From Burkholderia savannae (GTDB taxonomy: Bacteria; Pseudomonadota; Gammaproteobacteria; Burkholderiales; Burkholderiaceae), in NCBI RefSeq assembly GCF_001524445.2, contig NZ_CP013417.1:3162001-3226000 (forward strand): a DNA stretch of 64,000 nt, given 5' to 3'. Shown here one piece after another: positions 1-64,000 of this stretch. Within the stretch, counting starts at the first letter, position 1. Each line of letters opens with the position of its first letter. Under the pieces are notes generated by a model. The model ran no database searches. It saw nothing but the letters and a program-made list of their open reading frames with translations, and had not been told where the DNA came from. A program made the translations under genes and the position numbers.

Positions 1-1
1 C

Positions 2-784
2 GCGGCGCTCGCGCTGATGCACCAGGGCGCGGACAAGATCGCCTGGATCTTCGTGATCCCGCTCTATGCGTACTGCTACACGCACTACCGGCTCTTCACG
101 TGGGACGCCACGTGGCTGTCGTTCGCCGTGCTGTTCGTCGCGCAGGACCTGCTCTACTACGTGTTCCACCGCTGCAGCCATCGCGTGCGCTGGCTGTGGG
201 CCGCGCACGTCGTCCATCATTCGTCCGAGCGCCTGAACTTCTCGACCGCGATGCGGCAAAGCCTGATGTACCCGATCGCCGGCATGTGGGCGTTCTGGCT
301 GCCGCTCGCGTTCCTCGGCTTCCCGCCGCAGCAGATCGTCGGCATCGTGCTCATCAACCTCGCGTTCCAGTTCTTCGTCCATACGCAGACGATCCCGAAA
401 CTCGGCTGGCTCGAGTACGTGCTGAACACGCCGTCGATCCACCGCGCGCACCATGCGCGCAACCCGCGCTACATCGACCGCAACTACGCCGGCGTGCTCG
501 TGATCTGGGATCGCCTGTTCGGCAGCTACGTCGAAGAAGACCCGCAGGACCCGCCCGAATACGGGATCGTCGAGCCGCTTCGCTCGAACAATCCGCTCGT
601 GGCGACGTTCCACGAATGGCGGTCGATGGCGCTCGACGCGCTCGGCGTCGAAGGCTGGCGCAACAAGCTCCGCGCGGTTTTCGGTCCGCCCGAATGGGCG
701 AGCGCTTATCATGCACGGGTTGCGAGCGCGCACGCGCCGTCGCCCGAGCCGTCCGCGCTCGCCGCCGCGCCCCGCGAACGATAA
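2..784 (+). CDS. Fatty acid hydroxylase / sterol desaturase family protein (5' partial)
   Basis: The reading frame is open at the left edge, so the N-terminus lies outside the window. About 260 residues are visible. Counting from the first in-frame Met at 17, the histidine clusters of the di-iron fatty acid hydroxylase superfamily are present: HRCSH (51-55), HVVHH (64-68), H122 and HRAHH (142-146). Hydrophobic segments lie at about 10-50 and 85-122, as expected for an integral membrane oxygenase with cytosolic His ligands. The family hydroxylates or desaturates lipids and sterol-like substrates; the substrate here cannot be told. The last ~35 residues are a low-complexity Ala/Pro tail. Confidence 0.85.
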   Translation, partial: AALALMHQGADKIAWIFVIPLYAYCYTHYRLFTWDATWLSFAVLFVAQDLLYYVFHRCSHRVRWLWAAHVVHHSSERLNFSTAMRQSLMYPIAGMWAFWLPLAFLGFPPQQIVGIVLINLAFQFFVHTQTIPKLGWLEYVLNTPSIHRAHHARNPRYIDRNYAGVLVIWDRLFGSYVEEDPQDPPEYGIVEPLRSNNPLVATFHEWRSMALDALGVEGWRNKLRAVFGPPEWASAYHARVASAHAPSPEPSALAAAPRER

Positions 785-887
785 CGAAACACGGATTCCA
801 AACCATTGCGCCGAGCCGCGTCGCCGCCGTGCGTCGCAGCACGGCGCAGGCCATGCAACACAAGCATATCTACGAGGAGAGACCCGC

Positions 888-2027
888 ATGAATCAGCCGC
901 AACGACAACAGCAACCCGCCCGCACCGCACGCCGCCGCCTCTGGCGCGGCGCGCAAGTCGCGCTCGCGAGCGCCGCGTTCGCCATCCTCGCCGCCTGCGG
1001 CGGGGGCGACGACAACGGCTCGTCGCAGCCGAGCGCCGGCGTGAACATGCAGGTCGTGTCCTTCGGCGACAGTCTGTCGGACACCGGCACCTATTCGCCG
1101 CAGATCCTGATCGGTTTCGGCGGCGGCCGCTTCACGACGAATCCGGGCCAGGTGTGGACGCAGGACGTCGCCGCCTACTACGGCGGCACGCTCACGCCCG
1201 CGTTCGAAGGCGGCTTCGGCGTGCCGCTGCAGGCGGCGGGCGGCCTCGGCTACGCGCAGGGCGGCTCGCGCGTCACGCAGCAGCCGGGCATCGGCCACGC
1301 GGACGCGAGCGTGGCGAACGCCGACTACGCGCAGGCGACCACCGTGCCGGTCGCGACGCAGGTGCAGCAATACCTGCAGCAGCACGGCAGCTTCAACCCG
1401 AACCAGATCGTGCTGATCAACGGCGGCGCGAACGACATCTTCTATCAGGTGCAGGTCGCGCAGGCGCAGGGCAACACGCCGGCCGCGCAGCTCGCCGCGG
1501 CGCAGCAGATCGGCCTCGCCGCTCAGCAGCTCGCGGGGATCGTCCAGCAGATCGTCGCGGCGGGCGCGACGCACGTGTTCGTGTCGAACGTGCCGGACAT
1601 CGGCGGCACGCCGCTCGCGGTGTCGACGGACCAGCAGGCCGCGCTCACGCAACTGTCGACGATCTTCAACAGCACGCTCGCCGCGGCGCTGAAAGCGCTC
1701 AACGTCGATCCGACGAAGGCCGTGCTGATCGACGCGTTCACGTGGCAGGACGGCATCACCGCGAACTACCAGGCGAACGGCTTCTCCGTGTCGAACACGG
1801 GCACCGCGTGCAACCTGCAATCGATGATCGCCGCGGCGACGAAGTCGGGCGTGTCGAACCCGACCGCGTTCGGCTCGTCGCTGTTCTGCTCGCCGCAGAT
1901 GTACACGGTCGCGAACGCCGACCAGACGTACATGTTCGCCGACACGGTCCATCCGACGACGCGCCTGCACGCGCTCTTCGCGCAGTACGTCGAGCAGCAG
2001 ATCGCGAAGACGGGCGTCGGCAAGTAA
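888..2027 (+). CDS. SGNH/GDSL-family esterase lipoprotein
   Basis: 379 residues. An ATG at 888 is preceded by a gaggaga ribosome-binding site; the same frame is open further upstream but lacks one. The N-terminus is a lipoprotein signal with lipobox LAAC (34-37, lipidated C37). GDSL block I is FGDSLSDTG (nucleophile Ser62); a GGAND block III follows, and a DTVHPT block near the C-terminus supplies the catalytic Asp/His. This places it with secreted GDSL lipases/esterases that hydrolyse acyl esters at the cell envelope. The substrate is not predictable. A strong hairpin terminator follows at 2111-2145. It has no operon partner: the upstream hydroxylase ends 100 bp away and the next gene is convergent. 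Confidence 0.88.
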   Translation: MNQPQRQQQPARTARRRLWRGAQVALASAAFAILAACGGGDDNGSSQPSAGVNMQVVSFGDSLSDTGTYSPQILIGFGGGRFTTNPGQVWTQDVAAYYGGTLTPAFEGGFGVPLQAAGGLGYAQGGSRVTQQPGIGHADASVANADYAQATTVPVATQVQQYLQQHGSFNPNQIVLINGGANDIFYQVQVAQAQGNTPAAQLAAAQQIGLAAQQLAGIVQQIVAAGATHVFVSNVPDIGGTPLAVSTDQQAALTQLSTIFNSTLAAALKALNVDPTKAVLIDAFTWQDGITANYQANGFSVSNTGTACNLQSMIAAATKSGVSNPTAFGSSLFCSPQMYTVANADQTYMFADTVHPTTRLHALFAQYVEQQIAKTGVGK

Positions 2028-2110
2028 GCAAGCCCGCGCCGCGACGCGGGGGGCGTCTCGCGCGCCCCGCCCCCGGTCGCCACGCGGCGACGTTCCGCCG
2101 CTTCAAGTGA

Positions 2111-2145
2111 AAACGCCCGGTTCGCGTGATGCGAACCGGGCGTTT
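2111..2145. terminator. Bidirectional hairpin terminator between GDSL esterase and sua5
   Basis: Perfect 15-bp inverted repeat: left arm 2111-2125, 5-nt loop gtgat, right arm 2131-2145. Arms begin and end in A/T (aaacgcccgg / cgggcgttt), so it can end transcription from the esterase on plus and from sua5 on minus. Confidence 0.85.
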
Positions 2146-2180
2146 CTCGTTGTGCCGGGCGTTTTCAGGTGCTTTTTGCG

Positions 2181-2244
2181 TTTCGGCGTTTCGGCGTTTC
2201 GGCGTTTCGGCGCTTCGGCGCTTCGGCGCTTCGGCGCTTCGGCG
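2181..2244. repeat. 8-bp tandem repeat, 8 units
   Basis: Four copies of tttcggcg followed by four of cttcggcg, without interruption. It lies in the convergent spacer between the esterase terminator and the sua5 stop codon. Length variation here should be neutral for coding; it is a likely VNTR. Confidence 0.9.
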
Positions 2245-2304
2245 ACAGCAGCATGACGAAGCCGGCGCGGCTCCGCCCGCCTCAGCCGCCCGACCGCGCA
2301 ACGC

Positions 2305-3330
2305 TCACGCCTGCGCTTCGAACGCGGCTGCCGCGCGGCCGAGCCGGTCGTTCACCGCGATCCATTCGACCGTATCCGGCAGCTTCTCGATGAGGATGCG
2401 CGCGACCTGCGCGCGATCGAGCGCGCGCAGCAGCCCGTAGAGCTCGCGCGCATAGACCTGCGGGTCCTCAGGCGCCGCGACGAAGTGCACGCCGCCCGCG
2501 TGCGCCCACGCGCCGGCGCGCGATGCGCGTGCGACGAGCGCGACCCGCTCGCCCGCGTCGCGCGCGGCCGCGAGCCGCCCCTCGAGCCGCTCGAACGGCG
2601 CGAGCGCGAGCGGCGTGCGCGGCGCGTAATGCGCCTTCAGCGTGCCGGATGCGCGCGGCGCGGTCGCGTCGCTGCCGTCGGGCAGGCGCGGCGCGACGCC
2701 GAGCACGTCGGCGATCTGCTGCGGGCTCACGTGGCCCGGGCGCAGCAGCGCCGGAAAACCGCGCGACAGATCCACGATCGTCGACTCGATCCCGACGTCG
2801 GACGGGCCGCCGTCGAGCACATGGACGGCATCGCCGAACTCGTCGCGCACGTGCTGCGCGGTCGTCGGGCTCACGTGGCCGAAGCGGTTCGCGGACGGCG
2901 CGGCGACGCCGCCGTGCCCGCCGCGGCGCGCGTCGAACGCGCGCAGCAACGCCTGCGCGACCGGATGCGACGGACAGCGCAGCCCGACCGAGTCCTGCCC
3001 GCCGCTCACCGCGTCCGGAATGTGCGCGGCGCGCTTGAGAATCAGCGTGAGCGGGCCGGGCCAGAACGCGTCGATCAGCTTCTTCGCGTCGGCGGGCAGC
3101 GAGTCGACCCAATAGCCCGGATCGCTGCCGGGCGCGAGGTGGACGATCACCGGATGGTTCGCCGGCCGCCCTTTCGCCTCGTAGATGCGCGCGACGGCGA
3201 CCGGGTTCTGCGCGTCGCCGCCCAAGCCATAGACAGTCTCGGTCGGAAATGCGACGAGCTCGCCCGCGTCGAGCAGCGCGGCGGCTTCGTCGATCTCTTC
3301 GGCGGTCGGAATCGGTCGATCGTTCGACAT
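2305..3330 (-). CDS. L-threonylcarbamoyladenylate synthase (Sua5/YrdC/YwlC family)
   Basis: 341 residues starting MSNDRPIPTAEE. It makes threonylcarbamoyl-AMP from Thr, bicarbonate and ATP, the first step of the universal t6A37 modification of ANN-decoding tRNAs. The N-terminal ~200 residues are the YrdC domain (FPTETVYGLGG at ~28-38, a KRAAHIPD segment, APSANRFGHVSPT, and VGIESTIVDLS). A LKAHYAP linker leads into a C-terminal Sua5 domain, so this is the long two-domain type rather than short TsaC. The start follows purK by 11 nt on the same strand, so it is probably co-transcribed with it. Confidence 0.9.
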   Translation of the reverse strand: MSNDRPIPTAEEIDEAAALLDAGELVAFPTETVYGLGGDAQNPVAVARIYEAKGRPANHPVIVHLAPGSDPGYWVDSLPADAKKLIDAFWPGPLTLILKRAAHIPDAVSGGQDSVGLRCPSHPVAQALLRAFDARRGGHGGVAAPSANRFGHVSPTTAQHVRDEFGDAVHVLDGGPSDVGIESTIVDLSRGFPALLRPGHVSPQQIADVLGVAPRLPDGSDATAPRASGTLKAHYAPRTPLALAPFERLEGRLAAARDAGERVALVARASRAGAWAHAGGVHFVAAPEDPQVYARELYGLLRALDRAQVARILIEKLPDTVEWIAVNDRLGRAAAAFEAQA

Positions 3331-3341
3331 CGTACGCCCCG

Positions 3342-4538
3342 TCAGTCGAGCGCAATGCGCAGCAGGCGCGCGCAGGCGGTCGCGCCCGCGACCGCCTCGT
3401 CGAGCGTCGCCGCGGTGAAATTCACGTGGCCCATCTTGCGGCCGGCGCGCGCCTCCTCCTTGCCGTACAGATGCAGCCGCGCGGTCGGCATCGCGGCGAC
3501 CTGGTCCCACGGCGGCGCGACGGACTCGCCCGACGCGCCGTTCGCGAACCACACGTCGCCGAGCACGTTGAGCATCGCGGCGGGCGAATGCTGGCGCGTG
3601 CTGCCGAGCGGCAGCCGCGTCATCGCGCGGACCTGCTGCTCGAACTGGCTCGTCTCGCATGCATCGACCGTGTAGTGGCCGGAATTGTGCGGCCGCGGCG
3701 CCATTTCGTTCGCGACGAGCGAGCCGTCTTCGAGCACGAAGAACTCGACGCACAGCACGCCGACGTAGCCGAGCGAATCGGCGATCCGCACGGCCGCCTG
3801 CTGCGCCTCGCGCACGAGCGCCTCGCTCGCGGCGGGCGCGGGCACGACGCTCAGCGTCAGGATGCCGCCGCGATGCGTGTTCTGCGCGAGCGGGAACACG
3901 GCGGATTCGCCGTTCGTGGCGCGCGCGATCAGCGCCGACACTTCGTATTTGAGCGGCAGGCGCTTCTCGAGCACGCACGGCACGCCGCCGAGCGACGCAT
4001 ACGCGTCGCGCGCCTGCCGCACGGTCTCGACGCGCACCTGCCCCTTGCCGTCGTAGCCGAGGCGCGCGGTCTTCAGGATGCCGGGCAGCACCGCGGCAAG
4101 CTCCGCGTCGGCAAGCGCCTCGAGCTGCGCGACCGACTCGATCACGACGTGCGGCGCGACGGGCGCGCCGGACGCCGCGATGAAGCGCTTCTCGGCGATC
4201 CGGTCCTGCGCGATCGCGACGCAGCGGCCCGCCGGCGCGACGAACGTCGATTGCGCGAGAAAGTCGAGGCTCGCGGCGGGCACGTTCTCGAATTCCGTGG
4301 AGACGGCGTCGCACAATTGCGCGAGCTCGGCGAGCGCGGCCTCGTCGTCGTACGCGGCGCGCAGATGCTTGTCGGCGACGGCGCCCGCGGGGCTCGTCGG
4401 ATCGGGATCGAGCACGGCGACGCGGTAGCCCATCGCCTGCGCGGCGAAGCAGAACATGCGGCCGAGCTGGCCGCCGCCGACCATGCCGAGCCAGGCGCCC
4501 GGCAGGATCGGGGAATTCGGGGTGGGGAGTGCAGTCAT
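3342..4538 (-). CDS. purK: N5-carboxyaminoimidazole ribonucleotide synthase PurK
   Basis: 398 residues from MTALPTPN; a GTG 42 nt upstream is in frame but lies inside an inverted repeat and is less likely. PurK is the ATP-grasp enzyme that uses ATP and bicarbonate to carboxylate AIR to N5-CAIR in purine synthesis. The start region [12 protein letters not shown] and the [25 protein letters not shown] and [13 protein letters not shown] segments are family signatures. The neighbours purE and purC give the next two steps. A ~290-bp structured spacer separates it from purE. Confidence 0.95.
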
Positions 4539-4540
4539 GT

Positions 4541-4826
4541 CTAGGGTCAATTTACATACGGAACGCACAAGCGTTGCCACGAGAACGGCCGCTCACAAGG
4601 CGCGCAACGCTGCGAATGGACGTATTCGCAAGGCGCGCAACGCGGCGAGCGGCGGTTCTCGCGGCAACCCCGATACAAAAATACATTCTAGGGGAATGCC
4701 CGAAATCGCCCGCATGGCGGCGTCGCTCGTTGCTTGCTTGGCTCGGCCAAACGGCGCTCCTCGCTTCCTGCCCTACGAGCGATTTCGGGCATTCGCATGT
4801 GCGTTCCATATGCAAATGGCCCCTAG
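4541..4826. repeat. Structured intergenic element with ~33-bp imperfect terminal inverted repeats
   Basis: This 357-bp purE-purK spacer (4539-4895) has no gene. The arm 4541-4573 and the reverse complement of 4794-4826 match at 28 of 33 positions, both beginning ctaggg. Nested inside is a perfect 16-bp inverted repeat (4694-4709 with 4779-4794, gaatgcccgaaatcgc) and a repeated caaggcgcgcaacg. The layout resembles a miniature inverted-repeat element or a repetitive palindromic unit inserted in the pur operon. Confidence 0.6.
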
Positions 4827-4895
4827 GATCGGTGGCGGCGGGCGGCTGCGCCCGCCGCGGGCGGGACGATCGATGCCGCCGGCGGCCGCGCGGCC

Positions 4896-5414
<519 letters not shown>

Positions 5415-5449
5415 CGTGCGCTTCCTCGTTTCGGTGAATCGGACGATGG

Positions 5450-6340
5450 TCAGTCGAGCGTCTTGCCCGTGATGCGCTCGAGCGCTTCCTGGTACTTCGC
5501 GCTCGTCCTCGCAACGACGTCGTCGGGCAGCTTCGGCGCGGGCGGCTCCTTGCTCCAGTCCTGCGCCTCGAGCCAGTCGCGGACGAACTGCTTGTCGAAC
5601 GACGGCGGATTCGTGCCGACCCGGTACTCGTCGGCCGGCCAGAAGCGCGACGAATCGGCCGTCAGCGCCTCGTCCATCAGGAACAGCTTGCCGTGCTCGT
5701 CGAGGCCGAATTCGAACTTCGTGTCGGCGATGATGATGCCGCGCGTCGCCGCGTAATCGGCCGCTTCCTTGTACAGCTTGATCGAGATGTCGCGAATCGT
5801 CGCGGCGAGCTCGGTGCCGATGCGGCGCTCGGTTTCCTCGAACGAGATGTTCTCGTCGTGATGGCCCATCTCGGCCTTAGCCGCGGGCGTGAAGATCGGC
5901 TCGGGCAGCTTCTGCGCGTTTTGCAGGCCGGCCGGCAGCTCGACGCCGCACACCTTGCCCGTCGCCTGGTAGTCCTTCCAGCCGCTGCCCGCGAGATAGC
6001 CGCGCACGACCGCCTCGACGAGGATCGGCTCGAGGCGCTTGACGACGACCGCGCGCCCCTTCACCTGCTCGACTTCGTCGTCGGCGACGACCGTCTCGGG
6101 CGCGACGCCCGTCAGGTGGTTCGGGACGATGTGCGCGAGCTTGTCGAACCAGAAGTTCGCCATCTGGTTCAGCACGCGGCCCTTGTTCGGAATCGGCTCG
6201 CCCATGATGACGTCGAACGCCGACAGGCGATCGGTCGTGACGATCAGGAGCTTGTCGTTGCCGACCGCGTAGTTGTCGCGGACCTTGCCGCGACCGAGGA
6301 GCGGCAGCGAGCGCAGCGTGGATTCGTAAAGGGTAGACAT
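5450..6340 (-). CDS. purC: Phosphoribosylaminoimidazole-succinocarboxamide synthase PurC
   Basis: 296 residues from [13 protein letters not shown]. It joins aspartate to CAIR with ATP to give SAICAR. Signature segments are [12 protein letters not shown] (nucleotide-binding loop), [20 protein letters not shown], and [11 protein letters not shown] near residue 200. It begins the purC-purE-purK-sua5 run on this strand; the gap to purE is 35 nt. Confidence 0.95.
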
Positions 6341-6368
6341 CGTCTTTTCGCAGATAAGGAGCCAAACA

Positions 6369-6407
6369 AAAAGGGAAACGCCGTTCCCCGCGGCTGGCGG
6401 GAACGGC
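6369..6407 (-). terminator. Probable intrinsic terminator after fba
   Basis: On the minus strand a 9-bp stem (6380-6388 with 6399-6407, gccgttccc/gggaacggc) is followed by gtttcccttttt. It lies downstream of the aldolase gene and upstream of purC, so it would insulate the two. Confidence 0.55.
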
Positions 6408-6529
6408 GGCCTTGCGATACTTCGGCGAACCGGCCGGACGGCTTGGCCCGGCGGGGCCGGCCGGCTTCGGAGCCGGACCGGGCTCATCCGGCCGCCCCGC
6501 TCGCGGGCCGGCCAGATCGTACTACAGAC

Positions 6530-7594
6530 TCAACGCACCACTTGCGCGAGGTCGCCGGCCTTGTACTTCTCGGCGATCTTCTCGAGCGGCACCGGCTTGA
6601 TCTTCGACGCCTGGCCTTCGCAGCCGAACGCCAGATAGCGCGCGACGCAGATCTTCTTCGCCGCTTCGCGCGCGGGCTTCAGGTAATCGCGCGGATCGAA
6701 CTTGCCCGGATTCTCGAACATGTAGCGGCGGATCGCGCCCGTGATCGCGAGACGCAGGTCGGTGTCGATGTTGATCTTGCGCACGCCGTGCTTGATGCCT
6801 TCCTGGATTTCCTCGACGGGCACGCCGTAGGTTTCCTTCATGTCGCCGCCGAATTCGCGGATTTCCGCGAGCAGATCCTGCGGCACCGACGACGAGCCGT
6901 GCATCACGAGGTGCGTGTTCGGGATGCGCGCGTGGATTTCCTTGATCCGCTGGATCGACAGGATGTCGCCCGTCGGCTTCTTCGTGAACTTGTACGCGCC
7001 GTGCGAGGTGCCGATCGCGATCGCGAGCGCGTCGCACTGCGTGAGCTTGACGAAGTCCGCGGCCTGCTCCGGGTCCGTCAGCAGCTGCTCGCGGGTCATC
7101 GTGCCTTCCGCGCCGTGGCCGTCTTCCTTGTCGCCCTTCATCGTCTCGAGCGAGCCGAGCACGCCGAGCTCGGCCTCGACCGTCACGCCGATCGAGTGCG
7201 CCATCTCGACCACCTTCTTCGACACGTCGACGTTGTATTCGTACGATGCGACCGTCTTGCCGTCGGCTTCGAGCGAGCCGTCCATCATCACGCTCGTGAA
7301 GCCGCTCCTGATCGCCGCCATGCAGACGGCGGGCGATTGGCCGTGATCCTGGTGCATCACGACGGGGATGTGCGGGTACGACTCGACCGCCGCTTCGATC
7401 AGGTGGCGCAGGAACGCCTCGCCCGCGTACTTCCGGGCGCCGGCCGACGCCTGCATGATCACGGGCGCGCCGACTTCGTCGGCCGCCGCCATGATCGCCT
7501 GCACCTGCTCGAGGTTGTTCACGTTGAACGCGGGCAGGCCGTAGCCGTGCTCCGCTGCGTGATCCAGCAGTTGACGCATTGATACGAGAGGCAT
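6530..7594 (-). CDS. fba: Class II fructose-1,6-bisphosphate aldolase
   Basis: 354 residues, starting [13 protein letters not shown] behind a clear aaggagt ribosome-binding site; the open frame upstream has none. It is a Zn-dependent aldolase interconverting fructose-1,6-bisphosphate with DHAP and glyceraldehyde-3-phosphate. MHQDHGQSP (D83, H84) carries catalytic Asp and a metal His; [18 protein letters not shown] and the GTSHGAYKF region bind metal and phosphate. The length fits the Calvin-cycle-type (CbbA-like) subgroup common in beta-proteobacteria. It clusters with pyk and pgk, all reading leftward. Confidence 0.95.
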
Positions 7595-7780
7595 TGTGGT
7601 ACTCCTTGAATGAAAACCTTGCGCCCTACGCGGCGTCTTACGGCCCCGTCCCGGCTGAAAGGCGGGCGGACCGGCGCGGCCGAGCGTCGAATAGCCGCAT
7701 TTTATCGCGAAGCGCCCCCGAATCCGACCAAATGGCGGATTCGGGGGCAATTTGTTACGTCTTTCAGACCACCTTCAAGC

Positions 7781-7818
7781 AAAAAAGCCGCGGGGGCCGT
7801 CCGACCCCACGCGGCTTT
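7781..7818 (-). terminator. Intrinsic terminator after pyk
   Basis: The minus-strand transcript folds aagccgcg..cgcggctt (about 7784-7792 with 7810-7818) and runs into TTTTTT at 7786-7781. It is well placed 56 nt after the pyruvate kinase stop codon. Confidence 0.8.
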
Positions 7819-7873
7819 CCGACAACGCAAGCGGCATGCCCGGCGGGCATCCCGCTCGCGCCGGATTGCGCCC

Positions 7874-9310
7874 TCAGTAGTGTTCGCCGACGCGCACGAT
7901 CTTCAGCGTGTTCGTGCCGCCCGCCTGCCCCATCGGCTCGCCGACCGTCAGCACGACCATGTCGCCGTGCGCGACGTAGCCGCGCCGCACGATCAGCTCG
8001 AGCGCCTGCTGCAGCGCGGAATCGCGGTCGCTGTTGAAGTCGACGTGCAGCGGCGTCACGTTGCGGAACAGCGCCATCGCGCGCTCGCTGCCGACTCGCG
8101 GCGTCAGCGCGAAGATCGGCACGTGCGTGTAGTGGCGCGACATCCAGAGCGCCGTCGCACCCGATTCGGTCAGCGCGACGATCGCCTTCGCGCCGAGGTG
8201 GTATGCGGTGAAGAGTGCGCCCATCGCGATCGACTGGTCGATCCGCGTAAACGTGCGGTCGAGAAAGTCCTTGTCGAGCTCGACGTGCTCGGACTTCTCC
8301 GCCTCGACGCAGACGGCCGCCATCGCCTCGATCGTGACGGCCGGATACTTGCCCGTCGCCGTTTCGGCGGACAGCATCACCGCGTCGGTGCCGTCGAGCA
8401 CCGCGTTCGCGACGTCCGACACCTCCGCGCGCGTCGGCACGGGCGCGTGGATCATCGATTCCATCATCTGCGTCGCGGTGATCACGAGCTTGTTCGATTC
8501 GCGCGCCATCCGGATCATCCGCTTCTGCAGCGCGGGCACGGCCGCGTTGCCGACCTCGACCGCCAGATCGCCGCGCGCGACCATGATGCCGTCCGACGCG
8601 TCGAGAATCTCCTGCAGCGCCGGAATCGCCTCCGCGCGCTCGATCTTCGCGATCATTTTCGGCTTGATGCCGTAAGGCGCGCCCGCGATGTTCGCGAGCT
8701 GGCGCGCCATCTCCATGTCGGTCGCGTTCTTCGGGAACGACACGGCGACGAGATCCGCGCCGAGCGACATCGCCGTGCGGATGTCCTCCATGTCCTTCGC
8801 GGTCAGCGCGGGCGCCGACAGCCCGCCGCCCTGCCGGTTGATGCCCTTGTTGTTCGACAGGTCGCCGCCCACCTTGACGGTCGTGTGGATCTCGTCGCCG
8901 AGCACGCGGTCGACCTTCAGCACGATGAGGCCGTCATTCAGCAGCAGCACGTCGCCCGGCTTCAGGTCGCGCGGCAGATCCTTGTAGTCGAGGCCGACCC
9001 GCTCGTCGTTGCCGAGCTCGCACGTCGCGTCGAGGATGAACGGCTGGCCGGGCGCGAGCGTCGTCTTGCCCCCCTCGAACTTGCCGACGCGAATCTTCGG
9101 CCCCTGCAAGTCCGCCATGATCGCGATTTCCCGGCCGACCCGGCGCGCGGCCTCGCGAACCATCTCGGCACGCTCGCGGTGATCGTCGGCGGAGCCGTGC
9201 GAGAAATTGAGCCGCACGACGTCGAGACCCGCGTGCATCATCTGCAACAGGACCTCCGGCGAGCTGGATGCCGGACCGATCGTGGCGACTATCTTGGTGG
9301 CGCGATGCAT
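7874..9310 (-). CDS. pyk: Pyruvate kinase
   Basis: 478 residues from MHRATKIVATIGPAS, with gaggag 6 nt upstream. It transfers phosphate from PEP to ADP, the last step of glycolysis. Visible are VRLNFSHG, the MADLQGPKIRVG segment, the active-site MVARGDLAVEVG, TATQMMESM and the C-terminal allosteric-type domain. It lies between pgk and fba on the same strand, forming a lower-glycolysis cluster. Confidence 0.96.
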   Translation of the reverse strand: MHRATKIVATIGPASSSPEVLLQMMHAGLDVVRLNFSHGSADDHRERAEMVREAARRVGREIAIMADLQGPKIRVGKFEGGKTTLAPGQPFILDATCELGNDERVGLDYKDLPRDLKPGDVLLLNDGLIVLKVDRVLGDEIHTTVKVGGDLSNNKGINRQGGGLSAPALTAKDMEDIRTAMSLGADLVAVSFPKNATDMEMARQLANIAGAPYGIKPKMIAKIERAEAIPALQEILDASDGIMVARGDLAVEVGNAAVPALQKRMIRMARESNKLVITATQMMESMIHAPVPTRAEVSDVANAVLDGTDAVMLSAETATGKYPAVTIEAMAAVCVEAEKSEHVELDKDFLDRTFTRIDQSIAMGALFTAYHLGAKAIVALTESGATALWMSRHYTHVPIFALTPRVGSERAMALFRNVTPLHVDFNSDRDSALQQALELIVRRGYVAHGDMVVLTVGEPMGQAGGTNTLKIVRVGEHY

Positions 9311-9652
9311 GAATCTCCTCGTCTGACTGAGTGAAAGCGCTGGAAGTACCGCCGCGAGAGCCGGAGCCGCGCGGCCCAGCCGCCGCCGCTCCGGAACGCG
9401 CGCCGGTGCATGCGCCCGGCGTCGCTTTGTCCGCGATCGCCGGCGTTGACGGCCGGCGCCGCATCGTTGTTTCGGGTTCGGCGGGCCCGCGTCGGGCGGC
9501 CCGCCCGGCGGCCCGACCCGGGCCGCCGCGCCGACGGCGCGCAACGCGCGTGCCCGCCGGCGTGCGCGGGCGGCCGGCGCGGCCCGCCGCCCGTCAGCAC
9601 TGCGCGCCGCACGCGGCAAAGACACGCGCGCGCGGCGCGCCGGCTTGCGCGC
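9311..9652. other. Intergenic spacer pgk-pyk, no gene seen
   Basis: 342 bp of extremely GC-rich DNA with many short self-complementary GGCCGG/CGGCGC runs. I see no convincing coding frame, RNA gene or T-tailed terminator; the open frames here are continuations of antisense frames of pyk or pgk. It presumably holds the pyk promoter and leader. Confidence 0.5.
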
Positions 9653-10846
9653 TTACGCGCGCGTTTCCAGCACTTCGACGGCGGGCAGTTTCTTGCCCTC
9701 GAGGAATTCGAGGAACGCGCCGCCGCCCGTGGAGATGTAGCTGACCTTGTCGTGAATGCCGTACTTCGCGATCGCGGCGAGCGTGTCGCCGCCGCCCGCG
9801 ATCGAGAACGCGGCCGAGTTCGCGATCGCGTCGGCGAGCGTCTTCGTGCCGTTGCCGAACTGGTCGAACTCGAACACGCCGACGGGGCCGTTCCAGACGA
9901 TCGTGCCCGCCTTCTCGAGCTGACCGGCGAGCGCCTTCGCGGTATCCGGCCCGATGTCGAGGATCATGTCGTCCGCCTCGATGTCGGCCACCTTCTTCAC
10001 CGTGGCCGCGGCCGTCGGCGAGAACCCCTTCGCGACAACGACGTCGGTCGGAATCGGCACCGATGCGCCGCGCTTCCTCGCTTCGTCGATGATCGCCTTC
10101 GCCTCGCCGACGAGATCGGCCTCCGCGAGCGACTTGCCGATCGGCAGGCCCGCCGCGAGCATGAACGTGTTCGCGATGCCGCCGCCGACGATCAGCTGAT
10201 CGACCTTCTCCGCGAGCGATTTCAGGATCGTCAGCTTCGTCGACACCTTCGAGCCGGCGACGATCGCCACCAGCGGGCGCTTCGGGTTGCCGAGCGCCTT
10301 GCCGAGCGCGTCGAGCTCGGCCGCGAGCAGCGGGCCCGCGCACGCGACGCCCGCGTACTTCGCGATGCCGTGCGTGGTCGCTTCCGCGCGGTGCGCGGTG
10401 CCGAACGCGTCGTTCACGTAGACGTCGCAGAGCTTCGCCATCTTCTGCGCAAGCTCGTCCGAATTCTTCTTCTCGCCCTTGTTCACGCGGCAGTTCTCGA
10501 GCAGCACGACCTGGCCCGGCGCGACTTCGACGCCGTTCTCGACCCAGTTCGCGACGAGCGGCACGTCGCGGCCGAGCAGCTCGGCCAGGCGCTTCGCGAC
10601 GGGCGCGAGCGAATCCTCGGGCTTGAACTCGCCTTCCGTCGGGCGGCCGAGGTGCGACGTGACCATCACGGCCGCGCCCGCGTCGAGCGCCGCCTGGATC
10701 GCGGGCACCGACGCGCGGATGCGCGTGTCTTCGGTGATGTTGCCGTGATCGTCCTGCGGCACGTTCAGATCAGCGCGGATGAACACGCGTTTGCCGGAGA
10801 GCTTGCCTTCGGCGATCAGGTCGGTAAGACGCTTTACTTGGCTCAT
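9653..10846 (-). CDS. pgk: Phosphoglycerate kinase
   Basis: 397 residues from [15 protein letters not shown]. It makes ATP from 1,3-bisphosphoglycerate. [11 protein letters not shown] (substrate-binding Arg/Asp/Asn), [34 protein letters not shown] and the C-terminal [15 protein letters not shown] nucleotide loop are all present, and the length is typical. It is first of the pgk-pyk-fba leftward run, though spacers of 340 and 280 bp make separate promoters likely. Confidence 0.96.
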
Positions 10847-11097
10847 GGGACTGATGAAGGTTGATGAAGGAAAGCGGTTCGACGCGCGCGGGCTGCCTCG
10901 CCAGCGCCAGGCGCGGCCCGCCGGCTTCGCACGGCAAGGCCCGCGCGGCGCGCGCGCGAAAAAATTCCGGAAGGGGTCATTCTAGCCGATCCGCCCCGCG
11001 CGCTGCCCCGCGAGGCGGCGAATTGCTGCGATCCGGAGGCGACGTGGGCCGTTGGGTCGCGCCTTCGAGCCGGGCGCGGCGCGCGCGGCGGCGCACG

Positions 11098-11421
11098 TCA
11101 GAACAGGATGCGCAGCGCGGTGAACACGAGCATCCCGACGACGATCGTGCCGAGCATGCTGCGCCGCCACAGGAACCACGCGAGGCCGGCCGCCGCCGCA
11201 TAGAAATCGTGGTTCGACAGCGCGAACGAGAGGCCCGCGGGCGTCTCCAGCACGTCGGGCAGGACAACCGCGACGAGCGCGGCGGCAGGCGCATAGCGCA
11301 GCGAGCGCTGCGCGCGCTCGGGCAGCACGGTGCGCTCGCCGCCGACGAGAAAGAGCGCGCGCGTGATCGCGGTAACGAGCGTCATCCCCGCGATCGCGAG
11401 CCAGATCTGCCAGTCGCTCAT
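11098..11421 (-). CDS. azlD: AzlD-type branched-chain amino acid exporter small subunit
   Basis: 107 residues with four hydrophobic stretches. The pattern MSDWQIWLAIAGMTLVTAITR with a downstream RYAPAAALVAVVLPDVL segment is characteristic of AzlD. Its ATG overlaps the azlC stop as ATGA (11418-11421), indicating translational coupling. AzlC/AzlD pairs export branched-chain amino acids and analogues. The neighbouring divergent gene is ilvE, which fits that substrate class. Confidence 0.88.
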   Translation of the reverse strand: MSDWQIWLAIAGMTLVTAITRALFLVGGERTVLPERAQRSLRYAPAAALVAVVLPDVLETPAGLSFALSNHDFYAAAAGLAWFLWRRSMLGTIVVGMLVFTALRILF

Positions 11422-12179
11422 TCGGCGTCCTCCGTGTGCGTCGCGCGGCCGGCCGCGCGGATGCGCCGCCAGTCGGCGCGCTCGACGAACCAGTCGGCGA
11501 CGCTGCCCGCCGCGAGCGCCGCGACCACCGCGAGCGGCAGCGCGAGCCGGTACGGCAGCTCGAACGCGACGAGCGACACGACGCCGGCGACCGCGACGGC
11601 CGCGAGCGTCGATCGGTTCGAGATCGCCGACACCATGATCGGGATCAGCGCGAGCGTGCCGGCGAGCGCGAGCCCCCAGCTGTCGGGAAACGCGCTCGCG
11701 AGCGCGATGCCGACGAGCGACGACGCCTGCCACGCAAGCCAGCTCGTGAGCGCCATGCCCCAGAAGTACGCTTCCTTGCCGGGCACCTGGCCCGTCGCGA
11801 AGCCCTGCTTCTGGAACAGCAGATAAATCACGTCGCCGTTGAAATAGCCGATCGCGAGGCGCCGCCACAGCGGCAGGTACGAGAAATGGGGCGCGAGCCC
11901 CGCGCTGAAGATCACGAACCGCATGTTGACCATCGCGGCCGTGAGGAGGATCGTCCAGACCGGCAGCTTCGCGGCGAAGAGCGGCAGCACCGCGAGCTGC
12001 GACGAGCCCGCGTAGACGAAAATCGACATGCCGACCGCCTGCCCCGTCGACAGCACCGATTTGCTCATCGCGATGCCGGTGACGAGCCCCCACGACAGGA
12101 TCGCCATCAGCGTCGGGGAAAAATCGCGGAAACCCTGGGCGAGGGCGAAGCGGTCGGTGGCGGAAAGGCGAGCGAGCAT
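11418..12179 (-). CDS. azlC: AzlC-family branched-chain amino acid exporter large subunit
   Basis: 253 residues with about eight membrane segments. GFRDFSPTLMAILSWGLVTG at the N-terminus, the YAGSSQLAVLPL motif and an N-M-R-F-V-I-F-S stretch are AzlC hallmarks. It works with AzlD as an export permease. The leftward pair is divergent from ilvE with a 224-bp shared upstream region. Confidence 0.9.
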   Translation of the reverse strand: MLARLSATDRFALAQGFRDFSPTLMAILSWGLVTGIAMSKSVLSTGQAVGMSIFVYAGSSQLAVLPLFAAKLPVWTILLTAAMVNMRFVIFSAGLAPHFSYLPLWRRLAIGYFNGDVIYLLFQKQGFATGQVPGKEAYFWGMALTSWLAWQASSLVGIALASAFPDSWGLALAGTLALIPIMVSAISNRSTLAAVAVAGVVSLVAFELPYRLALPLAVVAALAAGSVADWFVERADWRRIRAAGRATHTEDAE

Positions 12180-12403
12180 CGGGGAGGCGCCGCGAAGGCG
12201 AAAAGCCGGGCCGCTCGCGCGCGTCGCGCCGCCGCCGCCCGTTATTTTTTCACGCAGGTTGCGCGTCGATTATAGCGCCGGACCCCGCCGTACCGACCGT
12301 TGCCCGCACAAAAACGCTAAAATGAGCGTCTTTGCGACGCGCCGCCGTTTCGAGCCGCCGCGCGCGCTTTCTGCGCATCCCCGCATCCACTAGGAGAAGA
12401 CCT

Positions 12404-13327
12404 ATGTCAATGGCCGATCGCGACGGCAAGATTTGGATGGACGGCAAGCTGATCGAATGGCGCGACGCCAAGATCCACGTGCTGACCCACACGCTGCACT
12501 ACGGCATGGGCGTCTTCGAGGGCGTGCGCGCATACAAGACGGCCGACGGCGGCACGGCGATCTTCCGCCTGAAGGAGCACACGAAGCGCCTGCTGAACTC
12601 GGCGAAGATCTTCCAGATGGACGTGCCGTTCGACCAGGAAACGCTCGAGGCCGCGCAGCGCGACGTCGTCCGCGAGAACAAGCTCGAGTCGTGCTACCTG
12701 CGCCCGATCATCTGGATCGGCTCGGAGAAGCTCGGCGTGTCGGCGAAGGGCAACACGATCCACGTCGCGATCGCGGCCTGGCCGTGGGGCGCGTACCTCG
12801 GCGAGGAAGGCCTCGCGAAGGGCATCCGCGTGAAGACGTCGTCGTTCACCCGCCATCACGTGAACGTGGCGATGGTGCGCGCGAAGGCGTCGGGCTGGTA
12901 CGTGAACTCGATCCTCGCGAACCAGGAAGCGACGGCCGACGGCTACGACGAGGCGCTCCTCCTCGACGTCGACGGCTACGTGTCCGAAGGCTCCGGCGAA
13001 AACTTCTTCCTCGTGAACCGCGGCAAGCTGTACACGCCCGATCTCGCGTCGTGCCTCGACGGCATCACGCGCGACACGGTCATCACGCTCGCGAAGGAAG
13101 CCGGCATCGAAGTGATCGAGAAGCGCATCACGCGCGACGAAGTCTACACGGCCGACGAGGCGTTCTTCACCGGCACCGCGGCCGAAGTCACGCCGATCCG
13201 CGAGCTCGACAACCGCACGATCGGCAACGGCGCGCGCGGCCCGATCACCGAGAAGCTGCAAAGCGCGTTCTTCGACGTCGTGAACGGCAAGAGCGCGAAG
13301 CACGCGGACTGGCTCACCAAAATCTGA
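12404..13327 (+). CDS. ilvE: Branched-chain amino acid aminotransferase
   Basis: 307 residues from MSMADRDGKIWMDG; aggaga lies 8 nt upstream. A PLP class IV aminotransferase forming Leu, Ile and Val from their 2-oxo acids. HTLHYGMGVFEGVRAY, the VRAKASGWYVNS region with the Schiff-base Lys, and EGSGENFFLVN (phosphate and cofactor contacts) are visible. It heads a run with a zinc-finger gene and waaF. Confidence 0.95.
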   Translation: MSMADRDGKIWMDGKLIEWRDAKIHVLTHTLHYGMGVFEGVRAYKTADGGTAIFRLKEHTKRLLNSAKIFQMDVPFDQETLEAAQRDVVRENKLESCYLRPIIWIGSEKLGVSAKGNTIHVAIAAWPWGAYLGEEGLAKGIRVKTSSFTRHHVNVAMVRAKASGWYVNSILANQEATADGYDEALLLDVDGYVSEGSGENFFLVNRGKLYTPDLASCLDGITRDTVITLAKEAGIEVIEKRITRDEVYTADEAFFTGTAAEVTPIRELDNRTIGNGARGPITEKLQSAFFDVVNGKSAKHADWLTKI

Positions 13328-13388
13328 ACGCGCGGCGCGCCCGTCGCCGGGCGCGCGCGCCTCGCCATCGCCATAACGAGAAAGCCCC

Positions 13389-13586
13389 ATGAGTGAAATC
13401 AAGGAAATGCCGCTCATCGAACTGACGGCCAAGGATCTGCCCGCCTACTGCCCGAACCCGGCGATGCCGCGCTGGAGCGCACATCCGCGCGTGTTCATCG
13501 ACGTCTCGCACGGCGAGGCGCGCTGCCCGTACTGCGGCACACGCTACAAGCTGCGCGACGGCGAAGTCCTCCGCGGCCACCATTGA
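13389..13586 (+). CDS. Small zinc-finger (CHCC-type) protein
   Basis: 65 residues. Potential zinc ligands are C21, a His in SAHPR, and the CPYCGTRY pair, matching the zf-CHCC family related to the mitochondrial complex I subunit NDUFS6. The bacterial role is not established. It follows ilvE by 61 bp and precedes waaF by ~130 bp. Confidence 0.8.
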   Translation: MSEIKEMPLIELTAKDLPAYCPNPAMPRWSAHPRVFIDVSHGEARCPYCGTRYKLRDGEVLRGHH

Positions 13587-13713
13587 GCGCGCGGCGGTTT
13601 CACCGCCCGACGCGGCGCGCACCGGCCGACCGGCACGCGCCGCCGCCCCTCCCCAGCAACCCGAGCGCGGCGCATGAGCGTCGCGCTTTATTACGACATC
13701 GGAAATCCCCCTG

Positions 13714-14754
13714 ATGCGTCGAGCGTTGGTTATCGCACCGAACTGGATCGGTGACGCATTGATGGCGCAGCCGCTTTTCGCGCTGCTGAGGAAGCTGCAT
13801 CCCCGCATCGTCATCGACGCCGTGGCCCCGGCGTGGGTCGCGCCCGTGCTCGAGCGGATGCCCGAGATTCACGATGTCCATGCAACCGACCTCGCGCACG
13901 GCAAGCTGCAGATGCTGCGCCGCTGGCAGCTCGCGAGCGATCTGCGCGAGCTCGGCTACGACGCCGCGTACGTGCTGCCGAACTCGCTGAAGTCCGCGCT
14001 CATCCCGTGGCTCGCGGGCATCCCGCTGCGGGTCGGCTACACGGGCGAGCATCGCTACGCGCTCCTCAACGTGCGCCACGCAAACCCGAGCAAGGCGCGC
14101 GACGAGCGCCCGCCGATGGCCCAACATTACGCAACGCTTGCATATGCGCCCGGCGCGAAGCTGCCCGAGTCGTTCAACGCGCTGCCGCCGCCTAGGCTCG
14201 AAGCGGACTTGAACGAGACGGCGCGCGTATCCGCGCGCTTCAATCTCGACACGCGCAAGCCGCTCGTCGTGTTCTGCCCGGGCGCCGAATACGGCCCCGC
14301 GAAGCGCTGGCCGCCCGAGCATTTCGCCGCGCTCGCGCAAAGCGTGAGCCAGTCGTTTCCCTACACGCAGATCGTCGCGCTCGGCTCGCCGAAGGACGCC
14401 GCCGCCGCGCAGGCGATCGCCGAGCGCGCGCCGAACGTGCGCAATCTCTGCGGCCAGACGTCGCTCACCGAGGCGTGCGCGCTGATCGCGCGGGCGAACG
14501 CGGTCGTCACGAACGATTCCGGGCTGATGCACGTCGCGGCGGCGCTGCGCCGGCCGCTCGTCGCGCTCTACGGGTCGACCGATCCGCGTCATACCCCGCC
14601 GCTGTCGGAGCTGGCAAAGGTACAATGGCTGCATCTCGAATGCAGTCCCTGCTTCGAACGCGAATGCCCGCTCGGCCACCTGAAGTGCCTGCGCGAGCTG
14701 AGCCCGGAGCAGGTGTTCGGCGATTTGCGCGGGATGCTCGTCGGACAGCGCTGA
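13714..14754 (+). CDS. waaF: ADP-heptose:LPS heptosyltransferase II
   Basis: 346 residues. It adds the second L-glycero-D-manno-heptose to the LPS inner core at the cytoplasmic face of the inner membrane. ALVIAPNWIGDALMAQPLF is the GT9-family N-terminal motif; PGAEYGPAKRWP and TNDSGLMHVAAAL are the ADP-heptose binding segments, and the C-terminal Cys-rich CSPCFERECPLGHLKCL is typical of WaaF. No other core genes lie beside it here. Confidence 0.93.
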   Translation: MRRALVIAPNWIGDALMAQPLFALLRKLHPRIVIDAVAPAWVAPVLERMPEIHDVHATDLAHGKLQMLRRWQLASDLRELGYDAAYVLPNSLKSALIPWLAGIPLRVGYTGEHRYALLNVRHANPSKARDERPPMAQHYATLAYAPGAKLPESFNALPPPRLEADLNETARVSARFNLDTRKPLVVFCPGAEYGPAKRWPPEHFAALAQSVSQSFPYTQIVALGSPKDAAAAQAIAERAPNVRNLCGQTSLTEACALIARANAVVTNDSGLMHVAAALRRPLVALYGSTDPRHTPPLSELAKVQWLHLECSPCFERECPLGHLKCLRELSPEQVFGDLRGMLVGQR

Positions 14755-14885
14755 CGCCCGCGGCCGCAAGGCCGCCCGTCGCGCGGCGCGCACCCCGCAC
14801 CCGACTCACCGCTAAGCGGGCGGCCCTGCCGATGCACGGGCCGCCTTGATGAAACGGCGCGCGCCGCGCGCGAGAGATAGACCCG

Positions 14886-15332
14886 ATGCCACGTTTTGCC
14901 CGCCTCTTCGAAGCCGCCGCCGACACGCTGAACGCGTACTACCAGGCAGTCGCCGACGCCAACCTCGACGCGCTGATGGTCCTCTGGATCGACGAGGACT
15001 TCGCCAGCTGCATCTGGTCGGACGGCACGCACCTGCACGGCCTCGAGCAGATCCGAAGCGGGTTCGGCGAGCGCATGTCGACGCAGCCCGTGACGATCGA
15101 GCCGCTCGACATCCGCGTCTACGACAGCCTCGGCACCGTCGTCTACACGGTCGCGGAAGCGCACCAGCAGGCCGATCTCACGGCCGAGCCGCAGATGGTG
15201 TTCACGACCTACGTGATGATCCACGAGCGCGGCGAATGGCGGATCGCCCACATCCACGCGAGCCCGATCCCCGAGCAGACGGCGGCCCAGTTCGCCGCGA
15301 AGATCCGCCACGCGCAGGGGCCGCTCCACTGA
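14886..15332 (+). CDS. NTF2-like / SnoaL-fold protein
   Basis: 148 residues. The pattern (helical start, W-x-D-E-D-F, a G-x-x-x-I-R-x-x-F segment, then beta strands ending GEWRIAHIHASP) matches the SnoaL/DUF4440-like cone fold. Such proteins serve as small isomerases, binding proteins or partners of other enzymes; no specific role can be named. It is followed after 19 bp by the YheT hydrolase, so probably co-transcribed. Confidence 0.75.
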   Translation: MPRFARLFEAAADTLNAYYQAVADANLDALMVLWIDEDFASCIWSDGTHLHGLEQIRSGFGERMSTQPVTIEPLDIRVYDSLGTVVYTVAEAHQQADLTAEPQMVFTTYVMIHERGEWRIAHIHASPIPEQTAAQFAAKIRHAQGPLH

Positions 15333-15351
15333 GCGAGAGGCGTTCGCAGCG

Positions 15352-16386
15352 ATGAGCACCGCGCTACCCCCCCTTCCCGCTGCCGACGAGACCGCCCGCC
15401 CGGCAGCCTCGTCCTTCTATCGCGCGCCGCTTTGGCTGCCGACGAGCCACGCGCAGACGATCGTCCCCGCGCTCCTCGCGCGCCGTCCCGATATTCCGTA
15501 CCGGCGCGAGCGCTGGGACACGCCGGACGGCGACTTCATCGATGTCGACTGGCTCGCGCATCCGGCGGGCGCCGCGCCCGAGCCGAACGCGCCGCTCGTC
15601 GTGCTGTTCCACGGCCTCGAAGGCAGCTCCGATTCGCATTACGCGCGCGTGGTGATGGCGGCCGCCCGCGCGCGCGGCTGGCACGGCGTCGTCCCGCATT
15701 TCCGCAGCTGCAGCGGCGAGATGAACCGGATGCCGCGCTTCTATCACCTCGCCGACAGCGCCGAAGTCGACTGGATACTGGCACGGCTCGCGACAAGCCA
15801 CCGCGGGCCGCTCGTCGCGGTCGGCGTGTCGCTTGGCGGCAACGTGCTGCTGCGCTGGCTCGGCGAGCGGCGCGGCGACGCCTCGTTCGTCGCGGCGGCC
15901 GCGGCGATCTCGGCGCCGCTCGACGTCCACGCGGGCGGGCGCGCGCTGTCGCAAGGCTTCTCGATGGTCTACACGCGCAGCTTCCTGAAGACGCTGAAGC
16001 TCAAGGCGCTCCTGAAGCTCGAGCAATACCCCGGGCTCTTCGACAAGGACGCGATGCTCGCCGCGCGCACGATGCACGACTTCGACGACATCGTCACCGC
16101 GCCGCTGCACGGCTTCGTCGACGCGAACGACTACTGGACGCAGGCGACGACGCGCCCGCTCCTCGCGGCGATCGACGTGCCGACGCTGATCCTCAACGCG
16201 CGCAACGATCCGTTCCTGCCGGCGTCGGCGCTGCCCGGCCCGCGCGACGTGTCGCGCGCGGTCGTGCTCGACCAGCCCGAGCACGGCGGCCACGCGGGCT
16301 TCATGACGGGCCCGTTCCCCGGGCGCATCGACTGGCTCCCGGCGCGCGTCTTCGAATTCTGCTCACGGTTCACCGATCATGGATGA
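15352..16386 (+). CDS. YheT-family alpha/beta hydrolase
   Basis: 344 residues. The alpha/beta hydrolase triad is visible: nucleophile Ser in GVSLGGNVLLRWLGE, Asp in ARNDPFLP and His in EHGGHAGF, with the oxyanion strand VVLFHGLEGSSDSHY. The THAQTIVPALL N-terminus is typical of the YheT/EMB8 branch of putative carboxylesterases. Its stop codon overlaps the next gene by 8 nt, so the two are translationally linked. Confidence 0.88.
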   Translation: MSTALPPLPAADETARPAASSFYRAPLWLPTSHAQTIVPALLARRPDIPYRRERWDTPDGDFIDVDWLAHPAGAAPEPNAPLVVLFHGLEGSSDSHYARVVMAAARARGWHGVVPHFRSCSGEMNRMPRFYHLADSAEVDWILARLATSHRGPLVAVGVSLGGNVLLRWLGERRGDASFVAAAAAISAPLDVHAGGRALSQGFSMVYTRSFLKTLKLKALLKLEQYPGLFDKDAMLAARTMHDFDDIVTAPLHGFVDANDYWTQATTRPLLAAIDVPTLILNARNDPFLPASALPGPRDVSRAVVLDQPEHGGHAGFMTGPFPGRIDWLPARVFEFCSRFTDHG

Positions 16387-16975
16387 CATCGTCAAACAGG
16401 CGCTCGCCAAGTGGCCGAACGTCCCGCACTGCACCGGATGGCTGCTGCTCGACCGTCGCGGCGGCTGGCGGATGCGCGACGACGCCGCGCAGGCGGCGGG
16501 CGCGCTCGGCTCGCCCGTCCGGCACCCGGCGCTCGTCGAGTTCATCGCCCGCAACTACGAGCGCGACGACGAAGGGCAATGGTTCTTCCAGAACGGGCCG
16601 CAGCGCGTGTACGTCGAGCTCGCGTACACGCCGTGGATCGTCAGGCTCGCGGCGGATCGCGACACTCCGGCGCGCGTCGCGCTCACCGACCACACGGGCC
16701 GCGCGTTCGAGCCGGCGCGCGCGTGGCTCGACGACGCGGGCGGCGTGCTGTTCGCCGACGCGTCGGTGCCGCCGCGCGTCGCCGCGCTGCACGATCACGA
16801 TCTGGGGCTCTTCGCCGATCACGCCGACCTCGACGACGACGGCGCGCACGGCGTGTTGCATCTCGGCGGCGGCGTCGACCTGCCGCTCGAGCCGATCCGG
16901 CGCGACGACGTCGCCCAGCGGTTCCGGTTCGTCGCGAGTCCGGCCGCGCGCGCGGCCGAACGGCCGGAGGGCTGA
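16379..16975 (+). CDS. Conserved hypothetical protein, unknown function
   Basis: 198 residues, acidic and Asp-rich in the C-terminal half, with no signal or membrane segment. I do not recognise a domain with a named function. It overlaps the YheT stop codon (ATG at 16379), suggesting co-expression. The stop codon lies inside the first unit of a short tandem repeat. Confidence 0.7.
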   Translation: MDDIVKQALAKWPNVPHCTGWLLLDRRGGWRMRDDAAQAAGALGSPVRHPALVEFIARNYERDDEGQWFFQNGPQRVYVELAYTPWIVRLAADRDTPARVALTDHTGRAFEPARAWLDDAGGVLFADASVPPRVAALHDHDLGLFADHADLDDDGAHGVLHLGGGVDLPLEPIRRDDVAQRFRFVASPAARAAERPEG

Positions 16976-17050
16976 CGTGGGCGGGCTGACGTGGGCGGGC
17001 TGATGCGGGCGGCTGATACGGGCGGCTGACGCGGGCGGGCTGACGCGGGC
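16969..17050. repeat. 13-14-bp tandem repeat, 6 units, overlapping a stop codon
   Basis: Units of gggctgacgtgggc and close variants (two of 13 bp) run from 16969. Unit 1 contains the TGA stop of the upstream gene. The rest of the 298-bp spacer to 17274 also has imperfect ccgttcgcgccgcat repeats near 17117-17180, and no gene I can support. Confidence 0.8.
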
Positions 17051-17273
17051 CGCGGACAGCCGCACGCTGCATGTGCGTCAGCGGCAGGCGAACCGCGCGC
17101 GGCGCTTGGCCGCTTCGTTCGCGCCGTTCGCGCCGCGCATGCCGTTCGCGCCGCATATGCCGTTCATGCCGTTCGATTCGTCCGGATTCCATCAGGACAT
17201 TCGTCGGCCGGCAGCGTGACGAGCCGCGCGGGCCGGCACGTCGCCCGCGACGATCGCGGCGTCGCGCCGCGCG

Positions 17274-18992
17274 TCACCCGCGCCGGTTGTCCTTGTCGTC
17301 TTCCCGCTCTTCCTTGTAGCGCGCCTCGATCTCGTGCAGCCGCGCGCTGATGATCGACTGCTCGTAGAAGCTCGCCGACTTGAGGTCGCGCGCCTCGCGC
17401 AGCTGCCGGATCGCCGACGGCCATGCGCCTTCGAGCGCGAACTTCTCCGCGAGCGCGCGTCGCTGCGCGACCGCGTCGCCGTTGCCCAGGCTCGCCTGCG
17501 CGAGAAAGCTCCACCAATCCGGCTGGCCGGGATCGGTGCTCGCCTCGGACTGCGCGAGCGTTTGCGCCTGCGCGTAGCGGCGCGCGGCGAGCAGCGCCTG
17601 CAGGTGCGCGGCGATCGCCGCGTGCGAGCCCGGCCAGCGCTCGCGCGCGGCGGCGGCGAGCCGCACCGCGTCGTCGGTGCGGCCCGCTCGGCGCGCGATC
17701 TCGGCCGCGAGCACGTCGAGGCTCGGCGAATTGCGCGCCGAATCGCCCTCGCTGGCCGCCGTGCGCGCGAACACGTCGCGCGCCGCGGCGAGCGCGCGGT
17801 CCGCGTCGTCGTAGCGGCCGCCGAGCATCTCGCCGAGCGCGATCCCGTACCAGTTCGCCGCGACGTTCGGCGCGATCCTGTCGTCGAGCTCCGCGCGCAT
17901 CCGCCGCGCCTCGTTCGCGTAATCGGTCGGCGAGCGGTTCTGCAGCATCCGCAGGCGCGCGCGCACGAAGCCGTATTCCGGCGATTGACGCGGCTGCTTG
18001 TATGGCGCGCGTCGCGCGCGATCGTCCATGTCGGCGATCCGCTCGCCCGTCAGCGGGTGCGTGCGCGCGTACGCCGGCACGCCCGCGTCGCCCAACGACG
18101 CGCGCTCGAGCCGCTCGAAGAAGCCGGGCATCCCGTACGGATCGTAGCCGGCGCCCGCGAGCAATTGAAAGCCGACGCGGTCCGCCTCGCGCTCGGCCGA
18201 GCGCGAAAAGCGCAGTTGGCTGTCGACGGCGAACGCCTGACCGCCCAACGCGATCGCACTGCCGAGATCGCCGCTGCGCGCGAGAATGCCCGCGAGCACG
18301 CCGAACAGCATCGTTGCGAGCGCCGCGTAGCCGCTCTTCTCGCTTGCGCCGATCATCCGCGCGATGTGCCGCTGCAGCACGTGCCCCATCTCGTGGCCGA
18401 TCACCGACGCGAGCTCGGATTCGGTCTGCGTCGTCGCGACGAGCCCGCTGTTGATGCCGATGAAGCCGCCCGGCAGCGAGAACGCGTTGATCTGCGGATC
18501 GCGCATCGCGAACAGATCGAAATCGGGCATGTAGCCGCCGATGAACTGCGCGGCGGCGGCCGCCGACAGCTTCGCCGCAACCGAATTCAGGTAGTCGCGC
18601 ACGAGCCAGTCGTCGAGATAGTCGGGATCGCGCCGCACTTCGCGCATCACGCGCTCGCCGAGACGGCGCTCCGCCTGCGGCGTCAGCGAGCCGCCCGAGC
18701 CGTCGCCGAGATCCGGCAGTTGCAACGAGCGAAGCGGCGCGCGCAAACTGGGCGTGCCCGACGCCGGATCGGCGAGCCGGCTTTGCGCGCCGCCATAAGT
18801 GCCGAACACGCCGGGCGCGATGCCCGACGGCACGGTCGAGATCGCGTCACGCGCGAGCGGCGCGGCGTCGACGATGCCGGCGGCAGGCGCGGATTCGAGC
18901 GGCGGCGCATCGGCCCGCGGCTGCGCGTGGCCGCCGGGCGGCAGGGCGAGCGCCGCGGACAGCAAGACAGCAAACGACGATTTGACGCGCAT
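17274..18992 (-). CDS. Periplasmic M48 metalloprotease with TPR-like C-terminus (BepA-like)
   Basis: 572 residues from MRVKSSFAVLLSAALALPP, a Sec signal peptide ending near GHAQP. The zinc protease motif is HEMGH (H200, E201, H204) with a downstream READRVGF segment giving the third ligand. The second half is helical and Ala-rich, in keeping with TPR repeats. BepA/YfgC relatives act in outer-membrane protein assembly and quality control. It is divergent from moaC, with a large tandem repeat between the two starts. Confidence 0.87.
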   Translation of the reverse strand: MRVKSSFAVLLSAALALPPGGHAQPRADAPPLESAPAAGIVDAAPLARDAISTVPSGIAPGVFGTYGGAQSRLADPASGTPSLRAPLRSLQLPDLGDGSGGSLTPQAERRLGERVMREVRRDPDYLDDWLVRDYLNSVAAKLSAAAAAQFIGGYMPDFDLFAMRDPQINAFSLPGGFIGINSGLVATTQTESELASVIGHEMGHVLQRHIARMIGASEKSGYAALATMLFGVLAGILARSGDLGSAIALGGQAFAVDSQLRFSRSAEREADRVGFQLLAGAGYDPYGMPGFFERLERASLGDAGVPAYARTHPLTGERIADMDDRARRAPYKQPRQSPEYGFVRARLRMLQNRSPTDYANEARRMRAELDDRIAPNVAANWYGIALGEMLGGRYDDADRALAAARDVFARTAASEGDSARNSPSLDVLAAEIARRAGRTDDAVRLAAAARERWPGSHAAIAAHLQALLAARRYAQAQTLAQSEASTDPGQPDWWSFLAQASLGNGDAVAQRRALAEKFALEGAWPSAIRQLREARDLKSASFYEQSIISARLHEIEARYKEEREDDKDNRRG

Positions 18993-19105
18993 GGGCAAGG
19001 ATCTGAGCGGCCGTGGCGTAATTGTTCGATGGAGCTGCGTCATTGTAACGGCGCGCGGGCGCCATGCTCGCGACGCCGGCACCTGTTGAAGCGGTTGACG
19101 TGGTT

Positions 19106-19357
19106 GGATCGATCGGTTCGATCGGTTCGATCGGTTCGGTCGGTTCGGTCGGTTCGGTCGGTTCGGTCGGTTCGGTCGGTTCGGTCGGTTCGGTCGGTTC
19201 GGTCGGTTCGGTCGGTTCGGTCGGTTCGGTCGGCTCGGTCGGCTCGGTCGGCTCGGTCGGCTCGGTCGGCTCGGTCGGCTCGGTCGGCTCGGTCGGTTCG
19301 ATCGGTTCGATCGGTTCGATCGGTTCGATCGGTTCGATCGGGGCGGTCGGGGCGGTC
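19106..19357. repeat. 9-bp VNTR array, 28 units, between the M48 protease and moaC
   Basis: Uninterrupted 9-mers in blocks: ggatcgatc then 2 ggttcgatc, 11 ggttcggtc, 7 ggctcggtc, 5 ggttcgatc and 2 ggggcggtc. The 428-bp divergent spacer 18993-19420 is otherwise without a gene. On plus, the array is an open Gly-Ser-Val/Ile frame that continues into moaC without a stop. Confidence 0.95.
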
Positions 19358-19420
19358 GGATTGGCCGGGCCGGCCGACAGGCCGCGCTGCTATGATAGGC
19401 GCCCTCTAACGGAGCAAGAC

Positions 19421-19909
19421 ATGTCTGGATTCACACACTTCGACGCCGCCGGCCACGCGCACATGGTCGATGTCGGCGACAAGCAGGAGACCAAGCGCAT
19501 CGCGGTGGCGCGCGGCGCGATCCGGATGCTGCCCGACACGCTCGCGCTGATCCGCGAAGGACGCGCGAAGAAAGGCGACGTGCTCGGCGTCGCGCGGATC
19601 GCGGCGATCCAGGGCGCGAAGCGCACGGCCGATCTGATTCCGCTCTGCCACCCGCTCGCGCTGACGCGCGTCGCGGTCGACTTCGAATTCGACGACGCGC
19701 TGCCCGGCGTGCGCTGCACCGCGCAAGTCGAGACGCTCGGACGCACCGGCGTCGAGATGGAAGCGCTGACCGCGGTGCAGGTCGGGCTCCTGACGGTCTA
19801 CGACATGTGCAAGGCCGTCGACCGGGGAATGACGATCACCGACGTGAGCGTGACGGAAAAGCGCGGCGGGAAGTCGGGGGATTGGAAGGCCGGCGAAGCG
19901 GGTGCGTGA
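19421..19909 (+). CDS. moaC: Cyclic pyranopterin monophosphate synthase MoaC
   Basis: 162 residues from [17 protein letters not shown] with ggagcaag upstream; this is the normal MoaC length. It converts 3',8-cH2GTP to cyclic pyranopterin monophosphate in molybdenum cofactor synthesis. [36 protein letters not shown] and KRGGKSG are the family motifs. An in-frame start at 19064 would add a Gly-Ser-Val repeat tail, but it lacks support. Confidence 0.94.
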
Positions 19910-20066
19910 CGCCATCGATCTCGTCTGCGCAAGCACATGAGCAACGCACCGTCGAATCCCGGCGTGGGTCATGCAACTTCGTTGAGCGCGTCGCGGCCGA
20001 CAGCGGCTTCGAGTTGGAACGATATCGCGCGCTCGCCGCCTTTCCCACAGACGTTTGCGATCCGCA

Positions 20067-20432
20067 TCACCGAGCCGTCTTCGCCGCCGGCTCGAAGACG
20101 AACGGCCGCGTCAGCGTAAACGGATACCGTTCGCCGCCGCGCGCGGGCGTCTGCGTGCATTCGACCTTCGACATCGCGTCGACGGCCGCGCGATCCGCCG
20201 CCGCGTTCCGGCTGCTCGTCGTCACCGCGACGTTCTCCGCATTGCCCGATGCCGTGATCATCGCGCGCACGAGCACGGTCGCCCGGCGCTCGAGCGGCTT
20301 CGCGCTGTCCGGATACACCGCGACGGGCATCGTGCATTCGAGCTTCGCCGCATCGCGCGGCGCGAACGCCGCGCAGCCGGCGAGCAGCGATGCGGCAAGA
20401 GGAAGCGTCAGGTACGTCGTCTTGGTCTTCAT
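20067..20432 (-). CDS. Lipoprotein with TonB-like C-terminal domain
   Basis: 121 residues from MKTKTTYLTLPL; lipobox LLAGC gives a lipidated Cys near 19. The mature part (AVYPDSAKPLERRATVLVRAMITASGNAENVAV..) has the beta-alpha-beta pattern of TonB C-terminal domain proteins. Lacking the Pro-rich spacer and inner-membrane anchor, it is not a full energy transducer. Role unknown. Confidence 0.7.
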   Translation of the reverse strand: MKTKTTYLTLPLAASLLAGCAAFAPRDAAKLECTMPVAVYPDSAKPLERRATVLVRAMITASGNAENVAVTTSSRNAAADRAAVDAMSKVECTQTPARGGERYPFTLTRPFVFEPAAKTAR

Positions 20433-20708
20433 GTTCGTTCTGGTCAATCTGCAGCGTCCGTCGCGCGAACCGACGGCGCCCGCATGGCGACCGCCGTGCG
20501 ATTGCGCACCCCGATTCTTGTTCTGGCTTTCCGTTCTTCTTGCGCACCGGCGCCCGACTTCGGGCGACGCGCGCCATGCCGCACGCCGGCGCGACGCGCA
20601 TCGCATGCGCAGCGCGCTTCGATTGCGTTTCGATTGCGCTTGGTCCGCGCATCAGCCGCACGCCGATCGCCCGTCGTCCGCACCGGCGGCGCGGCGCCGG
20701 CGTCCCGC

Positions 20709-21179
20709 TTACAACAGCGACTTCGCCTGCGACAGCACCTTGTCGCAAACCTGCTTCGTCAACTGCTGCTTGAAGTTCTGTCCGCCGCTCAGGTCGAGCG
20801 TGCGGCCGTTGCCGGCGTCGAGAATGCCGTTCGCGCCGCTCGCGTAGCTGCTGTCCGACGTGACGCCGCCGCCGAGTTTGCCCATCAGCGCGTCCTTCAC
20901 CGACGAAGCGCCGCCGTCGCCGAGATAGTTGTTCTTGATGCAGAACTGCAACAGGCCCGCGACGTTGCCGGTACTGCCGGGCGTGAGCAGCGAGCCTGCC
21001 GATGCCGCTCCGCCCGCGCCGCCGAGATTGCCGAGCGCGCCGGCGATGCCGCCCGCGCCGTTACCGGCGTCGCCGCCTTGCTTGAGTAGATCGCCGAGCT
21101 GCGCGTGCGCGGTCGGCAATGACACGATGCTGGCAACCAGGATACCGGCGGCGGCAATACGATGAGTACGCGTTTTCAT
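20709..21179 (-). CDS. DUF2501 (YjjA-like) secreted protein
   Basis: 156 residues; signal peptide MKTRTHRIAAAGILVASIV.. ending at AHAQ. A Gly/Ala-rich stretch with LGNLGG-type repeats is followed by the conserved FCIKNNYLGDGGA and QQLTKQVCDKVLSQAKSL region, with two Cys likely paired. This matches the YjjA/DUF2501 family of unknown function. Confidence 0.8.
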   Translation of the reverse strand: MKTRTHRIAAAGILVASIVSLPTAHAQLGDLLKQGGDAGNGAGGIAGALGNLGGAGGAASAGSLLTPGSTGNVAGLLQFCIKNNYLGDGGASSVKDALMGKLGGGVTSDSSYASGANGILDAGNGRTLDLSGGQNFKQQLTKQVCDKVLSQAKSLL

Positions 21180-21683
21180 GGGCTTCCTCTCAGGGCAAGA
21201 AATCGTTCCAGTCGGTGAACACCGCGCCAAAGGATACCCGAACGACGCGGCGCGCATCCGTTCATCCCGGTTCGTCGCGAACGAATGCGGCGCGATTTGA
21301 CACTGCTTGACGTCATCGCCCGCACGCGGCGGATGACTGGCGTGTTGCGCGCGGTCTCTCGGGGTGCCCGCCGCGCCGATTTCTCGTCGTCGCGAATTCT
21401 CGCGACGGCGGCCAACTCCAACGATGCACGTCGGCAAAGCGATGCCGGCTCATGCGTCGCGCGCGATGCGATTCGCTGCATCGGCGCCGCGGCGCTCACC
21501 GTTTCGCGCGCGTGACGAGCCGGCGGAGCGCGCCGCCGCGCATCGCGCGTCACGCGTTGCCGGTGCCGCATCACGCAATCGCGCCCCTCTGTCTTCGCGC
21601 CGTCCAATAAAAAACCGCCGCAAGAAGCGGCGGTTTCACGGCCTGCGGCGGGTTCCGGCCCCGAAGCGCCGAGCGCTTCGATA
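21180..21683. other. 504-bp intergenic region holding a terminator, no gene
   Basis: No frame here looks coding: the open frames are Arg-rich and lack ribosome-binding sites. Its right part carries the pglL terminator; the left part should hold the promoter of the DUF2501 gene. Confidence 0.5.
21608..21636 (-). terminator. Intrinsic terminator after pglL
   Basis: Perfect 10-bp stem aaaccgccgc/gcggcggttt (21612-21621 with 21627-21636), loop aagaa, followed on minus by TTTTTATT. Confidence 0.85.
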
Positions 21684-23471
21684 TCAATCGTCGCTGTCGT
21701 CTTCCTCATCGTCTGCCGATACGGTCGAAGCAGGCGTGCCGTACGTCGCGACGAGCGCCGCCTTGAACGACTTCAGCGACGGCTGATCGTCGAGCAGCTT
21801 GTACAGCGCGGCGAGCTGCACCGGCCAGTCGTGCAGTTCTTCCGCGAACACGCGCAGCCGCTCGACCGTGTCGAGCGCGTCGGCCTCACGGCCGTCGAGC
21901 GCCTGCAACACCGCGTAGCGGCGCAGCACGGTTTCGCCCGGCAGCAGCGCGATCGCGCGTTCGTGCGCGGCGAGCTTCGCCGGCAGGTTGTCGCGCGAGA
22001 TCGCGAGCAGCGTCGCCGCGCCGTAATCGCCCCATGCGCCGAACAGGAGCGACGGATTTTCGCGGTACTGCTCGGCCGGATTCGTGCCGTAGTACAGCAC
22101 TTCCGCGCGCTGGTAATCGCGCAGCACCGGATACAGCGATACGAGGCCCGCCACGGACAGCGCCGCGAACAACGCGAACGCGGCGCGGCCCGGCAGCACG
22201 CGCAGCGGCTTCGTCTCGAGCAGGCCGATCACGAACATCACGGGCAGCAGGAAGAACGTGTACTGCTGCGGATATTCGACCAGCGCGTGCATCAGCAGAA
22301 TGCCGACGAGCGCGAAGCCGAACACGCGGCTCTCCGTGTGCGGCACGCGCAGCGCGCGTACGAACCACGCGACGAGCGCGACCACCAGCACGCCGATGCC
22401 GAGCAAGCCGGACTTCGCGAGCAGATCGATGAAGATGTCGTGCGAGTTGTTCGCGATCTCGACGCCGCCCAGCTTGCGCACGAGCTCGAACTGGTGAATC
22501 GGGAACTCGCCCCAGCCGACGCCGAGCAGCGGATGCTCGCGGAACATCGTGAGGCCGTATTTCCAGAGCGCGAGGCGCGGCGCGATCTGGCCAGCGTCGC
22601 GCATGCGGTCGGCGGCCGATTCGGCAAGGCCGAGGTGGTAGTGCACGTTCACCCAGCGCACCGCGACGTTGACCGCGACGAACAACGCACCGAGCACGAT
22701 CGGAATCGCCCACGCGCGCGCCCGGCTTGCTGCCGGATCGCGCCGGCCCTGCGCGAATGCCATCCAGAAGCCGGCGACGACCATCACGCCCACCTGCAGC
22801 CACGGCCCGCGCGACACGGTGAGCGCGAGCCCGACGGACAGGAACACCGACAGCGCCGCCCACGCGAGCGCCGGCATTCGGCGCGTCTGCACGAGATAGA
22901 GTGCCCCCGCGAGCGCGAACGCGATGTAGGTCGCGAGGTGATTCGCCTGCGCCATGTTGCCGTACGGCCTGCGATCGACGCTCACGCCGTACGACACGAC
23001 GAACGGCGAGAACGTCGGCTCCAGATGGAACAGCTGCACGAGCTGGCTGGCGACGGCGAAGATGCCGCCGACGATGGTCGCGCCCGCGATCATCCGCGCG
23101 ACCATATCGGCCATGTTCGCGCGCGCGAGCGCGTAGCCCGACTGCATCGCGACGAGCGCGCCGAGCAAATAGCCCACCGCGAGCCAGTTCATCGACGGTT
23201 GACGCAGCGGCAGCAGCGCGACCTGCGCGAGCAGCACCGCGCCGAACCCGAGCGGCGCGACGAGCGCCAACGGCGCCGCGAAAGGCTGCGCGGTGCGCTC
23301 GGCTTTCACGAGCAGGACGACGGTCGCGCCGAGCACCCAATACAGCGCGAACGCGGCGAATTCGGAATAGAAGGTCGGGATCGGATACGTGTGGTTCGTG
23401 ACCGCATACGGCAGGATCAGGGCGACTGCAAGCGCGATCAGCGACAAAGAACGCAGAAAAGAGGAAGGCAT
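21684..23471 (-). CDS. pglL: PglL-family O-oligosaccharyltransferase (protein glycosylation)
   Basis: 595 residues with about a dozen membrane segments. A Wzy-like polymerase/ligase fold: the central periplasmic loop has LTMFREHPLLGVGWGEFPIHQF and the conserved NNSHDIFIDLLAKSGLLG with the catalytic-type His. The C-terminal ~170 residues resemble the Wzy_C_2 domain of PglL. Such enzymes move lipid-linked glycan to Ser of pilins and other periplasmic proteins. A type IV pilin gene lies ~240 bp upstream on the same strand, the classic PglL context. It ends in an acidic DDEEDDSDD tail. Confidence 0.88.
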   Translation of the reverse strand: MPSSFLRSLSLIALAVALILPYAVTNHTYPIPTFYSEFAAFALYWVLGATVVLLVKAERTAQPFAAPLALVAPLGFGAVLLAQVALLPLRQPSMNWLAVGYLLGALVAMQSGYALARANMADMVARMIAGATIVGGIFAVASQLVQLFHLEPTFSPFVVSYGVSVDRRPYGNMAQANHLATYIAFALAGALYLVQTRRMPALAWAALSVFLSVGLALTVSRGPWLQVGVMVVAGFWMAFAQGRRDPAASRARAWAIPIVLGALFVAVNVAVRWVNVHYHLGLAESAADRMRDAGQIAPRLALWKYGLTMFREHPLLGVGWGEFPIHQFELVRKLGGVEIANNSHDIFIDLLAKSGLLGIGVLVVALVAWFVRALRVPHTESRVFGFALVGILLMHALVEYPQQYTFFLLPVMFVIGLLETKPLRVLPGRAAFALFAALSVAGLVSLYPVLRDYQRAEVLYYGTNPAEQYRENPSLLFGAWGDYGAATLLAISRDNLPAKLAAHERAIALLPGETVLRRYAVLQALDGREADALDTVERLRVFAEELHDWPVQLAALYKLLDDQPSLKSFKAALVATYGTPASTVSADDEEDDSDD

Positions 23472-23711
23472 GAGCGAACCGGGTGTCAGCAACCGGCGCA
23501 CTATACAAAAAAAACCTCCCGCTGTGCGGGCCCGGAGCACCGGTCGCACCTCGTCATCGCGTCACGCACCAATGCGGTGCCGCGGCAATGGCCCGTTTGT
23601 CGGCCAATGCCCGCGACGTCCGGCGCGGCCCCCGCCCATCGCTCGCCCCGTCCCCTCGCTACGCACCCCGCCGTGCCCTTCCGGCGCTTCGCCGCCGCCC
23701 GCCGCCGCCCT

Positions 23712-24338
23712 TCACGCGCGACATTCCGGCGGCGCGAGCTTGCCGGCCAGGGTCGGCGCGTCGGTCGGCATCGGCCCGGCGCCCGGCGCGGGAAGCGACG
23801 ACGACGCCTTGCCGTCGACAAAGCACTCCCACGTGATCGCGCCCGCCTGGACGACGCCCTTCGACAACGCGACGCGCGCCGTCGGCGTGTCCGCCCGGTC
23901 CGGCGCCGACGGCACGAGCACGAGCGTATTCGCGCCCGCCGCCGCGACGCGCGTCGTGAATGCGACCACGATCTGCCCGGTGTCGTCGTCGACGCGAATC
24001 GATTCGACGTTGCGCGTGCCCGGCGGCGACACGTAGCCGCCCGCGAAACCGCCGCCGCTCGCTGCATTCTCCGCGACCGCGAGCCGCGCGGACGCCGCGA
24101 GCGCGAGCCCCTCGCCGACCCGGCTGCGCGCGAGGTAATCCTGATACGCGGGAATCGCGTACGCCGCGACGACACCGACGATCGCAAGCACGATCATCAA
24201 TTCGATCAACGTGAAGCCGCGGCCACGCCCCGCCGCGAGCCTCGATGCGCGCCACATCCGGCGCAGCGCGCGCACGCCGCCCACGCGCGGCAATGAAAGC
24301 GCCGAAAACGACGATAAAACGGAAAGAACTTCGCTCAT
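23712..24338 (-). CDS. pilA: Type IV pilin (PilA-like)
   Basis: 208 residues from an ATG with GGAG 8 nt upstream; a shorter start at 24257 ([10 protein letters not shown]..) would give a more usual 14-residue leader but has no clear ribosome-binding site. The prepilin cleavage motif is [15 protein letters not shown] (F42, E46 in the long form). A C-terminal disulphide loop is suggested by the Cys in WECF and PPEC. It forms the pilus fibre subunit and is a likely PglL substrate. Confidence 0.88.
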
Positions 24339-24357
24339 GACAGGCTCCGAAAACGAA

Positions 24358-24385
24358 ACACGCCTGCCGGATGAGGCAGGCGTGT
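24358..24385 (-). terminator. Hairpin terminator after terC
   Basis: Perfect 11-bp stem acacgcctgcc/ggcaggcgtgt (24358-24368 with 24375-24385); on minus it is followed by ttcgtttt. It separates terC from pilA. Confidence 0.7.
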
Positions 24386-24455
24386 CGATCGTAGCCAGCG
24401 GCCGGCGACGCGGGCAGTCGGCCGGACGGCCGACGCCGCGAAACGCGTGCGTCGG

Positions 24456-25169
24456 TCAGCGGGAGCCCGCCGCGCCCGATGCCGCGCGCCGCTTCTTCAG
24501 CGCGTAGCCGGCGATCACGACGAAGAGCGCGCCCGCGACGCTCGCGCCGTAGATCGCGGCGGGCGTGTCGAGGAGCGGCCAGCGGTCGCCCGCCGGATCG
24601 TTGACCATCAGGCCGCCGGCGATCCAGCCGAGCAGCGCCGCGCCGAGCGTGATGAAGATCGGGAACCGATCGAGCAGCTTGAGGACGAGCGTGCTGCCCC
24701 AGACGATGATCGGAATGCTCACGAGCAGGCCGAAGATCACGAGCGCGATCCGGTGGCCCGGGTCCGCCTGTTCGGCCGCGCCGGCGATCGCGATCACGTT
24801 GTCGAGGCTCATCACCGCGTCGGCGATCACGATTGTCTTCACCGCGTCCCACAGCCTGTCGGCGGGCTTGATGCTGTCGTGCGCGTCGTCGGCGGGCGCC
24901 ATCAGCCGCACGCCGATCCACAGCAGCAGCACGCCGCCCGCGAACTTCAGGAGCGGCACGTCGAGCAGCAGCACCGCGAACGCGATCAGCACCACGCGCA
25001 GCACGATCGCGCCCGCCGTCCCCCACAGCACGCCGCGCACGCGCTGTTGCGCGGGCAGGTTGCGGCAGGCGAGCGCGATCACGACCGCGTTGTCGCCGCC
25101 GAGCAGGATGTCGATGACGACGATTTGCGCGACGGCGCCCCAATGGAGCGAGGCGAAGAATTCGAACAT
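24456..25169 (-). CDS. TerC-family integral membrane protein
   Basis: 237 residues from MFEFFASLHWGAVAQ. Seven or so membrane segments, with the twin acidic motifs LLGGDNAVVIAL and MSLDNVIAIAGAA that define the TerC/YkoY family, now linked to manganese export and metal loading of exported proteins. A charged KKRR tail follows. It lies between the sucD terminator and pilA. Confidence 0.88.
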   Translation of the reverse strand: MFEFFASLHWGAVAQIVVIDILLGGDNAVVIALACRNLPAQQRVRGVLWGTAGAIVLRVVLIAFAVLLLDVPLLKFAGGVLLLWIGVRLMAPADDAHDSIKPADRLWDAVKTIVIADAVMSLDNVIAIAGAAEQADPGHRIALVIFGLLVSIPIIVWGSTLVLKLLDRFPIFITLGAALLGWIAGGLMVNDPAGDRWPLLDTPAAIYGASVAGALFVVIAGYALKKRRAASGAAGSR

Positions 25170-25262
25170 GAGAGCGAAGCGAAGGAAGTGGGGCCGGCAT
25201 GCGTTCCGCCCGCGCCGGGCGGCCCGGCGCAAGGCTTACGGAACGATTGCGCGAGCATAACA

Positions 25263-25289
25263 AAAAACGCCGGCTAAGCCGGCGTTTTT
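25263..25289. terminator. Bidirectional terminator between sucD and terC
   Basis: Perfect 12-bp stem aaaaacgccggc/gccggcgttttt (25263-25274 with 25278-25289) with a 3-nt loop and A/T-rich flanks on both sides. Confidence 0.9.
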
Positions 25290-25309
25290 CGTGGCGATGA
25301 AACCGATGC

Positions 25310-26191
25310 TTACAGCGCTGCCTTCAGCAGGCGGCCCATCTCCGACGGATTGCGCGTAACCGTGATGCCGCACGCTTCCATGATTTCCAGCTTCGCTTCG
25401 GCCGTATCCGCGCCGCCCGAGATCAGCGCGCCGGCGTGGCCCATGCGCTTGCCCGGAGGCGCCGTGACGCCCGCGATGAAGCCGACGACCGGCTTCTTCA
25501 TGTTGTCCTTGATCCACTGCGCGGCGTTCGCTTCGTCCGGACCGCCGATTTCGCCGATCATCACGACCGCGTCCGTATCCGGATCGTCGTTGAACATCTT
25601 CATCACGTCGATGTGCTTCAGGCCGTTGATCGGATCGCCGCCGATACCGACCGCCGACGACTGGCCGAGGCCGAGCGCGGTGAGCTGCGCCACGGCTTCA
25701 TACGTCAGCGTGCCCGAACGCGACACGACGCCGATGCGGCCCTTGCGGTGGATGTGACCCGGCATGATGCCGATCTTCAGTTCGTCCGGCGTGATCGTGC
25801 CCGGGCAGTTCGGCCCGAGCAGCAGCGTCTTGCGGCCTTCGCGGCGCATGCGGTCCTTCACTTCGATCATGTCGCGCACGGGGATGCCTTCCGTGATGCA
25901 GATCGCGAGATCGAGATCGGCTTCGACCGCTTCCCAGATCGCAGCCGCGGCGCCCGCCGGCGGAACGTAAATGACCGACACGGTCGCGCCGGTTTCTTCC
26001 TTCGCTTCCTTGACGCTCGCGTAGATCGGAATGCCTTCGAAATCCTCGCCGGCCTTCTTCGGGTTCACGCCCGCGACGAACGCTTCGCGGCCGTTTGCGT
26101 ATTCACGGCAGGCGCGCGTGTGGAACTGGCCGGTCTTGCCGGTGATGCCCTGCGTGATGACCTTCGTGTCTTTGTTGATCAGAATCGACAT
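25310..26191 (-). CDS. sucD: Succinyl-CoA synthetase alpha subunit
   Basis: 293 residues from [18 protein letters not shown]. Substrate-level phosphorylation in the TCA cycle, with SucC. The CoA-binding Rossmann part has [12 protein letters not shown]; the phospho-His loop is in [18 protein letters not shown] (active-site His in GHAGA). The partner sucC lies 144 bp upstream, same strand. Confidence 0.96.
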
Positions 26192-26335
26192 GTAATGACC
26201 TCTGTTCGATCGGCGTCGCGAGAAAACCGCGCCGCCATGCGTGTTCAATGTTGCGCTCGGGAAAACGCCGGGCTGCCCCGAATCCTCCCGCCCCGCTTGG
26301 GGGCCTGGCGCGCAGCGCCAGGTGCGGGCGGCTCG

Positions 26336-27502
26336 TTACTTGCCCGCAGCCGCGGCGACGACCTTCTGCGCCGCTTCTTCCATGCTGTCCGCCGAGATGA
26401 TCGGCAGGCCGGATTCCGCGAGCATCTTCTTGCCGAGGTCTTCGTTCGTGCCCTTCATGCGCACGACGAGCGGCACGTTCAGGTTCACGGCCTTCGAGCC
26501 CGCGATCACGCCTTCCGCGATCACGTCGCAGCGCATGATGCCGCCGAAAATGTTCACGAGGATCGCCTTCAGGCCCGGGTTCTTCAGCATCAGCTTGAAC
26601 GCTTCGGTGACCTTCTCGGTCGTCGCGCCGCCGCCCACGTCGAGGAAGTTAGCCGGCTCGCCGCCGAACAGCTTGATCGTGTCCATCGTCGCCATCGCGA
26701 GGCCCGCGCCGTTCACGAGGCAGCCGATGTTGCCGTCGAGCGAGATGTACGCGAGATCGAACTTCGACGCCTCGATTTCAGCCGGATCTTCCTCGTCCAG
26801 ATCGCGGTACGCGACGATTTCCGGATGACGGAACAGCGCGTTCGAATCGAAGTTGAACTTCGCGTCGAGCGCGATCACCTTGCCGTCGCCCGTCAGCACG
26901 AGCGGGTTGATTTCGGCGAGCGACGCGTCCGTTTCCCAGAACGACTTGTACAGGCCCTTCAGGATTTCGCGCGCTTGCGCAAGCGACGCGTCCGGCACGC
27001 CGATCTTCTTCGCGAGATCGTCGGCTTCGGCGTCCTGCAGGCCCAGCGACGGCTCGACGGCGACCTTGTGGATCGCTTCCGGCGTCTTTTCCGCGACTTC
27101 CTCGATGTCCATGCCGCCTTCGCTCGACGCCATCACGACGACCTTCTGCGACACGCGGTCAATCACGATGCCGACATACAGTTCCTTCTTGATGTCCGCG
27201 CCTTCTTCGATCAGCAGACGGTTGACCTTCTGGCCTTCCGGACCGGTCTGGTGCGTCTTCAGCTGCATGCCGAGGATCTGGTTCGCGTACTCGCGCACTT
27301 GCTCGAGCGACTTCGCGACCTTCACGCCGCCGCCCTTGCCGCGGCCGCCCGCATGAATCTGGGCCTTGACGACCCAGACCGGGCCGCCCAGCTCTTCCGC
27401 CACCTTGACGGCCTCGTCCACCGAGAACGCCGGCTTGCCGCGCGGTACCGCGACTCCGAATTTCCGCAGGATTTCCTTACCCTGGTACTCGTGAATCTTC
27501 AT
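26336..27502 (-). CDS. sucC: Succinyl-CoA synthetase beta subunit
   Basis: 388 residues: [16 protein letters not shown] start, ATP-grasp fold, [16 protein letters not shown] nucleotide loop, [19 protein letters not shown] metal site, and the [12 protein letters not shown]-terminal segment. It binds ADP/ATP and succinate and forms the (alpha-beta) enzyme with SucD. Confidence 0.97.
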
Positions 27503-27581
27503 GCGTGATTCCTTCAGTCTGTGAGTTGGCTAAAAAAAGTCGATTGACGATCGCTTCTTCTGACGATTCAAGCGTTCGCCC

Positions 27582-28193
27582 TCATTCCTTCGCACCGTCC
27601 AAGCCCTCGCGCGCGGGGCGGCTCGTGCCGTACCAACGCGGATAGAACTGCCGAACCGCTTCTCCGTCGAACCGCAGCGCGTGACAACGGCCGAGCTGGA
27701 ACGGCGGCTCCGCGGCCGGCTGGCCTCGCCCGTCCGTCTGGCCGCCCAATTGCTCGCGCACGTCCCATACGTCGCCCGCGAACGCCTGGATCGCGGCCGT
27801 CGGCAACACCGCGCACAGCTCGGTCAGGTGCGAGCAGCCGGCGACGCCCGACAGCAGCCGGGAGACGTCGCGACGGAAATGGCGGAAGAGGTTGAGCCCG
27901 ATGAGGACGCGGTAGGCGGATTGGGCGGATTCGCATTGACCGGGATAGGGTACCCAGTCGGACGACGCGTCGACGTCGACGATATTGAGTTCGCGATCGA
28001 TCGTGACGCGCAGCCAGAGCTCGTGAATCGGCAGGCCGTTCGGCCTGGCGCCAGACGCGGGCGCGACGTCGCGCGGCTTGTGATCGGTCAGGCAGGCTTC
28101 GATGTCCCACAAGCCGTCGGCACGCTCGTAGGCTTCCGCTCGAATTGCGCGGCGATGGCGCAACTGACGGGATACGGGCTCGGATAGCGGCAT
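27582..28193 (-). CDS. DUF2889 family protein
   Basis: 203 residues; LRHRRAIRAEAYERADGLWDIEACLTDHKP and the Cys-rich CSHLTELCAVLPT, GWYGTSRP-like end match DUF2889, a family without assigned function. No signal or membrane segment. The VNTR at 28299 lies upstream of its start. Confidence 0.8.
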   Translation of the reverse strand: MPLSEPVSRQLRHRRAIRAEAYERADGLWDIEACLTDHKPRDVAPASGARPNGLPIHELWLRVTIDRELNIVDVDASSDWVPYPGQCESAQSAYRVLIGLNLFRHFRRDVSRLLSGVAGCSHLTELCAVLPTAAIQAFAGDVWDVREQLGGQTDGRGQPAAEPPFQLGRCHALRFDGEAVRQFYPRWYGTSRPAREGLDGAKE

Positions 28194-28298
28194 GCGGGAA
28201 GGTGAAGCCGAAGAGGGAAACTCGGCGATTTTAGCATATCGCCCGCCCGTGCCCGGTCTGGCCCCGTGCGAGGTTTCGAGGGTTTCGGGGCGCGATGC

Positions 28299-28501
28299 GG
28301 TCGGTGGTCGGCGGTCGGCGGTCGGCGGTCGGCGGTCGGCGGTCGGCGGTCGGCGGTCGATGGTCGATGGTCGATGGTCGATGGTCGATGGTCGATGGTC
28401 GATGGTCGATGGTCGATGGTCGATGGTCGATGGTCGATGGTCGATGGTCGATGGTCGATGGTCGATGGTCGATGGTCGATGGTCGATGGTCGATGGTCGA
28501 T
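28299..28501. repeat. 7-bp VNTR array, 29 units
   Basis: One ggtcggt, seven ggtcggc and 21 ggtcgat units, unbroken. It fills most of the 438-bp spacer (28194-28631) between the recX stop and the DUF2889 start. Because 7 is not divisible by 3 the array is open in all plus frames and encodes the same heptapeptide in each; these frames are not genes. The rest of the spacer holds nothing I recognise. Confidence 0.95.
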
Positions 28502-28631
28502 TAGTCAGCGTAGCGGCTCACGGGGCCGTTGCAAGGCATTCGTGCAAATTCTTGCATCGTGCCCTGCCGTCCGACGCAAGCTGGAGAAAGCGAATCAGCG
28601 AAAGCGCACCGGCGCAACCGGCTCGTTGCGT

Positions 28632-29587
28632 TCAATCGCCGCCGAATTCGTCGACGTCGCCTTTCAGTAACTTGGCGATCGTCGCGCTCGAAAAACCGCG
28701 CATCGCAAGAAAGCGCGCCTGCTTCGCGCGCTCGGCAGGTGTTTGCGGCACAGTGCCGAACTTCTTGCGCCAAACCGACTGAGCGCGCTCGAATTCACTC
28801 TCGCGCAATCGAGTGCCGACGGCCTCGACGAGCGCGTCGCCGACCGCATGACGCTTCAACTCGCCGACGATGCGCGCCGAACCGACGCGCGACGCGCGCC
28901 GATGCACGAGGCTTTCGGCGAACCGCGAGTCGGACAGCCAGTTTTCCCGCTCGAGCGCATCGAGCAACGACTCGATATCGTCACTTTCTTCGGCGTGCAG
29001 CGCGAGCTTGCGTGCAAGCTCCGCGCGGCTGTATTCGCGGCGCGACAGATAGGCAATCGCTCGCCCTTTAAGCGTGCGCGCGGGACGCTGCGATGCCGGC
29101 GAGCGCTCGGCGCCCCCGGACGCGGGCGCGGACGAATCGGAATGAAAAGGCGGCGCGCGCCGACGCGACCGGGGCCCGGCCTGACTCGTTCGCGTATAGA
29201 CGTCGCCCGCCGTCTCCCCCCGCTCCTTCACGGACGAAAACGCTGACGACGCCCGCGAGCGGCCTTCGGTACGCAAGCCGCCTGCCCGACCGCCGCCGGA
29301 CACATCGTCGTTCGCACCGACGACGCTTGCCGACGAACGCCGCCGCGCAGCGTCGTGAGCATCGAACGATTCGTACGGATCGAAGGAATCGTCCGATTCC
29401 AGCGCAACCGTTCGCCCAAACGAAACGAGGGCATCATCGGATGCCCTCGCTGCCGGGCGGCCGACCGGCCGCCCTTCGCTCGAAACCGTCGTGCGCGCTT
29501 CGCGTTCGACGCGGGGCTCGTCGGCGGACACCGTCCGCGCACCGTGCCCTGCCTGCCGCGAATCCGCGCCCTCCCGGTTCTTGCGCA

Positions 29588-29588
<1 letters not shown>
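28632..29588 (-). CDS. recX: RecX regulatory protein with a long N-terminal extension
   Basis: 318 residues. The C-terminal ~150 (LKGRAIAYLSRREYSRAELARKL.. to ..RGFSSATIAKLL) is a normal three-helix-repeat RecX, the modulator of RecA filaments. The N-terminal ~165 residues are low-complexity, rich in Ser, Arg, Ala and Asp and probably disordered, absent from usual 150-170-residue RecX. The ATG overlaps the recA stop by one base (TAATG), so it is coupled to recA. A shorter start is possible but no internal Met with a ribosome-binding site is evident. Confidence 0.85.
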
Positions 29589-30658
<1,070 letters not shown>

Positions 30659-30747
30659 GAATCGTCCTTTGCTATGATGAGCAGCGTCTGATACAAACGC
30701 ACCGGCTTCGACACGGCCAGCAAGCCGTTAGGTGCGCGATGCAGACA

Positions 30748-30763
30748 CTGTATAAAAAAACAG
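30748..30763. promoter_or_regulatory. LexA (SOS) box upstream of recA
   Basis: CTGTATAAAAAAACAG, exactly CTG-N10-CAG, close to the proteobacterial SOS consensus. It lies in the divergent spacer of recA and the response regulator. It presumably represses recA-recX until DNA damage. Confidence 0.85.
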
Positions 30764-30861
30764 TGGTTTATGCAAGCCCGCGTTGCGGGCAGGCATCGCC
30801 CATATTTCGGAGACAGCCGCGCGCAGCGCCATCGCCGCGGAGCAGCAATCGGTTGCGCATC

Positions 30862-31602
30862 ATGCGAATTCTCATCGCCGAAGACGACAGCATACTCGCG
30901 GACGGTCTCACCCGGTCACTCCGCCAATCGGGCTATGCCGTCGATCACGTGAGGAACGGCGTCGAGGCCGACACGGCCCTGTCGATGCAGGCGTTCGACC
31001 TGCTGATCCTCGATCTCGGCCTGCCCAAAATGTCCGGCCTCGACGTGCTGCGGCGCCTGCGCGCGCGCAATTCGAACCTTCCCGTGCTGATCCTGACGGC
31101 CGCCGACAGCGTCGACGAGCGCGTGAAGGGGCTCGATCTCGGCGCCGACGACTACATGGCGAAACCGTTCGCCCTCAACGAGCTCGAAGCGCGCGTGCGC
31201 GCGCTGACGCGGCGCGGCGCGGGCGGCGGGCCGACCGTCGTGCGGCACGGCTCGCTGTCGTTCGACCAGGTCGGCCGGATCGCCTATGCGAACGACCGCG
31301 TGCTCGAGCTGTCCGCGCGCGAGCTCGGGCTGCTCGAGGTGCTGCTGCAGCGGATCGGCCGGCTCGTGTCGAAAGAGCAGCTCGTCGATCACTTGTGCGA
31401 ATGGGGCGAGGAAGTCAGCAACAACGCGATCGAAGTCTACGTCCACCGGCTGCGCAAGAAGATCGAGCCGAGCGGCGTGCGCATCACCACCGTGCGCGGC
31501 CTCGGCTACTGCCTCGAGAAAGCCGCGCCCGCGGCGAACGACGCGCCGGCCGCAGCCGCGCCGCAGCCGGCCGCCTCCGCCGCGAGCCCGTCGCTGCGCT
31601 GA
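30862..31602 (+). CDS. OmpR/PhoB-family response regulator
   Basis: 246 residues from MRILIAEDDSILADG. Receiver domain with phospho-acceptor D51 in LLILDLGLP, T79 and K101 (KPF); winged-helix output domain ~125-222 ending TTVRGLGYCLEK. An Ala/Pro tail of ~25 residues is extra. It pairs with the histidine kinase starting 23 nt downstream. The QseB/TctD branch is most similar; the signal is unknown. Confidence 0.9.
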   Translation: MRILIAEDDSILADGLTRSLRQSGYAVDHVRNGVEADTALSMQAFDLLILDLGLPKMSGLDVLRRLRARNSNLPVLILTAADSVDERVKGLDLGADDYMAKPFALNELEARVRALTRRGAGGGPTVVRHGSLSFDQVGRIAYANDRVLELSARELGLLEVLLQRIGRLVSKEQLVDHLCEWGEEVSNNAIEVYVHRLRKKIEPSGVRITTVRGLGYCLEKAAPAANDAPAAAAPQPAASAASPSLR

Positions 31603-31625
31603 GCCCACCCGCGAGCGAGCGGCCG

Positions 31626-33185
31626 ATGGCCACGCCGGTCCGTTCCCCTCACGCCGCGCGCGGCCCGGCCGATGCGGCATCCGATGCGGACGCCGCGCGC
31701 GACGCGCGCTACGAGAACCCGTTCGCGCCGCCAGACGAAACCGATGCCGCCGAAGGCCCCCGCCCGCGCTCGCTGTTCGGCGAGATTCTCGACTGGATGC
31801 TCGCGCCGCTCCTCCTGCTCTGGCCGATGAGCATCGCCGTCACTTATCTCGTCGCGAAAACGATCGCGAACGGCCCGTTCGACCGCGCGCTCGAAACCGA
31901 CGCGTACGTGCTCGCGCGGCAGATCACGCCGGTCAACGGCGTCGCCGAACTGAAACTGCCGCAGGCGACGCTCGACTTCCTGCGCGCCGACAACGTCGAC
32001 AGCCTGTACTTCCAGGTGCTCGGCACGCGCGGCGAGCTCGTCGCGGGCGAGGCCGACCTGCCGCTGCCGCGCGACGACGACCGGCCGTCGCCCGGCGTCG
32101 TCGTGTTCCGCGACGACATGCTGCGCGGCAACGACGTGCGCGTCGCGTACACGACCGTCGCGCTGCCGGGCGCGACGGGCTCGCAGCCCGTGCTCGTGCA
32201 GGTCGGCGAGACGCTCGACAAGCGCAACGCGCTCGCGAACGACATCATCAAGGGCGTGATCCTGCCGCAGTTCGTGATCCTGCCGCTCGCGATCCTGCTC
32301 GTCTGGTTCGGGCTGTCGCGCGGGCTCGCGCCGCTCACCGCGCTGCAGGCGCACATCCGCAACCGGCGCCCGGACGACCTGTCGCCCGTCGAGGCGAAGC
32401 GCGCGCCGCCCGAGATCGAGCCGCTCGTCACGTCGTTCAACGATCTGCTCGCGCGCCTCGAGCAGAACATCACGCTGCAAAAGCGCTTCATCGCCGACGC
32501 CGCGCATCAGATGAAAACCCCGCTCGCCGGCTTGCGCACGCAGGCCGAATTCGCGCTGCGCCACGAAGTGCCGGACGACGTCGCGCGCTCGCTCGAGCAG
32601 ATCGCGACGAGCTCCGAGCAGGCGGCGCGGCTCGTCACCCAGTTGCTCGCGCTCGCGCGCGCGGAAAACCGCGCGACGGGGCTCACGTTCGAGCCCGTCG
32701 AAATCGCGACGCTCGCGCGGCAGGCCGTGCGCGACTGGGTGCAGGCCGCGCTCGCGAAGCAAATGGACCTCGGCTACGAAGGCCCGGACGCCGCCGCCGG
32801 GCCGCTTCGCATCGACGGTCACCCGGTGATGCTGCGCGAGATGCTCGGCAACCTGATCGACAACGCGATCCGCTACACGCCGGCGGGCGGCCGCATCACC
32901 GTGCGCGTGCGGGCCGATCGCGCGGCCCGCGTCGTGCATGTCGAAGTCGAGGACACGGGCCCCGGCATTCCGGCGAACGAGCGCGAGCGCGTCGTCGAGC
33001 GCTTCTACCGAATCCTCGGCCGCGAAGGCGACGGCAGCGGGCTCGGCCTCGCGATCGTTCGCGAGATCGTCGCGCAGCACGGCGGCACGCTGACGATCGA
33101 CGACAACGTGTATCAAACGTCGCCGCGCCTCGCCGGCACGCTCGTGCGCGTGAGCCTCAGCTTACGGCCGGCGGCCCCGGAATAA
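31626..33185 (+). CDS. Sensor histidine kinase
   Basis: 519 residues. A ~50-residue charged N-terminus, TM1 about 57-77, a periplasmic two-component-sensor (2CSK_N-like) domain, TM2 about 211-230, then a kinase core: H-box FIADAAHQMKTPL (H294), N-box NLIDNAIRYTP, G1 DTGPGI, G2 GSGLGLAIV. Cognate of the upstream regulator by position. Gene arrangement resembles TctD/TctE, where carboxylate uptake is controlled, but the ligand cannot be read from sequence. Confidence 0.88.
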   Translation: MATPVRSPHAARGPADAASDADAARDARYENPFAPPDETDAAEGPRPRSLFGEILDWMLAPLLLLWPMSIAVTYLVAKTIANGPFDRALETDAYVLARQITPVNGVAELKLPQATLDFLRADNVDSLYFQVLGTRGELVAGEADLPLPRDDDRPSPGVVVFRDDMLRGNDVRVAYTTVALPGATGSQPVLVQVGETLDKRNALANDIIKGVILPQFVILPLAILLVWFGLSRGLAPLTALQAHIRNRRPDDLSPVEAKRAPPEIEPLVTSFNDLLARLEQNITLQKRFIADAAHQMKTPLAGLRTQAEFALRHEVPDDVARSLEQIATSSEQAARLVTQLLALARAENRATGLTFEPVEIATLARQAVRDWVQAALAKQMDLGYEGPDAAAGPLRIDGHPVMLREMLGNLIDNAIRYTPAGGRITVRVRADRAARVVHVEVEDTGPGIPANERERVVERFYRILGREGDGSGLGLAIVREIVAQHGGTLTIDDNVYQTSPRLAGTLVRVSLSLRPAAPE

Positions 33186-33406
33186 CCCTAAGCGGCCCGG
33201 CCGCCCGCACGGCCAAAAAAGCACGTACGAGACTTTTGAGGCAAAAATAAATACACTTAAGCGACGAAGATCGACATAAACCACAAATCGAAGGTGCGAG
33301 ATTTTGACGCGCCGAGTCAGTGCGCCGTAAGTTTGCCCTCCAATAATCGACTCGGAGCCGCCCTCTCGCGAGGGCGCGCGCCCCTATATCAAAATTGGAG
33401 ACATTC

Positions 33407-35065
33407 ATGGCAACGGTTGGCGGACAAATTGCGCACACGCCGATGACGGGCGACGAAAAGCGCGTGATCTTCGCGTCGTCGCTCGGCACCGTGTTCGAGT
33501 GGTACGACTTCTATCTGGCCGGCTCGCTCGCCGCCTACATCAGCAAGAGCTTCTTTTCAGGCGTCAATCCGACCGCGGCGTTCATCTTCACGCTGCTCGG
33601 CTTCGCGGCGGGCTTCGCCGTCCGGCCGTTCGGCGCGATCGTGTTCGGACGCCTCGGCGACCTCGTCGGCCGCAAGCACACGTTCCTCATCACGATCGTG
33701 ATCATGGGGATCTCCACGTTCGTCGTCGGCTTCCTGCCGGGCTACGCATCGATCGGCATCGCCGCGCCCGTGATCTTCATCGCGATGCGGCTGATGCAGG
33801 GCCTCGCGCTCGGCGGCGAATACGGCGGCGCGGCGACCTACGTCGCCGAGCACGCGCCCTCGCATCGCCGCGGCTTCTACACGTCGTGGATACAGACGAC
33901 GGCGACGCTCGGCCTGTTCCTGTCGCTTCTCGTGATCCTCGGCGTGCGCACCGCGATCGGCGAGGAAGCGTTCGGCAACTGGGGCTGGCGTGTGCCGTTC
34001 GTCGCGTCGATCCTGCTTCTCGCCGTGTCCGTGTGGATTCGGCTGCAACTGAACGAATCGCCCGTGTTCCTGCGGATCAAGGCCGAGGGCAAGACGTCGA
34101 AGGCGCCGCTGACCGAAGCGTTCGGCCAATGGAACAACCTGAAGATCGTGATCCTCGCGCTCGTCGGGCTGACGGCCGGCCAGGCGGTCGTCTGGTACAC
34201 GGGCCAGTTCTACGCGCTCTTCTTCCTCACGCAGACGCTGAAGGTCGACGGCGCGAGCGCGAACATCCTGATCGCGCTCGCCCTCCTGATCGGCACGCCG
34301 TTCTTCGTGTTCTTCGGCTCGCTGTCGGACAGGATCGGCCGCAAGCCGATCATCCTCGCCGGCTGCCTGATCGCGGCGCTCACCTACTTCCCGCTCTTCA
34401 AGGCGCTCACGCACTTCGCGAATCCGGCGCTCGAGGCGGCCACGCAGAAAGCGCCGATCACGGTGATCGCGAACCCCGGCGAGTGCTCGTTCCAGTTCAA
34501 CCCGGTGGGCACCGCGAAGTTCACGACGTCGTGCGACATCGCGAAAAGCGCGCTCGCGAAGGCGGGCCTCAACTACGAGAACGTCGCCGCGCCGGCGGGC
34601 ACGCTCGCGCAGGTACGGATCGGCGACACGGCGATCGACACGTACGACGGCAAGGCCGCCGACGCGAAGGACAAGGCGAAGACCTTCGACAAGACGCTCG
34701 CGTCGACGCTGAAGGCAGCCGGCTACCCGGCGAAGGCCGATCCGGCGCAGCTCAACTGGCCGATGACGACGGTGATTCTCGCGATTCTCGTGATCTACGT
34801 GACGATGGTGTACGGTCCGATCGCGGCGATGCTGGTCGAGATGTTCCCGACGCGCATCCGCTATACGTCGATGTCGCTGCCGTATCACATCGGCAACGGC
34901 TGGTTCGGCGGCTTCCTGCCCGCGACCGCGTTCGCGATCGTCGCGGCGAAGGGCGACATCTATTCCGGGCTCTGGTATCCGATCGGCGTCGCGCTCGTCA
35001 CGTTCGTGATCGGGCTGCTGTTCGTGAAGGAAACCAAGGATTCGAATATTTACGCGCGGGATTGA
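33407..35065 (+). CDS. MFS transporter, MHS (metabolite:H+ symporter) type with an enlarged loop
   Basis: 552 residues from ATG 33407, GGAG 6 nt upstream. SSLGTVFEWYDFYLAGSLAA, the GRLGDLVGRK loop 2-3 motif and LSDRIGRKP loop 8-9 motif mark the MHS/ProP-KgtP branch of proton-coupled carriers for organic acids or osmolytes. Unusual is a ~115-residue segment (about 337-452) between TM9 and TM10 containing C360 and C376, probably periplasmic and perhaps disulphide-linked. The substrate is unknown; it follows the two-component genes by 220 bp. Confidence 0.87.
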   Translation: MATVGGQIAHTPMTGDEKRVIFASSLGTVFEWYDFYLAGSLAAYISKSFFSGVNPTAAFIFTLLGFAAGFAVRPFGAIVFGRLGDLVGRKHTFLITIVIMGISTFVVGFLPGYASIGIAAPVIFIAMRLMQGLALGGEYGGAATYVAEHAPSHRRGFYTSWIQTTATLGLFLSLLVILGVRTAIGEEAFGNWGWRVPFVASILLLAVSVWIRLQLNESPVFLRIKAEGKTSKAPLTEAFGQWNNLKIVILALVGLTAGQAVVWYTGQFYALFFLTQTLKVDGASANILIALALLIGTPFFVFFGSLSDRIGRKPIILAGCLIAALTYFPLFKALTHFANPALEAATQKAPITVIANPGECSFQFNPVGTAKFTTSCDIAKSALAKAGLNYENVAAPAGTLAQVRIGDTAIDTYDGKAADAKDKAKTFDKTLASTLKAAGYPAKADPAQLNWPMTTVILAILVIYVTMVYGPIAAMLVEMFPTRIRYTSMSLPYHIGNGWFGGFLPATAFAIVAAKGDIYSGLWYPIGVALVTFVIGLLFVKETKDSNIYARD

Positions 35066-35228
35066 TGGGGGCGCGCCGCGGGAGGTGCGGGAAGCGGGGC
35101 GTCCGGCAGACGGCGAATGGCGATCGACAGTTGGGCAACCAGCCGATCGCCTCGTCGACGGATCGGGCTGGGCGGGAGCCCCTGCATCGATGCCTTCGGC
35201 CTTTTTTAAGGGAATCGACAAAAAGGGC

Positions 35229-35257
35229 TTGACACTCCCCAACTCGCCCTCCATAAT
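35229..35257 (+). promoter_or_regulatory. Sigma-70 promoter of the tRNA gene
   Basis: TTGACA (35229-35234), 17-bp spacer, CATAAT (35252-35257); the expected start is a few bases ahead of the mature tRNA 5' end at 35270. Confidence 0.8.
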
Positions 35258-35269
35258 TCGCCTCCTGTT

Positions 35270-35348
<79 letters not shown>

Positions 35349-35353
35349 TGCAG

Positions 35354-35383
35354 AAAGGGCTCAGCGCAAGCTGGGCCCTTTTT
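35354..35383 (+). terminator. Phage-borne terminator behind tRNA-Met
   Basis: 12-bp stem aaagggctcagc/gctgggcccttt (one T-G pair; 35354-35365 with 35370-35381), GCAA loop, T5 run. It is inside the element and replaces the tRNA's own terminator. Confidence 0.85.
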
Positions 35384-35715
35384 CATTGCTCCGCAAAAGC
35401 GGCTTTGCTCCGCAAACAGTCAGCCAAAAGCCAGAAATCTGGCCACCTCCAAAGCCAGCTTTGATATCCTGAGCCGAAACGGCCACCACGCACCACGGCC
35501 CCACCAAGCTGTGGTTCGGCTACATGACGCAGACGCCAAGGGTGGACATCATGGATGACCACAACGGCGGCACAAATGAGCTTCGGCGAGGGCTTCGAAA
35601 CCGCCTGATCGAACACTCCTACAGCTTCAATGTCACCTCGCACACTTTCGCGTGCGAAAGTCGCCTCACATACTTTCGCACGCGAAAGTCCGACATCGGC
35701 ACTTTTCAGAACCAC
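35383..35715 (-). CDS. Possible small phage protein downstream of integrase
   Basis: 110 codons from a GTG only 3 nt after the integrase stop. C-terminal half is Trp/Gly-rich (GGRFGSGYQSWLWRWPDFW). I recognise no domain. It covers two palindromic sites at 35644-35689, so the frame may be fortuitous. Weak call. Confidence 0.3.
   Translation of the reverse strand: MVLKSADVGLSRAKVCEATFARESVRGDIEAVGVFDQAVSKPSPKLICAAVVVIHDVHPWRLRHVAEPQLGGAVVRGGRFGSGYQSWLWRWPDFWLLADCLRSKAAFAEQ
35386..35416. repeat. Direct repeat ttgctccgcaaa near attL, candidate integrase arm sites
   Basis: Two copies (35386-35397, 35405-35416) next to attL; a third identical copy lies near attR at 44614-44625. Short repeats at both ends of an element are what arm-type integrase sites look like. 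Confidence 0.45.
35644..35689. promoter_or_regulatory. Paired 18-bp palindromes
   Basis: ACTTTCGCGTGCGAAAGT (35644-35661) and ACTTTCGCACGCGAAAGT (35672-35689) are reverse complements of each other and each nearly palindromic, spaced 28 bp centre to centre. They sit just downstream of the integrase stop. An operator or recombination-protein site is plausible; no factor is known. Confidence 0.5.
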
Positions 35716-35718
35716 CGC

Positions 35719-36798
35719 TCACTTCGTCGGCTCAACGCGATCGCCTTTACGCTCGCGCACGTAGTGCTCAGTCATAGCCAACGACTTATGCCCCAACTGT
35801 CGTTGTGCCGCTCGAATATCGCCAACAGCATCCGTCTTGTCGGTCCCGGCCTTCGCTCGGAGGTCGCGAAATTGGAACAGATCCTTCGACACCCCGGCCA
35901 ACTCGCGCGCACGATCGAACCTAAACCGCAGCGCGTCGGCCATTAATCGCCCGCCAGTTTCATTCACCACCAGCGCCGTGCTGACAACCCTATACCCCCT
36001 CTTACGAGCACGGATTCGCTCTACGACCGCCGCCAAATGCCCTGTAACCGAAATCCGCAGCCGCTTGCCGCGCTTACCCTGCTCGACCCATAGTTCGCCA
36101 TCCTTGATATCACGTTCATCGAATTTCAACGTATCGGCCGGCCGCTGTCCAGTCAGATAGGCGAGATCCATCGCATCGCGCAGCGGCTGATCGGCCGCCT
36201 CCCACACCTTCTGGAACATGTCATCCTCAACGTACACATTCCGACCTGTTTCCTTGTTCCGCCGTACTCCAGTGCTCGGATTGGTTGCATCGGTCAATCC
36301 GTGCTCTCTAGCAAAATTGAAGATGTGCGAAAACAAAGCGACCTCCCGGTTTGCTCGAACATGGCCGGCCTTCTCTGGCACTGGCTTACTCCGCTCGACG
36401 TACCACGCCTTTGCCTGCTCCATCCGCCACGTCAGATACTGCCGAACATGCACCGGCCGGATATCGTTCAACAATGCGGGAGGATCATCAAAAAACTTAA
36501 ACAGATTCTCCAACTCGACCAGGTTATCGCGCTGCGTTCGCCGCGACTTCAGCGGCAGCACGTCTCTCATGTATCGCTCAGCCGCATAACGAAACGTCAC
36601 CAGCTCAGTGTGACGCGATCGACTTTCCAGCTCCAGCTCGGACCACTTGCGCACAGCTTCAACAAAATCAGCACCAAGCGGAACCTCCCTGCGCGGGACT
36701 CCACCCGTATCGTAGTAGTAGTAGACGACCCCGCTACGCTGCACCCTCGCTCTCATGCGCGGTGGAAGATTTAAGTTCTTTGTTCTGCGTCGCCCCAT
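35719..36798 (-). CDS. int: Phage tyrosine-recombinase integrase
   Basis: 359 residues. An N-terminal ~60-residue arm-binding-like part (YYYYDTGGVPRREVPLG), a SAM-like core-binding domain, then the catalytic domain with R219 (TGQRPADTL), R314 (FRDLRAKA, with Arg311 where the family usually has His), H337 (LGHKS) and Y346 (EHYVRE). It recombines attP with the tRNA-Met attB. The start is 1 nt after the DUF4224 stop, so it is translated from the rep operon. Confidence 0.93.
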   Translation of the reverse strand: MGRRRTKNLNLPPRMRARVQRSGVVYYYYDTGGVPRREVPLGADFVEAVRKWSELELESRSRHTELVTFRYAAERYMRDVLPLKSRRTQRDNLVELENLFKFFDDPPALLNDIRPVHVRQYLTWRMEQAKAWYVERSKPVPEKAGHVRANREVALFSHIFNFAREHGLTDATNPSTGVRRNKETGRNVYVEDDMFQKVWEAADQPLRDAMDLAYLTGQRPADTLKFDERDIKDGELWVEQGKRGKRLRISVTGHLAAVVERIRARKRGYRVVSTALVVNETGGRLMADALRFRFDRARELAGVSKDLFQFRDLRAKAGTDKTDAVGDIRAAQRQLGHKSLAMTEHYVRERKGDRVEPTK

Positions 36799-36799
36799 C

Positions 36800-37018
36800 T
36801 CACCCGACCATTACTCGAGGTTCCCACGCACGCCGCGCATTTCGAGGTGCGCTCTCCTTCTTCCCTTCAATAGCGGATCGCGCAACAATCGGCCGACCAG
36901 CTGCGTTCACAAAGAAGGCGATCCCCATTCTCCGCAGCGCGTCGACTTGTTTCGACTTCAACTTCCGCCCCGTCAGCACCGCAAGCTCATCAGTGGAGAG
37001 AAAAGTGTCGCAGCTCAT
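36800..37018 (-). CDS. DUF4224-like small protein, integrase partner
   Basis: 72 residues, MSCDTFLSTDELAVLTGRK.. DUF4224 proteins lie just upstream of integrases in phages and may act as DNA-binding accessory or excision factors. The ATG overlaps the rep stop (ATGA 37015-37018). The helix pattern LSTDELAVLTG..KSKQVDALRRMG suggests a small winged-helix-like DNA binder. Confidence 0.75.
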   Translation of the reverse strand: MSCDTFLSTDELAVLTGRKLKSKQVDALRRMGIAFFVNAAGRPIVARSAIEGKKESAPRNARRAWEPRVMVG

Positions 37019-37797
37019 CGACACTCCCTCGTCGACACCCAAAAACACCCTAGCTCCTGATTCCAGTAGATCTGGCAGCGATCAAGCGTTGCCCCAACAC
37101 GCAACGCGGCTCGCATGGCGATCTGCAACGCATCCGCTGGATTATCGGAAAGCACATGATCGATTGGCATGACCTCCGGAACGATGACGCCACGGCTCGT
37201 CCAGTACCGCTTTTCGTTCATCGCGTGTTCCGCGAAATCCTTCGTGATGTACTTCGCCAGATAGGCCGCGAGCTTGTGCCGCAATCCCTTTTCCTTGAAC
37301 GGATTCCGGACGTTGATTTGACCGTTCCCGATCCCGACAATGCTTTGCCAGATCGAGCGCAGAACGCGATAGTTTTGCCGCCCTCGCACCGCGACGTGCA
37401 AATGCCACGCTCCTCGCTTTTGCTTTTCCGCGACAGCAACATATTGGAATTCGGCCAGTCGCCCGAGACGCCGCCGCAGCTTGTCGAAATCTCGCTTGAG
37501 CCGGGCCTTGTCCAGCATGTTTTCCCGATACGTCAACGTGATCATCCTGTCCGCACCGATCGCCTTGCATCGAAGCCGAACCTGCTGCTTAGCCCGCTTC
37601 GCAGCGTCGAGCAAATTTGCTTCACTGTTGTCGGACTCGCCGCGCTTGGCCTTGGGCATAGCGTTGAGGGACAGTGCGCCCATGTATCTATCGAAGCGCG
37701 TCGCCGTGACCTCCACCTGACCATCACCGAAATTCCGACCACGAATCACCCACTCTCGGCGAAATGCCGAGAAGTCACCTATACTTGCGTCGTGCAT
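37015..37797 (-). CDS. Rolling-circle replication initiator (HUH endonuclease)
   Basis: 260 residues. Motif 1 MITLTY (85-90), the metal-binding HUH motif WHLHV (H132, H134) and motif 3 YLAKYITKD with Tyr179 and Tyr183. It should nick the phage plus origin, by analogy with pII of Ff phages. It reads into DUF4224 and int, a replication-integration operon; the origin is likely in the upstream spacer. Confidence 0.88.
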   Translation of the reverse strand: MHDASIGDFSAFRREWVIRGRNFGDGQVEVTATRFDRYMGALSLNAMPKAKRGESDNSEANLLDAAKRAKQQVRLRCKAIGADRMITLTYRENMLDKARLKRDFDKLRRRLGRLAEFQYVAVAEKQKRGAWHLHVAVRGRQNYRVLRSIWQSIVGIGNGQINVRNPFKEKGLRHKLAAYLAKYITKDFAEHAMNEKRYWTSRGVIVPEVMPIDHVLSDNPADALQIAMRAALRVGATLDRCQIYWNQELGCFWVSTRECR

Positions 37798-38265
37798 TGC
37801 AACTTGTCCTTGTAATGCTGTTACACAAGCCCCGAACCGTTCCAGCGGCCGGGGCTTTTTCTTTTCCTAAATTCCCATTCACTGTTTCAAGCAGTCGGCT
37901 TCAGTCCAGTCCCTTTTGTTCATTTACGTCCCCGTACGTTAAGTGTCCCTGATACAAGTTTAGGGGCCGCGCTGCGCGCGGCCCGCCCGGCGCGCTCTGC
38001 TGCGCTGGGCGAGCCGCACGCAGCCATACCCCTATGCCTCCAACCGCCTACGCTCTTGCTTAGTGTTCCGAAACCTCATCCGCCGCGGCGAGCCTTCAGA
38101 ATGGAAGAACGCCCCCATGCCGTGCCTTCGTTACCAGCAATCGCGAGTACCCGCTACTCGGTCCGGCAAGCCGCGCTGAGCCGCGCGAACATCGCTACAA
38201 CTCCGTATTGCCGCCCCTGCTCTACGTCGCTTCGATCCCGGCCGGACACTCCTAACGCTAATCGC
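37798..38265. other. Phage intergenic region: candidate origin / packaging hairpins
   Basis: 468 bp without a supported gene, between rep and the secretin gene, where Ff phages keep origins and the packaging signal. It holds a T-tailed plus-strand hairpin (37827-37860) and two tandem GC hairpins: gggccgcg/cgcggccc (37964-37984) and gcccggcg/cgctgggc (37985-38010). Confidence 0.55.
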
Positions 38266-39636
38266 TCAGATTCGCTGAACTTGAAGCACCAAGAGAACCT
38301 CCGTGCGCTGCTTCGAACTCGACCGGCCGTCGAGGAAGCTGGGAAGCCACGCATAGCCGCTGCGTGCGCTGGTGTTCCTGTCCTGCACTAGCCCACCTAG
38401 GACGACGACCTCCCCATCCTTAAGTCGGGTAACCGTCTGCAACTGGCGTGTGTTCTTGGTAGGAGAAGTATCGACACCGGTTTTCGTCGCTACGAAATCA
38501 GAAATCTCTTCGTGAACGCGCAGTTCGATCACATCACGCATCACCGTCGGCTGAACATCGAAGATCAGCCCGGCATCCTGATACGTAATCGACTGCACGG
38601 GCGTCCCGCTCGCACCCTGATAGCTGACACTCGATTGAGTCGGCACCTGTTGACCAACGTTCAACCGGACTTGCTCGCCAGACGCGACACGAACATGTGG
38701 CGTACTGAGAACCTTGAATCGGGAATCCGCGTTCAGCGCAGAGATTGCCGCATCGAGCCCAGGCCCGGTGAAACGCATAGCACTGGCATCAGACGCCGTG
38801 TCACCGCTCGAGATGCGAAGTTGCCCGCCCAGCACCTTCGCAGCGATGCTCCATGCGGTATTGCTCGAATCGGTGTTCGTCACCTCATACGCCCAGCCGC
38901 GAACAACGACTTCACCGGGCACGGTATCCAGTTCGGGCACCACCTTTCGCAGCACTGCAATCTCATCGCGCGACCCGAAAAGCACCAACTCGTCGCCGCG
39001 AGACTGCGCCCTTGCACCGACTGGTTGCAAAGGCGGAACGTTTGACGCCGGCGGTGTAGCAACACTTCCGGCCGCTTGGACCAAAGCGCTATCGCTAGTA
39101 GCGGTCGGTGTCAACGAACGCCCACTGAACAGCGGCTCGACCAGCTCGCGCAAATCGTTAGCTCTCCGATAGCGGGGTTTATAAACAAACACCTCCTGAT
39201 CAGTTCTTGCGAGAACGGCACCCGTTTTCTTCGTCACGTAATCGACGCCATTTTTCGTAGCGACCTGAAAACCGAGCGAATCGAGAAAGTCGGAAACAAC
39301 AGCACGAATATCCCGACTACTGTCGTCTAAACGAAAGGACACTAGGCGCACATCGGTCAGCACGTCCGGCCCAAGAACATAGGGAGTGCGCATCGCGTCC
39401 TGATAGATCAGATCCACAACCTGCGCGACCGTGACAAACCTCAAATCGAATGCAGCGCCACTTCCGCGCTTCAACGGAGTAAGAATCGGCATGGCCTGCG
39501 CACTACCAGTCGGGGCAGCGCCTTTGCTCAGACTCGCATCAGCCGGCAAGGTAGGTAGTGGCGGCATTACGTCAGCAGCCACGACCCATTGCGTAGACAA
39601 CACCAAAGCTCCGACCAACACGCCGAGGCGCTTCAT
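38266..39636 (-). CDS. Phage secretin (pIV-like)
   Basis: 456 residues; signal peptide ending VVAA; two N-domains, then a secretin domain with VRVASGEQVRLNVGQQVP, YQDAGLIFDVQPTV and LKDGEVVVLGGLVQD. It forms the outer-membrane channel for virion exit. The start overlaps the Zot stop (ATGA). Carrying its own secretin sets this phage apart from inoviruses that borrow a host type II channel. Confidence 0.92.
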   Translation of the reverse strand: MKRLGVLVGALVLSTQWVVAADVMPPLPTLPADASLSKGAAPTGSAQAMPILTPLKRGSGAAFDLRFVTVAQVVDLIYQDAMRTPYVLGPDVLTDVRLVSFRLDDSSRDIRAVVSDFLDSLGFQVATKNGVDYVTKKTGAVLARTDQEVFVYKPRYRRANDLRELVEPLFSGRSLTPTATSDSALVQAAGSVATPPASNVPPLQPVGARAQSRGDELVLFGSRDEIAVLRKVVPELDTVPGEVVVRGWAYEVTNTDSSNTAWSIAAKVLGGQLRISSGDTASDASAMRFTGPGLDAAISALNADSRFKVLSTPHVRVASGEQVRLNVGQQVPTQSSVSYQGASGTPVQSITYQDAGLIFDVQPTVMRDVIELRVHEEISDFVATKTGVDTSPTKNTRQLQTVTRLKDGEVVVLGGLVQDRNTSARSGYAWLPSFLDGRSSSKQRTEVLLVLQVQRI

Positions 39637-40538
39637 CGCGTGCCTCCAGCCTGCTCCGATTTACCCGGTGTCATACCCGTCCACCCACTCACCGCCCTCC
39701 CGTCAACTTCGCCCGTCAGCCGCACCCCGCTGCTAGCGAATCCACTTGATGGCACAGCACGCAACCGCGCATCCGGTGCTGACAGAACGATGTACTTGAT
39801 GCCTGAGATTGAGTATTGACCAGCTACACGCCACCCCGACGACTGGCTCACTGCATCCGCGCGACCGTCTTGCTTGGAGCCATTCGCCGCCACACCCGCG
39901 ACGGGCTGCTCGCCCACTAGATCAAAACCCTCGCGCGACTTGTGATAAATCTTCGTCGCGAGGACTAGAAACACGATCAACGCGAGCGGGGCAAAGAACA
40001 AAGCCTTCGGAACAACAGCTTGTTTTTTCGTATGAACTTCTGCACTTTTGTAGAGCTTGAATACATCACGCGGATACGGCCATTGACGCTTAACCGCATC
40101 TTTCAAGCTACTCGGGTTATGGCAGTGGTCCCACTCGTACAACATCGCGCGCTTCAATCCAAACAAGTTTCGAACGTGAACATGCCGGCCGACTAGATCA
40201 CGAACGGTTTTACTGATCCGCTGCGGATGTTGCGTGATGAGGATGAAATCGACCCCCATGTGGCGGTGGACGTGCAGCTGCTCAATATCAGGCGTAGGTT
40301 TCTGACTTACGGTTGTCGGCGGATAGATCCTCTGAGCCTCATCCACAACAATCAGATCACCTGCTTCCGCGTTCACATGCCACTGACGCAACCACTGCTC
40401 GTCTATTTCGACGTGCTCGACGGCCAAGTCACGAATGCCATCAACAAGGACGCGACGCCCCTTGGCGAGCTTAGTCAACAGCCACACTGCATGCAGAGTC
40501 TTGCCACTTCCAGGCACACCGGTAATCAAAGTAATCAT
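39633..40538 (-). CDS. zot: Zot/pI-family virion assembly ATPase
   Basis: 301 residues: Walker A GVPGSGKT (7-14), Walker B IVVDEAQRIYPP, a positively charged linker, one membrane helix near 205-222 (FFAPLALIVFLVLA) and a periplasmic tail. It drives coat assembly and extrusion at the inner membrane. The Zot name reflects family; toxin activity is not implied. Confidence 0.93.
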   Translation of the reverse strand: MITLITGVPGSGKTLHAVWLLTKLAKGRRVLVDGIRDLAVEHVEIDEQWLRQWHVNAEAGDLIVVDEAQRIYPPTTVSQKPTPDIEQLHVHRHMGVDFILITQHPQRISKTVRDLVGRHVHVRNLFGLKRAMLYEWDHCHNPSSLKDAVKRQWPYPRDVFKLYKSAEVHTKKQAVVPKALFFAPLALIVFLVLATKIYHKSREGFDLVGEQPVAGVAANGSKQDGRADAVSQSSGWRVAGQYSISGIKYIVLSAPDARLRAVPSSGFASSGVRLTGEVDGRAVSGWTGMTPGKSEQAGGTR

Positions 40539-40816
40539 TTTCCGAACACCATTCTCGTTGCGGACGTAAGCAGATAGAACGAGACACGTGCAGAGAGCGC
40601 ACCGAGTACGTACGAGATCCCTTCACCGACCCCACCGAGAGCCAACACGTTAGCGAGATCGCCCCCCAGACCTCCGACGCTCTGAGTCATCCACTGAATC
40701 GTTTGGTCCAACGCCAGATCAACGCCCGCAACAGCCATAAAACCTATCCCGAGGGCGAGCAGCACACGCGTGACAATCGGCCCAACCAGAGATACAAGCA
40801 TCCCGGCCCAGCTCAT
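40535..40816 (-). CDS. DUF2523 minor coat protein (pVI-like)
   Basis: 93 residues from MSWAGMLVSLVG with three hydrophobic segments, length and place as in inovirus pVI, which caps the virion with pIII. Overlaps the genes on both sides by ATGA. Confidence 0.85.
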   Translation of the reverse strand: MSWAGMLVSLVGPIVTRVLLALGIGFMAVAGVDLALDQTIQWMTQSVGGLGGDLANVLALGGVGEGISYVLGALSARVSFYLLTSATRMVFGK

Positions 40817-42141
40817 GATTTCAGCCCCGTGCAGAAAATGAGTGCAGCAGCAAGCGCACACAGAATCAACACCAACGGGCGGAGCTTTATCGCGACGGTA
40901 CATATCGGTTCGTAACTAAACGACAAATCCGCCCCCATCACAGACACCTGATACGGCTCAGGACAGCTGCCCGACATCAGCCCAATTGATCTGGGTGAAA
41001 TCGCCACGCTTTGCTCCTTCCGACTCACATCAACTTCGGAAGCACTACCGAGAGGTGCACATGCCGACGAATCAGGATGCAACGCGCAAATGTCTGTCGC
41101 TTCCGTAGACGGAGTGCCGTCGCCCCCGTTTCCACTTCCGGGACTCTGCTGCCCCGGAAGGGCGATTGGATTGGTGCTTGTCGGAACCGGTGTATTGATT
41201 GCTGACGTACGCGGCCAGCTGTTCGGTTTGTTCGTGGCAATCGGCGAGAGATCGGGAGCGGTCACCGGATCACTCGCAAGCCAAGGCTCACCCTTAAAAT
41301 TCGGCTGCATAGCCGCGTCTCGCCACAAGCGATTTGCAGCTTCTGCGGCTAACTCTGGTGCCATTGCGGCACTCTTTGCAGTCTGCGGCAACGACTCATA
41401 CGCTTGTTCGATGGAAGGCAACGTTTTGGTCGTTACCCCGCTCGGATTCTTCGACCCAAACGTATAAGGCGAGCACGCGCCATTGCGTGCATACGAGCCG
41501 CCTGGACATGTAACCGGTGCTCCGCTCGCCTGAAAATCCACGTACACCGTCGCGGCCTGACATCCCCCCGACGGACAGTAATTGGCGTGATGCATTGTGT
41601 AGCTGTATGCCTTCCGGCTCTCGCTACCAGACGTCGTATTCTCGTTAAAGGTCCATACCGTCCATCCACCATCGGCATTGGTCGGCGTCACCGCCTGAAA
41701 TCCAACAGCATATGGATCACTACCGATGTACCCGCCCGATACCCAGTAAGCGCCGCCTTTCACAATTCCTCCATAAGAATTCGGAGGCGGCGGAGCAACT
41801 TGCATCGTGACCGAACCGTCCTTGTTGGTGATCCACTTAATGCCCTCATAAATTAGCAGCCCCGAAGCAATCCACGGGTTCAGCCGGCCGAGTACGGAAA
41901 GCCATGTCGCGCCGGCGCCCGTAGCTCCAACGAGCGGTATTACACGCGCACCAACCTGCTCAACTGTCGCCAAGATGCGGGGATCGTTTGCAGCGAAACC
42001 ACGTCGCACCAGAGTGCTTTTTATTCCCTCCGCGATCGCGCTTCCGACTGTGTTTGGCAACGCCTGAGCACTTGCAGCTTTGGATGCCGCGACTCCTCCG
42101 AAGAGAATCAGCATGGCCAACAGCGCACGTTTGATTTTCAT
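40813..42141 (-). CDS. Phage adsorption/attachment protein (pIII- or TspB-like)
   Basis: 442 residues; signal peptide ending ASAQA; an extracellular region with aromatic/Gly-rich parts and a Cys pair (YCPSGGC, TCPGG..GAC), then a Pro/Ser/Thr linker with repeats of T-N-P, and a C-terminal CPEPYQVSVMGADLSFSYEPIC domain with a single anchor helix. The C-terminal part recalls TspB of Neisseria phages. It would bind the host receptor, probably a pilus. Confidence 0.82.
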   Translation of the reverse strand: MKIKRALLAMLILFGGVAASKAASAQALPNTVGSAIAEGIKSTLVRRGFAANDPRILATVEQVGARVIPLVGATGAGATWLSVLGRLNPWIASGLLIYEGIKWITNKDGSVTMQVAPPPPNSYGGIVKGGAYWVSGGYIGSDPYAVGFQAVTPTNADGGWTVWTFNENTTSGSESRKAYSYTMHHANYCPSGGCQAATVYVDFQASGAPVTCPGGSYARNGACSPYTFGSKNPSGVTTKTLPSIEQAYESLPQTAKSAAMAPELAAEAANRLWRDAAMQPNFKGEPWLASDPVTAPDLSPIATNKPNSWPRTSAINTPVPTSTNPIALPGQQSPGSGNGGDGTPSTEATDICALHPDSSACAPLGSASEVDVSRKEQSVAISPRSIGLMSGSCPEPYQVSVMGADLSFSYEPICTVAIKLRPLVLILCALAAALIFCTGLKS

Positions 42142-42150
42142 TCTCGTGCC

Positions 42151-42231
42151 TCACAAAAACAGGATCAATGCCGCGCCGTAGATTGTTCCAACCACGACGC
42201 AGAACTCCACACAGAACCACAGCACGGTCAA
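42151..42231 (-). CDS. Tiny hydrophobic phage protein (pVII/pIX-like)
   Basis: 26 codons from a TTG whose last bases overlap the upstream stop as TTGA (42228-42231), matching the ATGA overlaps elsewhere in the element; a GTG at 42225 is an alternative. The product is one membrane-length hydrophobic run (LWFCVEFCVVVGTIYGAAL). It lies where Ff phages have pVII and pIX. Confidence 0.55.
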   Translation of the reverse strand: MTVLWFCVEFCVVVGTIYGAALILFL

Positions 42232-42494
42232 CTCTCCGATGAAGATTCGAGGAACCTGCGAAGTGCACGCATAGCAAACGCGACACTCAGCGCGAGAAAG
42301 ACAGCCCCACCCACCATGAGCCCCGCCGCCTGCCCACCTATCAACGGTTCATCCGTCGGGTCCAGATGCCAGACATGCAGATACAGCGCATTCCCCTTCG
42401 AATCGGTACCGCAGCCGACAAGCTGCCCACCGACCTGCGCGTACGTAACGCCATCGACCCCACCCGGACCACATGCCACGCTCGATACCGCCAT
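42228..42494 (-). CDS. Small phage membrane protein (minor coat candidate)
   Basis: 88 residues with a gcggag ribosome-binding site. An extracellular Cys/Gly-rich first half (CGPGGVDG..GQLVGCGTDSKGN), one membrane helix (AAGLMVGGAVFLALSVAFAM) and a basic end RALRR. Follows the major coat terminator; perhaps a minor virion protein. Confidence 0.7.
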   Translation of the reverse strand: MAVSSVACGPGGVDGVTYAQVGGQLVGCGTDSKGNALYLHVWHLDPTDEPLIGGQAAGLMVGGAVFLALSVAFAMRALRRFLESSSES

Positions 42495-42519
42495 GACTCC
42501 GCCTCACCGATGAAATAAA

Positions 42520-42547
42520 AAAGGCGCTCAGTTACCCGAACGCCTTT
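42520..42547 (-). terminator. Terminator after the major coat gene
   Basis: On minus aaaggcg...cgccttttttatt (arms 42541-42547 and 42520-42526) lies 30 nt after the pVIII stop. Ff phages also keep a terminator after gene VIII to lower expression of downstream genes. Confidence 0.7.
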
Positions 42548-42576
42548 GAGCGCGCGCAATCGAGTAATTGGCTACA

Positions 42577-42786
42577 TCAACGGCCGATGAAGCCCTTGAC
42601 CACCTTGTATCCCCACGCAACTGCGGCGACAGCAAGCACTGCGCCGCCGACCAACACGAGGTTCGGAACAACTGCATTGATGGACGTCACGATCGGAGTT
42701 ACGTCCATCGACGCTACCGGAGACGTTTCAGCGAACGCCGCTGCGCTCGTCATCACCAGACCAACTGCTGCAATCTGCTTTTTCAT
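42577..42786 (-). CDS. Major coat protein (pVIII-like)
   Basis: 69 residues: signal peptide MKKQIAAVGLVMTSAAAFA, a short amphipathic mature N-terminus, one membrane helix (LVLVGGAVLAVAAVAWGY) and a basic C-terminus (KVVKGFIGR) for DNA contact. This is the classic inovirus coat layout. A GTG 30 nt upstream is in frame but would put residues ahead of the signal. Confidence 0.9.
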   Translation of the reverse strand: MKKQIAAVGLVMTSAAAFAETSPVASMDVTPIVTSINAVVPNLVLVGGAVLAVAAVAWGYKVVKGFIGR

Positions 42787-42864
42787 AGAAGATGTGTCCC
42801 TTATCTTTTGGCCCACTGATTACGACTCGCTCGCTCGGGCCAGCTGCGAACGAGTCAGAACTCG

Positions 42865-43164
42865 CTATGCAGCTCCGGCAGCGGGTTTAGCCGTCGGTCT
42901 TCCGAACGGAGTCAGCGATACGATGTACGGCTCCAAATTGCCTTCCATCGACCGAGAAATCGCAAACTCAGCGAGGTAGTCCCCGGGCGTCGTAGCCTTA
43001 AGCGTTTTCGGCAAATTGATCGGACCGACGATGATTTGCTTACCCTCGCTCGTCTCTTGTTCCAGAATGCACTCGGCTACGGTCATCTCCCACTCTCGAC
43101 CGGTCTTCTTTGAGATACCGCTTTTATGGGTGACCTGAAGGATCGAAATTTTCTGCTTGCTCAT
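42865..43164 (-). CDS. Phage ssDNA-binding protein (pV-like)
   Basis: 99 residues, MSKQKISILQVTHKSGISKKTGREWEM.., a small beta-barrel pattern as in inovirus pV/Pf-type SSBs, ending in an Ala/Pro tail. It coats new plus strands and switches replication to packaging. First of the structural operon after the HTH gene. Confidence 0.82.
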   Translation of the reverse strand: MSKQKISILQVTHKSGISKKTGREWEMTVAECILEQETSEGKQIIVGPINLPKTLKATTPGDYLAEFAISRSMEGNLEPYIVSLTPFGRPTAKPAAGAA

Positions 43165-43233
43165 ATACGCCTCTAGCGATTAGTAGACCTTAGTGATAGG
43201 CCAAAACAATGACCGGACTTGCCCGGCTTTCGA

Positions 43234-43455
43234 CTACAAAACGAACTCCACGGCGCGTTCTAGCGCCCTCAGACGAATTGCTTCCACGTTAACGAGGCTG
43301 TACTTGCCAACCTTCACGCATGGCCAGTGGCCCCTTTTGCATTGCGCCCGCACGACCGCCAGCGGTAAGCCGATCGCGTTCGCCCAAGCCTCCCGACTCA
43401 TGAGAGGCACGACGACGGCACTACCAGTTGCCTCATAATGTCCACGTTCTCTCAT
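43234..43455 (-). CDS. Small helix-turn-helix phage regulator
   Basis: 73 residues; MSREAWANAIGLPLAVVRAQCKRGHWPCVKVGKYSLVNVEAIRL resembles the winged HTH of excisionase/AlpA-type proteins. Divergent from the repressor gene across an 80-bp operator region; likely the other half of a lysogeny-type switch. Confidence 0.75.
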   Translation of the reverse strand: MRERGHYEATGSAVVVPLMSREAWANAIGLPLAVVRAQCKRGHWPCVKVGKYSLVNVEAIRLRALERAVEFVL

Positions 43456-43470
43456 GCGCCGCTCCCTTTT

Positions 43471-43499
43471 TCCAATTTTGGATAAATTCCAATGTTGGA
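43471..43499. promoter_or_regulatory. Twin operators TCCAA-N2-TTGGA in the divergent promoter
   Basis: TCCAATTTTGGA (43471-43482) and TCCAATGTTGGA (43488-43499), centres 17 bp apart, in an A/T-rich stretch between the divergent HTH and repressor genes. Likely bound by one of the two proteins. Confidence 0.7.
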
Positions 43500-43535
43500 G
43501 ATTATTGTGAGCCGTTAGCTGTTTGTCAAGGTCCT

Positions 43536-44150
43536 ATGAACAACATTTCCGAGCGCCTTCGTTTCCTGATCAACACACAGACCGCATCGCCGGAATCTGA
43601 CGACGCATCCCGACGCGGGGAAGCTCGAACTCTCGCGCTGCTGGAGCGGAGAACCGGCATTGCTCAAAGCCGATGGCGCGACTTCACCCGCGGGAAATCA
43701 CGCGCCAATGAAGACCTGATTGAGGCGGCCTGCAAGCTGTGGCCGTGGTTCGCAACATGGCTCGTCACTGGAACCGCATTGCAGGTAGAGAATCTGTCGC
43801 CGTTTGATCACCAGGACGCTCCGTCAGTCCGAGGGGATGACGTTGTACTCAGACGCGCACGGCGCCCTAACGACGCGAATGAGATCAGCATTCCGCACGT
43901 GCTCAAGCTCAGAACGCCTGACGCCGCAGGAGCTATCGAGCCACTTACTAGCGACACATTGGAGTGGGGGTACTTTGGAGCCGGGCCATGTGAGCTAGCA
44001 GCGAACGTGCTTTATCACTTTGGCGTATCCGCCGAGCAAGCGAAGGATCTACGGATCAAGTTCGCACGCGACGTTGTCGCCAATCTCAATCGTAATGAAG
44101 CAACGATCAGCGCGGATACGGTGAACGACTGGATCAAAAAGAACGCCTGA
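43536..44150 (+). CDS. Phage repressor-like protein (HTH plus DUF6166-like domain)
   Basis: 204 residues from MNNISERLRFLINTQ. The first ~80 residues look like a lambda-repressor-type HTH (ARTLALLERRTGIAQSRWRDFTRGKSRANEDLIEAACKLW). The C-terminal LEWGYFGAGPCELAANVLYHFG..FARDVVANL resembles DUF6166, a domain of unknown role. It reads opposite to the structural operon, as expected for a prophage-maintenance regulator. Confidence 0.75.
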   Translation: MNNISERLRFLINTQTASPESDDASRRGEARTLALLERRTGIAQSRWRDFTRGKSRANEDLIEAACKLWPWFATWLVTGTALQVENLSPFDHQDAPSVRGDDVVLRRARRPNDANEISIPHVLKLRTPDAAGAIEPLTSDTLEWGYFGAGPCELAANVLYHFGVSAEQAKDLRIKFARDVVANLNRNEATISADTVNDWIKKNA

Positions 44151-44192
44151 GCTATACATAAGGCAGCTTCCACCGGACGAGGAGAACCATCG

Positions 44193-44384
44193 ATGAACAG
44201 CACCGACGCTCCTGATGAGAAACGCATACCAGACGACACCGAGGCGATACATCTCTCCTCGATCGACCAATCTCGCTTGGTCGACATGCTGCTCAACCCA
44301 CCGACCCCGAATCACGCGTTGCTCAGAGCAATCAATCGACATCGCACAATGTTCGAGCCTGAGCCCGGCGATAGCGACGAATAA
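44193..44384 (+). CDS. DUF1778-like antitoxin C-terminus, without RHH domain
   Basis: 63 residues with a gaggag ribosome-binding site. IHLSSIDQSRLVDMLLNPPTPNHALLRAINRH matches the toxin-wrapping C-terminal segment of TacA/DUF1778 antitoxins, but the N-terminal ribbon-helix-helix is missing and no GNAT toxin follows. It may block a toxin encoded elsewhere, or be a relic. Confidence 0.6.
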   Translation: MNSTDAPDEKRIPDDTEAIHLSSIDQSRLVDMLLNPPTPNHALLRAINRHRTMFEPEPGDSDE

Positions 44385-44412
44385 CAAACAGGCTGCAACC
44401 CGCAACGACCGA

Positions 44413-44555
44413 CTCGTCTATCGCGGTACACCGAATAGAACCGCCCACATGCTCCCCAAGGCGCTTGCCTTCGTGCAATTTCGAGCAATTTCGGCCATTT
44501 ATCGGCCATCTTCGGCGATGGCGACCGCTGAATTCGATGTACCGCGATAGACGAG
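44413..44555. repeat. 24-bp inverted repeat enclosing a structured 95-bp core
   Basis: Arms 44413-44436 and 44532-44555 match at 23 of 24 positions (ctcgtctatcgcggtaca..). The core contains further hairpins such as gccatc/gatggc and aaggc/gcctt. It lies in the gene-free 345 bp (44385-44729) before attR. Confidence 0.65.
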
Positions 44556-44729
44556 CGCCGCTTCATCTGCTTCCGGCACAAGCTAGCAACAGCTTCCCGA
44601 AAACGTCGAAATCTTGCTCCGCAAAGCCGATACCGGCCACGATCAGACGGGCCTTTCCGCCCGTCAAGCACGACAAGAATGCGGAGCGAAATCCGACCTA
44701 ACCAATTGATCCACAAGGATTTACCAGCA

Positions 44730-44778
44730 GAATCATAATCCGCAGGTCCGGGGTTCGAGTCCCTGATTCGCCACCAAA
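44730..44778 (+). repeat. attR: displaced tRNA-Met 3' end
   Basis: 49-bp perfect copy of 35300-35348. It is not a functional tRNA: no 5' half precedes it. It marks the right edge of the prophage. Confidence 0.93.
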
Positions 44779-44784
44779 CAAATC

Positions 44785-44810
44785 AAAGGGTTAGCTTAGG
44801 CTAACCCTTT
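44785..44810 (+). terminator. Probable native tRNA-Met terminator, stranded beyond attR
   Basis: Perfect 11-bp stem aaagggttagc/gctaacccttt (44785-44795 with 44800-44810), loop ttag. It starts 9 nt after the tRNA 3' end copy, as the phage one does at attL. Confidence 0.75.
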
Positions 44811-45086
44811 GTCGTTTCTGGCCTCTGTCAACGGCGGGCACGCCTGCACAAAGCGTCAGCCGACAGATAGACCGTATTCCCACAGCACTACCCGGCACCA
44901 AAGACCAGAATGAGGGCTCCGCCCTTTGGGCGCTCGCCGCGCGGCGTCCCCGGCCGCGACCTCGAAACGGCATCAGTCCGCTGAGTTCGCCGCCCCTTAC
45001 CCGACCGTAGGTGATTGGCTGCGAACTTTCGCGGCATATCCTCCCTACGCCTTGCTTCGGTCCGGTATTCCACGTTTCGCAGCCAA

Positions 45087-45497
45087 TCGAAGGAAACCGG
45101 TGCTGCCGAGTTCAAAATTGGCATAGACCTCGGAAGGTGTGCGGATGTCAGAGCCTTGCGACAGGCGATTGCCCCGTTGTGCTTCACCTTGGGCATCGGC
45201 TGGGGACAGACGACGGTGTTTCACGGCCTGGTCGACGCGGGCTTCGAGGTCATTAAGCCCGATATCCACACGACGCGCACTCTTGCCTATTTCAACGCGC
45301 TTACAAAGAGCGAGGCCGCATGCCGCAAAACACGCAACTACCTTGCTTCGCCGAACGGTCCCGCGAATGTCGTCCATGCAGCGCGCGAGCTGGCAGCCAA
45401 GGTCACCTCACTTCCTAGCAGTAACGGCAAAATCCATCGAGAGGTCGATATCGTCCTCCTCTATGCGAGCGCGCACAACGTCATGCTTTCGTTCTAA
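45087..45497 (+). pseudogene. Gene fragment, possibly an HhH-GPD-like C-terminus
   Basis: A frame of ~135 codons with LGIGWGQTTVFHGLVDAGFEVIKPDIHTTRTLAYF. The KPDxH-type stretch after a glycine-rich turn recalls the end of HhH-GPD DNA glycosylase-like proteins, but no helix-hairpin-helix core is present and I see no good start. Tentative. Confidence 0.3.
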
Positions 45498-45661
45498 CTG
45501 CTAAGTGGCGAGGGCGCCCCCGCCGCCCGAAATACCGCGAGACCTCGCCGGCCCAATGCCCCCGTGCGCTCACGTGCGCCGCCGCCACAACGCAGTACGT
45601 CGTGAAGAAGATAGACCTCGACTACTTTGGCGAGGAGTGACGGACCGTAACAGCGATTGAA

Positions 45662-45695
45662 AGAGAGAGCCCGCCATCAGGCGGGCTCTCTCTTC
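45662..45695. terminator. Strong hairpin, terminator-like
   Basis: Perfect 15-bp stem aagagagagcccgcc/ggcgggctctctctt (45662-45676 with 45681-45695), loop atca. No T-run follows, so its action is uncertain. Confidence 0.6.
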
Positions 45696-46071
45696 GTTAC
45701 TACGTTCAACCCGCCTGCACGGCGGCTAACGGAACGCAGCGACTTCACGGAGACGTCCGGCTGTCCGATGAGCGGGACAAGGGTCAAGACGAGACTGCGT
45801 ATTTTCTAAGCCGCCTATCCGGCGGTTACCACCCGTGCGCTGCGTTCACAAGAGAATAGAGAGGCGATTTATATCCGCGCCGATACCTTCTTAGCTTACC
45901 CTCGCACCTTCGCCCGGCCGCACCTGTTAAACGCCAAAAGTCTCACCTGATGCAGCGCGATATCTCCTGCGATGCGTCCCTTCTCAGGAGGACCTTGCAA
46001 TGCGTGGCGAGGGGTCTCGCCTTATGGGTTCGTTACGGTCGACTTCGGCCCGAAACGACCTGCGAGCGACT

Positions 46072-47847
46072 TCAGGACAGTTTGGCCAGCAGCTTGATGA
46101 AGTTGCGCTTTGCGCGATATGCTGCCCGAATCTCTTCCAGTTCACGGGTGAATTCCGCACGTTCATCCAACTTCGCCCGCAACATGCCGATGGCCCGCAC
46201 GATTTCAAACGCCTCGTCATATCGGGCGTTGCGCGTACCGCTTTCGGCAGCAACCGGCAGCAGCCTGTGATAGAGGGCAATGGCGTCGTGCGGGTGTGTC
46301 TTGCCACGGACAGCGGCCATTTCCGGCCATAGCTGCATTACGACCGGTCCGCCGGTAAACGTTTCCCATGCGGCGTCGTTCTCTTTTCCAGCAAGAAAAA
46401 TCCTGACCAGTTCGGTCCGCGTCGACCGCTGCCAGACATTGCGCTTCGATTTTGCAGCGGCCTCCTCTTCCCTGACCAGCGCCCAAAGGTGCGTAAGAGT
46501 GCGCTCCCGCATCTCATCATGCCTGCCAGTAGCCGTGGCAACCTTCATCAAGGCGGGAAACGCCTCGGCTGTCGGGCGCATTTCGAAGCGGCGCCACGCG
46601 AACGCATCGGCCTTGTCGAATTCACTGCGACGCAGATACGCGTCGATACAGAAGTCGAGCAGGCGCTGGTCATGGCTCTTGCTGGACTCCTTGATGCCGC
46701 GCTCGGCCCAGGCGAGCCCTTCATCCGGGCGACCGTGCTTGACACAAAGCTCCGCCACCAGCAGAAAGCGGTACGGACTCGACAGGTCCTTCGAGTAAAT
46801 GCGTATCAACGCATCAACGTCTCCATCGAGTTCGGCCAGCGCCCCCATCGCGCGTTCGAGCTGCATGCGCGGCGAGTCGTGTGACCGTCGATATTCCTTG
46901 TCCGGCGCGAGCGCGGGCAGCGCTTCCCAAGCCTCGTTGACGAGCTCGCGGTAGCGGCTCAAACCGTTCTTGCCCAGTGGCTCCGCATACGCCGGCAAAA
47001 CGTTGTAAAAGGTGTCCCACTTGCCTTCTGTCTGAAATCGGAATAGCCGCTCCGCGAGCTTCACTGGGTCGGGGACAGTCAACTTGCAGGCATCGAGGTG
47101 CACAGACGCCAGTTCGAGAATCGCCGGCATCACGTCGCCACCGGAGTCGTCAATCTGTTCGAGGCTTGTTTCGGCGCCCGCAATCGCCAGTTCGGATAGC
47201 TCGACTACCTGTGCCGCGTGAGGTCCGTGAAGCCTCCGGCGCAGCATGTCGGCCAGCGACATCAGGCCATCGCCGTATGCGCTAGCCTCCCGCCAGTCCA
47301 GTGGCCGGGAAAGGCGTGTCGCCTGCCTGACGGCGGCCTTCATGCCGGGCAAGTCGGAGGCCCCCGTCGCACGCGCGGCAAACAGCAGCTTGTCACGAAA
47401 CGACAGGTCGCGTTCGATGGCTTCGAGCAACAATTCCTGAAGCTCATTTTTGTCGAGCGTCGCGACGTATTCGCGAATCACTTCCTCGTAGGTCTTCCGC
47501 TTCTTGCGTGGCTTGCCGGGAGCCGCCTCTTCGGCATGAAACACCTCTCCACCGGAATTCTCGAGCCAGGCGAGCGCAACAGCGACAGCGTGCTTGCAGA
47601 AAACGCCATCGTCTCCCACCGGACAGGTACAGTCATAAGCGAGTTCGCCATCGTCATCGACGCCGAGTTCAACCCGGTAACGATGCGTGCCACGTACAGT
47701 GGCGTGAACGGCGCCGCCACGCTCCTCGAGACGGGAAACCACGCCCTCGTGGAAATAGGCTTTGCCGCGCGCAAAGGTCTTCGTGTCGGCAAGCGACTGT
47801 ACTTCGGCAAGAGTAAGAACCTCGGAGAGCGTTGCAGACTGGGACAT
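46072..47847 (-). CDS. SWIM zinc-finger protein
   Basis: 591 residues from MSQSATLSEVLTLAEVQ; the open frame upstream is not supported. The SWIM motif is C73-x-C75...C84-x-H86 (CTCPVGDDGVFCKH), used for DNA or protein binding. The remaining ~480 residues are helical, like TPR-type repeats. Such SWIM proteins are widespread but uncharacterised. There is no weighty operon partner. Confidence 0.82.
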   Translation of the reverse strand: MSQSATLSEVLTLAEVQSLADTKTFARGKAYFHEGVVSRLEERGGAVHATVRGTHRYRVELGVDDDGELAYDCTCPVGDDGVFCKHAVAVALAWLENSGGEVFHAEEAAPGKPRKKRKTYEEVIREYVATLDKNELQELLLEAIERDLSFRDKLLFAARATGASDLPGMKAAVRQATRLSRPLDWREASAYGDGLMSLADMLRRRLHGPHAAQVVELSELAIAGAETSLEQIDDSGGDVMPAILELASVHLDACKLTVPDPVKLAERLFRFQTEGKWDTFYNVLPAYAEPLGKNGLSRYRELVNEAWEALPALAPDKEYRRSHDSPRMQLERAMGALAELDGDVDALIRIYSKDLSSPYRFLLVAELCVKHGRPDEGLAWAERGIKESSKSHDQRLLDFCIDAYLRRSEFDKADAFAWRRFEMRPTAEAFPALMKVATATGRHDEMRERTLTHLWALVREEEAAAKSKRNVWQRSTRTELVRIFLAGKENDAAWETFTGGPVVMQLWPEMAAVRGKTHPHDAIALYHRLLPVAAESGTRNARYDEAFEIVRAIGMLRAKLDERAEFTRELEEIRAAYRAKRNFIKLLAKLS

Positions 47848-47927
47848 CGATTGACCGGGGAAAAACGGAAGAATGCCGCGACGGGCGACGCACAGGCACG
47901 ATGATACCCGTGACGCATGCAGTCGAC

Positions 47928-48872
47928 TCACGGCAGAGTAATGCGTGGACGATTGTCCCAAGGCGGAACCGGCGTGAAATACTCGATCAACTCGTCGATC
48001 ACCGCCCGCACCTTCGGCGACAGTTTGCGCGCCGCGAGCCAAAGCGCATGAATCGGCATCTCGCCCCCGGTGAATTCCGACAGCACGATTTCGAGCTTGC
48101 CCGCATGCACATCGTCGGCGACGAGCCACGTCGGCAAATACGCGAGCCCCGCGCCAGCCAGCGTCGCATCGCGCAATGCGTCGCCCTGCCCGATCGTATG
48201 CTTCGCACGCACTCGCGCCGTTACAGCCCCGTTGCACGCATCGGAAAACACCCATGGAATCGTCGCCCCGTCGCGGGCGAACACAATGCAATCGTGCGCT
48301 TCGAGCTCGTCGATCGTCCTCGGCCGCCCTCGCGTGGCGACATATGCCGGCGACGCGCACAGCACGGATCGCTGAACGCCGAGCCGCCGACAAACCAGAT
48401 TCGCGCTGTCGCGCAGCTCGCCGAGACGCACGACGACGTCGATTCCCTCATCGACCAGATCGACGAATCGATCGGTCAACGATACGTCGAGCTGTAGCAG
48501 CGGATGTCTACGGGCCAGCCCGAACAGAACGGGCAGCACCCAGCGCCGTCCGAACGACGTCGGCAGACTGATGCGCAGCGGCCCCGCGACTTCATGACGC
48601 CGCTGCGCGAGCACCGATTCGACATGCCCGAGCTCGTCGAGAATCCGCAAGCAACTTTCGTAGTACAGGCGCCCCTCGGTCGTCGGCGTCAGTGCGCGCG
48701 TCGTACGCTCGAGCAGCCGCACGCCGAGACGCGCCTCGAGCCGCGCCACGTTCTTGCCGACGGCCGACTTGGACAGCCCCATGCGCGCCGCGGCGGCCGT
48801 GAAGCTGCCCGCGCCGACTGCATGCACGAATGCAACCATTCCTTGAAGATGAGTCAGTCTGATTCGATTCAT
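47928..48872 (-). CDS. LysR-family transcriptional regulator
   Basis: 314 residues from MNRIRLTHLQGMVAF. N-terminal wHTH (GSFTAAAARMGLSKSAVGKNVARLE) and a periplasmic-binding-like effector domain. Divergent from the MDR oxidoreductase gene with a 124-bp shared region, so probably its regulator. Confidence 0.92.
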   Translation of the reverse strand: MNRIRLTHLQGMVAFVHAVGAGSFTAAAARMGLSKSAVGKNVARLEARLGVRLLERTTRALTPTTEGRLYYESCLRILDELGHVESVLAQRRHEVAGPLRISLPTSFGRRWVLPVLFGLARRHPLLQLDVSLTDRFVDLVDEGIDVVVRLGELRDSANLVCRRLGVQRSVLCASPAYVATRGRPRTIDELEAHDCIVFARDGATIPWVFSDACNGAVTARVRAKHTIGQGDALRDATLAGAGLAYLPTWLVADDVHAGKLEIVLSEFTGGEMPIHALWLAARKLSPKVRAVIDELIEYFTPVPPWDNRPRITLP

Positions 48873-48996
48873 GAAATTGGCGACGAAATGGCGCAGGTGT
48901 TCGGAACAGATATCGCCACCGGCACGCATGCCCCACCCCTAGAATGAATCAAGGGAATTCGCGGCGGCGCGAATCCGTTTTCGGGTGGGACACCAA

Positions 48997-50028
48997 ATGG
49001 CGCAAACGATGAAGGTGTGGGAACTCGACGCATTCGGCATCGATCGACTCGCACTCGCGCAGCGGCCCGTGCCGAAGCCCGGCGACGGCGAGTTGCTGGT
49101 ACGGGTAGCGGCGGCGTCATTGAATTATCGAGACAAGCTCGTGATCGAAGGGCAGTTGATGTCGACCAAACCCGCGATGCCGTTTACGCCCGTCTCGGAC
49201 ATGTGCGGCGAAGTGGTCGAAACCGGCCCGAATACCGAACGATTCAAGCGCGGCGATCGCGTGATGGGCAACTTCTGGACGCCCTGGATCAGCGGCGCGC
49301 TGCCTCCCGAAATGCGCCGATGCGAGCGCTCGCTCGGCGGGCCGCTGCCCGGCGTGCTCGCCGAATACGTCGTGCTGCCGGAATCGGCGGCCGTCTGCGC
49401 ACCGGCGTCGCTGTCCGACGTCGAGGCATCGACGCTGCCCGTGGCCGGCGTGACCGCCTGGGTCGCCCTCGTCGAGCGCGGGCAGCTCGCAGCAGGTCAA
49501 ACCGTCGTCGTTCAGGGCACGGGCGGCGTCGCACTGTTCGGACTGCAAATCGCCCGCGCGCTCGGCGCGAAGACGATCGTGCTGTCCCGTCACGACGACA
49601 AGCTCGTGCGCGCGAAATCGCTCGGCGCATGGGCCGGCATCAACACGACGCGCGCGCCCGAATGGGAACATGCGGTTCTCGAACTCACCGGCGGACGCGG
49701 CGCGAACGTGATCGTCGAACTCATCGGCGGCGAGAACGTCACACATTCCGTCGCCGCCGTCGCGGATCATGGCCATATCGTGCAGGTCGGTTTTCTTGGC
49801 AGTCCGAAGATGCTCATCGACGCGATTCCGCTGATGCTGACGCGCGCGTCGATCCACGGCGTATCGGTCGGCAGCCGGCAGGCGTTCGAAGCGTTCGTTC
49901 GCGCAGCCGACCGGCATGCGATCAAGCCGACGATCGACTTCGTCTATCCGTTCTCCGATGTGCGCGCTGCGTTCGCCCATCTCGACCGCGGACCGTTCGG
50001 CAAGATCGTCGTCGCCGTGCGCGGCTGA
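48997..50028 (+). CDS. Zinc-independent MDR alcohol dehydrogenase / quinone-reductase-like
   Basis: 343 residues from MAQTMKVWELDAFG; a second ATG lies 12 nt on. SLNYRDKLVIEGQL, the VQGTGGVALFGLQIARALGA NAD(P)-binding loop and VELIGGENV place it with NADPH:quinone oxidoreductase-like MDR proteins. The usual catalytic-zinc Cys is replaced by Tyr in NYRD and the structural-zinc Cys cluster is not evident. Substrate unknown. Convergent with the OYE gene. Confidence 0.88.
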   Translation: MAQTMKVWELDAFGIDRLALAQRPVPKPGDGELLVRVAAASLNYRDKLVIEGQLMSTKPAMPFTPVSDMCGEVVETGPNTERFKRGDRVMGNFWTPWISGALPPEMRRCERSLGGPLPGVLAEYVVLPESAAVCAPASLSDVEASTLPVAGVTAWVALVERGQLAAGQTVVVQGTGGVALFGLQIARALGAKTIVLSRHDDKLVRAKSLGAWAGINTTRAPEWEHAVLELTGGRGANVIVELIGGENVTHSVAAVADHGHIVQVGFLGSPKMLIDAIPLMLTRASIHGVSVGSRQAFEAFVRAADRHAIKPTIDFVYPFSDVRAAFAHLDRGPFGKIVVAVRG

Positions 50029-50110
50029 CGTGCGTCGCGCACGGCGACGCGTCGCCGGCAAACCGCCCGCCGCGCGCGACGCTCGCTCGCGGGCCGTCTC
50101 ATCGGCGCCG

Positions 50111-51241
50111 TCACGTCAACGTCGAGAACATGTCCTTGCGATACGGCACGATACGATCGAATTCGCCCGTCCGCACTTTGGCCGGCCATTCCGGATCCGC
50201 GAGCAGCGCGCGTCCGAGCGCGATGCAGTCCGCATGCCCCGCCTCGACGCGCGCGACCGCGCGATCGAGATTCTCGATGCCGACCACCAAACCCTCCGCG
50301 CCGCGTACTTGCGCAGCCGAGAACGCGCTGTCGATGCCGACGCTGCCGACCATGATGACCGGCTTGCCGGACAGCTCGCGCACGAGCGACGCCAAATCGG
50401 CGTCGCCTTCCGACGCGAACGCCGGCTCCCAGAAGCGTCGCGTGCTGACGTCGAAAATATCGACGCCCGCGGTGACGAGCACGTCGAGCATCGTCTTCAG
50501 TTCCGCAGACGATTCGACGATGAAGCCCGTATAGTCCTGCACCTTCCATTGCGAGAACCGGAAGATCAGCGGTATGTTCGGGCCGACGGCCGCGCGCACC
50601 GCTTCGGCGACTTCCACCGACAGGCGCAGCCGGTTCTCGAGCGAGCCGCCGTACGCGTCGGTGCGCGCGTTCATCTTGGCCCACAGGAATTGGTCGAGCA
50701 GATAGCCATGCGCGCCGTGCAGTTCGACCGCGTCGAATCCGGCCTCGACCGCGTCGTACGCCGCGCGTGCGAACGACGCCGCGATATCCCGCGCATCGGC
50801 ATCCGTCAACGCCTCGACCGCGACGACGCCGTCCTTGACGACCCGCTCGGGCCCGATGCCCGGCAGCTCCGCATGGGGCGGCGTGCCGCGCTGCCTGACG
50901 TTGCCGAGATGCCAGAGCTGCGCGGCGATCACGCTGCCCGCCGCGTGCACGCCGTCGACGACGCGCCGCCAGCCTTCGAGCGCCTCCCGGCCGAAGAAGT
51001 GCGGAACGTCGGCGAACCCGCCCGCCACCGGATGGTCGACGTACGTCCCCTCGGTGATGATGAATCCGGCGCCGCCCTCGGCGCGCTTCGCGTAGTAGCG
51101 CGCGACGTCGCGGTCCGGCACGCCGCCCGGCGACTGCCGCCGGGTCATCGGCGCCATGACGATGCGGTTCGGCACGCGTAAGCCGCCGAGTGAAACCGGA
51201 TCAAAAACGATATCGAAATTGGAGACGCTGGTCGTCGACAT
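50111..51241 (-). CDS. Old yellow enzyme-type NADH:flavin oxidoreductase
   Basis: 376 residues from MSTTSVSNFDIVF. FMN-binding TIM barrel: VMAPMTRRQSPGGVPD, IITEGTYVDHPVAGG, AQLWHLGNV, and HGAHGYLLDQFLWAKMN with the NxxH-type pair seen as H-x-x-H. It reduces activated C=C bonds. Next upstream on the same strand, after 111 bp, is the DAHP synthase. Confidence 0.9.
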   Translation of the reverse strand: MSTTSVSNFDIVFDPVSLGGLRVPNRIVMAPMTRRQSPGGVPDRDVARYYAKRAEGGAGFIITEGTYVDHPVAGGFADVPHFFGREALEGWRRVVDGVHAAGSVIAAQLWHLGNVRQRGTPPHAELPGIGPERVVKDGVVAVEALTDADARDIAASFARAAYDAVEAGFDAVELHGAHGYLLDQFLWAKMNARTDAYGGSLENRLRLSVEVAEAVRAAVGPNIPLIFRFSQWKVQDYTGFIVESSAELKTMLDVLVTAGVDIFDVSTRRFWEPAFASEGDADLASLVRELSGKPVIMVGSVGIDSAFSAAQVRGAEGLVVGIENLDRAVARVEAGHADCIALGRALLADPEWPAKVRTGEFDRIVPYRKDMFSTLT

Positions 51242-51352
51242 GAAGTCCTCGTCGGCTGGCTGAATGGGGCGCACACAGCGCGCGGCATATGGGCGCGCGC
51301 GCCATGCACGACGGATGAAACGACAGACACTCGTACAGTCGGCCGGGCCGGC

Positions 51353-52744
51353 TCACGCCGCTTGCTCGTCGCGCTGCAGGCTCTCGCGCGGATCGCGCCG
51401 CGCCGACAGCTTTTCCGAGACCAGAAACGCAAGCTCCAGCGCCTGCGAACCATTCAGCCGCGGATCGCAATGCGTGTGATAGCGTTCGCACAACTGATCG
51501 TCGCGAATCTGCTGTCCGCCGCCCGTGCACTCCGTCACGTCGGTGCCCGTCATTTCGAGATGCAGACCGCCCGCATGCGTGCGCTCGGCTTCGTGAACGT
51601 CGAAGAAGCGTTCGACCTCGAGCAGGATGCTTTCGAAGCGGCGCGTCTTGTAGCCGGACGCCGACTTGACCGTGTTGCCGTGCATCGGATCGATCGACCA
51701 GATCACCTCCCGCCCTTCGCTCTTCGTCATTCGCACGAGGCGCGGCAATAGCTCCGGCAACTTTTCCGCGCCCATTCTCGCGATCAGCGTGAGACGCCCC
51801 GGCTCGTTGTCGGGATTCAGCGCGTCGATCAGGCGCAGCAGATCGTCCGGCTTGATCGCGGGACCACATTTGAGGCCGATCGGATTCGCGACGCCTCGCA
51901 GGAATTCGATGTGCGCGTCGTCGATGCCGCGCGTGCGCTCGCCGATCCACAGCATGTGGGCCGAGCAGTCGTACCAATCCTCGGTCAGCGCATCCGGCCG
52001 CGTCAGGGCCTCTTCGTAATGCAGGAGCAATGCGTCGTGGCTCGTGTAGAGATCGGTCTCGCGCAGCGAACGCACCGAATCCGGCGACACGCGGCACGCG
52101 TTCATGAACACGAGCGCCTGCTCGATCCGGCACGCGATCTGCCGATAGCGCTGCCCTTGCGGCGCGGACGCGACGAAGCCGGCATTCCATTGCTGCACGT
52201 GGCGCATGTCGGCGAAGCCGCCGTGGCTCAACGCGCGCAGCAGATTGAGCGTCGCTGCCGCTTGCGAGTATGCCTTCAGCACGCGCTCGGGATCGGGCCG
52301 CCTCGCCGCTTCCGTGAATTCGATGCCGTTGATGATGTCGCCACGATAACTCGGCAGCGTGACACCACCGATGGTCTCGTCGGGCGAACTGCGAGGCTTC
52401 GCGAATTGCCCGGCGATTCTGCCCACCTTGACGACGGGCAGCCCGGTGCTGAACGCAAGCACGGTCGACATCTGCAGAAACACGCGCAGCAGATCACGCA
52501 CCGCATTCGGATGAAATTCGGCGAACGATTCGGCGCAATCGCCGCCTTGCAGCAGAAACGCATTGCCGCGCGCGACGTCCGCGAGTTGCGCCTTCAGATC
52601 GCGAATCTCCGCAGCGAGCACAAGCGGCGGCAATCGCCGCAACTGCTCCTCCGACTCCGCGAGTTTCGCGGCGTCGGGATAAGTCGGCACCTGATGAATC
52701 GGCCGCCCGCGCCACGACGAAGGCGACCAATCAGCGTGCGTCAT
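51353..52744 (-). CDS. Class II 3-deoxy-7-phosphoheptulonate (DAHP) synthase
   Basis: 463 residues from [15 protein letters not shown]. It condenses PEP with erythrose-4-phosphate, the entry to the shikimate pathway. [14 protein letters not shown] (metal Cys70), [30 protein letters not shown] and [11 protein letters not shown] are class II motifs. Class II enzymes occur both in primary metabolism and, as PhzC-like paralogues, in natural-product clusters. Here its neighbours are redox genes and tyrA, favouring a dedicated pathway. Confidence 0.93.
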
Positions 52745-53088
52745 GATGGCCCTCTCGCGTACCATCCGGATCGACACGCGATCCGCAGTCGCCGATCGGC
52801 GCGACGGCGGCATGCAACGCAGGCTCGGGTTGCGCCTGGCCCACGGGAAGCGTGGCGCCGATCAACACATCGTAATCGTAGTGATCCACAGTCAGGCTCC
52901 GACAAAGCAGATAACCGCCCGCGGCTCGCGCCAGCGGGGACTTGCCTCACTCCAGCCACACTCGTCGCTGCATACGTCATGCATCGAGCACGTCAGCGTT
53001 GCTCCGTCGCGCAGGCGCGATCACGCGTGCCGACGCATCGCTCGAGCGGCCCACGCGGCGCACGCGATGCGCGGGCCCGCCGCCGTCG
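52745..53088. other. 344-bp spacer, no gene seen
   Basis: Between the EthD-like gene and the DAHP synthase gene on the same strand. Frames here are short and Arg-rich. Long enough for a separate DAHP synthase promoter, though no clear -35/-10 pair stands out. Confidence 0.4.
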
Positions 53089-54096
53089 TCATCGCGTCGA
53101 CGTTTCCGGGAAGATCTGATTGACCACTTGATATGCAAGTGCGGTCCAATATTCGCTCGTGTCCGCGGCGACGAGCTTCGCCTCTTCGTCGGCGAGCCCC
53201 ACCACACCGGGGTCCAGCAGAAAGTCCTCGAGATCGTTGATCGACGTGAACGCGAGAATCGACACGCCGTCGATCGTGTGCCCGACCGAGTGGAAGAACG
53301 GCTCGCCTTCCCGAATCGGACCGACGTTGTGCAATTGCACGTAGCGCTTGACGTAGCGGCTCGTCGCGGCCTGCTCGAGCACGCGCGGCGCGTACCGGTT
53401 CAACCAGGCGTCGTGAAAATCCGCGCGGGACAGCGACGCATTGCGCCGAGCGACCTTCACGAGCAGGAACGATTCGCGCTGCGTCTCGCTCGGCACGATG
53501 ATGTGCTGGCGCGCGAGCACCGGGCACAGCTCGCGAAAGATCGCCTGGTCTTCCGGCAAGACCTTCGCGGCGATCTCCGGTTGGCTGAAGACGGCCTGCA
53601 GGCCGGCGACGTTCTCGAAGCCGAGATACGCGATGCCGTCCCACTGCGGACGGCGATATTCGGGAATGTGGCCGATCACGGTGTCGAACAGTTTGCCGTT
53701 CGCGTCGACGGGCGGCTCGTACGGCAGCGGCGCGCCGCTCGACGGGCCGGCCGGCAGCCGATGAATCTGGTCGTAGCGAAGCAGATGCTGAATGCCGTTT
53801 GCCACGGGCGGCTGCGCGTAGATGAAGCGCGGGCCATGTACTTTTCGCCAGTACTCTGTCCACTTCTCGAACGCGACGTTCGGGTTGGACTCGAACGCGC
53901 TCGTCTCGGCCGCAGGGTCCTTGATCAGTTCGCCGCGGGCGTCGAGCAGCAGGTTCGGGTCCCTGCGGCGTTCGCCGAGCGGCGAGTTGTCCGCACGGGA
54001 CAACAGCGAACAGATGACCGTCAGCGGCTCCGCATACGAACGGTAGCTCTTCAGATAAGGCGGACGAAATAGGCTTTCGGCGGAAGCATTGGACAC
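53089..54096 (-). CDS. EthD-like domain protein
   Basis: 335 residues if started at the GTG at 54096 (AGGAG 6 nt upstream); an ATG at 54144 would add 16. Two ferredoxin-like halves are suggested: the first with FEKWTEYWRKVHGPRFIYAQPPV, the second with SLSRADFHDAWLNRYAPRVLE, each like the EthD/dimeric alpha-beta barrel signature. Relatives help in ring-processing, decarboxylation or cyclisation in aromatic polyketide and degradative pathways. The exact role is unknown. Confidence 0.68.
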   Translation of the reverse strand: MSNASAESLFRPPYLKSYRSYAEPLTVICSLLSRADNSPLGERRRDPNLLLDARGELIKDPAAETSAFESNPNVAFEKWTEYWRKVHGPRFIYAQPPVANGIQHLLRYDQIHRLPAGPSSGAPLPYEPPVDANGKLFDTVIGHIPEYRRPQWDGIAYLGFENVAGLQAVFSQPEIAAKVLPEDQAIFRELCPVLARQHIIVPSETQRESFLLVKVARRNASLSRADFHDAWLNRYAPRVLEQAATSRYVKRYVQLHNVGPIREGEPFFHSVGHTIDGVSILAFTSINDLEDFLLDPGVVGLADEEAKLVAADTSEYWTALAYQVVNQIFPETSTR

Positions 54097-54532
54097 GACT
54101 GACTCCTGCTCTTCGGAATGGTTGATCGCATTGCCGAGACGCATCGTTTGGCCGCTCGCCGCGCAACCGGCGCAACGAGCGACGCACGCTCGCCCGGCAT
54201 CGATGAGATCCCGCAACAATTCAGCACCGCTTATCATTGGATCGGCGGGCCGAGCAGTTCGACTCGGCCGCCGTCACGACGCACGTCCGGACATCGCTCG
54301 CGGCCGCGCATCACGGCCGCTCGACGCATCGGATGCGCCGCACTCTCAGGTCCCGCGAGCGACGAGCGGACCGGCTGGCGCGCGCATCGCCGCTCCGTCG
54401 GAACGATAGGCTCGCTGGCCCGCATCGCTCGGACGGTCGACACTTGCGACCAATAATCGCACGAGATTAGATCGCATGCAATCTAATTTAAACCCCGTTC
54501 GAGCCGCACGATTTCCGTTTGCCGCGCGACGT
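54097..54532. promoter_or_regulatory. 436-bp upstream region with palindromes
   Basis: No gene seen. It holds ATTAGAT-N8-ATCTAAT (54466-54487) and TGCGA-N7-TCGCA (54445-54461), in an A/T-rich dip. These are candidate operators for the leftward EthD-like gene. Confidence 0.45.
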
Positions 54533-54955
54533 TCATGCGAACGGCGCGGGATGCGGCGGAAACGGCTTCTCGTCGGCCCCACCATCGGTCGAATCGACGC
54601 GAGTCGACGGAAAGACGACCGCGCGCGCCGTCCCTGACAACACCGTCGCGCCATCCGGCAGCCACGCGCGGCCGTTGAAGCGCACGACGTCGCCGTTGAG
54701 GCCCGAATGCGGCTCGACGGCCTCGACGCTCCATGCGATCAGGCACTTGCTGCCGGGCTCGGGCGTGCTCCTGCAGTCGACGGCGAACGACAGCAGCGCA
54801 CTTGCGCCATGCTCGGCCGCGAACGCGAGAAACAACGCGGAGAACGCGGACGCCAACTTCGCCTGCGCCGCGAAGCGGTGCTCGGGCGTGTGCGACGCGG
54901 CCAGCGACACCCAGTCGCTGCGCGTCTCGCCGATCGAATATCTGGACCGACCCAT
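54533..54955 (-). CDS. Small protein, possible hot-dog-fold thioesterase-like
   Basis: 140 residues from MGRSRYSIGETRSDW with aggaga upstream. The alternating pattern (SALFLAFAAEHGASALLSFAVDCRS..CLIAWSVEAVEPHSG..GTARAVVFP) resembles a single hot-dog domain, but no MaoC or thioesterase catalytic motif is clear. Divergent from tyrA. Treated as unknown. Confidence 0.55.
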   Translation of the reverse strand: MGRSRYSIGETRSDWVSLAASHTPEHRFAAQAKLASAFSALFLAFAAEHGASALLSFAVDCRSTPEPGSKCLIAWSVEAVEPHSGLNGDVVRFNGRAWLPDGATVLSGTARAVVFPSTRVDSTDGGADEKPFPPHPAPFA

Positions 54956-55109
54956 TGCTTCTCCTGAAAACGACGGAGTCATCCGCCAGCGCAGCCGGAT
55001 ACGGCGACGTCGGGCGCTCTTTTTTATCGCAACAATATTAGTCTCTTGAGATGTAAAGTGTGAATATACTGGGATCGACGAGCGATTTCTCGCTCGAGGA
55101 GAAAGCCGA

Positions 55110-56012
55110 ATGGAACGCTTTTCGGTCCAGCGCGTGGGCATCGTCGGGCTGGGGCTGCTCGGCGGCTCGATTGCGCGCGCGGCGAGGCAACGCCTTCCCG
55201 GCGTCGAGCTGATCGGGTTCGACGCGAACGAGGACGTTCGGCGCCGCGCCGTCGCCGGCTCGGTGATCGACGACGCGCCGGATTCGCTCGACGGCCTGTC
55301 GCGCGCCGAATTCGTCGTCGTCTGCGTGCCCGTGAGCGCGGTGGCCGCCATCGTCGAACGGCTCGCGCGCGGCAATCCGCGAGCGACCGTCACCGATGTC
55401 GCGTCGTCGAAGCAGTCGGTGATTCGCATGCTCGCGGGACGGCTGCCGCCCGGCTTCGCGTTCGTGCCCGCGCATCCGATGGCGGGCGGCGAAAAAGGCG
55501 GCCTCGACGCCGGCCGCGCCGATCTGTTCGAGGGCAAGAGCTGCCTGATCACGCCGACGAACGCGACGCCCGCGGACGCGACGGCGCGCGTCGAAACATT
55601 CTGGCGATCGCTTGGCGCGACTCCGCAGCGCTCGGACCCGGCGACGCACGACCGCATGGTCGCGCTGACTTCGCACCTACCGCATCTGCTCGCGTTCGCG
55701 CTCGTCGAGAATCTCGCCTTCGACCGTCCGGAGAGCCGCGACGTCGCGCCGTTCATCGGCCGCAGTCTTGACGAGCAGATTCGGCTTGCGTCGTCCGAAC
55801 CCGCGGTGTGGGCGAGCATCTTCGAAACCAACGCGTCCGAGCTTCTCGCGCAGCTCGAACGTTTCCAGCGCAGGCTCGCCGACTGGCGCGACCTGATCGC
55901 GCGCGCGCCCGCGGGCCTGTCCGAGCGGCTCGCGCAAACGACCCGGACTGCGCGCGCATTCGCCTTTGCGAAGCATCGCTCCGAGGAAGTCGAATGCGCG
56001 TCAACCCGGTAG
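55110..56012 (+). CDS. Prephenate dehydrogenase (TyrA family)
   Basis: 300 residues. Rossmann loop VGIVGLGLLGGS (9-20), TDVASSKQSVI, the HPMAGGEKGGLDAG substrate loop and SHLPHLLAFALV. It oxidises prephenate to 4-hydroxyphenylpyruvate with NAD(P)+. No chorismate mutase or ACT part. Being next to a class II DAHP synthase, it suggests dedicated 4-hydroxyphenylpyruvate or tyrosine supply rather than the housekeeping copy. Confidence 0.9.
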   Translation: MERFSVQRVGIVGLGLLGGSIARAARQRLPGVELIGFDANEDVRRRAVAGSVIDDAPDSLDGLSRAEFVVVCVPVSAVAAIVERLARGNPRATVTDVASSKQSVIRMLAGRLPPGFAFVPAHPMAGGEKGGLDAGRADLFEGKSCLITPTNATPADATARVETFWRSLGATPQRSDPATHDRMVALTSHLPHLLAFALVENLAFDRPESRDVAPFIGRSLDEQIRLASSEPAVWASIFETNASELLAQLERFQRRLADWRDLIARAPAGLSERLAQTTRTARAFAFAKHRSEEVECASTR

Positions 56013-56216
56013 TTTCAGGTCTCGGGCCCACACGAGCGGCGGCGAAACATATGCTATATTGGATTGATTACTCTAGACGCAGCATGCGCGCCGCAAAACC
56101 AGGAGACGGCATGTCCCGCGAACGTTGGGCGGGCAGGCGCGGCGCACTGCGCGCCCCGCGATTCGCGGCGGCCCGCGTACTCCGAATACCGTTCATTTTC
56201 GAGTTGGTCACACTGA

Positions 56217-56660
56217 ATGTCTTCCACTTTGCTCTCCCTCGCTGAAGATACGTTCTGCCTGCGCCTCCAGCGAGCGGCGCGCATGTGGCGCAAGGTCGCG
56301 GACGTCGAGCTCAGCAAGCTGAATCTGTCGGAAGCGACGTCCACGCCGCTTTGGCTCATCTACAAGCTCGGCGAAGGGTTGCGTCAACGCACGCTCGCCG
56401 AGCATCTGGGCATCGAGGGCCATTCGCTCGTTCGCCTGCTCGATCAGCTCGAGGAAGCCGGCCTCGTCGTCCGCCGCGACGACACATCGGACCGCCGCGC
56501 GAAAACGCTGTATCTGACCGACGCCGGCCGCCGCGTCGGCGAGCAGGTCGACACGATGGTCAAGCGCATCAAGGGCAAACTGCTGCACGGCGTCGGCGCC
56601 GATCAGCTCGCGCTCGTCGATTCGGTGCTGAATACGATCGCAACTTCCGCCGAAGAGTAA
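56217..56660 (+). CDS. MarR-family transcriptional regulator
   Basis: 147 residues: winged helix with LRQRTLAEHLGIEGHSLVRLLDQLEEAGLVVRRDDTSDRRAKTLYLT, typical of MarR. Located between tyrA and the carboxylase operon, so a likely local regulator sensing a phenolic or CoA-linked ligand (inference). Confidence 0.92.
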   Translation: MSSTLLSLAEDTFCLRLQRAARMWRKVADVELSKLNLSEATSTPLWLIYKLGEGLRQRTLAEHLGIEGHSLVRLLDQLEEAGLVVRRDDTSDRRAKTLYLTDAGRRVGEQVDTMVKRIKGKLLHGVGADQLALVDSVLNTIATSAEE

Positions 56661-56994
56661 CGTCCGCGGCGAAACAGCCGCGCGCCGCCCCCGCGCGCTC
56701 ACCCGATATTCCATTCTTCGCGTCCGTCGCACTGCCGTCGGCCGCACGCCTTTCTTTCCCCTCCTTCGCCGCCCGGCCGTTCTCGCGTCGGCAATCCTTC
56801 ATCCCACTCGTTGACTCGCATTTTGGCGGACAAAATATGGAGTATTGCGACTAAATCGCACATGATTTATTCTCGCCGGTGAATTGTTCCCGGAGTCGGT
56901 CAGTACTCCAACTTACCCTGAGCATCGTCGTTGACTCGTTGCTGCACCGGGTGAAAGACGATTGCGCCATCGAAGCACATCTCAAGGCGATTCG
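56661..56994 (+). promoter_or_regulatory. Upstream region of the carboxylase operon
   Basis: 334 bp with no gene seen. TTGCGA (56845-56850), 17-bp spacer, TATTCT (56868-56873) could be the promoter; TGCGACTAAATCGCA (56846-56860) is a palindrome overlapping its -35 and spacer, a good place for repressor binding. Confidence 0.45.
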
Positions 56995-58503
56995 ATGAGT
57001 GATCTTTCCGGAGTAGAAGAACGTTCGCGCGAACGGCAACCTCAAGCTGCCGAGCCCCCCGTCCATATCCGACGGCTTCGGGAACTGCTCGATCCCGGCT
57101 CGTTCCGCGAACTCGACGCGCTCGCCGAACACGACTGCACATGGTTCGGCGCGGATCGCCGCAAGCAGCCGGGCGACGGCATCGCGACCGGGCACGGCAC
57201 GATCGACCGCCGCCCCGTGCTCGTCTATGCACACGACGGCGGCTTCCTCGGCGGCAGTTCGAGCCGCATTCACGCATTGAAGATCGGCAAGGTGCTCGAT
57301 CTCGCGCTGCGCATCGGCGTGCCGATCGTCGCGCTCAATCATTCGTCGGGCCTGCGCATCCACGAAGGCGTCGACGCCGACTCGCAGTTCAGCCACGTGT
57401 TCTACAAGACGGTGCGCGCGTCGGGCGTCGTGCCGCAGATCTCTCTGATACTCGGCGACTGTGTGGGCGGCGCAGCCTATACGCCAGCGCTCACCGATTT
57501 CATCGTGATGGTCGACAAGGAGTCCGCACTATTCCTGACGGGCCCCGCGGTGATTCGGCGCGCGACCGGCGAAGAAGTCACGAAGGAGGAAATCGGCGGC
57601 GGGCATCTGCATGCGGCCGAAACCGGGCTCGCGCACTTTCTGGCCGAATCGGCCGACGACGCAATCGCGATCGCGCGCGAGCTCCTGTCGTATCTGCCGC
57701 AGAACAACGCGTCGCTCGTGCCGGCGACGCTCGGGCCCGCGACGCTGCCGCGCGCGCTCGACGGCATCGACGATATCGTGCCCTCGAGCAAGACCGAGCC
57801 GTTCGACGTGCGCCGCCTGATCGAGCTGGCCGCCGACGATCACGTGTTCCTCGAGGTGCATCGGCTGTATGCGCGCAACATCGTCGTCGGCTTCGCCCGC
57901 ATCGGCGGGCAGAGCGTCGGCATCGTCGCGAACCAGTCCGCGTGGCTCGCCGGCTGTCTCGACATCGACGCGTCGGAAAAGGCCGCGCGGTTCGTGCGCA
58001 CCTGCGACGCGTTCGGCATTCCGATCCTCACGCTCGTCGACGTGCCGGGCTATCTGCCGGGCAAACAGCAGGAACGCTCGAACGTGATCGGCGCGGGCGC
58101 GAAGCTGATGCACGCGTATTGCGAGGCGGTCGTGCCGAAGCTCGCCGTCGTGTTGCGCAAGGCGTACGGCGGCGCTTATCCGACGCTCGCGAACCGCTCC
58201 GCGACGGACGTGATCTATGCCTTTCCCGACGCGGAGATCTCGGTGATGGGGCCGGAGGCCGCGGTCGACGTCATTTTCCGCAAGGAGCTCGCGAACGCGC
58301 CGGATGCGGCCGAACATCGCGGCGCGCTGATCGACGAATACCGCAATGCGCACGCGAGCGCGCGCTATTCGGCGAGCCGCGCGTACATCGAAGGGCTCGT
58401 CGAGCCCGCGGAACTGCGCAATGCCGTGGTCTCGACGTTCACGCTGCTGCGCGAGAAGATCGCGGGCGCGCCGGGCCGACGCCATTCGAACATCCAACTC
58501 TAG
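56995..58503 (+). CDS. Biotin-dependent acyl-CoA carboxylase, carboxyltransferase subunit
   Basis: 502 residues from ATG 56995. Two crotonase-like halves: DGGFLGGSSSRIHALKIGKVLDLAL and the oxyanion-type GDCVGGAAYTPALTDF in the N-half; LVDVPGYLPGKQQERSNVIGAGAKLM and RKAYGGAYPTL in the C-half. As in propionyl-, acetyl- and methylcrotonyl-CoA carboxylases, it transfers CO2 from biotin to the alpha or gamma carbon of an acyl-CoA. It begins an operon with HMG-CoA reductase, biotin carboxylase and BCCP. Acceptor substrate unknown. Confidence 0.92.
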   Translation: MSDLSGVEERSRERQPQAAEPPVHIRRLRELLDPGSFRELDALAEHDCTWFGADRRKQPGDGIATGHGTIDRRPVLVYAHDGGFLGGSSSRIHALKIGKVLDLALRIGVPIVALNHSSGLRIHEGVDADSQFSHVFYKTVRASGVVPQISLILGDCVGGAAYTPALTDFIVMVDKESALFLTGPAVIRRATGEEVTKEEIGGGHLHAAETGLAHFLAESADDAIAIARELLSYLPQNNASLVPATLGPATLPRALDGIDDIVPSSKTEPFDVRRLIELAADDHVFLEVHRLYARNIVVGFARIGGQSVGIVANQSAWLAGCLDIDASEKAARFVRTCDAFGIPILTLVDVPGYLPGKQQERSNVIGAGAKLMHAYCEAVVPKLAVVLRKAYGGAYPTLANRSATDVIYAFPDAEISVMGPEAAVDVIFRKELANAPDAAEHRGALIDEYRNAHASARYSASRAYIEGLVEPAELRNAVVSTFTLLREKIAGAPGRRHSNIQL

Positions 58504-58517
58504 ACAAGAGAAAACAA

Positions 58518-59744
58518 ATGGGCATTCCGAGAGATTCGCAAAACGACTACGCCGCCGCCCAGGTCGACGCGCGCTTGCGCTGGGTCGAAGCCGAGACGGG
58601 CAAGCGCTATCCGCATCTCGGCGGCGCGAGCGTTGCGCCTGAAGCGGTGCAGGGCACGTGTGAGAATTTCACGGGCTTCGTCGGCATTCCGCTCGGGCTC
58701 GCGGGCCCGCTGAAGATCAACGGCGCGCACGCGCGCGGCGAGTTCGTCGTGCCGCTCGCGACGACGGAAGGCGCGCTCGTCGCGTCGTTCTCGCGAGGCA
58801 TGAATCTGATCTCGGACAGCGGCGGCTGCACGACGACGCTGCTCGCGAACGCGCAGCCGACCGACGCCCGGCCCGCGTACCGCTTTCTCGGCGACGCGCT
58901 CACCAAAGTTTCGGCGATCGTGCTGCGCTCGGCCGACGACGCAAGCGCATTCGACGCATGGCTGCGCGAGCACGTCGCGCAAGTCGTCGACGCGGCGAAC
59001 GCGACGAGCCGTCACGCGCGCCTGCTCGAAGTCACGCCGCTGTTGCAGGGCGATCTCGTCGGCCTTGCGTTCACATACGAGACCGGCAACGCGATGGGCC
59101 TGAACATGGCGACGAAGGCGAACGAGGCGGCCTGCCGCTACATCGCCGAGCATTGCCCGCAGTTCGTCGACGGCTACCTGAACACGCTCGGCGGCGACAA
59201 GCGTTTCGTCGCGGATCAGGCGAAGGGCCGCTACGTATCGGCAAGCGTGCGCATTCCGGCCGCGCTGGTCGAGGCCCGTCTGCGCACGACTCCGGCGCGG
59301 ATGCGCCGTTTCCTGCAGGCGTGCAACACGCTGCTCGCGCAGCGCGGCGCAACCGCGCCGAACATTCATGTCGCGAACGCGCTGACCGCGCTTTTCATCG
59401 CGTGCGGCCAGGACCCGGCGTTCGTTACCGTATCGTTCAAGAACGCATGCACGACCTTCGACGTTCTGGACAACGGCGATCTGCTCGCGGCCGTCACGCT
59501 GCCGAACGTGATCGTCGGCGTCGTCGGCGGTGGCACGCGCCTGCCCGCGCAACAGGAATGCCTGCGCATGCTCGGCTGCGAGGACGATGCGCGCAAGCTC
59601 GCCGAGATCGCTGCCGCCGTCGCGCTCGCGGGCGAAGTGTCGGTCGCGGGCGCCGTGAGCGCCGGCGAATTCACGCGCGCGCATACGGTGCTCGGGCGAG
59701 GACTCAAGCAAGCCGAGCAAACGCCGTCGGAGCTCGCGACATGA
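58518..59744 (+). CDS. Hydroxymethylglutaryl-CoA reductase-like protein (class I type)
   Basis: 408 residues. Catalytic residues of HMG-CoA reductase are all present: Glu84 (ATTEGALVAS), Lys228 (GGDKRF), Asp299 (CGQDPA) and His389 (TRAHT). ENFTGFVGIPLGLAGPL, TGNAMGLNMATKANEA and VGGGTRLPAQQECLRMLGC follow class I order; length fits a soluble catalytic domain. The reaction is a four-electron reduction of a thioester to an alcohol with NAD(P)H. No mevalonate-pathway partner lies nearby, so another acyl-CoA may be the substrate. Ends in ATGA overlap with the biotin carboxylase. Confidence 0.9.
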   Translation: MGIPRDSQNDYAAAQVDARLRWVEAETGKRYPHLGGASVAPEAVQGTCENFTGFVGIPLGLAGPLKINGAHARGEFVVPLATTEGALVASFSRGMNLISDSGGCTTTLLANAQPTDARPAYRFLGDALTKVSAIVLRSADDASAFDAWLREHVAQVVDAANATSRHARLLEVTPLLQGDLVGLAFTYETGNAMGLNMATKANEAACRYIAEHCPQFVDGYLNTLGGDKRFVADQAKGRYVSASVRIPAALVEARLRTTPARMRRFLQACNTLLAQRGATAPNIHVANALTALFIACGQDPAFVTVSFKNACTTFDVLDNGDLLAAVTLPNVIVGVVGGGTRLPAQQECLRMLGCEDDARKLAEIAAAVALAGEVSVAGAVSAGEFTRAHTVLGRGLKQAEQTPSELAT

Positions 59745-61237
59745 GCGTGAAACGCGTCCTGCTTTGCTGCCGCGGCGAGATCGCGCTGCGCTTCGTGCGC
59801 ACCTGCCGGCTGCTCGACATCGAAACCGTCGCGATCTACACCGACGACGACGACAACGCCGGCTTCGTGCTCGCCGCCGATTCGGCGTTCCACATCGACG
59901 CGTGGAATCCGGCGACGCTGATCGACACCGTGATCTCGATCGCGCAGGCGGTGCGCGCGGACGCGGTCGCGCCCGGCTACGGCCCGCTTGCCGAGAACGC
60001 GGCGTTCGCGGCGGCTTGCGCGGCCGAGGGGCTCGTCTTCGTCGGTCCGCATGCCGAAGCGATTCGCCGCACCGGCGACAAGATCGAGGCGCGCGCGGCC
60101 GCGCAACGCGCAGCCGTGCCCGTCGTGCCGGGCGCGACGGTCGCCAACGACGCACAAGCGGCAACGGCCGCGGCCGAAATCGGCTTTCCGATTCTGATCA
60201 AGGCGGCGCTCGGCGGCGGCGGCCGCGGCATACGCGTCGTCGAGCGCGCGGAGCAGTTCGACGACGCGCTGGCCGAGGTGCGCCGCGAGGCGAAGCTCGC
60301 ATTCGGCAGCGACGACATCTATCTGGAGCGCTTCCTCGGCGAGCGAATCCGCCACATCGAAGTGCAGGTGCTCGGGGACCGTCGCGGCAATCTGCTGCAT
60401 CTCGGCACGCGCGAATGCAGCGTGCAGCGGCGCCGGCAGAAGATCGTCGAGGAGGCGCCCGCGCCCGCGCTGTCCGATGCGCTGCGCGAGCGGCTGCACG
60501 AGTCCGCGCTTGCAGTCGCGCGCGAGGTTGGATACGACAACGCGGGCACGGTCGAATTTCTCGTCGACGGCAACGAGCGGTTCTACTTCATCGAGATGAA
60601 TGCGCGCATTCAGGTCGAACATCCGGTCAGCGAAGCCGTGACGGGCGTCGACATCGTCGAGCAGATGTTGCGCGCCGCGGCCGGCGAACCGCTCAGCCTG
60701 TCGCAAGACGACGTGCGTTTGCGCGGCTCGGCGATCGAATTCCGCATATGCGCGGAAGACGCGCACGCGGACTTCCTGCCGACGGGCGGCGGCGTCACGC
60801 ACTACCGCGTACCCGAAGGGCCCGGCATCCGGATCGACTCGGGCGTGCACGCGGGCGCGCGGCAATCGACGCGTTTCGACAGCCTGTGCCTGAAGCTGAT
60901 CGTCGACGCCGCAACGCGCGAGCGCGCGCTGCGCCGCGCGCGCAACGCGCTGCGCGAGCTCATGATCGCGGGCTTCAGCACGAACGTGCCGTTCCATCTG
61001 TGGCTGGTCGATCATCCGCCGTTCAAGCTCGGGCGCTACGACCTGTCGGTCACGCGAGACTTCCCGTTCGCCCACCGCGTGCCGGACGACACCGCGCGCG
61101 TGTTGCACGCGCTCGCGGCTCTTGCGGCTCACTGCAGCGGCGCGCCGCTTCCGGCGCGCGCAGGCGAGCCGGCCGTCGATGCATCGGCACCCTCCGCGTG
61201 GGTGACGCGAAACGACCGCCGCGCCTGGGCATCGTGA
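59741..61237 (+). CDS. Biotin carboxylase subunit
   Basis: 498 residues. ATP-grasp enzyme that carboxylates biotin. GGGGRGIRVV (glycine loop), CSVQRRRQKIVEEAPAP and EMNARIQVEHPVSEAVTG are intact. Non-standard are GYGPLAEN where most have GYGFLSEN, and CCRGEIA for NRGEIA, which hints at an old, divergent copy. The start overlaps the reductase stop by 4 nt. Confidence 0.92.
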   Translation: MSVKRVLLCCRGEIALRFVRTCRLLDIETVAIYTDDDDNAGFVLAADSAFHIDAWNPATLIDTVISIAQAVRADAVAPGYGPLAENAAFAAACAAEGLVFVGPHAEAIRRTGDKIEARAAAQRAAVPVVPGATVANDAQAATAAAEIGFPILIKAALGGGGRGIRVVERAEQFDDALAEVRREAKLAFGSDDIYLERFLGERIRHIEVQVLGDRRGNLLHLGTRECSVQRRRQKIVEEAPAPALSDALRERLHESALAVAREVGYDNAGTVEFLVDGNERFYFIEMNARIQVEHPVSEAVTGVDIVEQMLRAAAGEPLSLSQDDVRLRGSAIEFRICAEDAHADFLPTGGGVTHYRVPEGPGIRIDSGVHAGARQSTRFDSLCLKLIVDAATRERALRRARNALRELMIAGFSTNVPFHLWLVDHPPFKLGRYDLSVTRDFPFAHRVPDDTARVLHALAALAAHCSGAPLPARAGEPAVDASAPSAWVTRNDRRAWAS

Positions 61238-61286
61238 CGGCGTCGAATCGATCTGCAATGCCAACCATGACGAAGGAGCGCCCGGC

Positions 61287-61862
61287 ATGAGCCTTCCCCT
61301 GCTTCACACGTCTTACACGGGCACGTTGAGCGGTGCGCCGGAAGACGAGCCGCCCGCGCGCATCGACGTCCGCACGCTCGAGGCCGGCACCTATCGCGCG
61401 ACGTTCAACGACGGCGACTCGTTGCTGCTTCGCCTCGTATCTCGCGAGTCGCTGCCCGACGGCGTCGTTCGGCTCGTCGCAGACGCGAACGGCACGCGTC
61501 ACGACATCCTCGTCTCGCCCGCCGCAAACGGCGGCGTCACGCTCGACTATGCCGGCATCCGTCGCACCGTCGACACGCGCGGCGCGCGGCGACGCGCAGC
61601 CGGATCGCGCGGCGGTGGCCGGTCGACGCACACGGCGATTGCCGCGCCGATGCCCGCGCGCATCGCGGAAGTGCTCGTCGCCGAATCTGATGTCGTCGAA
61701 GAAGGCGCACCCGTGGTTCGCATCGAAGCGATGAAGATGCTGATGACGCTGTCCGCGCCGCTCCGTTGCCGGATCGAAGCCGTGCACGTGGCCGTCGCGG
61801 ACAACGTCGAGGCGGGCGCGCTGCTCGTCAGCTTCGCCGACGTACACGCCGATTCCGCATGA
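61287..61862 (+). CDS. Biotin carboxyl carrier protein with N-terminal extension
   Basis: 191 residues. The biotinyl domain is the last ~75 residues with EAMKM (biotinylated Lys150). The first ~110 residues form a beta-rich section like the N-terminal BT-type domain of fused carboxylases, then an Arg/Gly linker. Completes a three-gene carboxylase. Confidence 0.9.
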   Translation: MSLPLLHTSYTGTLSGAPEDEPPARIDVRTLEAGTYRATFNDGDSLLLRLVSRESLPDGVVRLVADANGTRHDILVSPAANGGVTLDYAGIRRTVDTRGARRRAAGSRGGGRSTHTAIAAPMPARIAEVLVAESDVVEEGAPVVRIEAMKMLMTLSAPLRCRIEAVHVAVADNVEAGALLVSFADVHADSA

Positions 61863-61919
61863 CCGCCGCACCCGGGTCATTCTCCCGAATCTGAATCTCC
61901 ACACTACCGCGGAGTTGCC

Positions 61920-63314
61920 GTGAGCCTCGAATCCCACATCACCGAGTACTGCGACGCCCTCACCTATTCGACCGTCGATCCCGCCGCGATCGAGATTGCG
62001 AAACACTCGCTGATCGACATTCTCGGCGTGTCGATCGCCGGCTCGCGCGACGCCGAGGTCGCGCTGCTCGCCGGCATCGTCGAGCACTGGGGCGGGCTGC
62101 CCGAAGCGCGCGTGCTCGGCCGCGCGAGCCGCCTGCCCGCACCCGCCGCCGCGCTGCTGAACGGCGCGTCGGCGCGCGCGCTCGATTTCGACGACGTCGC
62201 CGATCCGCTCGGCACACACCCGAGCGTCGCGATCCTGCCGCCGCTACTGGCCATCGCCGATCTGCGCGGCGACGAAATCGACCACCAGTCGTTTCTCACC
62301 GCATACATCGCCGGGCTCGACCTGTCGATCCGGTTGTCGCGCGCGCGCCGCGAGACGCTGCTCGAAAGCGGACGCTACGACCTATGCAAGGTGATCGCCG
62401 CGACGGCCGCGGCCGGCATGCTGTACGGGCTCAAGGGCGACACGCTGCGCCATGCGATGGGCATCGCCTATACGTCCGCGCTCGGCGAAACGCAATGCAT
62501 GATCGACGGCGCGCCGACGGTGTTCTATCAGCAAGGGCTCGTCGCCACGAACGCGGTTCGCGCGGTCGTACTCGCGTCACACGGCTTCACGGGCGCGCGC
62601 GATTTTCTCACGGGCCGCTGGGGCTACTACTCGGCGTTCGAGCCGGGTTCCGCGATCGAGACGATCGACGCCGATCTCGGCAAGACCTTCGCCAACGTCG
62701 ACGGCATCGCGTTCAAACCGTTTCCGACCTGCCGCCCGAACACATCCGCGGCCGCACTCACGCTCGAGCTGACGAAGGGGGAGCGCCTGAGCGCGTCGCA
62801 GATCGAGCGCGTCGACATCCGGACCAACCGGCAGATCCATGACCTCGTCAGCGCGCCCGTCGAGCGCAAGCAGGCGCCGACGAGCGTCGTCGAGGCGCGC
62901 TTCAGCATCGCGTACAACGTCGCGACGGTGCTCGCGACGGGCGATCTCTTCATCGGCGATTTCACCGAAGAAGCGATTCGCCGGCCCGACGTGATCGCCG
63001 TAAGCCGGAAGATCCATCCGGCCGCCGCCCCCGATTGCGAATGCGCCGCGCTCGGCACGCACGGCAAGATCAAGATCGCGATTCAGCGCGTCAACGGCGC
63101 TGTCCTCTCGGGTGAAGTGTCATATGCGAAAGGCAATCCGAAGAATCCGATGAAGCTCGACGAATTGGTCGCGAAGTTCGGCAAGTGCGTCGCATACTCG
63201 GGCCTTGCGCACGTGAGCGCGAACCGCCTCGCCATCGTCGACTGGATCGTCGATCGATCCGATCGGAATCCGAAATACGCGCGGCTCGCGGAGCTGCTGC
63301 ACGCACCCGCGTAA
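61920..63314 (+). CDS. MmgE/PrpD family protein
   Basis: 464 residues from a GTG with GGAG 5 nt upstream. KHSLIDILGVSIAGSRD, NGASARALDFDDVADP and FKPFPTCRPNTSAAA are conserved for MmgE/PrpD, whose members include 2-methylcitrate dehydratase and cis-aconitate decarboxylase. Last gene of the operon; it suggests a branched polycarboxylate or beta-hydroxy acid is dehydrated or decarboxylated. No methylcitrate synthase lies nearby. Confidence 0.9.
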   Translation: MSLESHITEYCDALTYSTVDPAAIEIAKHSLIDILGVSIAGSRDAEVALLAGIVEHWGGLPEARVLGRASRLPAPAAALLNGASARALDFDDVADPLGTHPSVAILPPLLAIADLRGDEIDHQSFLTAYIAGLDLSIRLSRARRETLLESGRYDLCKVIAATAAAGMLYGLKGDTLRHAMGIAYTSALGETQCMIDGAPTVFYQQGLVATNAVRAVVLASHGFTGARDFLTGRWGYYSAFEPGSAIETIDADLGKTFANVDGIAFKPFPTCRPNTSAAALTLELTKGERLSASQIERVDIRTNRQIHDLVSAPVERKQAPTSVVEARFSIAYNVATVLATGDLFIGDFTEEAIRRPDVIAVSRKIHPAAAPDCECAALGTHGKIKIAIQRVNGAVLSGEVSYAKGNPKNPMKLDELVAKFGKCVAYSGLAHVSANRLAIVDWIVDRSDRNPKYARLAELLHAPA

Positions 63315-63317
63315 GAA

Positions 63318-63343
63318 CATCCGCTCCGCGATCGGAGCGGATG
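63318..63343. terminator. First of two convergent hairpins
   Basis: Perfect 11-bp stem catccgctccg/cggagcggatg (63318-63328 with 63333-63343), loop cgat, four bases after the MmgE/PrpD stop. It has no T-run; it may assist the next one. Confidence 0.6.
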
Positions 63344-63362
63344 CGCGCCGCCCTGAACGACA

Positions 63363-63420
63363 CGAGAGCCGATGCGCGGGGCCGTTCGGCCCGCGCATCG
63401 GCTCTCGCCTTTTCTCTTTT
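63363..63420. terminator. Terminator of the carboxylase operon
   Basis: Perfect 18-bp stem (63363-63380 with 63390-63407; cgagagccgatgcgcggg left arm) followed by ccttttctctttttct. It separates the operon from the convergent oxidoreductase. Confidence 0.88.
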
Positions 63421-63428
63421 TCTCGCGC

Positions 63429-64000
63429 CTACTCGACCGTTTCCGCGCCGCGTTCGTCGAGCGCGGGAACGGCGACGGGCACCGCCGCCTCCGCGCGGCC
63501 GGTAAGGATTCGCTCGACTAGCCGCGCCTGCCGCTCGCGCACCTTCTCGACCGCGCGCGCCTTCACGTGCCCGTAGCCGCGAATTGCGTCCGGCGCCTTC
63601 GCCCAGGCGACGATCTCCGCCAGCGTGTCGCGCTCCAGCTTGAGCAACAGACGCTCGAGCGTCTGCTCGTATTCGCGGACGAGTCGTCGCTCGTCGCGGC
63701 GCTCCGTCGTCCATCCGAACGGATCGAACGGCGTGTGCCGCAACGCGCGGCTCGCCGCCAGCACCCGGAATACCGGAACGATCCAGCCCGAGAACGCGCG
63801 CTTGCGCGGCGGCTGCTCGCCTGGCTTCGAAAGCGCGTCGAGCGTCGGCGGCGCGAGATGGAACGTCAGCTTCGCCGGGCCTTCGAACTGCTCGCGCAGC
63901 TCATCAAGAAACGCCTTCGACGTATGCAGGCGCGCAACCTCGTACTCGTCCTTGTACGCCATCAGCTTGAACAGCGTGCGTGCGACCGCTTCGGCCAACG
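63429..64000 (-). CDS. Indolepyruvate ferredoxin oxidoreductase family protein, C-terminal part
   Basis: The frame is open to the right edge; ~190 C-terminal residues are visible. The MAYKDEYEVARLHTSKAFLDEL and ..RTDEYEQTLERLL-like patterns and the RGYGHVKARAVEKVRERQARLVE ending match the DUF6537 tail of fused IorA/B-type enzymes. These decarboxylate aryl- or branched 2-oxo acids to acyl-CoA with an electron acceptor. Convergent with the carboxylase operon; may be housekeeping or part of the same chemistry. Confidence 0.82.
   Translation of the reverse strand, partial: LAEAVARTLFKLMAYKDEYEVARLHTSKAFLDELREQFEGPAKLTFHLAPPTLDALSKPGEQPPRKRAFSGWIVPVFRVLAASRALRHTPFDPFGWTTERRDERRLVREYEQTLERLLLKLERDTLAEIVAWAKAPDAIRGYGHVKARAVEKVRERQARLVERILTGRAEAAVPVAVPALDERGAETVE

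What the first reader, a model, noticed from the sequence alone, without database searches (positions are those of the whole stretch)
47928..64000. Possible undescribed pathway joining aromatic precursor supply with a dedicated carboxylase and HMG-CoA reductase
Seen: class II DAHP synthase, TyrA, OYE reductase, MDR reductase, EthD-like protein, LysR and MarR regulators, then carboxyltransferase, HMG-CoA reductase-like, biotin carboxylase, BCCP and MmgE/PrpD, with an aryl-2-oxo acid oxidoreductase at the end. Known: DAHP synthase and TyrA lead to 4-hydroxyphenylpyruvate; IOR enzymes turn arylpyruvates to arylacetyl-CoA; biotin carboxylases carboxylate acyl-CoA; HMGR reduces a thioester to an alcohol. 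Inference: an arylacetyl- or acyl-CoA is carboxylated to a malonyl-type CoA, then reduced to a 3-hydroxy-2-substituted propanoate, with MmgE/PrpD dehydrating or decarboxylating a product.
Basis: partly seen in the sequence, partly recalled or inferred. Interest (0 to 1): 0.8.

Follow-up and report, generated by a model that had tools for sequence, protein, structure and literature searches.

The report
Conserved carboxylase–HMG-CoA-reductase aromatic gene cluster
A rare, patchily spread set of about fifteen genes shared by Burkholderia, Pseudomonas, Photorhabdus and Xenorhabdus probably makes an unknown small aromatic compound from a tyrosine precursor by an enzyme combination that we did not find described.

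Summary
In 13 of 13 genomes found through the HMG-CoA-reductase-like (HMGR) gene, five genes (carboxyltransferase, HMGR, biotin carboxylase, biotin carrier, MmgE/PrpD) stand in the same order: Burkholderia, Paraburkholderia, Pseudomonas, Photorhabdus, Xenorhabdus. In 10 of 13 they come with EthD, an aryl-2-oxo-acid oxidoreductase (IOR) and a flavin hydroxylase that lies just past the window end. DAHP synthase, OYE, TyrA, MarR and exporters recur in subsets. A palindrome, TTGCGAnTAnnTCG, precedes the operon in 8 of 8 loci with the cluster MarR gene. The HMGR clade is rare: 3 of 65 genomes of the genus, window included. Cluster IORs differ from the Burkholderia and Pseudomonas paralogues, and the PrpD-like protein has lost the family's His/Lys/His residues in 40 of 40 members. 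Best reading: 4-hydroxyphenylpyruvate to 4-hydroxyphenylacetyl-CoA, carboxylated, then reduced to a 2-aryl-3-hydroxypropanoate, tailored and exported. The cluster is shown; the chemistry is inferred. Ten paper searches found no description.

The parts
47928..48929 (-). LysR-type regulator at the cluster edge
   Evidence: PF03466/PF00126; 80% copy in the same place in G083; LysR genes at 43-46% beside MFS-EthD in two Xenorhabdus
48985..50028 (+). MDR-type Zn-dependent reductase
   Evidence: PF00107/PF08240; 87% copy in G083; no copy seen in the stretches of the other genera
50111..51274 (-). Old Yellow Enzyme-type FMN reductase
   Evidence: PF00724; copies in 7 of 13 cluster genomes: G000, G083, G307, G200, G201, G202, G204
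51353..52813 (-). class II DAHP synthase
   Evidence: TIGR01358 above cut-off; copies in 5 of 13 cluster genomes: G000, G083, G307, G200, G201; closest solved chain 5uxm
53089..54237 (-). tandem EthD-domain protein, fused alpha+beta barrel (probable ring-tailoring enzyme)
   Evidence: PF07110, two stretches; 10 of 13 cluster genomes; AF2 mean pLDDT 85.9; fold like sulfur oxygenase reductases and anthrone-oxidase-like 5f9p
54533..54994 (-). divergent hotdog/MaoC-like protein, function unknown
   Evidence: aligns with the MaoC gene that follows the core in Paraburkholderia; lacks that protein's GDxSxxHHD stretch; 45% copy in G307, 68% in G083
55110..56012 (+). TyrA, prephenate dehydrogenase
   Evidence: PF02153/PF20463; also in both Pseudomonas clusters, where a chorismate mutase gene is found too; only a fragment in G083, no hit in the G307 stretch
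56217..56660 (+). SlyA/MarR-type regulator, probably cluster-specific
   Evidence: PF01047/PF12802; before the core in 8 of 13 genomes, the 7 other copies at 67-97%
56845..56860 (+). conserved palindrome TTGCGAnTAnnTCG(C/T), probable MarR operator
   Evidence: before the carboxyltransferase gene in 8 of 8 loci with the cluster MarR gene, three genera; with one mismatch allowed the window has 4 matches against 1.43 expected, so the case rests on conserved place, not rarity
56995..58503 (+). acyl-CoA carboxylase carboxyltransferase (beta) subunit
   Evidence: PF01039; best solved match 1vrg, propionyl-CoA carboxylase beta; Pro at the position aligned with PccB Asp422 in 12 of 12 rows
58518..59744 (+). 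HMG-CoA-reductase-like enzyme
   Evidence: PF00368; catalytic-type Glu84, Lys228, Asp299, His389 in 34 of 34 clade members
59741..61237 (+). biotin carboxylase subunit (start overlaps the HMGR stop by 4 bases)
   Evidence: PF02786/PF02785/PF00289 (sequence)
61287..61862 (+). biotin carboxyl carrier protein with N-terminal extension
   Evidence: PF00364; EAMKM in 10 of 12 rows, ESMKV in the 2 Xenorhabdus
61920..63314 (+). MmgE/PrpD-family protein with changed active-site residues
   Evidence: PF03972/PF19305; 40 of 40 clade members have Tyr153, Val/Ile201 and Thr/Ile/Val275 where the 35 outgroup proteins mostly have His, Lys, His
63364..63406 (.). long inverted repeat between the convergent PrpD and IOR genes, terminator-like
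   Evidence: read directly from the sequence printed; not listed by the terminator scan
63429..64000 (-). C-terminal part of the cluster IOR-type aryl-2-oxo-acid oxidoreductase; ORF continues to about 67,160
   Evidence: PF20169 and PRK13030; 8 cluster copies form one clade

Best explanation
A biosynthetic gene cluster of about 23 kb (47,928 to about 70,620 in window numbering) that makes and exports a small aromatic metabolite without a polyketide or peptide synthetase of its own. Inferred route: DAHP synthase and TyrA raise 4-hydroxyphenylpyruvate; the IOR-type enzyme turns it into 4-hydroxyphenylacetyl-CoA; the three-part biotin carboxylase adds CO2 next to the thioester, giving an arylmalonyl-CoA; the HMGR-like enzyme reduces the thioester to the alcohol, giving a 2-aryl-3-hydroxypropanoate (tropic-acid type). 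The MmgE/PrpD homologue then acts on that product by chemistry that cannot be read from known relatives, perhaps loss of water to a 2-arylacrylate. The flavin hydroxylase, EthD protein and OYE change the ring, MFS proteins export, and MarR controls the operon through the conserved palindrome. Shown: the genes, their linkage, rarity and the shared palindrome. Inferred: every reaction and MarR binding.
For: Core order in 13 of 13 genomes picked by HMGR. HMGR and PrpD are each a discrete clade: HMGR 33 relatives at 53-93% identity, next full-length ones at 39-47%; PrpD 39 listed proteins at 46-99%, then 35%. EthD, cluster FMO and cluster IOR together in 10 of 13. The 8 cluster IORs of Burkholderia, Pseudomonas and Photorhabdus are one clade (100/100), and 14 other IORs of the Burkholderia, Pseudomonas and Paraburkholderia genomes stand apart. 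Xenorhabdus mauleonii and X. khoisanae clusters lie beside phenylacetyl-CoA (paa) genes. Intact TyrA in three genomes, chorismate mutase in both Pseudomonas. Catalytic-type residues of HMGR kept in 34 of 34. A biotin carboxylase subunit means ATP-driven carboxylation (established for the family). Conserved palindrome in 8 of 8.
Against: No enzyme has been assayed. Three Paraburkholderia genomes (two of them nearly the same) have the core without clustered IOR, FMO, EthD or TyrA. TyrA is a fragment in G083 and was not found in the G307, Photorhabdus and Xenorhabdus stretches. The Xenorhabdus cluster IORs are sisters of another Xenorhabdus IOR, not of the other cluster IORs. Loss of the human Lys735 equivalent in HMGR is shared with the nearest other bacterial HMGR proteins, so it says nothing about this clade. 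The PrpD residues argue against a simple 2-methylcitrate-dehydratase-like step. In Photorhabdus asymbiotica the EthD-FMO-IOR block lies about 35 kb from the core. EthD, OYE and MFS also occur together without the core. The palindrome also has an exact match far from the core in L012.
Confidence: 0.42

Rival explanations
1. The core handles a small acyl-CoA (acetyl-, propionyl- or another short acyl-CoA), makes a 3-hydroxypropanoate-type C3/C4 unit, and this unit is then joined to, or accompanies, a separately made aromatic part.
For: The carboxyltransferase is closest to propionyl-CoA carboxylases; the core stands without clustered aromatic genes in three Paraburkholderia, there with a MaoC-type gene and, in two genomes, a thiolase-family and a crotonase-family gene nearby.
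Against: The position aligned with the PccB specificity residue Asp422 is Pro in 12 of 12 rows (its role is recalled); no ligase or transferase that would join the parts was recognised in the shared set, though not every gene was scanned; EthD, FMO and IOR go with the core in 10 of 13 genomes.
Confidence: 0.27
2. A mevalonate-type module: the carboxylase and HMGR make or use HMG-CoA.
For: HMGR-like enzyme with the full catalytic set; closer to class I than class II solved enzymes.
Against: Carboxyltransferase matches propionyl-CoA carboxylase (498 bits) far better than methylcrotonyl-CoA carboxylase (200 bits); no HMG-CoA synthase, lyase or mevalonate kinase was noticed among the families assigned, but the loci were not all scanned gene by gene; TIGR00533 score 249.8, below its cut-off of 441.8.
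Confidence: 0.07
3. A catabolic pathway that runs the other way (tropic-acid-like compound to arylacetyl-CoA).
For: Xenorhabdus clusters lie beside paa genes; tropic acid degradation through arylmalonate semialdehyde is known (recalled, not looked up); LysR and MarR regulators are common in catabolic operons (recalled).
Against: A biotin carboxylase subunit spends ATP to add CO2; DAHP synthase, TyrA and chorismate mutase are supply genes; exporter-type MFS proteins are present; very patchy distribution.
Confidence: 0.1

Closest known systems
Propionyl-/acyl-CoA carboxylase complexes (PccB, AccD)
   Same: carboxyltransferase family, biotin carboxylase, biotin carrier
   Different: Pro at the position of PccB Asp422 in 12 of 12 rows; fixed linkage to an HMGR-like gene; biotin carrier on its own gene
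Class I (NADPH) HMG-CoA reductase of the mevalonate pathway
   Same: family, catalytic-type Glu, Lys, Asp, His
   Different: discrete clade; the GDAMG Asp is changed in 30 of 34 (N, Q or E), NTLGGDKR is invariant; no mevalonate genes noticed beside it. The human Lys735 is absent, but so it is in 86 of 86 nearest other bacterial HMGR proteins
MmgE/PrpD family (cis-aconitate decarboxylase, iminodisuccinate epimerase, 2-methylcitrate dehydratase)
   Same: both Pfam domains, conserved His of the HPS stretch
   Different: His, Lys and His common in the relatives are replaced in all 40 clade members; new invariant Arg152, Tyr153, Asp154, Glu190, Tyr203, Gln204, Gln205
Tropone/tropolone clusters built on phenylacetyl-CoA (passages of PMC11481866 seen)
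   Same: aromatic supply genes (DAHP synthase and a prephenate enzyme) clustered with phenylacetate-derived chemistry in Burkholderia, Trinickia and Pseudoduganella
   Different: prephenate dehydratase there, dehydrogenase here; this cluster has a carboxylase and HMGR; no TdaE-like or PaaZ-like gene was recognised in it, though not every gene was scanned (the role of those genes is recalled)

Membership tests
HMG-CoA reductase | PF00368 domain over the curated cut-off | tested here: met
   297.1 bits, cut-off 27
HMG-CoA reductase | catalytic Glu, Lys, Asp, His | tested here: met
   34 of 34 clade members
HMG-CoA reductase (NADPH) equivalog TIGR00533 | score above equivalog cut-off | tested here: not met
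   249.8 bits against 441.8
HMG-CoA reductase | acts on HMG-CoA | not testable with these tools
   needs an assay
propionyl-/acyl-CoA carboxylase | carboxyltransferase, biotin carboxylase and biotinyl carrier with a biotinylation motif | tested here: met
propionyl-CoA carboxylase | Asp or Ile at the PccB 422 position, as in the two natural solved sequences whose alignments were printed | tested here: not met
   Pro in 12 of 12 rows; only 4 of 74 solved matches were printed residue by residue
MmgE/PrpD dehydratase/decarboxylase | both Pfam domains | tested here: met
MmgE/PrpD dehydratase/decarboxylase | His/His/Lys/His active-site set of characterised members | tested here: not met
   first His kept in 40 of 40, the other three in 0 of 40 clade members. 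The roles of the residues are recalled.
2-methylcitrate dehydratase PrpD (TIGR02330) | score above cut-off | tested here: not met
   28.9 against 458
tropone/tropolone cluster | flavoprotein dioxygenase acting on the paa shunt product | tested here: inconclusive
   none recognised among the families assigned, but not every gene was scanned

The most novel reading that the evidence does not exclude
A new carbon-branching route: an arylacetyl-CoA is carboxylated, its thioester is reduced to the alcohol by an HMG-CoA-reductase relative, and a remodelled MmgE/PrpD enzyme turns the branch into a methylene. Together this is a carboxylate-reduce-dehydrate way to tropic- and atropic-acid-type (2-aryl) compounds in bacteria, feeding an unknown electrophilic antibiotic or signal.
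Probability: 0.33. Interest if true: 0.82.

Novelty: new variant of a known kind. Interest (0 to 1): 0.62.

Why it matters
If right, it is a natural-product cluster without PKS or NRPS genes of its own, so searches built on those genes would miss it, and it gives HMG-CoA-reductase and MmgE/PrpD relatives new roles. The fixed five-gene core and the palindrome are clean handles for finding more members and for testing substrates in vitro. Its patchy spread over distant bacteria suggests a bioactive product (inference).

Tried and rejected
Rejected: chance neighbours or housekeeping genes. The core is linked in 13 of 13 genomes picked by HMGR, yet the clade is in only 3 of 65 genomes of the genus, 3 of 200 of the family and, by PrpD, 1 of 399 of the order, the window's own genome included in each count. 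Rejected as evidence: loss of the human HMGR Lys735 equivalent. I first took it for a sign of a new substrate, but 86 of 86 outgroup proteins (the rest of the 120 listed, one partial row left out) lack it too; the column of Ser684 is ambiguous in the alignment. The 17 other genomes of the phylum sample with HMGR hits at 37-46% identity were set aside as ordinary HMGRs without looking at their neighbourhoods. EthD, OYE and MFS stand without the core in G654, with LysR-like genes by eye, so they are a separable module and not proof of the whole pathway. NRPS genes near the P. japonica and P. asymbiotica clusters were not seen in the listed Burkholderia and Xenorhabdus stretches and were left out. 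Plasmid collection, near mode: no match. Rfam: none in 44000-64000. Ten paper searches turned up no description of the cluster; in 47 and 56 only the best 20 of 463 and of 25 papers were listed. 'Phenylmalonyl-CoA' and four related terms gave one paper, seen only in the listing (PMC8044089, PKS engineering). Most subscription papers are not in that library. EthD fold matches are to a common barrel and show no function.
Full report
What was checked. The window is G000:C1:3162001-3226000, a 7.43-Mb genome in 3 contigs; its nearest named relatives by protein are Burkholderia species. The last gene of the window is the tail of an IOR-type oxidoreductase; the stretch past the window end (L002) shows its whole ORF (1243 aa), then a flavin aromatic hydroxylase (PF01494; PRK08132 subfamily 667 bits, cut-off 416) and an MFS exporter. 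In window numbering the cluster therefore runs from 47,928 to about 70,620.

Is it one unit? A protein search found a discrete HMGR clade: 33 relatives at 53-93% identity, then full-length ones at 39-47% (5653 proteins passed the E-value, the best 120 were listed). One genome-collection scan with that alignment, through two peptide patterns, returned 10 loci in Pseudomonas (2), Photorhabdus (3), Xenorhabdus (2) and Paraburkholderia (3). With the window genome, G083 and G307 this makes 13 genomes; two of the Paraburkholderia (L015, L017) are near copies, and all 13 were picked by HMGR or, for G307, by EthD. Carboxyltransferase, HMGR, biotin carboxylase, biotin carrier and MmgE/PrpD lie in that order in 13 of 13. 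EthD, cluster FMO and cluster IOR go together in 10 of 13; the 3 Paraburkholderia have no EthD at E <= 1e-10 and only more distant FMO and IOR paralogues. DAHP synthase: 5 of 13; OYE: 7 of 13; cluster MarR: 8 of 13 (X. khoisanae has another MarR-type gene, 44%, between EthD and FMO); intact TyrA: 3 of 13 plus a fragment in G083. These last counts are lower bounds, since some loci end early (L010 ends inside EthD). In Photorhabdus asymbiotica the EthD-FMO-IOR block is about 35 kb from the core on the same contig, in P. australis on another contig, and in X. khoisanae the cluster is split over two contigs, near their ends.

Rarity. The window's own genome is included in each count. HMGR clade: 3 of 65 genomes of the genus and 3 of 200 of the family; in the phylum sample 18 of 398 had a hit, of which 17 at 37-46% identity were set aside as ordinary HMGRs, leaving the window alone. 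PrpD clade: 1 of 399 of the order. EthD: 4 of 299 of the family, 3 of 398 of the phylum. G122 holds a decayed remnant with EthD, MarR and pieces of DAHP synthase and exporter, and no core in the 37 kb seen. The pattern is that of an often lost, probably mobile gene cluster; mobility itself was not tested.

Dedication of the parts. In a tree of 26 IORs the 8 cluster copies of Burkholderia, Pseudomonas and Photorhabdus form one clade with full support (100/100); 14 further IORs of the Burkholderia, Pseudomonas and Paraburkholderia genomes stand apart. The 2 Xenorhabdus cluster copies are sisters of 2 other Xenorhabdus IORs, and these four are next to the 8. So the cluster label needs two changes: either Xenorhabdus took a separate IOR into the cluster, or one old cluster IOR gave a copy elsewhere in Xenorhabdus. 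Either way an IOR belongs to the neighbourhood in four genera, the best sign that aryl-pyruvate to aryl-acetyl-CoA conversion is part of the pathway; the family's activity is recalled, not tested. Each of 12 genomes has one carboxyltransferase at 59-100% identity to the window's; the 10 other hits at E <= 1e-30 are at 31-34%. X. mauleonii carries PaaK, PaaJ, PaaI and PaaG (above their cut-offs) and a PaaH-like gene beside the cluster; X. khoisanae has the same gene groups by clustering.

Regulation. Between the MarR gene and the carboxyltransferase gene, a region that is otherwise barely alignable, all 8 loci with the cluster MarR keep TTGCGAnTAnnTCG followed by C or T. In the window it lies at 56845-56860. 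With one mismatch the pattern occurs 4 times in the window against 1.43 expected (6 of 100 shuffles reach 4), so the case rests on its conserved place, not on rarity. Of the 26 stretches scanned, several have one-mismatch matches elsewhere, and L012 (P. ginsengisoli, no cluster MarR) has an exact match at 1741, over 6 kb from its core; X. mauleonii, X. khoisanae and P. piptadeniae core loci have none. P. japonica has a one-mismatch copy between EthD and FMO. That MarR binds the site is inference.

Residues. HMGR: the catalytic set is complete in 34 of 34. Carboxyltransferase: Pro at the place of PccB Asp422 in 12 of 12 rows (G307 was not in that alignment); the solved sequences printed have Ile or Asp, and Ala or Asn in two variants. 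That this position sets acyl specificity is recalled from the literature. MmgE/PrpD: compared with 35 outgroup proteins of the 77 found (three partial or fused rows dropped: P0296, P0304, P0317), the 40 clade members keep the first His but have Tyr for His at 153 (His in 25 of 35 outgroup), Val or Ile for Lys at 201 (Lys in 25 of 35) and Thr, Ile or Val for His at 275 (His in 30 of 35). So it is a member of the family whose active site was rebuilt; its reaction should not be taken from the family name.

How it may work. With only the C-C chemistry that the recognised shared genes can supply (no ketosynthase was seen among them), the shortest scheme is arylpyruvate, arylacetyl-CoA, arylmalonyl-CoA, 2-aryl-3-hydroxypropanoate, and then either a 2-arylacrylate or a ring-modified product. 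The supply genes TyrA and chorismate mutase point to the 4-hydroxyphenyl series. The main open doubt is Paraburkholderia, where the core has other partners (a MaoC gene, with thiolase- and crotonase-family genes nearby in two genomes).

Known or not. Ten full-text searches turned up no description of this combination. For tropolone clusters I saw passages of PMC11481866: DAHP synthase and prephenate dehydratase occur in those of Burkholderia, Trinickia and Pseudoduganella, a parallel in logic but with different enzymes. The verdict is an undescribed cluster of known enzyme families: firm as a unit, likely as an aromatic biosynthetic pathway, open in its chemistry.

Noticed in passing
window 35270-43164: Filamentous-phage-like prophage beside a tRNA-Met gene: integrase, rolling-circle replication protein, M13 protein IV-like assembly protein, Zot-like protein, minor head protein, ssDNA-binding protein, with lower G+C (0.56-0.59).
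   Followed up: partly
L105 6441-12118 (G654): EthD, OYE and MFS genes, with LysR-like genes by eye, stand together without the carboxylase/HMGR core: a separable module, perhaps for tolerance to a reactive aromatic.
   Followed up: partly
L083-L084 (G122): Decayed copy of the cluster: EthD and MarR kept, DAHP synthase and exporter in pieces, no core in the 37 kb seen.
   Followed up: partly
window 54533-54994 and L012 14822-15262: The small gene beside EthD is a divergent relative of the MaoC gene that follows the core in Paraburkholderia, without that protein's GDxSxxHHD stretch.
   Followed up: partly
protein lists P0014, P0022, P0136, P0257, P0259: HMGR, EthD or PrpD clade members also in Chromobacteriaceae, a Sinorhizobium and an Amycolatopsis, so the cluster may cross phyla; their neighbourhoods were not seen.
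   Followed up: no
L009 1-6134, L013 2-5197: NRPS genes next to the P. japonica and Photorhabdus asymbiotica clusters, with a thioesterase in P. japonica; whether they use the product is open.
   Followed up: no
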